A DNA stretch of 64,000 nt from Polytrichum commune (lineage: Eukaryota > Streptophyta > Polytrichopsida > Polytrichales > Polytrichaceae). Made by a program: the position numbers and the translations under genes. The notes under the pieces are model-generated. The model made no database searches and had not been told where the DNA came from. It saw only the letters and a list, made by a program, of their open reading frames with translations. How positions within the stretch are numbered: position 1 is the stretch's first letter; each line of letters begins with the position of its first letter. The stretch lies in contig OX485803.1 in assembly GCA_950295325.1 (NCBI GenBank), positions 31,983,554-32,047,553 on the forward strand. Direction: 5' to 3'. Shown here piece by piece: positions 1 to 64,000 of the stretch.

Positions 1-410
1 ATATCATCAATGAATATCCGATTATTTACAAAAACTTCCTTAAGAATGATGACTTATAAGTAGATTGATTATAAAAAAAAATTCCCAAAAGATTGTTACT
101 TCCAATCATGTTTATTAACTATTACATCTAGTTCAAGTCATTTTCTACCAACAGAAAATTAAACTAAACTATGTCATCAACAATTCTCAATAATGAAATG
201 ATTACCTTATAACCATTTCTAAAATAGCAAGACAATCATTTAGTTGTTACAAAAACACAAAGATTTCTATGGAAAATGAATAATTATTAATCAACTTAAA
301 TAAACTAATCTAAACAACATTGTAATTTTAAATTCAAACAAAAAACTATAAAATACAAAAACAAGAGTATTATTTTGAAGGTAATAGCATAAGTGATAAA
401 AAAATATTGA
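1..410. other. AT-rich sequence, no gene seen
   Basis: This AT-rich stretch holds no convincing coding frame or structural RNA. It ends abruptly where GC-rich sequence of the neighbouring retrotransposon relic begins. Confidence 0.6.
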
Positions 411-1079
411 AGTCGGGGTCTGGGGGATGGCCGTGCTAAGGGCGGGTATCTTAGGTACTTAGTCCCTTTCGCCGGTTTCAGTCCCAGATCAGCACTATCG
501 CCCCTTAGTGCGCGGGTTCTCGTCTCTCGGGCCCCTCCAACGGCTTGCCGAGGCCTCGTTGGATTAGTTCCCTTCAAGTTGATTCTAACGTCACTTCAGC
601 GCTAGATTCTAGGACTTGCCTTGTCCTAGGGGCAAAAATTTCCGGTTGTCATTTATTTATATGTATAATTTATACATCTCTTGGCAAGTGGTTTGCCGTC
701 TTCGGTTCGGGACGGTCCTCACCTCCGCCAAGATGGGTCAGTGACCCCTGTCTAGTAAAAGTCTTATAAATTAACCTAGACACGGAGGCGGATTTGAAAA
801 CATGAACTGTTCTAAACCTAGTTATATGGGTGGCTGGTTGGATGGTCTTATTACCTTTCCCCCTAGCCCCCCGAATTCTTAGAGTAAGCACTATCCTAAG
901 CCGTTAAAGACAATCATCTTACGGCTACTTTTTATTCTAAGATATTTGGATTTATGGCCTGGCGTCTCGCATCCATCTAGCTACACTACTATAGTACTGA
1001 TATTTTTGCATTCGATTCAGTAGTTTGGGTCTCTCCAATGTTGGTTTGCGAGGCTGCAGTTTCAACTCCTCGCGCTGCT

Positions 1080-1626
1080 CTAGGTTCCCGCAGTACTTAA
1101 AGTACTCTCGTCGTAGCCATCTGCATCGCGGGACCCACGCTCCCGCTTCTTCATTCGGGAAATTCTACCTCCGATTATGAAGCTGGTCCCGAACGATCCA
1201 CAACTTGTGATTGTGGTTATCAATTGTCTGGATGATTTGATAGATCGCCCAGGATGTCTGCGTTTTAGTTGAATGTCGCGTATGGCTTGTTTTATCCACG
1301 CCGGAATTGTTCCCATTACGCCCAGCATTATCGTGCGAAACCTTATCGTGTCTTTTCGTCCTTATTACTTCATAGAGCGGATACTTACAGCTGTTGCAAA
1401 ATAAATGCTTAATTGTTTCTCGCTTCCGTTCGCGACAGTTATCGCAGTATATCTTGCTACGTCGAGTCCACGTACTCACCACCGACTTTACCGGTAACAC
1501 GTTGAATGTGGCTGCTATCATCGTCTTATATTCGGGCATACTCAGGCATGAAATTCGTATCCATTTGCGGCTTCCTGCCGCCTGGGCCCCATCATGCGCA
1601 AATTGTTTCGAGGCAATTTTTTCCAC
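1080..1626 (-). pseudogene. CCHC/RHD segment of a restriction-like endonuclease domain
   Basis: The minus frame 1,626-1,165 contains CDNCRERKRETIKHLFC, a zinc-binding cluster, followed about 15 residues later by IRTKRHDKV. This C-x2-C...H...C then RH(N/D) order is typical of the C-terminal region of RLE-bearing LINEs, where it precedes the PD-(D/E)XK nuclease. A second overlapping minus frame (1,328-1,080) continues with basic text, which fits a frameshifted remainder. The nuclease core itself could not be identified with confidence. Confidence 0.5.
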
Positions 1627-2565
1627 GATCTCGAGTCCATCTCAATATCGTACCGCCTCTTTTGTATATTCTTTCAGCTCGAGTTCCTCATTATCCAGCA
1701 TTGCTTGCGCATTCGGGCCCATCTTGTTGTTCAGATTGTCAATTATCTTTACCTTCCCAAGACCTTCGAGGTCCTCGTTGCGGATATCCACCTTAAATAA
1801 ACTTTCTGCCATAATTTGCACTCCTAGGGCCTAACAAGCGTGATATAGAAACGCGATATAGGTTCAACATTTACCTTTACTGCGCGTTTTTATCTTACGT
1901 CTTGCTTTCGGATCCGTTCGGGTCGGTTCTCAATACGCGGGCCCTTTCGTTTGCGTATTGATGTCGCATATCGGGTTCCCGTAGACCACATCCCAATCCA
2001 TGAAGATCTTCCCGCGCGGGGCCCGTGTTATCCTTACCGCCGTTCGGGCCTCCTCTACCATATGCCTGAATAACGTTCTTACTTGCGGATCTATGTTATT
2101 TATAAAGGCGCAAGCCGTATTCACTAACATCGAGTCTCAAATAGTCCGAAAGTTCAGTAGTCTCAGCCTAAGATGGTTCGTATTCATCTCGAGCTGCCGT
2201 TTCTTTCCTCGTTTCGCCGGCCACCCGAGTATCCTTCGCGCCGCTCCTTGTTGGATCTTGGTTGTTTCATCTAGGATATCGTTAGACGGCGGGCTCATTA
2301 GACACAATATTTCGATTAGTGGTATCGCCGCCTACGACAGAAAATCAACTAGACCACCCTCACCTTAAACTTAGTAAGGGCTCGTTTTCCTTCGTGCGCT
2401 TCTCGCCTCTCCTCGTTCGGCCCGTGAGGCAAAGTTGGCTTCTGGTTGGTTTTCGCTGACGCCGAGGCCTTATGCTTTCCAAAATACTTAAATGTTTCCG
2501 ATCCCTCCAGCTGCGGGATCGCTTCGCCACACAGGTTGAAGTTTTCAAGGGTTTCGTCCTCCCCT

Positions 2566-3039
2566 CTACCCCCTACAAATTCGCGCCCCGCCGCCCCAGT
2601 ACGCGTATTTGTGAATCCCGAACTTCATCCCTACCCATTCTGCAAAGTCGCTATGGATTTCAGCCATCTTCCGAATATCCTCCTTCGTATCCGCTATACG
2701 AACCTTGTCGTCCATATAATCTATTTTCTTATCTCGATTTTCGCGATCGAACACCCCTTACATTCCTTCGCTATCCATTTAGCTACCGTTTCTTTTACCA
2801 CCACGAACGTTAAGGGACTGATAGTGTTGTCTTGTGAAACCCCCCTCGTAATAATAATCAATTCGGACGCATCCCCATTCACAATAAGCCGCACTTGATT
2901 TCCACTCGCCGTCTTCTTCCACATTTTGCGTAGAGTCGGGTATATAGGCCGAATATCGATGGTCTTTATTATCAGACCTAACGGGAGCAACGTGAACGTC
3001 CTTTTGAAGTTGGTAAACAAGCAGTATAGCTTGTTTCAT
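2566..3039 (-). pseudogene. Reverse transcriptase fragment (YMDD)
   Basis: Two overlapping minus-strand frames carry RT palm motifs. One reads NGDASELI, then GVSQDN and TISPLTF, the counterpart of the 'GVRQGDPLSP' block. The other carries YMDDKVRIADTKEDI, the catalytic box followed by the usual helix and FAEWVGMKFGI. The frame switch between them marks an indel. In an active LINE this domain primes cDNA synthesis at the nicked target. Here the first catalytic aspartate block is not recognisable and the frame is broken. Confidence 0.6.
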
Positions 3040-3189
3040 TTCTGCCTGCTACCTTCCAAAATTGCCATTAATTTGAAATTCGTGTCCCGGCACCCCGCTA
3101 CTCCGGGATTCACCCCATGATCCCCATCCGAAACATGAAGGACGTGTGCGAGTACGCTCTTCGCACTGTTTCTTTCATCGACTCATAGG

Positions 3190-4464
3190 CAAAGAATGTT
3201 ATGTACTTGCTCAATATTGAATTATATATATTTTATGAATTTGATAAAAAATGATATTTTCAATTATTGTGCATAAAATATTTTATGAATTTGATCTAAT
3301 TTATGTATTTGTATACATTTTATACGACATGTTTATGGCCAATAAAACTTAAATAAATGTTTTATTAATTTTATTATAAATTTTGATCATTACTTTCGTT
3401 TACTAGAAGATGAATAAAAATTTAAATATCACTTAAATTCTTTGATAATACATATCTTAAAATGTAGAATGAAATATCATAATGATAGCTATACAAACAT
3501 CTTTTAATATAGAAAATAATACATGTATATGCTTAAATTGTTTTTAAAAGACACTATTGGGGATCCTTCAATTAAAACTCTAACACACAAATTTTGGAAT
3601 TTTCTATAAAAAAAATAGAAAAAATAAATAAATAATCATTTTATTTATATGATATGCATTTCTCTTAATAGATAGTATCTGCTAAAATTATTTGTTTAAA
3701 ATATAAATAAAGAATTTAACTATCGAACATTGTTTGTTTGTATTATTCATGAGGTATAAATTAATCAAATAAAATTTTATCATCAAATATGTGGTTAGAA
3801 ATTTTACATAAAATGATGACTTTGCTACAAGTATTATATTCTCAAAGTAATGAAATTTTATATTTAAAAATAGTATAAATTCTAATTGGATTCAAATTTA
3901 AAAGCGAAGGTTATATTAAATTCATTAATAATTGATTAAGTTAGAATCAATATTCATAATTAAAGAAAATTAAGTTTCTACAAAAAAATAATATCCATAT
4001 AATTTAAATTAATAAATTATATATTTGATTCAAGCTATTAATCTTCATAATCAAATAGTTTACTAGTATATTGAAAGGGAACAATTTTGAGAAGGTCTAA
4101 CTTAACTGTCTTTTAAGTAAGTGCAATTAAAATGTAAGTCATACAAAATTTATAGAGAGAGAGAGGGGCTCCCATGAAATTTCTAGATAGAGTAGATAGC
4201 TTATGTATTATTGAAAGCCTCCTTGGGAACGCCTCCAGGACAAAGGCTAAATTGGGCACTGATCTAAATTGGATATTAGTTTAAATTTGTAACATATTTT
4301 TATTAATTGATTGCACTTTGTGTAAGTGGCTAAATTTGTGCATTTTATATTTTTTAAGCCTAGTCTTTAGCTACATTAAGAAGTATTTTTTGGCAATTTA
4401 TGTGCATTTGCTTTAAACTCGTTCACGGACCCAAAGGGTCTTCCGGTAGCATTGCTACTTAATG
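3190..4464. other. AT-rich intergenic sequence
   Basis: Very AT-rich DNA with no long reading frame on either strand. Nothing beyond poly-A/T runs was recognised. Confidence 0.6.
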
Positions 4465-4670
4465 TTATGAATGGTTGTATTCATCGATATATCTTTCTAA
4501 CTCGGTCAAAGTGTCAACTTCAATATCCAAGAAATTGCGTTTTGTATCATCGTCCTCATTTTCAATTGTTTATTTTATATTCTTTTGCACCTTCTTATAT
4601 GAAGGCGAAACCAACTCTACATCGTCATCAACCCTCATTCTCTTCACTTGTAACTTCACCCTTATTCTTA

Positions 4671-5722
4671 TTACTCGTATATTATTCTCATATTCACCCT
4701 TATTCTTATATTGAACTCAACCTCCTCATTCCCAGTCAAATTGATGCGAGTTTTCTGCTCTCTTAGAATTATGCGATTGAAAGACATCAAGAGGTTTTTG
4801 ATGGACTCGGTTGGATACCTGCTGCCATCAACCTTGCAAACCATAAAAAAGAACTTGCTAAGAATCACACCAAGTTCCTGTAGTAGAATCTTTTCTACAG
4901 GGATATCAGTGGCGATATTCATGTGCCTACGCCAAGCATTAAATCTATTGATACACCACCTCTCGTTTCGGTAACTGTTCGATTCATCGCCATTTTGGAC
5001 ACTATTGAAATCCTCTTGATCTAAATCCAGAAATTCCGAGGAAGATGGAACAATCGCATGTGCCACATGCACAACAAGGTCTTGTGAGAATCTATCTTGG
5101 AGTGGAAGCTCACTAACATGCACTGGAATCTTCCTAAGATGCACAGAACTAGAGCTTGGATTGCCATCACTTCTTGTCCCATTTATGAAGGTAGCATTTA
5201 CGGATGCAACAGTTGTGAGATTTGCACACACAGTAGTGTTCACAAACACTGGTGCATTCAAAGCATTGGGAATAGTGTTGCTTCTCACAATGTTCGAATC
5301 AACACCATCAATACGAACATCTGAGGATGGAGGTGCATCAATACAAACAGTTTGCACACTTGAAACAACATTATGGCTATCACTCAACAAAACGCCATCT
5401 GCACCACAAGCAAACTGTGATGAATTCAACAAAGATGTTTCTGATGGAACATAGATCTCTTCGACACTGTGTGAATCACGATGCACAGGAGCTTGTCCTC
5501 GTCCTCGACCTCGACTGCGCCTTCTAGAACCACGAAACCTAGTGCCAGAACGTCTATTTTTTCTACCCCTTGAAGCACCAATTTCTAACGGCCTCTCCAA
5601 CTCATCGTCATCACTAAACAACTTGAATGACGGCATAGGCTGATGTTGCTCAACGTCACCATCCTCCTGATTACCTTCCATGACAGTGACAAGATTGGCA
5701 GACAACAAAGACACAACTGATA
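4671..5722 (-). CDS. Crypton/DUF3504-type core-binding domain protein, probably truncated
   Basis: One open minus frame, with a likely splice acceptor (TTCTATCAG) just upstream and the probable initiator ATG at 5,681 (MEGNQEDGD). The N-terminus is acidic, then comes an Arg/Gly-rich block (SRGRKNRRSGTRF, RSRGRGRG) and a long Ser/Thr/Val-rich linker. The last 110 residues read NERWCINRFNAWRRHMN, ILLQELGVILSKFFF and DGSRYPTESIKNLL, then an arginine-rich helix. This is the pattern of the N-terminal SAM-like domain of Crypton-derived tyrosine recombinases (DUF3504; also seen in ZMYM- and KCTD1-type host proteins). No catalytic R...H-x-x-R...Y domain follows: the frame runs into low-complexity sequence and stops. 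Coding-like acidic text (ENEDDDTKRNFLDIEV) lies at about 4,465-4,635 on the same strand with one TAA, possibly a further exon. It may be a domesticated fragment or a decaying element. Confidence 0.55.
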
Positions 5723-5859
5723 GAACACAAAAAATAAAAACTGATAATAGAAATGTTGGAGATCATAGCTTTGTTAGGATTATTAAATGATGGCAGTTTC
5801 TCTATAATGAAGCACACATAACGCAATGCACAAACAAGGTGAGTAGGACACATTCAAAA

Positions 5860-7690
5860 AGTAGGGCTTAAATAACTATGTAAAATGTGCACCCTAAACC
5901 TCGAGGGAGGGCGGAAAAAATTTAAATGCCCACAATCTACAATCAAGTTAGCCACCAAATCAATGACTTATTGATTGAGCGTGTCAAATAATTCAACATT
6001 TTAATCATAATTTTAATATATCTTATTAGATTTTTTTGATATATCAACACTTTTGGTTATTCCAAGTTTTAATATATTACATATATTTATTTATAAATGT
6101 ATGTATATTTATTTTAAAAATCCTCATCTTTATATCATTTTTTCATCATAATATAAAATTAATTAAGTTTCATAACCTAAAAGGAAAAAAAATTATCATA
6201 AATATCATCTAAAAATTAAATTTTAATGAACATTTTATAATTACAATTATAATATAATTATAATATACGTAGAGCATTCAAATAAAACATCAAATTTTGA
6301 TCCAAATTTTTAATATAATACAATTTTCTATTACATTTTGTGAATTTGAGTAACAAGATGCACATTTTTAAATTATATAAATAAAATATTTTAATATAAA
6401 ATTTCAAATTCACTTGTCAAGTTTTCGACAATTTTTTTAAATGGTGCTTATTTAATTATTAATCCTAATACAAAAGGAAGATTTTTTTCTTTGCCTCAAC
6501 ATTAAACAAAGGATTGTATCTATATTTGCTAACACTATGATGTATTATAAAATATCTTTGCTCACATACTAAGGCCTCACTAAGAAGTACACCCTCACTA
6601 ACAACCGCAATGGAGGCACTTGGATCACCCATGAACATTGGTACCTACGATATTTCAAGATGAGTTGATGACGGGTAGACCCTATGACCTCCATGATAAT
6701 GATTGGGTGGACTATAATGGACAATTTTGTTCCTTGCCCGTTTTTTTCAAGATTACGCTTCATTTGTTCTTAGCTCTTTGCCACAAGGTTAAACTTAATT
6801 TTTTTTTCTTTATTTTTTTCTTAAGCTTATGCTTTCTTTGTTATTTGTTTTTTTTGTCTCTAATTTGGAAATTATGGCTATGTATTTTTTTTTATTTGGC
6901 TTACAACACTTCTTCTTCAACAAAATTTTAGACTCTTATTCAAAAAATTACATATGTTTTTCAAATGCAATTCTTTCTTAGGTTTATAGGGACTACAATT
7001 TATGAAAATGTGTGCAAGTCTTGATGTATGATGTTTCTTGTAGATCTTTTTGTGTTCTCATCATTTAGCTACATTCTCTTACATCATTTTTGTTGTCTTA
7101 ATGTTGTGTTTCAATGCAGCTAACTAAAGATGCCACTAGGATTTGTAACATATGCTAAATATTGTGCCTTCCTTTAGGATTTTATAATCACTTCATAATT
7201 TAATTCCTCATTTTTAGGGTATCTATTATCATATCATCATCTAGATTGTCATTATCCTAACATTTGTGTATCTCTACTTCTTTTTTTTCTTCGCACAAAT
7301 AAAATAAAGAGTGACATTTACCGAACTTCTTCAATCATTATCCCTTTTGCACAAGATTTGAAATTCTAATGGATACTCTCATTGTATATAACTAGCTCAT
7401 ATTCGTGGAGTCTAGGCTTTTTGCATCCATGCATATCAATTATTATCTCGGATAAACATAACCCCAACACCCATGCAATCATATATCTTCCATGCTCATA
7501 CATACCCATCATATGCACATATGTAGATTCCCATGCTCATAAGCCTCCATGAACCGCCATCATGTCCCTGTGGAATACTGTGGGGAAAAAGATGGATTTT
7601 CTTTTTATTTCTTATTAAACTTGATCGTATCATGCCCATGCTATGTCACCACCTTGGCTTCATCACCCTAACATTACCATACCCAATGGT
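5860..7690. other. AT-rich intergenic sequence
   Basis: AT-rich with long T and A runs. Short open stretches exist but show no domain or codon pattern worth calling. Confidence 0.55.
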
Positions 7691-8063
7691 ATTTACTCAG
7701 TTTAGGAAATCGAGGCCCTGCAGTCGGGTGCCAGACTGTACCCTGTTTTTTCGATCCCTGCGCTGCCGGGTCACCCTGTGCGCGAAGCCGGACCCATCCA
7801 TGCCCCGGCCTGTACCCGTCCATGTCGCCAGCCTGTAACGGACCCCGCCACGCTAGCAGCCATGGCAACTGCCACAGTGGCCGCCACGCTGGCCACCCGT
7901 TCAAGGGGACGGCTCATCCCGACTCCCGATGGCACAATGAACCTCCCATCAGGAGGACATGCCTTGCATCATGCCATTCTCATGGATGCAAAATCATGTG
8001 GACCATCACCCACATCCATCGATGGGTGGTAAGCTAATCAGCCTCGGGGATTGGGCTCTCCAT

Positions 8064-8349
8064 AGGTGTTTTCAAACTTCTCCACCCCGCTTGATTCTCT
8101 GTAACCTGCTCCCTCAACACACGCTCCGGATTTCTGCCACAATGGAGCGTGCTGCGATCCATGTGATGATGGACTCAAGGGTTTAGGGAGATCGCACTGT
8201 GGAGTGCTTGCTTCGAACGCGGTGGTTACAGCGAAGGTGTTTTCGAACTTCTCCACCCCGCTTGATTCTCTGTAACCTGCTCCCTCAACACACGCTCCGG
8301 ATTTCTGCCACAATATAATGGAGCGTGCTGCGATCCATGTGATGATGGA
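8064..8349 (+). repeat. Direct duplication of a ~110-bp segment (period 171)
   Basis: The stretch beginning AGGTGTTTTC at 8,064 recurs at 8,235 and runs to about 8,172 and 8,349. The copies are almost identical; the second has five extra bases (ATAAT) near its end. The surrounding GC-rich block (7,690-8,350) has no convincing gene. It may be part of the upstream flank of the MULE element. Confidence 0.8.
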
Positions 8350-9048
8350 AGCAGAATGATGCGGAGAAGCAATGCGGCCAAGATCACCTCACCAACGCTT
8401 TTTTTAAGGTTCCATTGTTGCTATGCTTGAGATTGATCATAACCTACTCACTTACCATCGAGTTGCAATGAAGTGTGTTGCATGCTCCGATGCGAAAGCA
8501 GCAATGAAGTAGTGAAGCTGGTTTAGCAAACTGACCTTGGCCGGCGCTCAAGCCACACATGGTCGTTACAAGCACCCCAGCTGACTGCGTTTCAGGGATG
8601 TCTTTTAAGATCTACATTCAAATATCCCTACTGTTTGATTCATACCTGCTTTTATTGTGTACTCCACTTGCAAGTTGTATTTGACTGTCTCCCATGGAGT
8701 GATGCTATACATGCAAGATCTCCTCATAACGATTGTCGTGCTATGAATGTACTTCCTTCCCCATTCTAATAGTCATTGCCGTCATGTTACAAATCACATA
8801 CGATCAATCCCTAACGAACACTGCCGCATTAGGTTGATTGAACTGCTGACTACGACCATAATGAAGCGGAGGTCTTTGTAGCTTGCCCGGAAGACTGCAA
8901 GGTAGTATTGGCGCAACACGACCAACGATGTAGAAATTTGAACATATACAAAACGATCTACCAGTTCCTTGACCATAGTACCGGAAACGGGTTTAGGGAG
9001 CAGTTCCACCTGGTGTGTGGGGGTTCCCATTGAAGGTGTAGGGCATAA

Positions 9049-11809
9049 ATGGGATCGTTTGTCATAGATGCCGTTGTTCACTCCCCTATTGTAATGCAAA
9101 GCGAAGACCACATTCTTGTACCTACAGTGGATGGCTCGGAACCAACACGTCGCCCACCGCAAGACTTGGAGCCCTCTTACGAGTCTACATACCAGGAGCT
9201 ACACAAGGCAGATATTCACCGGATCCGCAGTTTGGTTCAATCTCCAAACATAGGCATTTTCATGCATACTGATCTTACGTGGGTAAGCCACATGCGGGTG
9301 AAGGGGAGGAAGACCGATCCCAGGACACTTGCTCCAGTGTCGGTTGCGTATATACCTTGGGCAAGAGTTGAGGATTTTCTGAAAGGCGAGGAGACGCGCA
9401 GTGATGCTCCCAGCAAATTTGTTTGCCAGGGTGCTCCATCAAACGACAAGGGGAAACTACTATTTCCTCGGTGGAACAGCTACTCTGCCATCATCAGGTC
9501 TGTTTGTAACATGCAATTTGTATTCCATTGTGCATGTTACAATATTACTCTATCTTGCTAAGTTCCAACCGTCTTCTATATGGCTTTCACCTCCATCACT
9601 TAATGTTCTTCCCATCCCACAGGTATCACTGTCAGTATGGACCAAATGACAATGCGTCGCACATACCATTGGTTACAAATGACATGTACCAGAAGAAACG
9701 GAAACTTGATGTCAAGGGCAAATACATACCAAATGGAAAGGGGCACACAGGTCCACGGACATCCGCGAGGATGCGAGGATCGGGCCAGCGAAGGGGATGC
9801 CAGTGTGGATTTGTCGTCAAACGATTGTACCTAGAGCCTGCAGTGGCAGAAATAACATACCACCAGATGCAGCATGTCAACCTGAATGGGTTCTTCTGCC
9901 ATGGTGCTACAAAGACTGGGCATAAGAGCAGATTCTCAAGTCATCTGTCGCCACAAGTTCGGGAATTCATCATGAGTCATTTGCGATTGGGATTGTCTAT
10001 CTCACAAATAATGTGCAAACATAGGAAACGGTTCATGGAAGTGTGCGAGAGAGGCGAGGAGCTCACCCGAGACCTTTTCATTTCCGAGCAAGACATCCGT
10101 AACGTTGCGGGCCGCCTTGCAATAGAGACCTACAAACGCGACAACAATGATGCAAAATCTGTTCGCATGTGGGTGCAAGAACATCCTGAGCTTGTGTTCT
10201 ACTACAAGGAATCAGGGTTACATGTCCATGGAGCAATCACACGGGACAATATTCCGTTCACAATAGGCATCCAGACGGCTTGGCAACACGATATGATGCT
10301 CAAGCACGGCCACAAAAAAACTGTCTCTATTGACGCCACGTTTGCAACTAATGAGAACAAGGTTAGTGCCTATTAGGATCCTGCTCCCAACATGTTACGG
10401 ACCATTTTTGCTTAGTATTTTTCCGCGAACATAACGGATTGCTCTCTTTGTTGTTGCAGTTTCCTTTGTACACGTTGATGGTCTTCGATGATTGGCTGAA
10501 TGGAGTACTTGTGGCGTACATTATCACTTCTAGTTCCAAACAACCCGATCTCGAACCTTGGATGAAGGCGCTTGCCCAAAAATTGGTCTCCGTGCAAGGA
10601 GATTGGATGCCTAATGCATTCATTACAGATTGTGTCCAGGCTGAAATTGGAGGCTTGCACTGTGTATGGCCTGGGGTGAAGGTATTCATGTGCCTCTGGC
10701 ATGTACGTCGAGCATGGCTGAAACAGGCGGTAGCAAAAATAAAAGATCATGTCATTAGGGGTGCTGTGCTTAAGGGGTTGGGCCGTATTATGTACGACAC
10801 AAAGTGTCCCCCGGGAGATGAAATGGGACCTTGGGCTATTCGGCAGTTGAATGCTCTCATGGATAGGTTCCCTGTTGTGAGCAATTTTTGGGCTTACTTC
10901 AACAAACAGTGGGCAGACAAAACGCCTATGTGGGTTGTGGGGCATCGTAACCTGCCATATGCGGGCCAAGATACAAATGCAGCTATTGAGAGCTACCATT
11001 CCAACCTTAAAGTCACCTTGCGTGCATCAAAAGGTAGAGCGCATGGACGTCGCTTGGACTGGGTGATATACGAGCTGACAGGGGAAATCCTCTCCCACTA
11101 TTGGTACCAGGCAATGAAGAAACAACATGGGTTTGTCCCCAACTTTAAACAAGAGCAATTTGTTATAAATGCAGTGCTGAAAGCGAGAGAAATTCCTGAT
11201 AGTTGTATCACTCTCCCCATTGCAGATGACGGACCAGCGTTGGTAACATCCAAGAACAACCCAATTAAACTGTACTCTGTCTACAACCCAGACTGTGAGT
11301 GGGGTTGTTGTGATTGTGTGTGGGTGCTAAAGGGGAACATATGTAAACATCAGATTAAAGTCCTTATGATACTCCATCCTAGCCTTGCAGAAGGAACAAT
11401 TACACGTTACTGTGGATCCCTTGCAGGCACAACTGAGGGTGGTCGGGGTAACATGCTCGATCCTGTTGTTCATTTTTCAGTGGATTGTACTGACACCGGG
11501 CCACTCTGCCCAACCCCAACGCCTTGGCATCCTAGTGGTGGCCAGTGTCTCACACAATCTGGGGAGGACATGGAAAAACGAGTGCGTAACCTTACTGACG
11601 AGTTCATGGACGCTGCCACTTGTGATAGATTTTTACTGAAACACCTCTTGGCTGACTTGCACATCGTGCGGGGGAAGCAACAAACATTATTGGCTCAAAT
11701 TAAACATGGACTGGTGGAGCCATCCCAGCAAGAGGTTCACTTTCAGCGTAACGAAGATGGCAACAACATGTCCCTCAAGCGTAGGAGAGACTTCCTGGAA
11801 CATAGATAG
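9049..11809 (+). CDS. MULE-type transposase with SWIM zinc finger, three exons, intact
   Basis: Predicted exons are 9,049-9,497, 9,623-10,361 and 10,460-11,809. All junctions are GT-AG and the phases fit, giving about 845 residues without an internal stop. The second exon opens with a Cys/His cluster (YHCQYG, GCQCGFVVKRLY, NLNGFFCHG) like the FAR1/GCM-type DNA-binding fingers of Mutator-like transposases. The DDE core follows: first Asp in VSIDATFAT just before intron 2, second in FITDCVQAEIGG with FMCLWHVRRAW after it, and a candidate Glu in NAAIESYHSNLK. A SWIM finger (CDCVWVLKGNICKHQIK) lies near residue 680. The enzyme should cut and paste its own element at terminal inverted repeats, which were not located. 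The intact frame suggests recent activity. Similar proteins are numerous in bryophytes and algae. The first ATG of exon 1 was taken as start; an upstream exon is possible. Confidence 0.82.
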
Positions 11810-11905
11810 GTGAAGCCAGTCATATGTGTTGTAACGTGTTGTAACGTGCGCATGTTACAGGAACGGTCACATGTTTCAAGTCCTCACATGTGCAGGTGGA
11901 CCTTG

Positions 11906-11920
11906 GTGCTCATATAAAGG
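11906..11920 (+). promoter_or_regulatory. Candidate TATA box
   Basis: CTCATATAAAGG lies about 130 bases before the ATG of the next small frame, in a spacer that also contains CATGTTACAGG. Spacing to a start site near 11,940 fits a plant core promoter. Confidence 0.4.
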
Positions 11921-12043
11921 CCGGACCTTCGCTCCACTTGCACACTTCCCTTTAATTCCTCTTTGCCTCTCCCACTTTTCAGGGTATTGGTCGGCAACGC
12001 TGGTTTTGTATGAAACCCCTGCTCCTCCCTTTCTTCCTTTACC

Positions 12044-12415
12044 ATGGTAACCCTCCATGTGAGTCGGGTCAGCGCAGCTGTTTGGAAGTGGTTCTGTAGA
12101 TGTCCAGAGGCCATTGGACCAGGTTACGAGACTTCTAGCGATGAAGAGTTCTTCACGCCTCCAACAACGCCTCCACCTGCTTCCCAACAACATTGTGTGG
12201 CTGCAATCGCGAGATCACCAACAACGGAGGTATTTCCAACATATGGCGTGCCAAAGCTCCTGTCACCATCGCAAACGGGGAGGCTCCGTCGCCGACATGC
12301 TGAAGCTGTTCGGCAACTCACAACCCCGCCCCCCGTTGTCGCACCTTCCCCGCACGGTCCACTGAAGGCATACCAACGTCCGGTTAAGGTGTATAGGCCA
12401 AGTTGGGCTCCATAG
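12044..12415 (+). CDS. Small Pro/Thr-rich protein of unknown function
   Basis: A 123-residue frame starting in a strong ACCATGG context. It begins MVTLHVSRVSAAVWKWFCR, continues with an acidic SSDEEFFTPP stretch and a proline/threonine-rich body (TTPPPASQQ, TTPPPVVAPSPHG), and ends basic. No family was recognised. It follows the MULE transposase gene by 235 bases on the same strand with its own TATA-like box, so it could be a second gene of that element or an untranslated-region frame. There is no transmembrane segment or signal peptide. Confidence 0.4.
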   Translation: MVTLHVSRVSAAVWKWFCRCPEAIGPGYETSSDEEFFTPPTTPPPASQQHCVAAIARSPTTEVFPTYGVPKLLSPSQTGRLRRRHAEAVRQLTTPPPVVAPSPHGPLKAYQRPVKVYRPSWAP

Positions 12416-12721
12416 TGAAACATGTAGTGAGCAATAGACTACATTGTAAACATTGTTTTGAAATGAAGGGGACGGACTGTGTCTTTTGGGACCTCTAACG
12501 CATGTGTAAAGTGTGGATCACTTGTAACAATCACTTATTGGGTATGTTTTGTGGTGTTTCTAACAATGGCGTTGCATCGGGAACCCATCACATTGCATTG
12601 CAGAATGAAAAGTGGGAGAGACAAAGACTTTTTTTTGGGTCTAAATGAACCCATCACATTACATTGCTTAGAGATTGCTTATGGTCCCTTACACATATTC
12701 AGTGCCGTCACACAAAGATCT

Positions 12722-12983
12722 GTAACATAAGTCGGGAACTATGCATTAATGTAACATAAGTCTGGAACTATGCATTAATGTAACATAAGTCTGGAACTAT
12801 GCTTTAATGTAACATAAGTCTGGAACTATGCTTTAATGTAACATAAGTCTGGAACTATGCTTTAATGTAACATAAGTCTGGAACTATGCTTTAATGTAAC
12901 ATAAGTCTGGAACTATGCTTTAATGTAACATAAGTCTGGAACTATGCTTTAATGTAACATAAGTCTGGAACTATGCATTCCCC
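12722..12983 (+). repeat. 29-bp minisatellite, nine units
   Basis: Units begin GTAACATAAGTCTGG at 12,722, 12,751, 12,780 and onward to 12,954, with a strict 29-base period. Copies 1-2 share GCATTAAT and copies 3-8 share GCTTTAAT; the last is partial. Such arrays often lie near the ends of plant DNA transposons. No frame runs through it. Confidence 0.92.
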
Positions 12984-13304
12984 GTATGCGACTATGTGAA
13001 CTCACATTCTGCCAATGTTATAGATGTTACACATGATCCTTGGGTGTAGCTGGTATGGGAAGGGTTACCTAGAAGATAGATAGATAGAAACTCCGGTCCT
13101 TTTTAGGGGCCGGCGTGAATAGAGTGTCCGTTCGTAATGCCAACAACCCGATGCCCACAGGACAAGGGGAAGCTGGGACAAGACTACTCTCCTCTTTCGA
13201 GGATGGACACTATAGTAACCGAGAAACAAATAACATGGACCGATCATGGCCCACGGGGGTGCATGCCTTTTAAGTATAATTAGTGTTTTTGTAATGAGAG
13301 TGAA

Positions 13305-13417
13305 CACCAAGTCATGATTCCTCGGTTGGTTGTGGGAGGATGTTTGAGTTAAGACGTTCCGGGTTCGATTCCAGTCGAGTCCATATGATCGTTTAAAATG
13401 TATGACGTGACTTGGTG
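13305..13417 (+). repeat. tRNA-like fold inside a 10-bp inverted repeat (SINE-like)
   Basis: At 13,316-13,382 the sequence folds like a degenerate tRNA. It has an acceptor stem GATTC/GAGTC, a D-arm CCTC...GAGG enclosing GGTTGGTTGTG (A-box-like), an anticodon-type stem ATGTT/GACGT, and a T-arm with the near-canonical B box GGTTCGATTCC. CACCAAGTCA (13,305) and TGACTTGGTG (13,408) bracket it as perfect inverted repeats. The acceptor stem mismatches and lack of a clean anticodon loop argue against a working tRNA gene. A tRNA-derived SINE head or similar small element is more likely. No clear poly-A tail or target duplication was found. Confidence 0.45.
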
Positions 13418-13519
13418 CTGCAAGTGAGTAAAAGGCAGGAAATTTGTACCAACCAACCGGCATCAATCCCTCATTATGAGCTGTAAATAGATATGAAATA
13501 TTATATAAGTTTTTGGGTT

Positions 13520-14251
13520 TTATGGAGGGTCTAAGTTTTGGGGGAGCGGTTGGTGGTTTTCAATTCTCCTCTTATGGAGGAGGATGGACATGGCATATTG
13601 TATTGCAATGGTATTAATATTTTTAAAGGTATTTTTGATGGTAACCATGGGTATTTTGAGATTTTCTTCTAGTATTTTCATAGATGGGATGTGGGCCGTA
13701 GCTCGAGCCCCAGCTGTGATGACAATAAGTGGTTCGATTTTCCATCCTCTGGAAGCGATACTATCAATCAATGGTTTGTATTTGTTGTTTTTTGCTTCTA
13801 TTGCTTATGGGGAGAATCTGTCGTTACAATATGTGAATTCAATAAATTGTATGGTGAGGTTAGGGTCAATGTCAATGGGAGGGTCATTTTGATATGGTAG
13901 TCCTTTAATGCAGAGTATATCAGGTCGAAATCTTGCGTTGCAATGACATCTTTGTGTGTTACATGTGCAGGGGAGTGGCCAATTGGGGACAGTATTTTCT
14001 TGGGGATTATTATTGAAGGTACCGGCATTCATGAGGGTAAAACATCGGGATTTTTCGGACGACATTAGGAGCTTCCTAATTTCTCCGACTGCTTTGTTAT
14101 GTCTTTTAATTCGTAGTGAGTGTATATGTTGTTGGTTACATTTCAGTAGTACATGTAGCCAAGTGTCTGGATCATTTGAATTGCATATAGGGCACGTGAT
14201 AGAGGGGTACCTCTGGTGACCGAAGAACATTTGTTTTCTAGCATTACCCAT
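13520..14251 (-). pseudogene. C-terminal CCHC finger and restriction-like endonuclease of the Dualen-like element
   Basis: The frame reads CPICNSNDPDTWLHVLLKC (finger), then RIKRHNKAVGEI (RHN motif), RFRPDILCIKGL (PD of the nuclease) and IQFIEFTYCNDRF (acidic residue of the E/D-x-K region). After one in-frame TAA come Lys-rich KNNKYKPLIDSIASRGWKI and ITAGARATAHI. This is the complete motif order of the R2/Dualen-type RLE that nicks target DNA. The TAA (near 13,803) and a TGA at about 14,257 interrupt it; otherwise the frame is continuous with the RNase H part. Confidence 0.72.
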
Positions 14252-14257
14252 GTATGT

Positions 14258-15799
14258 TCATGTGCGGAATTTAATAAGGCATGATTTTTGTTTGTCTGTG
14301 ATTAAGGGATTTGTCCAGAATTCGTTGGACAGTTCTTTGTCAATGTCTATGTTTTCTGTCCATTTACACGTGTTGGGGGTTTGTGTGGCCATGATTGCTA
14401 TATTGGTTTCCCTATCATATTTTTTAATTTGTTTTTCTAAGAATCTTACTGGGCCTTTGTCTGGGACGTCTGCCATCGAGGCCCAGACGACCTTTTGATA
14501 ATAGTACGGGGTAGCGTGGGCATGTTCGTACGGGTGGATGGCAATTCTGTGTTCTAATTCTAACCCGTCTTTTGCTAGTTTATCCGCTTTTTCATTACCG
14601 TCAATGTTGACGTGTGCTCTAACTTTGTATAGTGTGATTGGCTGTGTACGGTCTTGAAGGATTTTTACCATGGAGTTGAGTGTGGTTTGGTCTGGGTGAC
14701 TATTATGGAGAGTGGGGTGTTTAATTTGTGTGTTGAGTAGGTATAATACGTTTAGACTGTCTGTGAATATAAATGCGGGTTTATTAGGGAATTGTGTATT
14801 GATGGTTCTTAGTGTTTTGTGTATAGCCATCATTTCTGCACGTAGTATGTTTTGATGCCCATGGAGTCTTTTGGCGATATTTAAGCCTTTGGGGCTATAG
14901 ATACCGTATCCAGCTCTTTCTCTTCTCCATACACCAGGGGCAATTTCTTTGGGTTTTATAAAGGATCCGTCCGTGTAGTAGCTAAATTGGGGGTGGAATT
15001 TTAGCGGTAAGTTAGTTTGGTAGTTTGGAAGTTGTGGGGTGGAGATATTATTGTGTAGGGGTGTGTTTGGGTAGTTTGATTTAGCCCATTTTTTACTAGG
15101 GTTAACGGTGATGTTCGGAGGGGTGGGTGGTGCAATTTGAGTGTGGCTTTGTAGTATTTGAAGGTTATTTGTTGTATCATTTATTAACTTCATTTGTTCG
15201 TAGGTACCTATGTTATTATTTTGGTGATGGATACAAAATATTTGCATGGTAGATGGTTCTTTCCTTGTGATATTGAGCTCGGGGGGTATTGTTGGTTCTT
15301 CGTATGTGATTGTATCAGCGGCAAAATGGGCAATGACATGTGTGTCTGGGAATGGGCCTATGTGTGGGTTCGAGTTTTGGTACCAATCAGTATCTGGGGA
15401 TATAATTATAGTGATTGTGTAAGGGTTATTTTGGGCCGCCATGCGTGCCCAGTGAATGGCTTGTTGTAGGTCTGTTGAGTTGTGAGGATGTGCGTATCCG
15501 ATTCCTTGCCATTTATAGTCAAACACTTTACCTAAGGATCCAAATATTATGTCTCGTGAAAATGGTGAGTAGAATTGGGTGAATTGTGTGGGACATGTAA
15601 CTGGGGATGAAAAATATGAGTGGTTAATATTGAATGTTGTAATTAGTAGATCCAATATTTGAGTTGGTATTGTATATTGGGCTCTTTTGAGTGGGTCGTT
15701 TTTTGGGATACGGTATTTGTATCTTTGGTATAGCCAAACAATTTCAGTTTCGAATGATTGGGTAGATGGTTCTAGACCGTGTGTGATATTTTTTGCCAA
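14258..15799 (-). pseudogene. RNase H domain region of the Dualen-like element
   Basis: The 513-codon frame has RNase H motifs in its second half: YYTDGSFIKP (first Asp), LRAEMMAIHKTLR (Glu), FIFTDSLNVLYLL (second Asp), and VRAHVNIDGNEKADKLAK (His/Asp end motif). All four catalytic acids are present. The N-terminal half is an N/T/P-rich connector. RNase H in non-LTR elements removes RNA from the RNA:DNA hybrid. The frame is open here but its flanks are stopped, so it survives only as a segment of the dead polyprotein. Confidence 0.78.
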
Positions 15800-16009
15800 T
15801 TGGTATTGTTTCCATAGCCATGTTAGTCTAGTTTTCGGGATGGTGATGAGATGCGTTCCATTGTCTTCGTATATGTGAGCGACATCGAATTGTGTTTGGA
15901 TAGTATCAGAGTTTGCTTCAATGTCGTTTTCTGGGTTGCATTCACTAATAGAGATATGTGCTAGCGGAATTATTATGGTTGGTGTAACGTATCTTGTGTC
16001 TCAGTGTTG

Positions 16010-18661
16010 TTATGTGGTGAAGTAGGCGTTAATGATGTTTGAAAAATGCTTATATTGTCTTTTTGTATAATATTGGATAAGCAGGTTTGTGTTGTGATTG
16101 CATATGTTGGCTTCACAATAGGGGTATAGGTCCCTTTGGGTTCGCCATTTATTATATGTGTTGTTATTTATTGTGGTCCATTGACATAGGTATGACGTGA
16201 TTGTTCTTTTTATTCCATTGTGGTCATTAGATTGTTTTTGTTTGTGATCGAGTATTTTGTGTATGGGGAATTGTCGGGGGTCTTTAAGCATGTTGTTGGG
16301 GGGAGGAGGTAGATGGGGGATGGGGAGGTTAGGGGGGTGTACGGGGGTGGTCGGTGTGTGAGGTAGGATGTTGTGATTTCTTAATATATATTTATTTTTG
16401 AGGGATCTTGTTGGGTGATGTTGTTGGCAAGGTAGGGAGCATTGATTGCAGGGGGGGTGGCAGAATAGTTGATTAGCTATATTAAGTGCGCTTTGGATAA
16501 GTTTAGAAGGAGTGGAGTGATAGATTTTGAATTCGTCCTTGTTCATTAGAGTGGTACCATTATGCATGGTAATTTGGTCTAGTGTGGTTATATTATGTAT
16601 AAGTAGTTTGTATAGTAGTTTAAGTGAGGTGTTGGGGTTTAGGCCATGTAGCATTTGTGTTTCTTGCATCCATGCAGTTTCAAGTGAGGATGGGGTTAGT
16701 AGAAAATTATTTATTGTGCTTTTTAGATGGACTCCGGCTTTATGTTTGAGCAAGAACAATGTTCTAGTAATGGGTGATCTAACACAGTGGTGGTATTTAA
16801 TGCGAGTGATTTCTTGAGAGCCCCCATATTTGGCGAGTATGAATTGTAATAGACCAGTATATATTTTCCCAATTCTCCCTTTGTCATTGAGGGCATTTTG
16901 TAATTGTTCTCCAATGCATCTTAGATAGGCATTTTGTAGTGAGAAAACTTCGATTCCAAATAGGTTGTGTGGGAGTTGTGTAGCGATATTAGATGTGCAT
17001 TTGGGTATCCCACAAATCGTTTTGTGAAGTGCTATGATTTTTTTATCTAGTTTTTTTATAGCTGGTATGGAGTAAGGTACTGCGTAGAAGCTGTATGCTA
17101 TTCCAGCGCGTATGACTGTATCTGCCATGTTTAATTTTTATTTCATAGTAGCTGGGCATGTTGCAAGGACTTGACATTGTTTGATAACTTTAGCTGTAGT
17201 AGTGTTTATTTGTGTTTTCCATTTGAGTGATGGTGCAAGGTTTATTCCTAGATACGTGTATGGTTCATGTTGGTTTAAGACTGGTATAGGTTGATTCTTG
17301 TAGTTTATATTGGTGGATTGGATTAAGGCTTTAAAGGTTGTGGGTTGAAGTTTGGATTTGTTTGGGCAGCCAGTTATTACACACTTGGGTATTCCAAGGT
17401 CCATTTCTGGCCATTCGCAGAATTTGTCTAGTTTGTTGAGTTGTGTTTGCAGTGTCTCTAGTTTATTGGCGATTGCTGCAAGATCATCTGCATATGCTGC
17501 TGATGAGATTTTTACTTTAGATATGCCAAAAGTGTATCCGTTATTTCCTTGTTGTAGCCATCTGAGGAGGGGTTCTAAGAATATGATAAATAGATATGGA
17601 CTAAGGGTATCACCTTGTATTGTACCTCTTTGAATAGGGATTGGTGAGGTTTTTCCGAAGTGTTCGCGAGTGAATATTGTTGAGAATTGTGAGTATATAT
17701 TTCCTATGAGATTTATGGAATCAGTGGGATATCCCAGATCTTTCATTATGGCTAAAAGTCTGGCGTGATCAATGGAGCCAAAGGCGTTTTTTAAGTCAAT
17801 GTAGAGGATATATATATCTTGGTTCGTGAGTCTTACGTCTTCAAGCGCTCCGATGAGTAGTTGGATTTGTCTAGAAGTGCTTCTCTCTGCTCTGAGGCCT
17901 TCTTGACTGTTATGTAATATTTGGTATTTTTCGCCATATGTTGATAGAATAGAGGTTAGTGTACTCGTGTAGAATTTATATATGATGTTAGCTAGCGCAA
18001 TAGGTCTGTGGTTTGTTAGTTGTGATGAGTTTCTTTTTTTATATAGTAATACTGTTAAACTGGTTTTCTATGATACGAGAATTTGTTTTTGTTTATAACA
18101 GTGTTTGAAGAATAGGAAAAGTAATTTATGGAAGCGTGGAGGCATATTTTTTAGAATTGAATTAGGTATTTTGTCTGGGCCTGGGACTTTATTATTACTT
18201 AGGTTTTTAAGACAAAAGTCATATGTTTCTTGGTCAAAATACGTGTGTAGAGGGGTGTGGGATTCTCCTCGCTTGTCAATTATGTATCCGTCTAGATCAT
18301 GCCATGGATATTGTCGGACTCCACATGTGCAGTGTAGTGGGTGTGTATTTTGGTATTTGCATGTGGGGACTGTAGGACGGTTACTGATGGATTGTTGTAT
18401 GTAAATTTCTGATGCAATGTCTTCTGGGTTGGTTAATATATTGTTTTGTCTATCAATGATGGAGTCCAGGGGTGAGATTTCAGTGTTCTTGAAGACTTTC
18501 CGATTTATTTTTTGGGGGCTTCTTTCGTACATTTGTCTGTATTTTGATACGGCTTTTAGAATGCAGTCTTTGGTATATTTTGTGGTGATTTTTCTGGCTT
18601 CTTTATTTGCCTTTTTTGCTATGGTTGCTATGGTATTAATCCACTCAGTAGGAGGTGCCAT
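16010..18661 (-). pseudogene. Reverse transcriptase and connector of the Dualen-like element
   Basis: Read in one frame with stops near 18,068, 17,138 and 16,010, this holds LSNNKVPGPDKIPNSIL (RT motif 1), a degenerate NHRPIAL block, YIDLKNAFGSIDHARL (motif A), RGTIQGDTLSPYLF (motif B) and SSAAYADDLAAIANKL (motif C, YADD). The thumb region ends near 17,138. The following 370 codons (MADTVIRAG onward) are a connector with many Asn/His/Pro residues and a Cys-rich CNQCSLPCQQHH patch. A Met-Lys-TAA break separates the two blocks, so the element can no longer make a continuous enzyme. Confidence 0.78.
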
Positions 18662-19076
18662 TGTGATAGGTGGGTGTGGGATGTTTGTGTGTTGGTGGTT
18701 TCGTATTTTGTTTAGGATGGGGTGTGCTTGCCAGAGTGGATCGTGTTGTGCAATGTATATAGTTTTTCTTATGAGGTGGTATGTGTTGAGGTGTCTTTTC
18801 CATTCTCTGGCCAGTTTTCGTGGCAGAAAACCACCTTGTTGTGATGTTCTGCTCGTAAGGTTTGGTAACGGGTCTGCTTTACATGTTTTTTCAATTGTTT
18901 CTGAAATTTTGTTTACAATATGGTCAAATGTTGTACAGACTTCTACCTATTGATCCGGGCTTAAGTGTTGATGATTTTCTAGTAATGTTGTAAGGGTTTT
19001 TATTTGGGTAGAGTTTTCTTCGAAAAATGTTATGTTGAATTTTTCGATATTTTCTGGTGGTATTGGGTCTAGTATT

Positions 19077-19990
19077 CTAGTTGGTGACCACTAGAATTTT
19101 TCGATATTTTCTGGTGGTATTGGGGGGTGGAGATCTGGCTATAAGGGTGTTATGAGGAATATGTAGTGCAACTGGATAATGGTCTGAGTTTAGATTCATA
19201 TTTGTATTAGTGGTGGAGATGAATTTGTTGTTGTCTGGTGAGTGGATGTAGAATCCATCTATTAGACTTGTTGATGTGTAATTATAGCCTCCTTGTTTGG
19301 AGATGCGAGTGTTAGTTGGGATATATTCTAGGTTGAGTGTTGCAGTATCTCGGTCAAAGTCACCACATAATGTGTATATGTGATTGGGGTTTATAGTGAT
19401 TTGATTAGTGATTTCGTTCTTAAGGTGTGGGATGAGGTGTATGTCTTCTAAGTGTGTAGACATATACATATGTACGATTAGCCAAGGTATTAGTGGGTGA
19501 TTGTTTATTTTAATTATTTGTAGGTATGGGGAGATATTTGCCGGTGTGAGAATTTTGGTAATATTCCCAGAGAATGCATATTTTTTGTGGATAAGTGTGA
19601 GTAGGCCTCATCTTCCGGGTGTATAGGGCATTCTTTGTTGTATGCATCTTGTGAGTGCATGTGTGTTGTTGAAGATGAGTTTAAATTCCGGAAATAGATT
19701 TTGTATGTATTTTGTAGATTTGTTTGCAGTTAGTTTGGTTTCTTGGATATGTATGATTGCTGTGTTGTTTAGCAAATTGTTTATTAGGCTTTGTAGGTTT
19801 GGCAGTGAAGTGTTGAGTGATGATGCATTCCATGTTATTATGTTTGTTTCGTGTACAGTATCTGTGTTGATTCTTATGGTTGGTGCGGAAGTAGCTGGGG
19901 GTGGGGGTGGGTGCGAGTATTCGTTTATGCTTTCTAGGCATCGAAGTGCTTCAGTGATCAATTGATTTGGGAGGAAGGTAAATTTGTTTT
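19077..19990 (-). pseudogene. APE-type endonuclease domain of the Dualen-like element
   Basis: The domain opens with NIITWNASSLNTSLPNLQ and AIIHIQETKLTAN (the WN and QETK motifs) at about 19,830-19,730. It is interrupted by a TGA near 19,608, then continues in the same frame with IYTLCGDFDRD (GDF motif), LIDGFYIHS and NSDHYPVALHI (SDH motif). All motifs of an apurinic/apyrimidinic-type LINE endonuclease are present. A short duplication (GAATTTTTCGATATTTTCTG at about 19,038 and 19,094) follows the domain on the side where the frame to RT is lost. Confidence 0.75.
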
Positions 19991-22990
19991 GGAGGGTGAT
20001 GGGTGTGGGTGTAGTATCTTGGTTGTGAATGAATTCATATATTTCTGTGTATATTGAATTTTTTGGGAGTATTATATCTTGATTGTTTCCTACAAATGTT
20101 GTGTAGGGGTGAAGTGTCAATATGTGCCTTTCGGGGGGGTTGGTGAGGTTAGCTAGTCTAATAATTAATGTGTTGGTCCATATGTCGTTAAAGTGGTAAT
20201 TTTGGGGTTGGGCTAGTATACTATTGCATGTGTCTATTGAGGGGTGGATGGTGATGACTATAGCATATAGCATATGGGTTAGTGGTGATTGCCTTTGTGT
20301 TTGGATGTATTGATGTAGATGTGGGTGGGTGTTTATTGCTTGATGGTGTAGTGGGTGTGTATTTTTTAGTATGGGAGCAAATGTATTTGCTATGTGTTGG
20401 TATTCAGGTTGTAGTTTTATAGTGTTTGGGATGAAGTATATGTTGGCTCTCTTTTTGTGTGTAGCAGGATGTGTATGTGGTATGTTAGGCATTGGTCCGG
20501 GGTTGGATTCTATGTCCCTGCATTTTAGTAATTCTAGTTTGGTAATGAAGTAGTATCCGTGGAAGTGGATTATTTTTGGATATATTGTGATTGTGAATTT
20601 GGTTGTGGTAGAGAGGTTAGGTATAGTGGGTATGGTGTTTTCTATTTGTATGGGTGAGAAGTGTGGTTTTGTATTATTTATAGATTTTTGGCTTGTTATT
20701 GAGTTAGGTTTCCAATTATTTATGAAGTGGTATTTGTTATTATTTGTGTGGCAAGGCCGGTAGGCCGAGGCCATTGTGTTTTTTGGGTGTGGTTGGTATT
20801 TTGTATGAGGGCTTAATAGGTTTTTGATTTTGTGATGGTGTTCGAAGTTAGGGTAAGGTCTATTTTTGGAGCATTTGTTTTGTAGGTATGCTTTGGTGTT
20901 TGTTGAGAGGTGAGGTTGGTAGGTTGAGGTTGCTTTGTTTTTCGGGTTGAGTTTTTGTTTAGTGTGCAAAATTAGTTTTGAGTAGGGGTGGTTTTTGGGG
21001 AGTGATTTGTGGTTTTGGTGGGTGTTATATTTGGTTAAGAGGTGTATATGGGAGTTGTCTTGGAGTACGTGTTTTATAGTTGTGCGTGGTTTCCATTTGG
21101 TCGTGATAGGGTTTGGCTTGTGGTGGAGATGGTAGGACAAGGTCATTTTGTAATTGTGATATGATTTGTATTTCAAGTGGAGGTTGGATTTGGAACTAGG
21201 GTATGGTGTGTTTTTTGGGCGTAGATTGGGATGTTTTTTAGATAGTGTGTGAGGTTCTAGGTTACGTTGGGTTTCTTGTTTCGAGTGGGTATTATGCTTT
21301 GGGCGTTGTTGTGGATGCACTTTGTTTTTAAGGTAAAGTCTAAGTTTTGAGCGGATATTATATTTCGGATGAAGTTTATTCTTTGGAGGAGAGTTGTGTC
21401 TTGGATGGAGTCTATGTTTTGGATGTGATATGTATTTTGAGTGAGGTTGGGGGTGTTTATGGGTTGGATGGGCATTGTAGTGTAGGATGGATGTGATTTC
21501 TTCAAGTTGTTTGGGTAAGAGGTGTGTGTTGTAGTTTGTTATTACTTTTGGTTTCTCTTCGTTTGTAGATTGGTATTTATAACTTTTATGGCGTGGCCGG
21601 TGGGCTAAAACCTTTTTGTGTTTGGGTGCAATTTTGTGCTTAGTGTGGGATGGAGTTGTTTTTTGAGGTAAAGATTTGGGTTAATGTTTTGGTGTGATTT
21701 GAGTGTTTGATATTTGTTTTTATTGGTTTTTTTGGGTGGAATGAGTATGGGTATGATGCCGGTAGGTCAAGCCCTTCTTAGTTGGTTGTCGTGGATTATG
21801 TTTTGTGTTTTGGTGTTTTGGTGTTTTAGGGGATTTTTTTTTGAACGGGGTGAGGTGGTATTGTGGGTTGTTGTATTTGTAGTGATATGGTGTGTGTTTG
21901 TATGTTTTCTTATTGTCTTTTGTGTTTGATATGGTTTTGGTTTTGTATATGTGTGTTTTGTATTTTGGATGTGTGCTTTGGTTATGTTTGTTTGTTTCTT
22001 GTGTTTGTCCGTAGGGTTTATTTTTAATGTCGGTAAGGTTTTATATGTATAATGAAGTTTGTATTTTTGTTGAGGTCTATATTTTGGGTGTAACATTGAG
22101 TTTGGGTGGGGTTTGCATTTTGGATGCGTGTAGTATATTGTTTGAGTATTGTCTTTGTGTGTGTCTATAGTAAGGTAGTTATACTTGTGTTTTATATGGT
22201 ATTTTGGGTATTGTAGGATATCATACTTAGTATGATAATATCTAGATTTAAAGAGTGTGGACTTTGTTGTAGGTGTGTATATGGTACTAGGGTGTGGTTG
22301 GATTTCTTTGTTTTTTGATGGTATATCTTTTATTGCATAAGAGGTGTGTTGTGGTTGTAGGGCAGCGTAGATGTTTGTATTATAGGAATACAAAAGGATT
22401 TCTAATCTCATAGGGGATATAGTAATTGGGTTGATGGGTCTTTGTTGGTAAGGGGTGTTGGGTGGTTTATGCCTTGTTATGTTAGCTGTGGTTTTGGTTT
22501 TTTGGTATGTTTTTGTTTTGTTGATATTTTCTTTTATCTTTTTTTGTTTTTTTTTTTCTTTATTGGCGAGGCCGGTAGGCCGAGCTCGTTCTAGTTTATT
22601 ATGGTTTTTGTTAATTTTTAACATGGAAGTTGAGTATTTTTCGTGGTATTTGTGTTTTGGGTTGTAGTATAGTTTTGGGTGGGTTTTGAGGTTTGGGTAA
22701 GGTGTGTTTGGTTTAGTGATATCTATTTTTTGATATTTTGTGAATATATATTTGGTTGTGGCGGGTGTTATGTTTCTTACTTGTTTGGGTAAGAAGTATG
22801 TGTATTTTGAATGTGTTTTGTATGTTGGGTGGGGTTTGTATTTTTGGTGGAGTTTATATGGTTGGTGAGGATTATATTTTGGGTGTAATATGTATTTTGT
22901 GTGGGGTTTGTATTTTGGGTGTGTATATTGTTTCGTTTGAGTTCTTTCTTTGTGTATGTGTAACGTAAAGTGATTATATTTATATTTCAT
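19990..22990 (-). pseudogene. Low-complexity ORF1-like leader of the Dualen-like element
   Basis: Minus-strand frames 22,990-21,767, 21,505-21,257 and the start of 21,320-19,608 encode repetitive text such as KYKPHTKYILHPKYNPH and YKLHQKYKPHPTYKTH, very rich in Lys, His, Pro, Tyr and Thr and nearly free of Asp and Glu. No folded domain is recognisable. A highly basic, disordered leader could bind RNA as ORF1 proteins do. Short GC-rich motifs (GCCGGTAGGCCGAG and variants) recur at about 20,757, 21,594, 21,757 and 22,567. After the 2A site comes a separate region of about 170 residues of unknown role before the endonuclease. Confidence 0.5.
20493..20516 (-). other. 2A-like ribosome-skipping motif
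   Basis: Codons for DIESNPGP are followed directly by Met-Pro; upstream context is LELLKCR. This matches the D-(V/I)-E-x-N-P-G-P consensus at which ribosomes skip a peptide bond and release an upstream product. It lies between the low-complexity leader and the endonuclease region of the Dualen-like polyprotein. It would therefore separate an ORF1-like protein from the enzyme without a second start codon. 2A peptides are known in some trypanosome, sea-urchin and other animal LINEs. Confidence 0.75.
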
Positions 22991-23244
22991 ATGGTATTTT
23001 GGCCGTCGTATGGTATCATGGATAGTATGATGGTATCTTTTATTATAGAGTACGGATTTTGTTGTGGGTGTGTGTATGATGTTTGGGTGTGGTCGGGTTT
23101 TAGTTTTATTTATTCTTTGGTTTTTTATGATTATGTTTTTGGTTATAGTGAAAGGGTTAGTTTTGGCGGGTGTTATGCTTTTTATTTGTTTGAGTAGGAA
23201 GTATGTGTATTTTGGATTAATTGTATGGTATTTGTATTTTGTTT

Positions 23245-23420
23245 GAGTATAGTGTTTTGTTTGGGTATTGTATTTTGCTTGAGTATGGTATTTTGCTTGA
23301 GTATAGTATTTTGCTTGAGTATAGTATTTTTCTTGAGCATGTCATTTTGCTTGAGTATGGTATTTTGTTTGAGTATGGTGTGTTGCTTGAGTATGGTATT
23401 TTGCTTGAGTATGGAATTTG
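23245..23420 (-). repeat. 18-bp tandem repeat, about ten units
   Basis: Units like TATTTTGCTTGAGTATGG repeat head to tail with a few substitutions. Eighteen bases equal six codons, and the minus frame reads a repeated YSSKIP. It lies at the 5' side of the Dualen-like element and probably grew by slippage from the same repetitive coding text as the leader. Confidence 0.85.
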
Positions 23421-23643
23421 TGTTCGTATAAAGTAGATAACTTGTATTTCATATGGTATTTTGGACATTGTGGGATACTATGAGTAGTACGATGGTATCT
23501 AGTATTTATTCTAGTATTTATTCTAGGTGTAGTAGTATATAGAATACTATGTGTAATACTATGTTTAATATTATGTCTACATATGTGTATGTATCTAAGA
23601 TAGTATTGAAGTAAATACTTTTGTTTTACCCGGCGATTTGTGG

Positions 23644-25473
23644 TCAATCCACATTTGGCAGGTCTTTAATCATAAGATTTGGGTTTACCATCCCAGTAAT
23701 TTGTTGCATCCCGGTAAGTGCCATGGTTAATGTGCTTTGGATGTCCAACATTTGCTTCTTCAATTTTTCGTTGATGTCATCTACATAGTTGTGGGCCTCT
23801 TTGACTATGTCATCCTTCAAGACCTTCATCTCTTCGTGTAGTTCAAGCTTGAGTTTCTTGTTGCCTTCTTCAATGGCCTCCTTCATGATGGTAAAAACTT
23901 CGCTTTTGGTGGCATTCTTCTCCCCTTAGTTTTGGTTTTGGATTGCTTCAATGGTGTTCACCAAGCAAGTGTTAGTGTCTTCAAATCCAAACTTGACCAA
24001 CAAATTTTTGGAGGGTTTGTCAATACCATCAAGACTTCTACGGTGTGGAGTGATTTCCACATGATAAACACCAATTTTTTCCTCTTTTCCTACAAACTTT
24101 TTATATACAAAGGGGTTGAGGCATTCAACATTTGCACTACCATTGTGTCTAATTCCATCTTGCTTATGGAACCAAATGGAGACAACATTATTGGTTCCAA
24201 TTATCTTGCAAATTTCAAGAGATGTGTCATCTATGCTCATCAAGATGGGAAGGTTGTAGAAGGTGAGGGTTAGAGCTTCTTTCCTTTGTTTTTGCTCCAA
24301 GGTGAGAGAGAGCCCTTTGTTCACTTACCCTTCCAAAATTTCATGGTGTGTTGCAACTTGAAGTGTTTGGATTTTCTTGGCTTGTAAGGGGGTTGGTGCA
24401 ACAATGTAAGCATGATTGTTGGGAGTGCTCTTTTGCACCTCTACAATCTCAAATTCATGACCTCTCCTAAAATTATTCTCTAAGATATCTTTGAAGAGCA
24501 TGTGTGAAGAAACATCAATCAAAGTTTCGCTAGTGATTTTGATTGAAAGGTTGTTGTTCCTAGCTATGGAGTGGTAAGTCTTACATACCTTTCCAAGAGT
24601 ACCTTGGGTTGATTTGGGGTCCAATTGTAGAATGAATGGTCTAAGTCCTTTCAACAAAGCCACACCATCAATTTCGGGGTGGAGAAGGTGGAGTTTGGCA
24701 ATTCCCGCCCAAACTCCTTTCTCCCCACCTCTCTTGACACTCATGCACATGATAGATATGGGCTCAATAAGGTTAGTGCCAAGAGGTATTTGCATAAATT
24801 CAAGTCTTTTCCTCACTAGTTATTTCACATGGTTGTGTAGGAGAGGGGTGTTAGGTAATTGGAATTCAATAGCAACATGAAAGTCCAAAGCAAGACATGT
24901 ATTGGGATCAATTGGGATATCGTATGGGATTTGTGTTAGGTTGAGGTGTTGTCCAAGAACACCATCCTCTCTCTTACCTGGGTAGTAGATTTGGGGTATC
25001 CTTGGGAAGGATATTGCGACCCCCTCCATTTCTTCCGCTTCCTTCCTTGGCATTCCCCTAAGTACCCTATCTTCAATGGATTCACCATCGAAGAGTTCTT
25101 CCAACCCCTTTTCCATAGCCAATTTCTCCATGTTAGTGAAACCATACCAAAATTTTTGACGGAACTTTCGTTCCGGGACAATAGAATTTACCTGTGAGGC
25201 TTGTGGGCGTCGTTGTGGAGTTTGGTGTAGAGATTTGTTCGGTGTTGTCTTCTCCCGAGTCCTCTTGGTGCCTATTTCCTTCGCAGCTTGATTCTCCTTT
25301 GCCTTCTCCGCTAAGAGCCGCATGAGATTTTGTGAGGGTGTGTCTACCTCCATGTTGTCATCGTCTCCAAAAATGGGACGATATGTGGAAGGTGATGCCA
25401 TGCTACAGTTGGGTTGCGGTGAGCAGCAACTCCCCAGTTGTAGCTCCACAGTCTTCAGCAGCAACAACTCCAC
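23644..25473 (-). pseudogene. Gag/ORF1-like protein with RRM-like and coiled-coil parts, three in-frame TAA
   Basis: A single minus frame of about 610 codons is broken only by TAA codons at 24,820-24,822, 24,325-24,327 and 23,926-23,928. Segments: an N-terminus with STYRPIFGDDDNMEVDTP and a basic TKRTREKTTPNK block; a domain with KFWYGFTNMEKLAMEKGLEE; a middle with KRGGEKGVWAGIAKLHLL; an RRM-like stretch (LTFYNLPILMSIDD, GSANVECLNPFVYKKF); and a C-terminal coiled coil (EEGNKKLKLELHEEMKVLKD). The order resembles an ORF1/gag-like nucleic-acid-binding protein, but no named family was recognised. Base composition differs from the adjacent G-poor Dualen-like element, so it is probably a separate unit, though being that element's ORF1 cannot be excluded. 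The most natural restored residue at each stop would be Gln (CAA to TAA). Confidence 0.5.
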
Positions 25474-25479
25474 TGCTTC

Positions 25480-25755
25480 AGCTTCTCCTAGCAGCTTTCC
25501 AGCAACTCTTTGGTTTTAAAGCTCCCCGCAGCTCCTTGGTTTTAAAGTTCCCCAGCAGCTTCACAGCAGTTACGGGTACACCTGTGTCGGGCTTGTTTTC
25601 GGTGGCCACAACAACTACCACAGCTGCACCTTAGCGGCTTCAATTACACCTGTAGCGGGTTCGCATTCGGGGTAGCCGCAGCTATCTCAGCTGCTCCTCA
25701 CAGTTTCGATTTCTGTATGGTAGTGGTCTATACGGGTCGGGGTTTTACAGGGTTT
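25480..25755. other. CAGC-rich spacer
   Basis: Short imperfect repeats of AGCAGC, GCAGCTCC and GGTTTTAAAG type lie just upstream of the gag-like frame, and the frame's first codons extend into similar text. No gene or clear promoter element is visible. Confidence 0.4.
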
Positions 25756-26750
25756 TACAGGCTACAGGAGGGTATCTCTGTATTACGGCGGAGCTAAGAT
25801 GAGAATGGGTTTTGACAAAGCGTTGGGCTCTTTAAGTTTTTGCAAGATTTCTATAACGGAGGATTATTAAGACTGGTTTGAGATGAGACACGTTAAATGG
25901 GCTATAACTGAGACTTATGATCAATCAAGCAGTGGGTAGGATCTTACAGATTGGGGATCTCTCTGATTTTTGAGGGTTTTCTAAGTTTTCAAGGGGTTCT
26001 GTAGAGGAAGGGGTATCTTTGGGTTGAGTCGGGGTGATAATGAGGCTATGAGTGAGAAAGTAATGTTTAGGGCGGCAATTCTATGTGGGTTTCTTACTTT
26101 TGCGGAAAGATGAGGATATGGGACTATGTATAAGACTGAAGAATGAGCAAGTATTGCCTGGACAAGCTAGAGTGAAGATTCTGGTGATGTGGTTGCGCCT
26201 CTTTGGGACGTAATGTTGGTGGGTTGGATTGCTGGATCTCGGTCTCGGTTCTGCAGGCTACGGGAGGGTATCTCTGTATTACGGCATAGCTAAAATGAGA
26301 ATGGGTTTTGACAAAGCGTTGAACTCTTTAAGTTTTTGCAGGATTTCTATAACAGAGGATTATTAAGACTGGTTTGAGATGAGACACGTTAACTGAACTA
26401 TAACTGAGACTTATGATCGATCAAGCAGTGGGTAGGATCTTACAAATTGGGGATCTCTTTGATTTTGAGGGTTTTCTAAGTTTTTGAGGGGTTCTGTAAG
26501 AGAAGGGGTATCTTTGGGTTGAGTCGGGGTGATACTGCGGCTATGAGTGAGAAAGCAATGTTTAGGGCGGCTATCTATGTGGGTTTCTTACTTTTGCGGA
26601 AAGATGAGGATATGGGACTATGAATGAGACTGAAAAATGGGCAAGTATTGCCTGGACAAGCTAGAGTGAAGATTCTGGTTATGTAACTGCACCTCTTTGG
26701 GACGTAATGTTGGTGGGTTGGATTGCTGGATCACGGTCTTGGTTCCTGCT
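25755..26750 (+). repeat. Two tandem copies of a ~496-bp unit
   Basis: GGTATCTCTGTATTACGGC at 25,771 recurs at 26,267, and the unit end ATGTTGGTGGGTTGGATTGC at about 26,213 recurs at about 26,709, so the period is close to 496. The copies differ by scattered substitutions and small indels. No coding frame spans either copy. Confidence 0.85.
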
Positions 26751-27180
26751 TGAGATCGTTGGTATCAGTGTCGATTCTTGTGTCTCCACAGTAGTCTTTG
26801 GTGAGGTCTTGCTTGCGTTCGGAGGTGGCAATGTTGGTACTTGTGCCTCTCCAGTAGTCTTCGATGAGATTGTTGGAGTTCGGCGAATTCGTTGTCGGTT
26901 CTTGTACCACCCCCGTAATCTTCGCTGAGATCTTGCTTGAATTTGGTGATAGCAGTGTCCCTACTTGTGCCGCCTAAGTATTCTTCGGTGAGATCTTGCT
27001 TGCGTTTGGTGATAGCTGGGTTGGTTCTTGTGCCGCTCTTGTGATCGTCGGTGAGATCTTGCTTGAGTTCAGCGATATTGGTGTCGGCTCCTGTGCCGTC
27101 TCAGTAATCTTTCGGTGAGTTCTTGCTTGGGTTCGGTGGTAACGGTGTCTCTACTTGTGTCGCCCGAGTCAACTTCGGTG
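26740..27180 (+). repeat. Degenerate minisatellite, ~60-90 bp units
   Basis: Loosely repeated blocks share GAGATCTTGCTTG, GTGTCGGTTCTTGTGCC and AGTAGTCTTCGGTGAG. They follow directly on the 496-bp duplication. The units are too diverged to set an exact period by eye. Confidence 0.6.
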
Positions 27181-27697
27181 TCTTCTCAGATCCTTGGTTG
27201 TTGATGTCGATCGGTTCTTGATTGGTGAGGAGGTGCTCTGTTGCTCTCCAGATCTTGGAGCTTGAGTGACAGATGATGCGGCTGTGGTCCGAACTTTGCA
27301 GATCCAAGTGAAAAAATGTGCTCTCCTAGTGCGGGCCGCCAGCAGCTTTCAGATTTCGGACTCCGCAATGCCAACTCGAGGAGGATCTGAGTTCAGACAC
27401 CCATGTCTGAGTCCATTTTCATTTAGATCTGTAGAGCTCTTCTCATCATCGCATCATCTGCTCACACCAAGCTCTTCCGAGTTGGGTAGCAGCGAACATC
27501 CTCCGCACGCGCTCTACCCTTGCATCCTTACGGCTTTACCTTCCTAACATCATATGGGTTTTCCATGCACTTACCTAGAAATTAATACTAACCCTGTTTT
27601 TTTCTCTTGTATCAGGACCCTCACATTATTGATGACTAGGTCCATGGCAATTTACATCTATATCCTGCGGTCGTAGCATGAGTCTAAGTCGATTCGT

Positions 27698-30600
27698 TTA
27701 TGTTTCTGGTTCAAGTATTTGCTGTGTGGCATTCTTGACGGCCTCCTCTGCAATTTGCGAAACCATCACAAATGCATTCTCTTCCATAACTTTGGGGGGC
27801 ACGGCACTCGCTGTAGCCACTGCAGGTGTGGGAATAGGAGATGCGGACCAGTCAAAGTCCATTTGGCTTGGCAAGCCCTCCAGGGTCCTCTCTTGCGTCA
27901 TCGGTATGTGGAATGCCGGGATGGCTTGCGAGCCACCAGGTGTAGAGGAGAAGTTGATTGCAGCATGCGTGGAATGTGGAAGGGGCTGCGGGTCCTCAGA
28001 TGCCTCTGCATTGCCCAGGATGGATTCACTTTCGCGACATGACTCCTGCACCTCCCCTATTTGGAACGTGTGAGGCCCACTGTGCACCGGCGGATGGACT
28101 GAAAAGTGTTCTAAGCGCTCACGCACAATATTCTCAGCAATATTACGGAGCTCATACATGTACTCGCTACGCTCCAACGGGGGCACCATGATATCTGCAA
28201 AACCAAGAACATCAATGGTTTAGTGATTGTGAACACATGAAGCCGGGATTGCTGAAGCATAACGTTCATGTAACATCAAAATGACCAAAAATACATGGGT
28301 TTGCAAGTACATATCCAATGTCAAGCTCCTCACGATGTTGTAGCCAACGGTCGTAACATGCGAGCGGGGCGAAGAGGAAGGGGGCCGATCACGAATCATC
28401 CATGCCTGAATCCATGTTTGCCTGTCGTGAAAGGCCATGTCTTGGACTGCCCTGAACCGTGTTGAGTTACACCACATGTGCAATTCTGCCCACCATTCAG
28501 ACGTAGGATTTATCAACTCTTGAGTAGCATCGTCCACTTCGGCCACCCATTGGTCATGCGACTGTACCGGTCGGGCGCCTGCAAACACTAGGAAACCCTC
28601 CTCCTTCAAGTAGGTGGTCGCCACCTGCCACGAACGCGAACCTTCACCATCGGCGGCTTCAGCGAGCTTCGACCATTCCGTAACATTAGCAAGAGTTGCG
28701 CCATTGGAAGGGTGTGACACCATAGGGGGCAATGGGGTGTGAAATATAAGGAAACAACGAAGCAGGAGGACTGACCAAGGCACAGGATAAACCCTCGTAA
28801 CATGAGATTGTTGCAAGACCAAGGCATGCACATCTAACCCTTCAACAATTGAGTGGTACAAGGGGTAGGGGGGTGTGAAGTCACGACAGAGAGGATTTGC
28901 TACAAATGAATAATAGAATGGATGCCAACCCCAAGTTGCCATCAGCAAGCACGGATAATGCTCATCATCCCACTCTTTCATTGCCTTGGCAATGGCCTCC
29001 GTGACCTTAGCCTGGCGGTCGTCCTCCCATTGTTTCCGTTGCCTCATCGCCTCTCGCATGAGGAAAGTGTGTTCGACATACTTCACAAGAGCACCAACCT
29101 CAGCTGCAACGGCGGCAACATCAAGGGCCTTGCTGACAGTGGCAACAACAACTTCTGTGATTTGGGGTGTTACGTCTGTCCTTGCCTGCATCAGCACCCG
29201 CCTGACCATGTTACAAATATTGTTCCTTCCTTAACCCCATGTTACAGCCCTTAAGCGGTGAACCACATGTTACAGTCCTAGCCACATATACTTTTCTGAA
29301 CATGAATACATATCTCTGCAGGCTGACTACCTCTAGCTCAATGAAGAGGCCAGTGAGAGTGACCAATAAATTACTGGGATTCATTTAGACCCAATGCTGA
29401 TACTTGACGAGATATCACCTAGCGGACAGGGTTGTGCCTTAAACCTAGCGGACAGGGATGTGCCTAAAACCGTTTCCATATGGACAAAACAAAACATCCA
29501 CCATATGGTGTAAAATAAGTTGACTGCCACAATCTGACATCATAGGTGCCAAATTCACACACTCACAAACCAACAAACTCCAAATGTAACTTATGCACAA
29601 CGTTCTGCCCACCCAAAACCAACCATATTGTATTTCTGAAATTCATAGACATGACAAACATTCATGTGAGGGGAGACGGCTTGGGTTGTACCTGATGCGA
29701 TGGAAGGTGGAATCTACCAAAGGCTGCAAACAACCTGTCCATAAACGACGGGTCGTTCTGCCACTTCTCAACCTCCGCCTGAAATGCCTGAAACTCACCG
29801 CCATCCAAATCAAATTTCAAAAGACCACATGCCATCAAATAAAACAAACCTGGGGGTTGAATTGGGGGCCTCAAAGACGGCTTGGGGATGTCCATCTTCA
29901 CGGATGTTTGCGCGCCACTTGCCACTTTGACATAGAAGGTTTGTCGGTCCTTCCGAAGCCCCGAAGCCAAATCAGGTGAACGTGGGGAACTCTGCATAGG
30001 AGACACTGGCCTAACATGTGGCATAGGAGGGGGGCTTGGAGGAGGGGGACTTGGAGGAGGGGGACTAGGAGGAGCCAAAATGGCAGCCCTCTCTGGGGAG
30101 GGGCAACGGCATTGGATAGGAGCAACGCGTATGGGGTGGGGAAGCGGTTGTCAGTGTACACCATCTGCAGTTCGATAACGTGCGCTCCGTGACGAGTCCG
30201 GTGAATGTTGTTCACCACCACCTGGCTGCGCCTGGGGTATAGGTGTGTGTCTCCTCGGGGCAGCCTTGAATTGGCGGCTCGAATGAAAGACCCTAAAACC
30301 ATCGGCCATCTGCGCATGTGGACGTTTTTTGGGCCGGCTAGGGGGCGTATCAGGTTCATCCTCGTCATCGTCCTCAATGACAACGGGATCATCTGCCGCA
30401 GCTGCTGCACTATGCTGTTTGGGGGGGCGTTGTGGTTTCGGCTTCCCTTGTGGCCGCACATCTGCTGCATGGGCTGGTGAAGCAATCAGGTTCTCCACCG
30501 TCGGCTCCAAAAATCTTCGTTCATGCACTCTGGCTCCATAGGGTGGGTAGGTGATGTCCCTTAGTTCAGGATTAAGCTCGAGCCAGACTGAATTGTCGTG

Positions 30601-30801
30601 CAAGCTATGCCAGACAGACCCATCGCCACGCTGCAAGGCAAGTTTGAGGTCCTTGCCTTGTTTCGCCGTCTTCAGGTTCGGGTACACAGGCAGCTCCAAC
30701 TTCGAGCATGTTTCATCCACAGGTCCACACGGGCATCCAACGACGCGATGATCTGTCAACCGTAGCTTGCTGGGAAAAGATGCCCTACAATACACACACA
30801 A
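27698..30801 (-). CDS. Unrecognised multi-exon protein with C2H2-like N-terminus
   Basis: Minus-strand exons with consistent junctions: 30,801-30,162, intron of 69 bases, 30,092-29,692, then 29,185 to about 28,295, and a last open block 28,189-27,698 whose junction is unresolved. The start reads CVYCRASFPSKLRLTDHRVVGC, a C2H2-like finger; the true first exon is missing (TAG and a weak acceptor precede it). Then come a conserved-looking VWHSLHDNSVWLELNPEL block, an acidic/proline region (EDDDEDEPDTPP), a Ser-Pro repeat (PPSPPPPSPPPPSPPP), FYLMACGLLKFDLDGGEF, and a helical third exon (VSKALDVAAVAAEVG, REAMRQRKQWEDDRQAK, HPFYYSFVANPL). The function is unknown. Its spacers share CATGTTAC words with the MULE region at 8.8-12.4 kb, so it may be an accessory gene of a large transposon. 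Confidence 0.5.
29210..29600. other. Intron of the unrecognised minus gene
   Basis: Lies between the second and third predicted exons. Contains CATGTTACAG words and TTCATTTAGACCC (29,380). Two GCGGACAGGG-type direct repeats occur at about 29,423 and 29,449. Confidence 0.4.
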
Positions 30802-30829
30802 CCAACGACGCTACCGTGTGAGCGGTGAG

Positions 30830-31387
30830 CAGAAAAAAGTCAACGCTTTCCAATTATAGCAATTAAATTTCCAAATTTAGAAAATATAAATAGAAAAAAA
30901 TCGTGGGACCTCTTTTTTTAGTAAAATGATGGACCTATTTCCATGCAAATTTTGAGGGCTTTCAGGACAGAGACTTGGTTTTAGGGTACCTTTCAGAGAG
31001 ACTAGTTGACATGATTTACTTAAACCAGGGAACTTTTGACTGTCCATATTATGGTGAGAGCCGGTTAATCATAGGCTATGGTCACAACGTAAGAGAAAAT
31101 TCTAAGTCAAAAAATTCAAGCATTCAAGCATTCAAGCAAAGTAGCTAAACTCGTACCATTCAATAACATCTAAAGCTACTGTTGGAAGGAGAGACCCATA
31201 AATATTTAGAAACCTTTATAGATATTTAAAAACGAATACAATTCACATCATGTAAATAATGATAGGTCTGATATATCAGCGATATTTTCAGAAAACGTGC
31301 ACTCATACTATAGTATACTCAACGCAATAATACTTAGCGACAACTTATAAATAAGGGGGGGCAGCCTAGCTCCTATAGGTATCCACG
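30830..31387. other. AT-rich spacer, no gene seen
   Basis: No domain-bearing frame is seen on either strand. It separates two minus-strand units. A short CATTCAAGCA duplication occurs near 31,120. Confidence 0.5.
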
Positions 31388-34300
31388 CTAAGGTCCCACA
31401 TGCTTCATGATGCCACTTTCGAGGAGGTGCTTCACTTCATTGAAACTAAGGCTCAGAGCATGGATAAAAGTGTCTTGGTATTGATCCAAGTTGCAGGTCA
31501 CACGGAAGATGAAGTACAAGTGCTTGCAGTTCACCCAAGGGCACCGCTTCCCAAGTGCTCTTGCTGACATCTCCACGAAATCCGGGCACGTGCACGACGG
31601 GAAGGTGCTGATAGTGATACGGTACTCTTCAACCTTAGCCTTCTTTCGGGACTGGAACAGAATGATGCACCCGATCCCTGGGTGAGGTATCATTGTGACG
31701 GAGGTGATTTGACCGTCGACGTTGAGGGCTGACTCCCACTTGTTGCGTTGTTGGACGCATGGTCCGTTGTTACTGCGCCGGATCTTTTTTCCAAACCTCA
31801 GCGTAGGGTATTGATCGGCTTGGGCCGGGGTAGGGAGTTCGGCCATGGATGAAGCAACATTGGAGGAGTCGCCGAAGAGTCTTCTGGGTGACACATCTTG
31901 ACGCTGGTGAAGTTGGAATCCCCCTTCTTCAAAGGCCAGAACCTCCTGGAGAGTGAGGTTTGTCCCAGTGAGGGCATGCCAGACGTCCGGGACATCCAGA
32001 CGGTGTTGCACCCACTTCCTCCTAGTGCCTTTGACACATCTCTCAATGTCGTCGTTGCAGAAGAAGAACTGTGTCAAGAATTCCTTGTTCTTCTTGTAGT
32101 CGCGCATGTAGCCGGTGTACGTAGGAGCTAGAGTACTTTTACCATGCCGAACGATCTTCTGGGTGCACTTGGTCTTTGTGCGAGCTTGCATGGCGAAGCA
32201 GGCCTTGGCGGAAGTCTTGGGCAGTCTAGAAATGTGCCACTTGGAGACATCGCAGTGGGTCTCCTGAATGTTATTGACGTGGGTGACCCGTTGTGGAATC
32301 GATTTCTCGGGGGATTGTGTGAGGGGCAGGTCTGATGGTGTGGTGGAATCAGTGCGTGCCTTGGTTGACCTAGTGCTCACTCGTGAATGAGAGAAGCTGA
32401 CCTTGTCGGGTCTATGTGAATCCTGCTCAGAACCAGGGGGCATATCAAGTTTGCGCTTGGTGGTGCCAAAGACCTCCTCTCCTTCGAGTTGGGGTTTGCG
32501 GGTGCACCAATGCTCTGCTCCAGGCATGTGCTCGAGGGCTGCAACAATTCTCTTGGCGTCACTGGATCGTTGTGCAGCACGAAGGCGGAGTTCTTCTTTT
32601 CCTGGGCCAGTGCCAGACCGTTCACCCTTCAAGTAGGCGTAGTAGTTCGTACATTGCATGAACGCCCTCACAAAATCATCCACGGTCGCAACATATAGAT
32701 CAGAGCCACGGTTTCCAGACTACTGAAGCCATTTGTTATGGACTGTCTCAAAGAGGTTGCAAGATGGCATCTCTGCCAACTCAGAATCTGTGAAATTCTT
32801 AGAGAAGTCAATAAAATGTAGTGAGTACGCTTTGCACAAAAACACGCTAAAAGCCAAAACTGACACCAAAAAACCAAAAAAAAAATTGACACCAAAAAAT
32901 GAAATAGAAAGTGGGTGGGTACTCACTAGTTGCATGAAACCACCCCATTGACGGTAACGAAAATGCCAGAATGCAAGCCATGTATCAAGGTCCTTGATTC
33001 CTTCCTCGGATGCAGCTCCAGAGGAAAGCCACCATGCCCGGATGGCAAGATAACGGGACTCGGACTGCTCGGGAGTCTTGGCATCCTTGTACTGCTTGCA
33101 TAACAACTTGTGTTGCTGTTGGAGGTCGGGCTTGATGTGGGTGGCGGTGTGGTGCTCCATAGACACTGTCCAATGCAATAGACATGTCCTCTCGCGAGAC
33201 TCCATAGGAACCTTGGGATCACCGCTGCCATAGATAATCCTAACTGCATTCCAATTGGCATGTGCACTGTCCGCCATGAACCCTTTGAAGTTAACTTTAG
33301 CAATGCCATGTCTGAGCATAACTTCATTGAGCCCATGCCAAAGAAGGCTCTGCGCCGTGACATCCTCAGACTGCATATCACATACTGCAATAGTCATAAC
33401 CCGGCAGTAGGCCGAGTCATAGACATGGCAAGCCATGGTTGTCCACCCCTTGACACGTTTGACATGGTCAAACATGACCCAAGCATCCTGCAAATCACCG
33501 TGTGGTTGCATTCTCCTGACAAGGTCAACTCCAGAGCCAGGGCCCACCTCGGACATCTTGAACACATAGACTTTCTCCAACAGCTTTCCTTGGCCTGGGA
33601 ATTTGTTTTCTTGCACATAGGGCCAACTACTATGACCTCTGAGTCCGGTGATGTTGTCAATGATCCCCCCTCACCCAATGCGCTTGAAGGAAGTGACAGT
33701 GTTTCGAATACTCGGGGTGCTGAGGTGTTGGTACCTGTCCATGACAAACTTCATGGACTCCAGGTCCATAACTTTATTGGGATCAGATCCCGTGCGTAGA
33801 AGATACTTGGCCAAGAACTCTTTACTTGCAGCCAATGCAATGGCAGAGTTGGTGGCGGTGGGAGTCCTCTCAACCTCTCTACCAATGAGATCATGAATTT
33901 CGACCTTAGACTCTCTACAGACACCTTGCGAAACGGGGTGATGGTGATGACCCATATGGATGCATGCACGGGTCATGTCACCTCTGCCAAGAACATAGTA
34001 CATCTTAGCCTGGCAAGTATCAAGACAATAGGGTGGTGTTTTACAGACCTTACAAATGAGAGATGACCCAGCTGGGGGATCAGCATCTGCGGTGAAGGGT
34101 GAGGCGGTACAGCCTTCCCATTCGGTCTCGTTGACGTCAGTGGCTCGATTGGGGCGGTTGAGATAATCACATCTCTCGTTATGACAGCAGAGATGGCCAA
34201 CACAACATGAAAACCGGAAGGTCAAGCCGAGATCATTGGTAATGTTAGACGTCTTTGTCCTACACCAAGCATGACCGTCGAAACGCTTGTCCATTCCAAA

Positions 34301-35035
34301 CATGAGTCTAGCATGGGAATGGGGAGCATCAGCTCCCAGAGGAGGGAACTCAAAGATGACATCGCCGTCAAAAACAGATGGGAGGAAGTCAACCTTCTCA
34401 TGCCTAACAGATTCATAATCAATACTCTTGAGGATGTTCTTGGACCCTGGTCGGGTTGCAAGCAACTTCAATTGCTGGACAACACTGGGACGATCTATGG
34501 AGACACCTGGGTGAACTGGGGGTCTGGAAGTAGGTGGTTGACTCACAGTAGGCGAGTGTGGAATCCTGAGAGGATTGATGAAGGGTTGATCCTGCGATGG
34601 AGGTGGGGTAAGTGAGGCAAAGTCAGAGGCAGGTGGCACATCATCATCAGAGTCATCACTCAGCAAGGTAACCTCTTGGATGCCGGGCTCCTTTTTGACC
34701 GTCGCCAGAAGAGGAGCCTGCGTGGTGGAGGTGAGGGACATGCCTGGTATTAGCAACACAGTAGTGGTGGCCATCTCCGACTTGATGACGCCTATGGCCT
34801 TGTACTTTGCAGGGAGCAAAAACCAAACCCTACCATCGTCAATGCGAAAGGACATTTGAAGGACAGTGTGACTCAAGTCACCGTTGTCATCAAAGACCTC
34901 TTCCTCGACATGAATTGAGTCTGGGTGGAATCTAAACCTCAGACTAAGGAACGACTCCGCGACTTTGGCTAGACCATCATCTCCAAGAGGGATCATAAGG
35001 GGGATGGAATGGTGCAGTGCTCGGATGGTGGCCAT
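31388..35035 (-). pseudogene. MULE-type transposase with GCM-like and SWIM fingers, two nonsense codons
   Basis: Read as 35,035-32,927, intron 32,798-32,926 (GTGAGT...AAG), 32,797-31,388: about 1,172 codons in one frame except TGA at 33,671-33,673 and TAG at 32,720-32,722. The N-terminal third is linker-rich with an acidic LSDDSDDDVPPASD. A GCM/WRKY-like zinc region follows (FDGHAWCRTKTSN, FRFSCCVGHLCCHNERCDYL). The DDE core shows AWVMFDHVKRVKGW, FKGFMADSAHANWNAVR then TCLLHWTVSMEHH, and a candidate Glu in NLFETVHNKW. The C-terminus has a SWIM finger (SCTCPDFVEM...CPWVNCKHLYF). Both stops fit C-to-T change on the coding strand (CGA to TGA, CAG to TAG), as expected from methylcytosine decay. 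It is not a close copy of the 9-kb MULE. Confidence 0.72.
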
Positions 35036-35099
35036 TGTAGAAGGAATGTAAATGCGAGTACACAGAAGGGAGTGGCCAAATGGGCAATGGACTTAAGGA

Positions 35100-35828
35100 T
35101 TAGCACAAAGTGGGGCGGTGTATATAGTGTTGTGATTAGAAGGCCATGGCAAGATGGGATCTGTGAATGACGGTGGGGACTTGGATTAGTAGGGGAATAA
35201 TAAGCCGATTCATTATAGCAATGTGAATAAGAATTGAAAATGCACTGCAGCATTTACTTAAGTTAGTCATGATCATATGCCAATCCAAACCAGATATATC
35301 AAAACCAAACAATGAGGTTGGATGCCGACTCGCGAACTTATTAATACACCAGACCACGTGAACCATTTAGTGGATGTAAGGGACACCCTAAAGGAAAGTG
35401 TTTCTTTATTAGTGGGCAAGGGTAGAGCATTCACCTTTAAGCCAGAATAGGTAAGTTTAGTTGGAAGAGGATCGTCAATTTATGGCTATACAAATTATTT
35501 ATTTCATTTAGTTTAGTTTGAAATATGTATTGTCATGTGTACTATCATTCATTATTTTTATAAAGCATGATGCTCCTTAAATTTAGATCTTTCCTGGATG
35601 ATTTCAATACATGTTATTAAACATCGGTGTTCATTCTATAAGTGTTCCTTTTTATGATTCCGTATATGTTTATAGCAACTAGACTGTAATCACCATACAT
35701 CGAGATTATGTGAAGGAGGTTATGGGATGGAATATAAGTGTAGATGTAACCCAGGCGAGACACATACATTGATAGGGAGATGTTCACAAAGGAGGGTAGT
35801 GTAGAATTTGTGAAGTCGGGTCAGTTAC
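35100..35828. other. Intergenic spacer
   Basis: AT-rich, no gene recognised. The last 100 bases before 35,829 may hold the promoter of the candidate first exon of gene A, but no clear TATA box was identified. Confidence 0.4.
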
Positions 35829-36134
35829 ATGACAGGGTCTTCGCCGCTAGAGTTAGTGAAACCAAAGGTGAAGAGGAGGAGGAAGGCATTTTTCTCAAAC
35901 AGGAAGCAAATAAGGGCATCTAGGATGAGACAGCCAAAACAACCATATGATAACGTAAACAGCACAGTGAAGGCATTGGAATTCTCCCCAGACCACACAC
36001 GGTCAAGGTCTCGTACACGGAGAAGACAGACTCAGAGTGGTGAAGACATTGCTAGGAAGGGAGTTGGAGTGGGTACGACCAGACAAGTGGAGTTCCCAAA
36101 ATCACATGATCTATCGAGAATTTGCGAGACCCAG
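35829..36134 (+). CDS. Candidate 5' exon of gene A (basic N-terminus)
   Basis: ATG to a strong donor (CCAG then GTATGA) gives exactly 102 codons, ending in phase 0, the same phase in which the 45,705 exon starts. The peptide is very basic: KPKVKRRRKAFFSNRKQ looks like a nuclear localisation signal, followed by SRSRTRRRQTQSG. If joined, the intron would be about 9.6 kb and would contain most of the palindrome array. A second open stretch (36,212-36,452) ends at another donor-like GAG/GTGAGG but its phase does not match. The join is inferred from phase alone; it could be an independent short gene. Confidence 0.35.
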
Positions 36135-38589
36135 GTATGAACCTCAAGTCGATGAAAACATATATGCACTAGAAATTAGGGGTAGTCATCGTGAGCTAGC
36201 GAAGGCAGCAAGTGCGGGCATGTCGAAGCACTGACCATCCAAAGGGTGGTCACAATGACACCGTCGGAAGGGGAACGGAACAAGACTGCCGCAGCATTAA
36301 CCTACCATCGTTCTTCGCATTACAACAAATCTTAGAACTAGGGTTTTCCTCCGCATACGAGGATTTCACTCAGCGGTCAGGGTTGCAGCCACGAGTTGGA
36401 GAGGGGGAGAGACTCGAGGGAAGGGCAGTGGTAGCCCAGTGGAGAGGTCTGAGGTGAGGTCTAAAAGATTCATTTTGTGGTAATCTGATATGGGGGTCGT
36501 CCTGTGAGAGTTTTCAAGTGAGGTATAAGAGGTAATTTTTGAGCCTATTTTGGGGTCCTCCTTACAGAGGTCCGAAGTGAGTGCCCTAGGGCTCTGTCGG
36601 ATCCGACAGACCGTGGAGAGCCCACTAAAGAACCTCGCAAATGTTTTTTATGTGGTATAAATTTAATTTGAGGGTGCCTTTGAGAGCGGTCTGAAGTGAG
36701 GTCTGAGAGGTGTTTTTTTTTGTTTTTAAGTAGAGTGGTATAATGTGGTCGAATAAGATTTGAATGTGATATGTGGTTAGGGTGCTAGTTTGAGAGCTCC
36801 AAAGGGGGGCTTAGAGGTTGGCTATAGTTGAAATCCATTTGACTTTGCTTTCGGACAGGGCTGAAGTGAGGGCTAGTATGGTTGGATTTTATGAATTTTT
36901 TGTTTAGGGTGCAAGTGGTAGAGCTCCAAAGGGAGGGCCCTTCGCCTCTGTCGGATCCGACAGCCCAAGGGTAGCCACCTTGGGGACCTCTCAAGTTTTT
37001 TTTTTTTGCTTCAATTTGGGCTGAGGTGAGGGCTGACGTGAGGGCTGGGATGGTTTTTTTTTAAAATTTCTAGCTAATGTGCTTGTGGGAGAGGGCTTAG
37101 GGGGCCTTAGAGGTTGTCTTTTTGTTGAAATAGATTTGATTTTGATTATGGGCTCGGGCTTATGTGAGGGCTTGTATGGTTGTATTTTGTGAGATTTCTA
37201 GTTAGGGTTCAAATGAAAGAGCTGTGAAGGGGGGCTTGCGAGGTAAGTTCTGGTTGAAGAAGATTTGATTTTGATTATGGATGAGGGCTGATGTGAGGGC
37301 TTGTATGGTTGTTTTATGTGAAATTTCTGGTTAGGGTGCAAATGAGAGAGCTTTGAAGGGGGGTTGAGAGGTTAGTTCTGGTTGAAGAAGATTTGATTTT
37401 GCTTATGGGTGAGGGCTGATGTGAGGGCTTGCATGGTTGTACTATGTGAAATTCCTGGTTAGGGTGCAAATGAGAGAGTTGTGAAGGGGGGTTGAGAGGT
37501 TAGTTCTGGTTGAAGAAGATTTGATTTTGCTTATGGGTGAGGGCTGATGTGAGGGCTTGTATGGTTTTTTTTTTGAATTTCTGGTTAGTTGCTAATGAGA
37601 GAGCTTTGAAGGGGGGCTTGAGAGGTTAGATCTGGTTGAAATAGATTTGATTGTGCTTATGGGCTCGGGCTGATGTAAGGTCTTGTATGGTTGTATTCTG
37701 TGAGATTTCTAGTTAGGGTTCAAATGAGAGAGCTTTGAAGGGGGGCTTAGAGGCTTCGAATTTGTTGAAATTGATTTGATTTTGGTTATGGATGAGGGCT
37801 GAGGTGAGGGCTTGTATGGTTTTAATTTTTGAATTTCAGGTTAAGGTGCTAGTGGGAGAGCTCCAAAGGGAGGGCCCTGGGCCTCTGTCGGATCCGACAG
37901 CCCCAGGGTAGCCACCTTGGGGACCTCTCAAGATTTTTTTTTTTTGCTTCAATTGGGCTGAGGTGAGGGCTGAGGTGAGGGCTGGGATGTTTTTTTTTCC
38001 AAATTTTCTAGCTAAGGTGCTTGTGGGGAAGGGGTTAGGGGGGGTTAGATGTATTCATTTTATTGAAATCGATTTGATTTTGCATATGGGCTCGGGCTGA
38101 TGTGAGGGCTTGTATGGTTGTATAATGTTTGAATTTCTGGTTAGGGGGCTAATGAGAGAGGTTTGAAGGGGGGGCTTAGAGGCTTGTTTTTAGTTGAAAT
38201 TGATTTGATTTTGGTTATGGATGAGGGTTGAGGTGAGGGCTTGTGTGGTTTTAATTTTTGAATTTCTGGTTAAGGTGCTAGTGGGAGAGCTCCAAAGGGA
38301 GGGCCCTGGGCCTCTGTCGGATCCGACAGCCCCAGGGTAGCCACCTTGGGGACCTCTCAAGATATTGTTTTTGCTTCAATTTGGGCTGAGGTGAGGGCTG
38401 ACGTGAGGGCTGGGATGTTTTCTTTTTCAAATTTTCTAGCTAAGGTGCTTGTGGGGAAGGGGTTAGGGGGGGTTAGGGGGGGTTAGATGTATTCATTTTA
38501 TTGAAATCGATTTGATTTTGCATATGGGCTCGGGCTGATGTGAGGGCTTGTATGGTTGTATAATGTTTGAATTTCTGGTTAGGGGGCTA

Positions 38590-40143
38590 TGTGAGCCCAA
38601 AATGGTGCCCACATGTGGTGATTAACTCTTCGAAACCAATTTTTGTTTGACTTTGATGTGTTATGATTATTCACAAAACATAAAAAGAGTGAAGTGTGGT
38701 TTGGATTTAAGTTTAGGCATTAGAATGTGTTGTGTAGTTATTTCAAGGTTTGATTTCAATAAGAGGATGCCTTGATTATGTGAGTAGGGGGTAAGGTGAG
38801 GCAAGGTGAGCTCCGCGGGTTAAATGCCCACTTTTGGATCCACCTTGGTAGTTTAGGAGGAAGGAAGCTTGGTGGAAGGGGATTAGTCCCTACTTTGAAG
38901 GTGAAGGTTAAGGGATTGTGATTGGAGGTGCTAATCCTCCCACCCTATCCTCACTTCTCTCTCCCTCTCTCCCTCTCTCCCTCTTTGCTACTTAAGGTGT
39001 TTTTTCTCTCATTTGCCTCTCTCTCCATCAAGCGCTCTCAAGGGAGCAAGCTCTTAAGAGCTTGAGCCACGTGTGTGGTTTATTAGTTTTTAGTGAAGTC
39101 AATTGGATAACTCTCTCTCTCAATACCTCCCAAGTGAGTGAGCTCTTAGGAGTAGGGTTGCATGTGTTGATTAGTTAGTAGTTAGTGAAACTAGAATGTT
39201 AGATTAGTTCATTAGGAGCAAGGGAAAGGAAAGAGTAAGAGAAACTTAGAAAACATTTGGTTAGTGAATGAAGGGGGTTGTGTTAAGGCGCAACTAGTAG
39301 GGGGTTACTCATTCGGGTAATTGAAGGCCTCGGCCACTGGGTGTAGTTCTGGTTACAGGCAGCAAGGCCTCGGCCACTGGTTGTAGTTCTGGTTACAGGC
39401 AGCAAGGCCTCGGCCACTGGTTGTAGTTCTGGTTACAAGCAGCAAGGCCTCGGCCACTGGTTGAGTTCTGGTTACAGGCAGCAAGGCCTCGGCCACTGGT
39501 GGAGTTCTGGTTACAGGCAGCAAGGCCTCGGCCACTGGTGGAGTTCTGGTTACTCGGCAGCAAGGCCTCGGCCACTGGTTGGAGTTCTGGTTACCGGCAG
39601 CAAGGCCTAGGCCAACTGGCTTGGAGTTGCTTAACAACAAACTACCGTTAAGGATTATTAGGGGTTAGCAAGGCTACACCCAATTAGTGGGTGTTAGCAT
39701 ATAGAAAAAAACTAGGTTACATTAGACCATTTTAGGGGTGGATAAGTAGTTAGACCTATTAGGCTAGTTGTGCTACGTGTGGGATTGTATGAGTGTGTGT
39801 AGCCGTTGAGTAAAGTGTTTTTCAACACTTGAAGCTCCCGGTCAAAATAACTCACTTGCACTATTAATGGAGAAGGTGGAAGACTCTTGCGATGACAAGG
39901 AAAAGGGAGTGAAGGTTAAACAAGCAAGGGGAATGTCCTTAAGGGCATGTGTGGCTAAAGCCGCGGGGTGGACTCTTGAGAAGGCCACCTCTAGCACGAG
40001 CCAAGAGGCTAACATTAATAAAACACGATGAGTGAAAACAATATGCTTTCTTTGTACATGGTTCAAGGTTGTAAGAGATACGTGTGATTCTCAAAGCCAT
40101 CACCCGGACTAGGACGCTTAAGGGTGGTGGATTTGGCCTCACA
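38590..40143. mobile_element. Solo LTR 1 (1,554 bp)
   Basis: The insertion starts TGTGAGCCC and ends GGCCTCACA, with 5-bp target duplications GGCTA at 38,585-38,589 and 40,144-40,148. Removing it restores the array phrase GGGGGCTAATGAGAGAGG. TG...CA ends, 5-bp duplications and absence of internal coding sequence or a second LTR copy identify a solo LTR left by recombination of an LTR retrotransposon. It contains a CT-rich tract (about 38,940-39,020) and a 39-bp tandem repeat. Confidence 0.88.
39330..39612 (+). repeat. ~39-bp tandem repeat inside solo LTR 1, about seven units
   Basis: Units of AAGGCCTCGGCCACTGG followed by TTGTAGTTCTGGTTAC and a CAGGCAGC spacer repeat with minor changes. AGGCCTCGGCC is itself near-palindromic. 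The apparent 60-95-residue frames here are by-products of the repeat. Confidence 0.85.
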
Positions 40144-41081
40144 GGCTAATGAGAGAGGTTTGAAGGGGGGCTTAGAGGCTTGTTTTTAGTTGAAATTGAT
40201 TTGATTTTGGATATGGATAAGGGTTGAGGTGAGGGCTTGTATGGTTTTAATTTTTGAATTTCTCGTTAGGGGGCTAATGAGAGGTTTGAAGGGGGGCTTA
40301 GAGGCTTGTTTTTAGTTGAAATTGATTTGATTTTGGTTATGGATGGGGGCTGAGGTGAGGGCTTGTATGGTTTTAATTTTTGAATTTATGGTTAAGGTGC
40401 TAGTGGGAGAGCTCCAAAGGGAGGGCCCTGGGCCTCTGTCGGATCCGACAGCCCATTGGAAGCCATCTTGGGGACCTCTCAATTTATTTATTTTGTTTCA
40501 ATTTGGTCTCAGGTGAGGGCTTGTATGGTTTTAATTTCTGAATTTTCTAGCTAAGGTGCTTGTGGGAGAGCTCCAAAGGGAGGGCCCTAGGCCTTTGTCG
40601 GATCCGACAACCCATTGGTGGCCACCTTGGGGACCTCTCAAGATATTTTTTTTTGCTTCAATTTGGTATGGATGAGGGCTGAGGTGAGGGCTTGTATGGT
40701 TTTAAATTCCGAATTTTCTAGCTAAGGTGCTTGTGGGAGAGCTCCAAAGGGAGGGCCCTAGGCCTTTGTCGGATCCGACAGCCCATTGGAAGCCATCTTG
40801 GGGACCTCTCAATTTATTTATTTTGTTTCAATTTGGTCTCAGGTGAGGGCTGATGTGAGGGCATGTATGGTTTTAATTTTTGAATTTTCTAGCTAAGGTG
40901 CTTGTGGGAGAGCTCCAAAGGGAGGGCCCTAGGCCTCTGTCGGATCCGACAGCCCATTGGAAGCCATCTTGGGGACCTCTCAATTTATTTATTTTGTTTC
41001 AATTTGGTCTCAGGTGAGGGCTGAGGTGAGGGCTTGTATGGTTTTAATTTCTGAATTTTCTAGCTAAGGTGCTTGTGGGAG

Positions 41082-42053
41082 TGTCGCAACCCTTGCTAGG
41101 TCCCTTAATAATCTTGCCAATTTTCGTTTCTAGCAAAGGTTACGAGCGCTAACCCTTCGCATTCCGCCATGCTAATGGATAGCTCCTCTTACCCCGGACC
41201 AATAGTTCATAGGAGGGAACCAACCCTCCTACTTTGCTTTCGGGACTCACCCCTTAATCGGTAACCCATTTCCCCAATGTGGACTTCCATCCATGGAAGT
41301 CCAATCCTATGTTGATCATCGCGTTGCCGGAGCAACACTACAACAACCCGAAGCATACTAGGCAACTATGGCCTCACAATAGGCCAAAGCCCATGGAGGC
41401 CTTGCCGTTCGGCCTCGGGTGGGTGAGGCCACACCACCTCACCCATATAAGCCTCTAGGACTTCACGCGGGGCGCCTACCCCACCGTCAACCAACCTCTT
41501 GTCTCTCTACCAAGAGTTGGGGCCAAGTGGACATTTTCCTTTAGCTGCTGGGCCTAGAACCCCCCAGCAGCTTCAGACCATCATAACTTCCTTGTATGAT
41601 GTCTGATAATAACAACCAACCACTCCATCTTCATCTACGCTTCACGTAGATGCCGATGGACTCCTCACTTGCCCCATTCGGGCAAGTCCTGAGGAAGTTA
41701 TGCCTGTTTGAACCTTTGCAGTCCCGGGAATCACTCCCAGGCACTGCTGTACCAGGGCGCTGTCCCGGGACAGCGCCCCACTCAAATGGCCATAACTCCT
41801 AGCTCACACCTCCGATTGAGGTGTTCTTGAGCTTTCTAGAATCACCACGCCATGAGCTACGCATAACTCATGGCCTTACCCTTGTGCCTCCTAGTCTTCG
41901 TGGGTGGGAGGCGTTCCCAACGCCCGGGGCCCTCACCCACACTAGGATCACTTGGGCCCTCTCACCAACGGCGCCACAAGTCCCGGGTGTCACTCCGGGG
42001 TCCCCCTTGTGCCCATGGTGTTTCGGGCACTCCTCATGGAGAGGTGCGCGACA
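41082..42053. mobile_element. Solo LTR 2 (972 bp)
   Basis: Starts TGTCGCAACCC and ends GTGCGCGACA, with GGGAG target duplications at 41,077-41,081 and 42,054-42,058. Without it the array reads CTTGTGGGAGAGCTCC, as in its other copies. Termini TGTCGC/GCGACA are inverted repeats. No protein-coding domain inside. Confidence 0.88.
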
Positions 42054-42158
42054 GGGAGAGCTCCAAAGGGAGGCCCTAGGCCTCTGTCGGATCCGACAGC
42101 CCATTGGTGGCCACCTTGGGGACCTCTCAAGATTTTTTTTTTGCTTCAATTTGGTATG

Positions 42159-44048
42159 TGTAAACGCAATTTTTGGGCTATCGCCTAGCTGGAGAGCTAC
42201 CATTTTCAAATTAGTGACAATTAGCGGCAATAGTCGATTAAAGGCAAATCACCAGTGTGAAACGAGGGCGATAGTCGCTCCTAGGCGGTTGCAACTGCCT
42301 TCACCTCCCCCGCCGATAATGAGGAGGCTGACCATCGCCAAGACAGGCTATTTTCCATTTGATAGAATCTGACATAGTCTCCACTTAGGATAGCAATAGG
42401 CTTTAGCAGTATCAGATCTCAGTGATTGAGACTGAGTGCAATTAGTCTTTCTCCGAGAGGGAGAAGCAGCAATAGACGTGTGAGAACTGAGTGATTCAGT
42501 CTCAGGCAATGTGACATTTGAATATGAGTAAAGTTTCATTTCAATGAGCAATAGTCTTGTGTGTGTGTGATGTGATTGTGATGTGGTCGTCTGAGACTGA
42601 GGCAATTTATCTTGGGTTGAATTGAGTCTATAGTAGTAGCAAGCAGTAAAGTGTGTGTGCTTTGATATGAAAGAGAGATGTGAGGCCAAGTATATCTTGA
42701 GAGATTCAGGCAATAGCCGTGAACACTGAGAGAGATGTATCATCCGCCGAGAGGGCGAGGAACTTTGTAATCGAGTCTGGGAGTTGCAATGGTTGAGGTC
42801 GGACTATGGCCATCGTCTTGTGAGTGAGTCGTGTCAATGAAGCAAAGGCTGATTGCCGAGAAAGAAGGGCAATAGTCTAGTGGAAGGAGGAGTCGGAGTT
42901 TGAATATGGCCATAGACATGAGAGAGACTTCTCTCAGCCTGGTGCACAGGTTAAAGACTATTTGCCTGAGAGAAGGACAAAGGCAATGGCCGCAAGAAGG
43001 ACAGAGAAGTGTTGGCAATTAGGCAGGGAGTGGTAGAGTCTTGGAAGCCTGTAACTTCCGTGAGGCAAGGCCCGGGCAATAGGCTGTGTCGAGAGAAGCC
43101 TGTGAGGGTAAATAGTCGAGGTTAGGGCCATCGCCTGCTCGGACAGAGAGCCGAAGCGTCGAGGAAGGGCTATCGCCTGAGTCCCTTGGCTATCACCCGT
43201 CTGTTACAAAGAGACTATGAGGGAGAGTTGAGAGAGTAACGTCCTGTAGGGCTATAGGCTTAGCAGGTGTCGTCCCTGAGAGAGAAGAGAGAAAAAGAAC
43301 AGAGAGGCCGCTCATGGGAGCATAGCCAAAGGCCTACTCTGAGACATTACCTGGCATGTAGCCATTGCAGTGGCTGCAGAGACGAGACGAGTTATTGCAG
43401 GCGTGAGCTGCAAAAGACATTACCATTTCAGGAAAGAGAAATTGCCTACTTAGTGTAAGACATTGCCAAAGGCTAATACTTTCGAGCTTAAAATGTAATT
43501 AGACCTTAATCAAGGAATATCACCTACATTGTTGATGCATTGATTATATATAATGCTGTGGGGATTTGTGTGGACAAGTTGCCAATCAGTTGAAGATGAA
43601 GATGATGATTACAGTCTTGTGAAGATGGGCCGAATGCCTGTAAGTTAAATTAAGATGAATTAATTCGAAGTTATTGCAAAACTCAATTCTTGTTATGCAA
43701 AGATGATGTGGTTACAAAAAGACATTACCCCGGACTTCGGTCCTGACGAATTGCCAAGGACTACTTGCCAAGCTTTTGAGCTTCACGACTGAAATAGGTC
43801 AAAGACATAGAGTGATAGAAACTTTCCCTAAAGATAGGACAGAATCACTTTTGATGGAGGAAGCACAAGGAACCATAAGAGTGGGGAATAAGTGGAATTA
43901 AGAAGGAATGAAGGAAGAAAGATCCTAAGTTGTTATTATAATCCTTAAATCCAATGTGACATTAACCCTTATAGACACTATCTCAGTCTTCCTGGAGACT
44001 TTGTTCCCTGGGTTTTGTTGTTTTGAACCATAGCAAAAACTTACTACA
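42159..44048. mobile_element. Solo LTR 3 (1,890 bp)
   Basis: Starts TGTAAACGC and ends TTACTACA, with GTATG duplications at 42,154-42,158 and 44,049-44,053. Excision restores TTTGGTATGGATGAGGGC as in the neighbouring array unit at about 40,666. The inside is rich in short phrases such as GGCAATAG and AGAGAGA without a convincing frame. A long LTR without internal region is the simplest reading; a small non-autonomous element is possible. Confidence 0.82.
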
Positions 44049-44529
44049 GTATGGATGAGGGCTGAGGTGAGGGCTTGTATGGTTTTAAATTCCGAATTTT
44101 CTAGCTAAGGTGCTTGTGGGAGAGCTCCAAAGGGAGGGCCCTAGGCCTCTGTCGGATCCGACAGCCCATTGGAAGCCATCTTGGGGACCTCTCAATTTAT
44201 TTATTTTGTTTCAATTTGGTCTCAGGTGAGGGCTGAGGTGAGGGCTTGTATGGTTTTAATTTCTGAATTTTCTAGCTAAGGTGCTTGTGGGAGAGCTCCA
44301 AAGGGAGGGCCCTAGGCCTCTGTCGGATCCGACAGCCCATTGGAAGCCACCTTGGGGACCTCTCAATTTATTTATTTTGTTTCAATTTGGTCTCAGGTGA
44401 AGGCTGGGGTGAGGGCTTGTATGGTTTTAAATTCTGATTTTTCAAGCTAAGGTGCTTGTGGGAGAGCTCCAAAGGGAGGGCCCTAGGCCTCTGTTGGATC
44501 CGACAGCCCATTGGAAGCCATCTTGGGGA

Positions 44530-44727
44530 CCCAACAGCTTCAGACCATCATAACTTTCTTGTATGATGTCTGATTTGAACAACCAACCACTCCATCTTCA
44601 TCTATGCTTCACGTAGATGCCGATGGACTCCTCACTTGACCCATTCAGGCAAGTATTGACGACGTTATGCCTGTTTGAACCTTGGCAGTCCCGGGAATCA
44701 CTCCCAGGCACTGCTGGACCAGGGCTC
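44530..44727 (+). repeat. Fragment of solo LTR 2 fused into the palindrome array
   Basis: This stretch (CAGCTTCAGACCATCATAAC to GGCACTGCTGGACCAGG) matches the inside of solo LTR 2 at about 41,570-41,755. It has no LTR ends or target duplication. It joins array sequence directly at both sides, entering after GGGGACC and leaving into GCTCTGTCGG. This suggests unequal crossover or gene conversion between array units. Confidence 0.75.
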
Positions 44728-45704
44728 TGTCGGATCCGACAGCCCATTGGTGGCCACCTTGGGGACCTCTCAAGATTTTCTTTTTTGCTTCAATTTGGTA
44801 TGGATGAGGGCTGAGGTGAGAGCTTGTATGGTTTTAAATTCTGAATTTTCTAGCTAAGGTGCTTGTGGGAGAGCTCCAAAGGGAGGGCCCTAGGCCTTTG
44901 TCGGATCCGACAACCCATTGGAAGCCATCTTGGGGACCTCTCAATTTATTTATTTTGTTTCAATTTGGTCTCAGGTGAGGCCTGAGGTGAGGGCTTGTAT
45001 GGTTTTTTTTCCAAATTTTCTAGCTAATGTGCTTGTGGGAGAGGGCTTAGGGGGCTTAGAGGTTTGTTGTTTGTTTAATTTGATTTGATTTTGCTTATGG
45101 TTGAGGGCTATTGTGAGGGCTTTTTGGGTTGTATTTTGTGAAATCTCGGGTTAGGGTGCTAATGAGAGAGGTTTGAAGGGGGCCTAAGAGGTTAGTTTTT
45201 AGTTGAAATTGATTTGATTTTGCTTTGAGAAAGGGTTCATGTGTGGGCTTGTTTTGTTTTATTTCGTGAATTTTCTGGTTAGGGGGCTAGTGGGAGAGGG
45301 CTTAGGGGGGCTTTGAGGTTTTCTTTTTGTTGAAATAGATTTGATTTAGCTTATGGGCTCGGGCAGATGTGAGGGCTTGGATGGTTTTTTTTCTGGAATT
45401 TCTGGTTAAGTTGCTAGTGGGAGAACTTTGAAGGGGGGCTTAGAGGTTTGCTTTGGTTGAAATTGATTTGCCTTTGCTTATGGGTGAGGGCGGGTATGGT
45501 TTTTTTTTTAATTTCCTAGCTAGTGTGCTAGTGGGAGCGGGCTGAAGTGATGGCTTGAGAGGTTTGTTTTAGTTGCAAATGATTTGACTTTGCTTTTGGG
45601 AGAGGTCAAATGGGGTCCCACTTCGGGACCTTTTAAAGTGGTCATTCTTATGCATATTTTGTTCATTTGGTTGGTCCTCACCTTTGTAACTAATTGCTTC
45701 TCAG

Positions 45705-46995
45705 GAGATCATTGAGATGGTGGGGGATGCAAAGTCTTTGGATGTTGGGGTTCGCAATGGTGCTAAGTCATCCCTTAGTGTTGAGGAGCATATGGAACAA
45801 GGGTCTCCATTGTCACTTGCTGAAAATATTGGGCTTACACCAGGTAGTAGCGAACCCCATACACCCGAGATGCCACTCTGCGTCTCACCTGCAGAATCGG
45901 ATGTCGGTGTTCGTACAATGGAGTATCGGATTCGTCACAATTTAAAGAAAGATAGCTTCTCAGTTGTTGAGGGCATGAGGATACAACCGGTAGAAAAATC
46001 CTCTATGAGAATCCCCCTCTGCAAGTTGATTCACATGCCATTGGTTCGTCCAACCCTCCGCAGCGACGTTACAAAGCTCATGGCGGCATTTCAATTTGGA
46101 TACCGAGCTGGGTCTGCCACTTTGTACGTGTCTACTACAAATGAGTCTAGAGATAATCGATTTATTTCTGCGAAAGACAGGCGTGAATGGGGAGAGCTTT
46201 GGGTTGCAGAAAATGATAAGTTTGAGTCTTTTCTACGCGCGGATAAGGACTTAATGAGCCTCAGTAGATGTATGTTCTTCGTGTATGATGGTAACCACCG
46301 CTTGCTTGCGTGGAAGAAGTGTATCGAATCAGATCACAAGGACGATGCACTCTGGTATGAGAAGCATGGTTGCCCAGAATGTGTTGTCCTCGATACAACG
46401 GGTGGGCGTGGGGACGTCCTTAACGCAATGCACGACATCAACAAGTAAGTATGTTAGTTTTTTAAATCGTTTTTTCCTTCATTTTTTGATTGGCATCTAA
46501 TGGCATTTGTCTCAACCGCAACAGGGCTAACCAGACCGCTCACGTTAAAACTAGCCTCGTACACACTCTACACCGCATTCAAAAATACGGTTCATATGAT
46601 CTTAGCTACTACCAGCCATTATTGACCGAGGAGCAATTCCAAGCGTGCAAGAGCAAAGGCCCCAAGAGCCCTTGGTACCCGCTGACCCAAGACCTTATAG
46701 TGTCCTTCATTTTCAATGTAAGTCACTCCAAATTCCTCAACCTTCTACTTCGCATTCATTACTCTTAGTCATGATCTTACAATTTCGAATATATGTTCAG
46801 CAAGAGATAGCCGATGCGGTAGATGAGGCAGCCCAAATCTACAAGGAGGAAGTTCCTCCAGAGGAGCAATCTGGGAACGGGTTGGGTGAGGTATTGGACG
46901 GTGTGATTAAGAAGACGACTGAGGAACTTGGGCACAAGTTTAACAAACAACAATCAATCGCAAACCCCGCCCTTGGAAAACAGTTCCTAGAGGAG
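45705..46995 (+). CDS. Gene A: ParB/Srx-like domain protein, 3' truncated
   Basis: Exons 45,705-46,444, 46,525-46,717 and 46,801-46,995 join with GT-AG borders in compatible phases into 376 open codons. The first exon starts after acceptor TTCTCAG (EIIEMVGDAKSLDV), so coding begins further upstream. Core text: SSMRIPLCKLIHMPLVRPTL, LMAAFQFGYRAGSATLYVS, then CMFFVYDGNHRLLAWKKC, which matches the strand-DG(N/Q)HR-helix signature of ParB/sulfiredoxin-fold proteins, and CVVLDTTGGRGDVLNAMHDIN. The third exon is helical and acidic (DAVDEAAQIYKEEVPPEEQ) and ends at donor GTACGT. The intron then runs into the palindrome array until 48,090, where unrelated sequence begins, so the 3' end is missing. 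The order of strand, DG-x-H motif and Asn-rich helix parallels gene B. Biochemical role unknown; ParB-fold domains bind nucleotides or act as nucleases. Confidence 0.6.
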
Positions 46996-48089
46996 GTACG
47001 TTTTGGTTGAATTAAATTTGAATGTCCTTATGGGAAAGGTCCTTATTGTTGAGGGCTATTGTGAGGGCTTGGATGGTTGTATTTTGTGAAATTTCAGGTT
47101 GGGGGGCTAATGAGAGAGCTTTGAAGGGGCGCTTAGAGGCTTCGAATTTGTTGAAATTGATTTGATTTTGGTTATGGATGAGGGTTGAGGTAAGGGCTTG
47201 TATGGTTTTAATTTTTGAATTTCTGGTTAGGGGGCTAATGAGAGAGGTTTGAAGGGGGACTTAGAGGTTTGTTTTTTGTTAAATTTGATTTGATTTTGCT
47301 TTGCGAAAGGGCTGATGCGTGGGCTCGTATGGTTTTAATTTTTGAATTTCTGGTTAAGGTGCTAGTGGGAGAGCTCCAAAGGGAGGGCCCTGGGCCTCTG
47401 TCGGATCCGACAGCCCCAGGGTAGCCACCTTGGGGACCTCTCAAGATATTTTTTTTTGCTTCAATTTGATCTGAGGTGAGGGCTGCCGTGGGGGCTGGGA
47501 TGGGTTTTTTTTAAATTTTCTAGCTAATGTGCTTGTGGGAGACGGCTTAGGGGGCCTTAGAGGTTTTCTTTTTGTTGTATTTGATTTGATTTAGCTTATT
47601 GTTGAGGGCTATTGTGAGGGCTTGTATGGTTGTATTTTGAGAAATATCTGGTTAGGGTGCTAACCAGAGAGGTTTGAAGGGGGGCCTAAGAGGTTATGGT
47701 GCTTCGAATTTGTTGAAATTGATTTGATTTTGGTTATGAATGAGGGCTGAGGTGAGGGCTCGTATGGTTTTAAATTTTGAATTTCTGGTTAAGGTGCTAG
47801 TGGGAGAGCTCCAAAGGGAGGGCCCTGGGCCTCTGTCGGATCCGACAGCCCCAGGGTAGCCACCTTGGGGACCTCTCATGTTATTTTTTTTTTGCTTCAA
47901 TTTGGTCTGAGGTGAGGGCTGACGTGAGGGTTGGGATGGTTTTTTTTTCGCATTTTCTAGCTAAGGTGCTTCTGGGGGAGGGCTTAGGGGGGCTTAGAGG
48001 TATTCATTTTGTTGAAATCGATTTAATTTAGCTTATTGTTGAGGGCTATTGTGAGGGCTTGTATGGTTGTATTTTGAGAAATTTCTGGT

Positions 48090-48624
48090 TAGAACACTAT
48101 ATTCGTTAAATTGAGACTTTCTCTAGTCTCAAATTAATATATGGATCAAAGAACTTGAAGAGGCCCGAAACTATATTGTCAACAATCTCAATTATATTAT
48201 ATGTTCTAATATCCCAAATCTATGATGTGCGGACATAAGCACATATGGTAGAGCACTCGACACCAACTTCATCAACAAAAACACATTGGGTAGAGCACTT
48301 CAAACAAGTTTCACCCAAAAATATATATAAAATGATTTCTATTATTAGCATGTTCAATAGAATATAGACATTGCAACATACAAAGTGCATGTAATAAATG
48401 CATGTTTCTTCATTCGAGAATATAGTCCCAAGCATAATAATAAGATGAACTTCAATTGCAGCTTGAAATATAGTAAATGGATATTCATCCAACTCCAAAC
48501 AATATAGTATTCGTAAGTTCTACCCAAACTCTGCCCCAATTTTGAAGAGCACACATATGTGTAATTTATATTGCTATAATTACGTATTAAACTATAATCA
48601 TGCTAACACAATCCTACCAACTTC
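48090..48624. other. AT-rich sequence, no gene seen
   Basis: Begins at the abrupt end of the palindrome array and runs to the stop codon of the DUF7869-like gene. It probably holds that gene's 3' untranslated region. Confidence 0.5.
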
Positions 48625-51600
48625 TCATTCAACGTGGGTTGCTTCTTCTGCAATCCGAGCAAGGTTGTCTTTTGCAAAAGTTATGTACTTTTGAGGGATG
48701 GACACTGATCCACTATGGTGTTTCCGTGGTTTCCATGCTATGAATATGGAATCTGTATCTACCCAAGATGGACCGTGCTCAGAATCCACCTTCCACCGAA
48801 AGTTAGGGTTTGTATCCCAGCCTGTATAATGCCGAATCACATCTTCATTCCTTGCTGTCGGTCGATAGTACTCCACTTGTATTTGTCGAAAATGAGGGCT
48901 GGAAGTTACAAAATTGGGATTGGACAAAGCTCTTGCCACCCACACTGGCTTCGCATATGTCTCGTCTCCAGGACGCAAAATGAGCATATAACCTTCATGA
49001 CAATCCACTGCAATGCGGAAAGATGGTGGGGGACGACTACTAGCAGGCCCCACGTAATGGTCGTCCACATCAAACTCCTCTCGAACCTCTCCATTTCCCA
49101 AAAGACTAGGCTCTGAAGCTTGTACATCGACTCGTGTTTGTGGCCAAAATCCATGCCTCAAAGTATGAGGGCTATCTTGGTGGAGGTCTGCCAAGGCGGC
49201 ACGAACACGTGTCCAATAATGTATCCAACTCCCATAACGATGCCAACATGATCCGCCAACATCCGCTATTTTCAAACTCTCCCAATATTGTATGAAGCCT
49301 GATATACCTTTCAAAATATCCTCCAAATTCTTCATGGCTATTGGCTTACAAGGCCTAGGCTCCCCATCCGGTAACATGGTCTTTCCATCCGCATCCACGC
49401 GCCACACAAGAAGACCCTCCGGCGGGCTCCAGTCTTGTGACGTGCACAACAACTTGTATTGCATGGCCGGGACACCATCGTCACGCATATAGAAGCGGAA
49501 TTGTTGTGCCTTCGTATGCCCGATCAATCGGTGAGCTCCACTTCGAATATAAGGTTCTATAAATGCCTTGAAGTCTGGCACCTCCTCAATCATATGGGGG
49601 ATGACGGGAACGTTCTCCAAATCCATGTACGACTTCATCAATAATGGAATTGTAGGGAAATCCTCCTCCCGCAACTTCATGCTCCACCGCCCAAAAGATG
49701 CATCAATATCATCGTGCGTGTGGCCTACCAATAGGAAGGACACAAAAACCTCCTTGAAAATGCCTTTCGCAACCAACAACGACCAATATGCAAATACATA
49801 TCTGCTTTTATTGTCCTTGGCACAATTGTCCAATTGGACACGCAAAGTTGGAGGCAACTTCTTGGCAATCACGGGTTCATTGGGTGGCTCGGGCAACGAA
49901 TGCAAGCATACATCTTTTCCATCCAACACCGCTTCATATAAAGGTGTTGAACCCGTGTTCTCAAATAACAATCCTGAAGAATAGGCTGGTGGTTTCTCTA
50001 AATCACGTAAAAGCCTTGCAAATGATCCTATCGTGTGGTTTGAATCCGCTGGATACAAATCAAGAGCATAATGAGCAAATTTGACATCACCGTGTCCATG
50101 TGCAATCATTCCTGCAATGCCAACCCAACGTGATTAGCATCTATGTATGAATAAACCATTATGAAGGAATCCATGTTCTCCAGTACATCACGGAATAAAA
50201 TACAACAACATTTAGGGTATGTCATGACATTGTTTCGAAGTTCACCTGTAACCGATACAGGCAACTTGAAAAACCCATCCGTGGCCTTGATTCGATTTGC
50301 AAAACATGGGGAGGCTGTTTTGGCATGGTCCATTTTGTCATGGATGACCGTAAGAACCTCCAAGGGCCTGGAGATGGACAAAGCTCTATTTGTGTAGTAA
50401 TCATTACGGTGTGCCTCTTGCATGTTTACGTGCTTGAAATAGTTCAATTGATGCGCTGCATATGACTCGGTGCCCATCGTGTGTGCATCCCGGAGGCGCT
50501 TCAACTTCTCGCAATTAGAGCACCTGGCAAATTTGTCCCCTCGTCTTTTTGTAATGTATTCGCTAAAGTTTTGTTTCTTGATTGCACTCAATTTTGACAA
50601 TGAAATTGGCTCCAACCCAATCTTCTCGCCAACTGCATTAACGTCCAACAATATGTCTTTCCATTTTGTGCCTGTGGGAAGAACTTTCTCCACAACCTTT
50701 TCACCGGTTGTGAGTGTGCGTGTTTTGTGCGGCATTGCATCGGCAAGAGGGACAATGATGGTTGCTAGAGTGGCCGTTGCTTGCCTTGTTGCTTCCCTAG
50801 GCTTCTTTAAACCCACGTTACCATGGTGACGGGACCGGCGGCCTTCCTTGGCATAAGCAGCTTGTCTATAAAAGTCCGATTTCGACACACCGTGAATGGT
50901 GTACCATGCCTTACAACACACGTCTATGCTTTCAATGGTGATGACCTTGCGACCCGTCCCATTCACATGTATCGCCCTATGGACATCAAGTTTTCTTGTG
51001 GATCTTAGACGGAAATCTCCAAGCCACATTTCTTCGCGGATGACCTTCAATTTATCCCTTGGAAACAATTGGCAACAACGATGCACACAACAATCCTTTG
51101 TGGCAACTTCTCTAATGGACTCCTCCCCGAGCAACCTTTGACGTTTACAATCAGTTGCAGACGGAGCAGGACGTGCCAATGTATCGTACTTTCTTTGACC
51201 CTTGCGCGGCCGCATGTTTGATTGCACCTCCTTTTCGATTTGCATGTGTCGTTGCTCATGTTCACGCAAGCTAACTCCATCAATTGTGACATTCCTCAAT
51301 GGCCACCTGCGGAGGGAGAACCTATGAGTGGGATCCACCTCGGAATGAACGACCGACTCCAATATGACAACCCCAACGTCCTCAGTGCCAAGCGGGTTTT
51401 CATCAATGCAATCTTGCGGATGGGTGTTACGGCAAATCCCCTCCGCCACAACAACTCCACTATCGTTAAGAAGTATCACCTCCAAATTCACCCACGAAGC
51501 CCTTGAAAGTCCCGTACATTCAACAATGGGACACTGCGGTACGGAAGACAAAGGTAAATCCAAATGATCTTCATCCGCACTGTCAGCCATAGTAGCCTCC

Positions 51601-51689
51601 CCGACAATGTCTAGGTCATCATCAGATGCAGATGGCCAAGTGGCCATGTCATCAGATGACCAATCCCCTATTTCACTAAACCCATCCAT
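48625..51689 (-). CDS. DUF7869-like protein, two exons, intact
   Basis: Exons 51,689-50,246 and 50,111-48,625 with a 134-base GT-AG intron give 976 residues. ATG at 51,689 (MDGFSEIGDWSSDD) follows a possible acceptor (GGCAG). The N-terminus is acidic. The centre has CCVHRCCQLF, FRLRSTRKLDVHRAI, DVCCKAWYTIHGVSKSDFYR and a CSNCEKLKRLRDAH pair. Then come VIHDKMDHAKTASPCF, RVQLDNCAKDNKSRYVFAYW and SFLLVGHTHDDIDASFGRW. These last three blocks are the signature of the DUF7869 family, found in many copies in plants and animals. The three conserved Asp positions (HDKMD, LDNC, HTHDDID) look like a DDD/E nuclease triad, so a transposase role is plausible but inferred. The upstream flank is the 78-bp palindromic satellite. 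Confidence 0.72.
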
Positions 51690-51859
51690 TCTGCCTACAC
51701 ACATGAACATTGAACATTGTCTTAAAATCACAAAAATTGTAGGTTCAAATCGAAGAACAAAAAAACCATCATATATAAACAAAATTGCAAATACTCAGTG
51801 CTCATACAAGTTCATATGACTGCTATGCCATTGGGCTTGTAAAGGTTTCGGAAGGCCAG

Positions 51860-52790
51860 TGGCCACACCGGCACCCAGATCCCAACCACACTTAGAGGCT
51901 GGGTTTGGGTCGAGCGACCCAAACCTTTTGGGAGGATGGGTTCAGGCTCAATACAGAGAGCACCCACACTTAGGCGCTGGATTTGGGTCGAGCGACCCAA
52001 ACCTTCTGGCAGGATGGGTTTAGGCTCACTACAAACAGCATCCACACTTAGGGGCTGGGTTTGGGTCGAGCGACCCAAACCTTTTGGCAGAATGGGTTTT
52101 GGGTCACGACAGGGAGCACCCACACTTAGAGGGCTGGGTTTGGGTCGAGCGACCCAAACCTTTTTGCAGGATGGGTTCAGGCTCACAACAGTGAGCACCC
52201 ACAGTGTAGGGCTAGGTTTGGGTCGATCGACCCAAACCATGAGGCAGGATGGGTTCAGGCTCACAACAATGAGCACCCACACTGTAGGGTTGGGTTTGGG
52301 TCGATCGACCCAAACCTTGAGGCAGGATGGGTTCAGGCTCACAACAAAGAGCACCCACACTGTAGGGCTGGGTTTGGGTCGATCGACCCAAACCATGAGG
52401 CAGGATGGGTTCAGGCTCACAACAGAGAGCACCCACACTGTAGGGCTGGGTTTGGGTCGATCGACCCAAACCATGAGGCAGGATGGGTTCAGGCTCACAA
52501 CAGAGAGCACCCACACTGTAAGGCTGGGTTTGGGTCGACCGACCCAAACCATGAGGCAGGATGGGTTCAGGCTCACAACAGTGAGCACCCACACTGTAGG
52601 GCTGGGTTTGGGTCGATCGACCCAAACCATGAGGCAGGATGGGTTCAGGCTCACAACAGTGAGCACCTACACTGTAGGGCTGGGTTTGGGTCGATCGACC
52701 CAAACCTTGAGGCAGGATGGGTTCTGGCTCAATACAGAGAGCACCCACACTGTAAGGCTGGGTTTGGGTCGACCGACCCAAACAATTCCG
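51860..52790 (+). repeat. 78-bp satellite, 12 units, each with the 22-nt palindrome
   Basis: TTTGGGTCG recurs at 51,904, 51,982, 52,060, 52,139, 52,217, 52,295, 52,373 and onward to 52,763, a 78-base period. Each unit contains arms GTTTGGGTCG and CGACCCAAAC (the second copy has ATTT) around centre AG (first four units), AT or AC, flanked by phrases such as GGCAGGATGGGTTCAGGCTC and GAGCACCCACACT. Because 78 is a multiple of three and the palindrome lacks stops in every frame, long frames (up to 300 codons) run through on both strands; these are not taken as genes. Confidence 0.93.
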
Positions 52791-53404
52791 CAAAATCCGC
52801 CTATTTATTCGGGTGATGCTCTATTAATCTATTTATAACCTATTTGGGACAACTGAACTCATAGATGCTTGTTGTAATTAGCTGCTCATGAATGGAAGCG
52901 TATACAAACCGTGTATTACAGCTCCAACTTAGAGAGCTTGCAGCAATCTCAGGATTGGGACATGAAAGAAAGAACCAGCATTTGGGGGGGTTGGGCTCTT
53001 TATACTACCCGCCTCCGCTTTGGGCATCCTCTTTGGATGCCTTTCCCACCTGGTCTCCTTTGGATGTTAATTCAAACCTTCTGACTCAATTTCCCGCTTC
53101 TTGTCAATAATAGAGAATGTATATTTAGCTTGGCTCTTCGTTGCCCCAACCACCAAATGAATAATTCAACATATATTTAAAGTTGTTACCACCCTAACTT
53201 GGTCAACACTATTCTTCAACTCTTTCATAATTAGTTTTATACATGAATACACCACCACCTTCCCTATTGCCATCTCCTTTCTCCTTTTATCATTGTTGTA
53301 TATTTTTCTCACATCCTTACTAATACTAAATCCCTATATGTAACTTCCATATATCACCATAGTGGATATTTAGTGTTTGAGTTTACATTTAATGTTACTT
53401 ACTC

Positions 53405-53542
53405 TCATAGGGTTAGTAATGGGAAGTGTATGCGTTCGTTTTAAGTGTATCAAACACTAACTATCATATAACTAAAAAGGATATAAAGGTTTTGATACAC
53501 TACATATGAACGCATACACTAAATACCAATAACCCTATGACA
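53405..53542. mobile_element. MITE-like fold-back element (~138 bp)
   Basis: The left half (CATAGGGTTAGTAATGGG, AGTGTATGCGTTCG, GTGTATCAAA) is repeated inverted in the right half (TTTTGATACAC, GAACGCATACACT, CCAATAACCCTATG). Inverted arms of about 50-60 bases surround a short loop. No coding capacity. The target duplication is unclear, so the superfamily is not assigned. Confidence 0.65.
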
Positions 53543-54349
53543 ATATGTAAGATTATATCTATTAAGGGGTTTTACTCTACTTGTAGTCAAACATTATGGT
53601 ATATTTCAAACAATATATTGACAAAAGATGTGCATGTATTATAAAACTTCATATACTAAAAGTCACTAAATATAATAGTTAATGCTATTATTTAGACTCT
53701 CACATGAGGACTTATATTTTGAAAACAAATAATTAATGCCATGACAAACTTGAATAATTTGGCCAACTTTCAATTTCTGCTAATTAAAAGAACATATGTT
53801 GTGTTGTAATGTGTGCACCCAATATTGCTTCATCCTCAAGACTCCAAGTGTGACAATAACCTAGTACCTATGTGGAAGTCATTAATGGAACCCTAAACCA
53901 CAAATGACATTTGGCACGTTCAATCTTCCAAGGATGTTTGAACCTATCGTGAAGTCCCTTGAACTCTACCAATGTGTGTGAGCAAAACATGCAAAGTTCA
54001 AAAGGTATGTCCTCATATCATTCACAACATGAAATCTACTTTAAATTAATATATAATATTTCACTATTCCAAATAACATGTTAACATGAACAACATCCTA
54101 TCCATTATAATCTAGTTCTTATGCTTTTCTTACCAGGTGACAAGGTTATAGGTTAATATTGTATCACCTACTTGTGAGCACAATATCGTTTATTTCCTTT
54201 AGTGCGTTCATTCGTGAAAAACCACACATCCATCTTTCACGTTTGTGAATTAGGATGTTGTGATGACAATATACATTTGTATTGGAAACTACAAGCACCA
54301 AGGCCCATGTCATTTGACCTATGTGCCATCCAGTTATGGTTTGTGTTGT

Positions 54350-54386
54350 TTAAGGTTTAGGGTTTAGGGTTTAGGGTTTAGGGTTC
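54350..54386 (+). repeat. Short interstitial TTTAGGG run
   Basis: About four and a half units of GGTTTAG (TTTAGGG), the Arabidopsis-type plant telomere repeat, inside AT-rich DNA. Such short runs occur in plant promoters and as chromosomal scars. Confidence 0.85.
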
Positions 54387-55029
54387 AGGCATCATCAAAC
54401 ATCAAACTGAATGTTTAAATGACTTCATATGATATGTGAACTCCATGGGGTTGCAGTAGATACATTTGTAATCATTTGTTTCTCCCATGTACTTCAAATG
54501 TGAACTTCTAAGTACATATATTAATGTTCACTCTAATGCTACTTGTTAGGGTATCCATTATAGACTAGAGCATTGTCCTCTACCAACAACCATCATATAA
54601 ATTACAATACATAATCCTAAACTGTTAACCATGTGAATGGTTACCATATTTATATTATTGCACCGTGTAATTGCCTTTGTGGATTGCAATATAATTATGA
54701 CTTACTCCTCTTAGACTTTGTAACACTCTCATATGATTCCATAAATTACATTATTCATACACCAAAACGATAATGGCTACATTCAACGATGTTATCAATT
54801 CCAACGGGTGATCATTCAATTGAACACCATTAAAATATGAGTTGGTGATGGTGTTAATTTTGTGGAATACCTTAGTCCACGTAGGTTTTTGACTGGTATT
54901 GAATTGCCGCTAATGAATAGCGGGTTAGAAGGCCGGGGCCGGGCGGCCAAGAGAGGCGCCGGCCCTCCTATGTCCCGCACCTAGGGGCAAGGACAACCAG
55001 GAAGGCAATCTCCCTAGGGTGGCAGGTGT

Positions 55030-55110
55030 CAACACCACAAGCCTCGCGGGCAACCACCTAAACCAAGGAGGTGTCGACACCTGGCAAGGTGTTGGCCCGC
55101 GAGGCTTCTG
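55030..55110. promoter_or_regulatory. Strong stem-loop upstream of gene B
   Basis: AAGCCTCGCGGGC (about 55,040) and GCCCGCGAGGCTT (about 55,095) are perfect 13-base inverted repeats. Between them lies the 14-bp palindrome AGGTGTCGACACCT, and outside the stem AACACC pairs with GGTGTT. The structure sits about 100 bases before the CT-rich leader of gene B. It could be a cruciform-prone regulatory site or a small fold-back insertion. Confidence 0.6.
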
Positions 55111-55139
55111 AGCCGTTGATGGGCCCGGCGCAATCTAAT

Positions 55140-55767
55140 GGCCCGGATTCGAGGGTTTAGGGTGACCCCTTCCGCTCTCTCCTTCTCTCCCCTCCTCTTT
55201 TTTCTTTCTCTCTTTTTCTTCCTCTCTTCCTCCGCGCCAAGCGCCGCTCTTGGAAACGCCGCCGCCGCTTTCCATAGCGCCGCGCCAAGCGCTTCCTCTC
55301 GCACCTTTTGCTTTTGTCTTGGTCGCGCCGCTTCCCTTCATTCTTCTTTCTCCTTCATTCCTCTCCTCCTCTCTGATGCTTCTCCTCCTCTTCTCTCATT
55401 CTATTCCTCGTGTTATTGTCTTCCTCTTCTTATTCTCTCTTCTTGGTCCAGAGTGTTAGCTTTGAGTGAGTTCGGAGCGGTTTATTGTGTTGAACTCCTT
55501 ACTTGTTTTGTAAAATTCATGCATGGAGTGATTTTAGGTTGAGTAGAAGTGAGCACGGTCGAGTGTGATAGAAATGTAGAGGTCTTTCAAATTAGGCCTG
55601 AGTTTGCAAGAATCAGGGGGTTTGTGAGAAAGTTTTAGGGTGCTTGAGAGATTCATTGTGTTTCTGAGATCTTTGTGAGAGTTGTTCTTTAGTGCCACAA
55701 CAGAGTTTCTGAGTCTGGTTGTAAGAAGCAGATTGTGAGAGCAGCTTTCAAGAGTTTGAAAGACAAG
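55140..55767 (+). other. Probable 5' untranslated exon of gene B
   Basis: The CT-rich start (CTCTCCTTCTCTCCCCTCC) is typical of plant 5' leaders. The block ends at a strong donor (AGACAAG then GTAAGC). The matching acceptor TTGGATTGCAG directly precedes the ATG at 56,696, so the first intron (55,768-56,695) would remove the palindrome cluster. The transcription start is not fixed. Small frames inside this exon are not called. Confidence 0.5.
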
Positions 55768-55887
55768 GTAAGCAATTTGCATCAGTGCACACAATTTGCA
55801 TCATTCCCTTTAGGTTCCTGTTACATATACAATGCATAAGCATTGTATATGTTGCCCAAGCATTAAACATGCATCTGGAAACACAGT

Positions 55888-56670
55888 AGTTTGGGGAGAC
55901 GACCCAAACTCATATTAAAATATAATAAATATTTGAATTGCAGCCTAAAATGAACTAAATGTTTGGGTCGTTCGACCCAAACATTGCAGCCTCTTGTTTG
56001 GGTCGAGCGACCCAAACATTGGAGCCTCATTATGTTTGGGTCGCTCGACCCAAACATTACAGGGAGAAGAACTAAACCACATTGTAAAATATAAAAGAAC
56101 TTCAAAAATTAAGTAAATGTTTGGGTCGTTCGACCCAAACATTGCAGACTGAAATGACTGGGTTGAGGTACCTAAATTTGCAGCCTAACATGTTTGGGTC
56201 GCTCGACCCAAACATTACAGGGAGAAGAACTAAACCACATTGTAAAATATAAAAGAACTTTGAAAATTAAGTGAATGTTTGGGTCGTTCGACCCAAACAT
56301 TGCAGTCTGAAATGAATGGGTTGAGCTACCTAAATTTGCAGCCTAACATATTTGGGTCGCTCGACCCAAACATTACAGGGAGAAGAACTAAACCACATTG
56401 TAAAATATAAAAGAACTTCCAAAATTAAGTAATTGTTTGGGTCGTTCGACCCAAACATTGCAGTCTGAAATGAATGTGTTGAGATACCTAAATTTGCAGC
56501 CTCATCATGTTTGGGTCGCTCGACCCAAACATTACAGGGTGACCACCTAAACCACACTTTAAAATCTAAAAGATCTTTTAAAACGACTTTGAAAATTAAG
56601 TAAATGTTTGGGTCAATCCTCCAAATGTTAAATGCACATTGCAATACTTTGGGTCGATCGACCGAAACTC
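55888..56670 (+). repeat. Cluster of 22-nt palindromes in the first intron of gene B
   Basis: Nine near-perfect copies (55,961, 55,996, 56,034, about 56,118, 56,190, 56,276, 56,350, 56,435, 56,510) and three degenerate ones (about 55,888, 56,606, 56,648). Centres alternate mainly TT and CT. Part of the cluster is a roughly 75-85-base higher-order repeat that includes GGGAGAAGAACTAAACC. The outermost base pair is mostly T with A, extending symmetry to 24 bases. Confidence 0.9.
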
Positions 56671-56695
56671 ACAGTTTCGATTTCTTGGATTGCAG

Positions 56696-59600
56696 ATGGC
56701 CCCTAAAAAGAGACCAGGTGAAAGGTGGTTCATGCTCGCGCCAGACCACCTTTGGCAGGAGTATGAAACTCCACAGGACGATTCTTACGTCCCAAAAGAT
56801 GGCGTCGTTTTGGCATGGTCCGTTCAGGTGGTGAAGGCATCCATGTTCAAGCTGCTATTCGTGGTGAAGGTGGGGACCCACGAGCAGCACACCTGGGCAA
56901 CGCTGACGGGATGGGAGGTTGCGTCCGTCCAGTCTCTCGGGGACTACGTAGACGTGATACTGGAGAACTCCGCCGTGCAGAACGTCCACATGTTCATGCA
57001 CCAGTTCTCCGAGCCCTTCGACCCCCTGTACGCCAAGGAGACTTGCGTCGACCCTGAAACCATAAAACCAGAGGCCATATTCATAGATGGTAGTGTAACG
57101 AACACGAAGGTTGCGAGCAGGTTCACGAAGTTAAAACAGGCTATCACGGTTCTCAACAAGGCGCTGCAAAACAAACCCAAGACGCAGCAGCCTGTGAGGC
57201 GGAAGGCAACGACGGAAGAAGGCGCAGGGTCCTCAAGACCACAAACTGTGAGGAAACCGCGGGCGGTCCCTGCAGACTCGAGACGGACGAGCACTACAAC
57301 AACGCCGGCTGACAGCGAGACGCCAACGCCATCAGGAAGCCGTCAGACGACCCCTTCCAAGAGGGGAAGAGAGTCATCGGGGATGACTGACGAGCCTGTT
57401 TCCCCGGAGCTCCGGATGCCGAAGCCTGGCCAAGAGGTGGATGCAGGCGAAATACAAAAAATAAACAACAACTTCGAGACAAAATGCCTGCACTGCTTCT
57501 TCATGGGCAGGGACTTCAAATTCGAGGTCAACATTGCGCAGTGCCACCTTGCGCCACCAGAGAAGTGCGTCCGAGCCAAGGAGGACGCCTACGTCGACTG
57601 GATGGTCGCTCAAATCTTGGGCGGGCAGTTCAAGGACGACAGGCAGACAATTGTTGTCATGCCACAAGGGCTGAAAAGAATGCCGACGCCTGAGATGTGG
57701 CCGGCAATCTCTAAAGGAGACTTCTGGCTGATTGACGGGCAGCACAGTGTGGAGGCCTCGAAAAAAATCCAGCTGATGACCGAGTGGGACGACCCGAACA
57801 ACCAGAAGGAGAAGCTAAAAGTTTGGAAGGCTTTGGTGGTTTGGTCGGACAACGAGACGGTCCTCAGCGACATCTCCAGGTTCTTCAACATGGGGAACAA
57901 AAAGAGGGCCTATCAGGCATCGTGGATCAGAAACATCATGGCCTCGAGGGAGGTGTGGGAGTTTTATGGAAGGCCTCCCAAGGAAAGGGAGAATGCTAAA
58001 GACAAGAACCCCAAATGGGAGGTGAGTATGTTTGGGTCGATCGACCCAAACTCCTACATTGTTTTGTTGTCATCGCCAGGTTGATAGTTTGGGTCGGTCG
58101 ACCCAAACTCTGAAATTATTTTGATATTGTCCCCAGGTTCATAGTTTGGGTCGGTCGACCCAAACTCTGAAATTGTTAAGATGTTTTCGCCAGGTTCATA
58201 GTTTGGGTCGTTCGACCCAAACTGCTGTTGCATTTGTTTTTCCATTATGTGTTGTCTAACATGTGCTAATGTCTTCCTGTGCAGGACTTCAAATATCAAA
58301 TGATTAATAAATTCTCCTCGATCGACAATGCTAGCCACAAGCAGAAAAAAGTATAACGAGCTGAGAGGAGAAATCTATTTGATCACAGCGTCCGATTCCG
58401 TATGGGCAAGATGGAAGAGTGTTTTTGAAAAACACGAGACGGGGGACCTCATGGACCCCGACACCGGCATGCTCTTCAACCAGACTACGCGCTTCAAGCA
58501 AATGAAGCCTCTGGTGAGGGAGTTCTTCAGAGCGCTTCAAGGTCTCTCCGAGACAGAGATGGGAAAAGCGGCGTCCCACATCCTACACGTGGAGACGACG
58601 GCGAAGAGATGCTGGGTCCACCCTAAGATCGTCTTCACCAAACCCAAGATCTTCGTCCCTTCATGCTACACAATGAAGGAATGGACGGAGAACAGGAAGA
58701 AGAAGACGACCATCGTCCAGGAGCTGCACAAGCTTGTGCCAGAGAAGAAGCTCATCGTGGACGGAGAGGTCGACGAGGCGCACTGGAGGGCCTTCAAAGC
58801 CGAATATAAGTTTACCAGTGCGTCCATGGCGGCACTCATGAGGGAGGCGGGAGACGACTTCCTCAGATCCAAGCTCGTGAAGGGGGGGAGGAACCGGGCG
58901 CTTCCCGAACACTCAGTGCGGGCCTTCTCCAACTTCATAAAGGAGAAGAAGATCGTCAGTTTCGAAGGCGATGCGCAATTCAACATGGTCACTGTCGAAC
59001 CTCTCAGGATCCAGGGTTGGCCGGGTTCTGAGTCAAGGAAGGCGATCAGGACTAGAGCCGGGGACCGCTTCCCCTTCGGAATGATAGACTTCAGGAACAT
59101 CCCTGGAGCCTCATTCGAGGGGACTATGAGCACCCCTTTTTACGATCCTTTCTTGTCGAAGTTCGTGGACTACGCCAGCCCCAAATTCAGGGAGGTCGAC
59201 GTCTGGCTCTGGATTGTCGAGGACAGAAGGGCAGAGCAGGTTTACGAGATCGTGCGCAAATTGCAGCCGGAGTATGCCGTCTCGAAATCTCACTACGTTG
59301 CTGCACCGGCGGAGGGGGCGTACAGCACGCTGAAAGACAAGAAGACGAAGATCGTCAACGTGCTGTGTTTGTACTTCGTGTACAAAGCTGAGCTGCTTAA
59401 GGTGCCAAACCATCCCATAGCCAGGATGGAAAAGCTCTTCCAAGTCCAAGAAGGGTTGGGTACCAGCAGGAGCTTATATGACGAGGCGAAGTACGCCAAC
59501 TACCCCGCGGATGAGCTGCGCATGGAGTTCTACCTGCGGATGATGAGGACCCTCACGAAGAGAGGGGACTGCATCTTCAACGTTTTCGGGGGGTCCAAAC

Positions 59601-62600
59601 CGATTTTTGCAGCCATGGTAAGCAGAAAACCCAGAAGTCCCTATACGTTCGGTTTGGGTCGAACGACCCAAACTAGGGGCATGCACAGTTTGGGTCGCTC
59701 GACCCAAACTAGGGCCATGCATAGTTTGGGTCGAGCGACCCAAACTAACTATTCTTATTTTGTTTGGAAGTCATTTTCCATTATATGTTCATTTGGTGTT
59801 ACTAATAGTATTGATTTTGATTGTGCAGATGTCTGGGTTGAACATCTACTCCTATGTAGAGGATGCCGATGTTCAATTCTACAGGACCCAAAAGGCGCTG
59901 GCCAAGAGAATGGACATCCTCGACTGGATACCCGGATCCTACGTCGAAGAGATCGTCGAGGGGGGCGAGAATCCTTTGGATATTGCGAGGCGAATCAACC
60001 CGGGTGAATTCGCCATGCGGGCCCCCGTTCAATTGCCAGAGCCGCTCATCGGGTTGCATCCGGGCAATCCGTCTATGGGAGCAGGTGGCAGGGTTGGGGA
60101 GGAGGGGGAGGAAGACGAGGAGGAGGCGGAGGAGGAAGCAGAGAAAGTGGAGGGGGAGGTGGAGGAAGGGGCAACAGGATTCACTCAAGAATCCGAGGCC
60201 CCTCAGCGGAAGAAGGCCATGCGGCCTGCCACGCCGCAGAGCAGGCTGGTGCCCGCGTTGACGGTGGACGACGCCAAGGATATGTACTCGAGGGACGCGA
60301 CGGCCACCTTCAGGGAGCGTAGAAGGATGAAGGGGAAGAAGCTGTACGGGGACTATGCGGTGGAGGAGACGATCGCAATAAGCTCCGAGGACGAGGACGA
60401 CATGGAACTCGCCAAGAAGCTGAGGTCTGATCCTGCCTCCCCCAGAGCGTTCGCCGGGAATGTGAGGGTGAAACCGGAGGTCCTCACCGTGGAGGAGGCG
60501 AACGCAAAAATGCTCCGAGACGAGGAGCAGCGTGTGCGACTGCAGAGGGCTGCCGCCGAGGAACCCTCTGTCCGCAACGAAGTCGCGGAGTTGAGGGCTC
60601 TCCTGTTGGAGCAGGAGCGGCAAAGGGCAATGTCCCAAACTCCGTCCCAAGCGGACCTCATCACGCAAGTGATCCAGGGCATGCTGGCGCAGGGATTGGT
60701 GATGGCTCCCCCGAGTTCATTCCCTCACTTGCCCGCAGGCTTCCCTCCACAGGATATCCGCCCGCGGCCGGCGTTGGAGCATTCCTTCAGCTTCGCGGAT
60801 TTGCTGCAGCCGCACGCCCGTCCTTACGCGCCTGTGCAGCAGGTGGATGATCCAAACCTTTGGCGCGTCCCCGGAGCGTCCAGCTCGTTGGCACCCCCCC
60901 CGCTCCGGCCTCCCATCCTCTTGCCCCCACACCACCAGCGGGACGACCCCCACATGTTTGGGTCGTCCGACCCAAACAGTGCCGATGTTGCAGCGTCGCA
61001 GAGCGACCCTCGCCAAGCAGCAGGGTTTGGGTCGGCCGACCCAAACCCCGTCCCCCATCAGACCCCGGTCGACGAGCCTATGCTAGATGTTGAAGGCCCG
61101 CAAGGGCCTGGTGATACCTCTACTCCTAACCCAGTCGATGAACCAATGCATGATGCGCATGCGGAGGTTGGGTTGGGACAAAGGCCTGACAGTCAGCCTT
61201 TGCAGGAGCAGGTTGCGGCTGACGGCGTCGTCGGAGGCGGCGGTGACAGAGGTGGGGCAGCGCACGCGATGCCGGCATCAACGTCGTCAAGGCACGACCA
61301 AGGCGAGGTAATGCACTGACCCCACTCAGTTTGGGTCGGCCGACCCAAACTTCCTGGGTCTTTGACTTCTTGCCTTGGTCGTGTCCCCTAGCTAGGACGA
61401 ACTTAGGCCCCCCCCGGCACTCGCGCCCTTCGTCACCCCCAGCGACCATTCGTTCGTCCACCTACCCCCGGCTTTGCAACGAAGTCTTCATCACGGCGGC
61501 CCGTCTCTTCAATTTTTTCTAGATGTAGAAGTAGGCTAGTTTGAACGCATCGTTCAACGCGGCTCCCCCAATCAAGATGTACATAGAGCATTGTATATAA
61601 TATAATCACCATTTTTGACTCCTATATACTTGTATATTGTGTTTGAATGTATTTTGTATGCTCTTGTATCCCTTGTATCCCTTGTTGCACCCCCTCCAAA
61701 ATGAATCAAATGCTTTTGTGTTTGCACCGAGAACGCTCGTTTCCTTAATGCTTCGTTTGGACATAGCATGACATAAGTCGCCCCCGTTTTCTCTCGCTCG
61801 TATCCGCAGGGCTCGGAGCATAGCGTAGCGGCTCCCCGACGCTCTTCTCCAAGGAGCGCAGAGGGCAGCACGGCGGCCCCCCCGGTTTTACCCGCCCCGC
61901 CCCCGCTGCCGAAGAAACGATTCCTGGTGTTAGACCTGAACGGTGTCCTCGTGCAGTGCGTTCATTGCCCTAGGGCCCCCACAGTGCCCTTTTGCAAGCC
62001 CGAGGACGCTAATTACGACGGGCCGCCCACGTTCATAAAGAGCAAACTAGTTCACCTCCGCCCGTGGCTTCGGACCTTCCTCCAGATCGCCCAACAACGA
62101 TGGTGGGTGGTCGTGTGGAGCTCCATGACGGCCGAGAACACCAATGCGGTCGTGGAGTTCATCTTCAAGGGCATCGAGCCCCCCTGCATGGTCCTAGCAC
62201 AGGAAGCCTGTAGAATATTGTACACACAGGACGGCAAAGTCGTCAAAAAACCAAACAACCCCGCTTCCCCCCAATACCTCAAGGTCTTGAAGCCCATTTT
62301 TTGGGACCAGCGACCGTCCTTGATAGGCGTCCCCTACGACGTCCGCCCCACCCGCGAGAACACGCTCATGGTGGACGACAGCGCCGCAAAGAACATGTTG
62401 AACCCGACGGCCAACTTCATAGTGTGCCCTACGTGGACGGTCGAGAAGGTCCGGGACCGATTTTTGTTAGACCTTAGTAAATACCTCCAGGCGCTCTGGG
62501 GAAGTGGACTTCCCGTAAACAATTTTGTTAGGAATAATCCCATAGGCGAGAGATACTTGGATCCACGAGACCATTTGTACAGAGAGTTGTTATCTCACGC

Positions 62601-62622
62601 GAAATTTAACAAGCTCATTTGA
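56696..62622 (+). CDS. Gene B: ParB-like, methyltransferase-like and FCP1-phosphatase-like fusion
   Basis: Coding exons 56,696-58,021, 58,285-59,617, 59,829-61,307 and 61,810-62,622; every intron is GT-AG and phase 0; about 1,650 codons. Exon 1: N-terminal domain of unknown kind (residues 1-150), basic/Thr-rich linker, then a ParB/DGQHR-like stretch (MVAQILGGQFKDD, GDFWLIDGQHSVEASKKI, SRFFNMGNKKRA). Exon 2 ends with GDCIFNVFGGSKPIFAAM and exon 3 begins SGLNIYSYVEDADVQFY, resembling the FxGxG motif and following helix of beta-class DNA methyltransferases. The upstream DPPY motif is not evident (DVWLWIVED in its place), so catalysis is doubtful. Exon 3 is Glu-rich with coiled coil and two palindrome-encoded FGS-x-DPN peptides. 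Exon 4 has HAD/FCP1 motifs: VLDLNGVLV, VVVWSSMTAEN and LMVDDSAAKN. Exon 2 contains one extra base in the A run 58,345-58,350, a frameshift or sequencing error. GC-rich exons contrast with AT-rich flanks. Confidence 0.6.
58030..58222 (+). repeat. Four 22-nt palindromes in gene B intron 2
   Basis: Perfect copies at 58,030-58,051 (centre AT), 58,087-58,108 (GT), 58,144-58,165 (GT) and 58,201-58,222 (TT), spaced exactly 57 bases. The first begins just 8 bases after the exon border. The third to fourth spacing carries diverged unit text, so the regular period is notable. Confidence 0.95.
59652..59745 (+). repeat. Three 22-nt palindromes in gene B intron 3
   Basis: Perfect copies at 59,652-59,673 (AA), 59,688-59,709 (CT) and 59,724-59,745 (AG), spaced exactly 36 bases. 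Spacers share TAGGG(G/C)CATGCA. Confidence 0.95.
60956..61046 (+). repeat. Two 22-nt palindromes inside coding exon 3 of gene B
   Basis: Copies at 60,956-60,977 (centre TC) and 61,025-61,046 (centre GC) are perfect and lie in the same reading frame, adding FGSSDPN and FGSADPN to a disordered Pro/Asp-rich region. Exon context is supported by the open frame from 59,829 to the donor at 61,308. Confidence 0.92.
61329..61350 (+). repeat. 22-nt palindrome in gene B intron 4
   Basis: Perfect arms with centre GC, 21 bases after the donor GAG/GTAATG. The rest of this intron (to 61,809) is unremarkable and ends in TATCCGCAG. Confidence 0.95.
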
Positions 62623-62775
62623 GACAGTACGTGTGTTTGTATGTGTGTGTGTGTATATGCGCCTACCCATTTTGTGTAATTTACGCTTCATATGTATCTT
62701 GATTTTCACGCGCTCTATCTCCCCCCTTTTCCTTGGGTTTTGTTTTGTTCCAATTTTGGCTCCAGCGTTTGGAGC

Positions 62776-63539
62776 CCTCGATTGACGTCGTCAGCGAGTC
62801 AGACTTGGGGAGCTTCTTCTACGAGACCGTTTACGACGCCGCGTCAACCATCGACTACTCCAAGGAGCCTCTTGACGCCGGCGTCGTCGATAGCCCCCCA
62901 CCCAAGCAAATCTTCCGGCGATCTGCGTCCCCGTCACCGCTCAAAGGCATAAATCGCAAATGCGTCCGGACATCCCCCTCTCGGCCCGGCGGCAGTAGTA
63001 CACCTCAACGGCGGCTGCGGATGGACGCTCGGCCTACGAAGAGTGGAACCCTTCCTATTCCTTTGCGGGATGCCTTGCCCCTCCTCGCCAACTCCGACGG
63101 GAACGCCCCCGGTGACAAGGTGAACCCCCCCCCCCCCCCCCAAAAAACATGGTTATCCGCGCATTACAATCATTTTGCACTTAAAAAATGAATGTGTGAC
63201 ACGTTTGGGTCTTCCTCCCTAAACTAACACATGTGTTCGTGCGTTGACGCGTTGCAGGTTGCTCCCACCCGTAAACCTATGCGGTCTAGTGCGTCCATCG
63301 AGTTGGAGCGTTTCTACTCCATGACCAGAAATGCAAGACAGTCCACTTCATCGTATTCGAATTCTTCGTCGTATAATTCGGGCGGCCGACGGAATACAAA
63401 ATGTGTTATTGATGGCGTTCACCCCAAGAATGGCTATAGTCGCGGGGCGGAGATTTTCAGGAATGTTGAAGCAATGCGAGCAAAAGAAGCTGCAGCAAAA
63501 GAAAAAGAGGCAAAAGAAAAAAAAAGCAAAAGAAAATGA
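62776..63539 (+). CDS. Two downstream exons, Ser/Arg-rich protein tail
   Basis: Acceptor GGCTCCAG precedes an open block 62,776-63,119 (RLEPSIDVVSESDLGSFF, YSKEPLDAGVVDSPPPK, RRSASPSPLKG). Donor AAG/GTGAAC and acceptor GTTGCAG then join it in phase 0 to 63,258-63,539 (VAPTRKPMRSSASIELERFY...), which ends in a Lys/Glu/Ala-rich helix and a basic stop-proximal KSKRK. No family recognised. The exon series matches gene B in phase and GC content, but gene B's FCP1-like exon ends in TGA at 62,620-62,622 and no clear phase-0 donor precedes it. It may be an alternative C-terminus of gene B or a separate gene with an unseen first exon. Confidence 0.4.
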
Positions 63540-64000
63540 AGCAAAAGAAAAAGAGGTAGTATCCGAGGCTAGATAGGCCATAGTAGGCGTAGGGTTTTGG
63601 GCCATAGGCAAGAACATTTTGGGTCGCACTATCCAATGCATGTGTGGTGTTAGCATGATATGCATTTTACATGCCACACTTTGTATGTTTTTTTTTTGCA
63701 ATAATACAAGTTAGACATGATTTCCCCTTCCATATGGTCTAAGGTTTGGATTGCCCTACCTAAACCATCACAAATATGAGTTTGGAATATTTTGTATGCA
63801 ATATTATATTGGTTAACATATTAACCCTTCAATAAGATCTATGGTTTGGATTGCCCTACCTAAACCATATTCATACAAGCTCTAATATTTTGTGTGCAAT
63901 AATATGAATGTTTTAAGGTTTCCCCTTAAATGTGGTCTAAGATTTGGATTGCCCACCCTAAACCATCACAAATATGAGTTATTTATGGGGTTCTTGGTCT
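63540..64000. repeat. Diverged relatives of the 22-nt palindrome at ~100-base spacing
   Basis: GTTTGGATTG, CC, CTACCTAAAC occurs near 63,744 and 63,844, and a variant with CACCCTAAAC near 63,943. Each is 22 bases long. Another intermediate, GTTTGGGTCT then TCCTCCCTAAAC, is at about 63,203. They look like decayed copies of gene B's palindrome. No gene follows. Confidence 0.6.

Follow-up and report, generated by a model that had tools for sequence, protein, structure and literature searches.

The present analysis shows that genes A and B, which the initial annotation had described as two ParB-like genes each embedded in its own family of short perfect palindromes, are accessory genes of two different multi-copy TIR DNA transposon families, with the element that carries gene B nested in the one that carries gene A. 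Each gene is linked to its own palindromic sites, the sites differ from one gene clade to another, and the arms of the gene B sites are constrained. It is probable, in our view, that the accessory protein recognises the palindromes of its own element by binding, may also mark the element, and keeps the transposon family active. The features are collected in Table 1, numbered along the window, i.e., the whole stretch of 64,000 nucleotides that was analysed; in the exon models of both genes, the splice sites were picked by eye.

Table 1. Positions of the two transposons, their genes and their palindromes.
Feature	Position	Strand	Remarks
Transposon A, TIR element	30803..64000, on to 67,771 in window numbering (L037:3771)	+	TIR and TSD
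Element A putative transposase ORFs, three stop-to-stop	31388..35092	-	SWIM-like CxC..CxH, by eye
Gene A tentative exons 1-4	35829-36133; 45705-46444 (DGNHR); 46525-46717; 46801-46995	+	
Palindrome A, 14 copies (CTGTCGGATCCGACAG and variants with 1-2 mismatches)	36594..44913	.	Gene A intron 1 as modelled
Palindrome A, 2 copies	47398..47848	.	Gene A intron 4 as modelled
Gene A later exons, past window end	L037 314-535, 620-846, 939-2191, 2284 onward		N6_N4_Mtase domain
Transposon B, 16,033 bp	48093..64000, final 125 bp past window	+	TIR, TSD, second copy
DUF7869 gene, two ORFs (48625-50133 and 50106-51794)	48625..51794	-	Element B
78-bp satellite, 12 palindromes B	51886..52783	.	TRF and pattern match
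9 palindromes B, intron or leader ahead of gene B exon 1	55962..56529	.	
Gene B exons 1-3	56696-58021 (DGQH); 58285-59617 (1-nt frameshift in window copy); 59829-61307	+	
4 palindromes B, gene B intron 1	58031..58221	.	Arms kept in diverged copies
3 palindromes B, gene B intron 2	59653..59744	.	
2 palindromes B, gene B coding exon 3	60957..61045	+	In frame: FGS-S-DPN, FGS-A-DPN; 69 bp apart
1 palindrome B, gene B intron 3	61330..61349	.	
Gene B exon 4	61810-62622	+	NIF phosphatase PF03031
Gene B exons 5-6, tentative	62766-63118; 63258-63553	+	

Two nested transposons

Transposon A, with the nested element B included, is 36,969 bp long. Its left end reads CAACGAC-GCTACCGTGTGAGCGGTGAGC, with the 10-bp TSD CACACACAAC. 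The TIR core occurs 92 times genome-wide, and in 11 hand-picked pairs the TSD is found at a fixed offset, perfect over 10 bp in 10 pairs and matching at 9 of 10 bases in the other. A listed family gene lies inward of the TIR motif within 20 kb at 49 of the 92 sites and outward at 4 of 92, the random expectation for such pairing being a mean of 1.04 and a maximum of 6 in 300 draws. No exact TIR motif is found within 90 kb of any of the eight clade II genes. The transposase of element A is probably encoded by the three stop-to-stop ORFs; tested singly, these have no Pfam match at gathering score, and none for the MULE profiles. The MULE/MuDR superfamily is characterized by a MULE transposase domain and a TSD of ~9 bp.

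Element B interrupts intron 4 of gene A and has a 28-bp perfect TIR, AACACTATATTCGTTAAATTGAGACTTT, at its ends and the 4-bp TSD TTAG. A second copy on C7, which is 97.9-99.4% identical in three aligned pieces, has the TSD CATT, such that a 4-bp TSD is present in both copies. The first ORF of the DUF7869 gene matches PF25273 with E = 1.1e-42 and the second has no Pfam match; by its position, the protein is the putative transposase of the element. The Sola superfamily combines a 4-bp TSD with a Sola transposase, and element B has a TSD of this length. In both elements, the accessory gene is opposite in strand to the putative transposase. The picture given by the initial annotation is thus changed, in that both genes sit in mobile DNA, one transposon inside the other.

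Palindrome arrays and gene clades

When up to two mismatches are allowed over the whole window, palindrome A has 16 matches at 36,594-47,848, of which 12 are exact, 2 have one mismatch and 2 have a compensated outer pair (TTGTCGG..CCGACAA); 9 of the 16 lie within TRF tandem arrays. Palindrome B, TTTGGGTCGNNCGACCCAAA, has 31 exact matches in the window, at 51,904-61,349, and its second outer pair covaries, being complementary in 28 of the 31 sites versus 10.9 expected. For each palindrome, 100 shuffles gave no match. These numbers agree with the initial annotation, which had counted about 16 copies of A around gene A and about 19 of B plus 12 in the satellite. The palindromes had also been called perfect. 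This holds for the B arms, but not for the centre of B, where two bases are free (nine different dinucleotides) and only 9 of 31 sites are perfect throughout. The close copies of gene B (n = 30, the window's own included) carry 6 to 20 exact palindromes each. Palindrome B pairs at C1:1190419/1190488 and C1:2115829/2115898, matched by spacing alone, have the same 69-bp spacing as the exon 3 pair and other centres.

The palindromes had further been proposed to be gene-specific, with each family enriched at genes of one clade. In a scan of 408 Mb, this was fully borne out for clade II, where none of the 50 sites is more than 6,666 bp away from a gene of this clade and 7 of the 8 genes carry the palindrome. 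For clade I, 46 of the 50 sites listed (of 374) lie within 10 kb of clade I genes and all 50 within 50 kb, 12 of those listed being the window's own. Across clades, the motif arrays vary with the accessory gene, and the specificity extends to most listed sites outside clade II, but exceptions are found among some paralogs and among two palindromes: for GTGTTTCGGNNCCGAAACAC, with 50 sites listed (of 52), a listed family gene is lacking in the vicinity of 11 isolated sites and of an array of 11, the array nevertheless being enclosed by a family TIR pair; for TGTCTCGGNNCCGAGACA, 13 of 50 sites listed (of 1310) have no listed gene. The listings rule out that the palindromes are general intron repeats. 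Because the sites travel with the element, co-location inside one clade is partly mere copying.

Between gene A paralogs at 39-56% identity, the palindromes differ from one another, and those of 9 of 12 diverged paralogs share the core TCGG-NN-CCGA (TCGGNNCCGA); the other three (L057-L059) have no such array. The core was also sought in the 900 bp upstream of three further paralogs and was absent in all three, which have one imperfect array and two clade-shared palindromes.

We have also considered that the palindromes are internal sites used by the DUF7869 protein or the element A transposase in transposition or end pairing, the ParB-like gene being a bystander. The TIR elements that hold the palindromes do encode a putative transposase, and the satellite with 12 of the 31 B sites adjoins the DUF7869 gene. 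However, most sites in the window belong to the accessory gene (its introns, leader and exon) and lie away from the TIRs, and a single family A TIR core adjoins genes of clade I, the L053 type and the L100 type, whereas the palindromes are clade-specific. We therefore consider this explanation unlikely.

In the alignment of 20 diverged gene B copies, all 20 taken into account, the arms have 3 mismatches in 400 positions versus 218 in 680 (32%) for the spacers, a contrast for which no p-value is given because the copies share ancestry. An earlier count on 15 copies (1/300 vs 163/525, Fisher p 1e-35) is superseded, as it excluded 5 of the 20 by a rule favouring intact sites. In one of the 20, L085, no perfect palindrome is left over the 420 bp that were read, and the diverged intron-1 stretches contain 0 to 7 perfect sites. 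Overall, the gene B sites look to be under selection, and the constraint on the arms is as expected if a protein recognises its own element.

An origin as repeats that are prone to form hairpins and that multiplied through slippage, gene conversion and tandem duplication, without any protein partner, would fit this variable number of perfect sites and the location of most B sites and 9 of the 16 A sites in tandem arrays. We nevertheless regard it as distinctly improbable, since the same units show spacers a third diverged and arms hardly changed, since element B has the same arms at six places, an in-frame coding exon among them, in flanks that seem unrelated when judged by eye, and since the innermost pairs persist even though a 2-base centre is too short to loop out as in a normal hairpin. 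The short centre is also unfavourable as an RNA loop, and 12 of the 31 B sites lie in the satellite, outside the modelled gene B; although many sites are intronic and the B outer pair covaries, a role as intron or UTR hairpins in splicing, small RNA production or translation control is thus very improbable. Plain hitch-hiking, by which the apparent conservation would reflect the youth of the copies (of the 95 gene B copies that were scored, 33 reach 99-100% identity in exon 1), is hardly credible, as the arm/spacer contrast persists where the spacers differ by 32% and the core is still common to gene A clades at 39-56% identity.

The accessory proteins and a proposed mechanism

The conserved motif of the ParB/Srx type is [DE]GNHR. 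GNHR is invariant in all 14 aligned gene A paralogs, and the gene B motif reads DGQH. The label ParB-like is used here because of this DGNHR/DGQH motif and of published similar proteins in another, algal, transposon. The ParB/Srx identity suggested by the initial annotation found no support from profiles or structure: Pfam ParB has no match in gene A, gene B or the 14 paralogs, and the AlphaFold2 model built for the ParB fold is poor (mean pLDDT 55), a Foldseek search of the PDB with this low-pLDDT model giving a best E of 3.4, a ParB in second place with 3.9, and none at 0.001. The profile comparison of gene A with gene B gave a probability of 1.9, i.e., no convincing similarity.

A methyltransferase domain is recognisable in gene A only, and appears to be without the canonical catalytic motif. 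Gene A matches PF01555 with 28.1 bits (cut-off 26.7) over profile positions 163-215 of 221, and DpnA in the PDB with E = 9.1e-5; the methyltransferase-like stretch of gene B has no Pfam match. The catalytic motif of N6/N4 DNA methyltransferases is [DNS]PP[YFW], and the motif IV place of gene A, in the one copy read, has ADIPEN, not DPPY. Given this replacement and the lack of a Pfam match for gene B, the methylation activity may be dead.

Outside this genome, no relatives were found in viral contigs with gene B exon 1 and gene A exon 2 or in prokaryote genomes with the gene A alignment; palindrome B has no occurrence in the viral contigs, and gene B exon 1 has no match in phages. The 21 phage records obtained with the exon 2 query have E of 0.6 or worse and were judged chance matches; those of the 20 listed that carry an annotation are amidases, endolysins or tail proteins. 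The gene A methyltransferase matches 37 phage records, of which none among the 12 listed covers 80% and most cover only the final 50-60 residues (motif I); the one match inspected is an 843-bp gene annotated as a DNA methyltransferase, and the stretch displayed has no ParB annotation.

On the basis of these results, we infer the following mechanism. The accessory protein, with its DGNHR/DGQH part and, in gene A, an amino-methyltransferase domain, would most likely form a dimer that binds the two-fold symmetric sites of its own element, which are arrayed in introns, leader, satellite and even a coding exon. Loading on its own copies would result in their protection from host silencing and/or in their marking. 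As the protein diverges, its site would diverge too, each clade coming to address its own copies only. A more far-reaching reading, which we offer as no more than tentative, is that of a large, still diversifying family of transposon self-recognition, in which ParB-methyltransferase proteins of prokaryote type and palindromes in nuclear introns would co-evolve as lock-and-key pairs, with the same arrangement in two transposon families, and in which copies labelled by binding or by 4mC/6mA would escape host silencing. The many gene clades, with differing sites and one core in most of those examined, constitute a natural experiment suited to specificity-switch tests and provide candidate DNA-binding proteins, each paired with a candidate target.

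Comparison with known systems

In bacterial ParB-parS systems, palindromic sites lie beside the gene of the binding protein. The present elements are similar in that the palindromes adjoin the gene of the presumed binder and in that DGNHR/DGQH resembles the ParB-type motif, but the genes are eukaryotic and intron-bearing, the sites number dozens, and a ParB profile match is absent.

PMC12477816 describes a ParB-like and DNA methyltransferase accessory gene in the Ectocarpus giant transposon Sola1-1_Ec32; the authors, who cite Iyer 2011 and Petroll 2025, propose that the accessory protein binds and epigenetically marks the transposon's own sequence. Shared with that element, as described there, are the large DNA transposon, the accessory gene opposite in strand to the transposase, and a methyltransferase domain, here in gene A. 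Section 5 of PMC12477816 gives no recognition sites, and the word stem palindrom is absent from its main text, whereas candidate sites that differ by gene clade are identified here, in two different transposon families; also unlike Sola1-1_Ec32 as described, the present proteins have no ParB profile match, and the methyltransferase-like part of gene B none in Pfam. Candidate sites, present in dozens to thousands, are now supplied for ParB-methyltransferase accessory genes.

The VANC proteins of Arabidopsis VANDAL transposons are anti-silencing proteins for which binding and hypomethylation have been shown, the VANC21 motif being YAGTATTAY, according to PMC5735166. As in that account, an accessory protein is tied here to short motifs that form tandem arrays in introns and other non-coding DNA of the element encoding it, the motifs differ between related elements, and motif and protein evolve together. 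In the reading favoured here, the accessory protein would work in the manner of VANC, its binding being predicted from sequence. Unlike for VANC21 as described in PMC5735166, the sites are long and two-fold symmetric and gene A has a methyltransferase domain. These findings suggest that more than one lineage of transposons has evolved self-recognition of the VANC kind.

Transposons carrying genes A and B

The initial annotation had described two ParB-like genes, A and B, surrounded by numerous perfect palindromes. Their abundance is confirmed: palindrome A occurs at 16 sites in the window (12 of them exact) and palindrome B at 31, as compared to none of either in 100 shuffles. The perfection ascribed to palindrome B holds for its arms, which are invariant at the 31 sites, but not for its free two-base centre, where nine dinucleotides are found. 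Two B sites lie inside coding exon 3 of gene B, spaced by 69 bp, and elsewhere in the genome there are further site pairs with this spacing but different centres. The window spans C1:31983554-32047553, and its introns, whose GT-AG borders were read by eye, indicate eukaryotic nuclear DNA.

Gene B is a component of a transposon, the 16,033-bp element B. A second copy, on contig C7, aligns to it in pieces at 97.9-99.4% identity, the similarity ending abruptly at either side. The termini form a perfect 28-bp inverted repeat, and the 4-bp duplications are TTAG in the window copy and CATT in the C7 copy. Exon 1 of gene B has 1110 candidate copies in the genome, 33 of the 95 scored being 99-100% identical, and all 30 fetched close copies (the window's included) carry 6 to 20 exact B palindromes per 4.3 kb. 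Among 42 readable copies out of 50 loci, the window copy alone has a 1-nt frameshift at one place in exon 2.

Element B is nested inside gene A, which picks up again in the DNA past the window end (L037) with the splice phases in register. Gene A, too, is transposon-borne, within the 36,969-bp element A. The motif GCTACNNTGTGAGCGGTGAGC was first spotted flanking gene A on either side, and the genome (407.8 Mb in 64 contigs, seven of which measure 42-78 Mb) contains 92 copies of it, with 0 for the reversed control. The motif points toward a family gene within 20 kb at 49 of the 92 sites and away from one at 4, while random placement gives a mean of 1.04 facing sites and a maximum of 6, using 210 family gene starts that are an incomplete subset of those tabulated. 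In 11 hand-picked element pairs, the window's included, the right end is always CAGGAAT-TIR, and the left end is CAACGAC-TIR in 10 and CAATGAC in one. At a fixed offset, ten pairs have a perfect target-site duplication of 10 bp (printed as 13 bp in two of these, through chance repetition of the end), and in the other pair the duplication matches at 9 of 10 bases. No exact GCTACNNTGTGAGCGGTGAGC is found within 90 kb of any of the eight clade II genes, paralogs of gene A with another palindrome, and the clade II element is therefore not delimited.

The C-terminus of gene A matches the N6_N4_Mtase profile (28.1 bits, cut-off 26.7) and the DpnA/CcrM structures (E 9.1e-5 and 2e-4). Motif IV of this domain is non-canonical, ADIPEN, and catalytic activity of the predicted methyltransferase is doubtful.

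Coordinates of elements, repeats and site arrays (window positions unless a locus is named)
Feature	Location	Strand	Content
Element B, as aligned to the C7 copy	48,093-64,125		DUF7869 gene (minus strand), satellite, gene B (plus strand)
NIF phosphatase domain (PF03031)	61810-62622		exon spliceable in frame to gene B
LINE-type retrotransposon (identity by eye)	14258-23341	minus	reverse-transcriptase-like ORFs, strong GC skew
Separate MULE transposase gene	10367-11809		PF10551, 30.3 bits (cut-off 27.6)
Dispersed repeat with palindrome GCGCTGTCCCGGGACAGCGC	41081-42050; 44530-44740; L078 flank		second window fragment abuts palindrome A, junction at the palindrome (by eye)
GAGGCCTCGGATCCGAGGCCTC array (L056-type palindrome)	L037:3082-3506; L001:1019-1154		near element A right end; one copy with TT centre
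Shorter GAGGCCTCGGATCCGAGGCCTC version	C1:14.07 Mb		0.4-0.7 kb from palindrome A
TGTCTCGGTACCGAGACA array with one GTGTTTCGGTGCCGAAACAC	C1:467479-471945		no listed family gene

Palindrome type and gene clade

The palindrome type tracks the gene clade. Genome-wide there are 374 sites of palindrome A, 50 of the clade II palindrome GGTGGTCGGNNCCGACCACC, 52 of GTGTTTCGGNNCCGAAACAC, 1310 of TGTCTCGGNNCCGAGACA and 9731 of palindrome B, each with a reversed control of 0. Positions were taken from the first 50 matches per palindrome (first 100 for B), and the 9731 B sites were matched to genes in fetched gene B copies only. The enrichment at one clade's genes for which a genome scan had been proposed is borne out in clade II: none of the 50 sites is more than 6,666 bp from a clade II gene (random fraction within that distance 0.03%), and seven of the eight clade II genes carry the palindrome, among them one at C2:22.19 Mb detected only after its site cluster. 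For palindrome A, 46 of 50 listed sites are within 10 kb of genes of clade I (gene A's own clade) and all 50, of which the window itself supplies 12, within 50 kb; the 10 fetched clade I copies, the window's included, each have 1 to 4 sites per 3.5 kb.

For the GTGTTTCGG and TGTCTCGG types the linkage holds for most listed sites, but some sites have no listed gene. Among 50 listed of 52 GTGTTTCGG-type sites, 9, 10 and 2 are at genes of 100, 98 and 82% identity, four lie 21 kb from the 98% gene within that gene's TIR pair, three, inside a TIR pair, are separated by 7-57 kb from a partial gene of 91% identity, 11 form an array within a TIR pair where no gene was detected, and 11 are isolated, without a listed gene. 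Of the TGTCTCGG type, 36 of 50 listed sites are within 8 kb of genes, 13 form an array without a listed gene and one is about 52 kb off. The GAGGCCTCGGATCCGAGGCCTC arrays suggest that one element may hold two site types. TG-centred single GTGTTTCGGTGCCGAAACAC sites number 11 among the matches listed, and perhaps represent a further, more distant clade.

Co-location within one clade is expected from element copying alone, and the weight rests on the retention of the core between clades and on the constraint on B sites.

Core retention and site constraint

Twelve gene A paralogs of 39-56% identity were retrieved together with some 2.5 kb of flank at either end. In nine of them (L048-L056), TCGGNNCCGA is present 2-11 times, its outer arms specific to the group (GTGG/CCAC, TGTC/GACA, AGTGTT/AACACT, GGTT/AACC, GAGGCC/GGCCTC), self-complementary in most copies, with a one-pair imperfection in L055 and most L054 copies. 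L057 has one copy, and L058 and L059 have none over the same span; the window's first 35 kb also has none, a weak control because only about 0.5 is expected. In three further paralogs (L100-L102) the core, a two-fold symmetric TCGG-NN-CCGA, was not found in the 900 bp upstream; there L100 has three imperfect GGGTGTCGTTTACGGCACCC, and the palindromes upstream of L101 and L102 (one each) also occur in L059 and L057. The sites vary from clade to clade around one retained core.

The palindrome B sites are under constraint. In 20 gene B copies of 92-94% protein identity, whose shared ancestry makes the events non-independent, mismatches to the window number 3 in 400 positions for the arms of the first intron-1 B site, as compared to 218 in 680 for the spacer behind it (1/300 and 163/525 in an earlier count on 15 of the 20). 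L085 retains no perfect B site across the 420 bp examined. Outside the B core, 28 of 31 sites have G-C, T-A or A-T as their second pair (10.9 expected). Palindrome A shows complementarity in its first outer pair at 42 of 49 sites (33.2 expected), and the next two pairs, at 9/49 and 3/49, fall below expectation.

Comparison with known systems

ParB homology of genes A and B was not borne out by profile, fold or A-B comparison. Among the open-access papers listed by our searches, we recognised none that ties palindromic arrays to such genes. The accessory proteins may bind the palindromes, mark their elements and act against silencing. The elements resemble a 21.5-kb Sola1 transposon of Ectocarpus, for which PMC12477816 describes a ParB-like and methyltransferase gene opposite the transposase and suggests that proteins of this kind bind to the transposon encoding them and modify it. 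The palindrome arrays can likewise be compared to the motifs of VANC proteins, which, as shown in PMC5735166, bind tandemly repeated motifs in non-coding regions, introns among them, of the elements that encode them, the motifs varying between VANC types.
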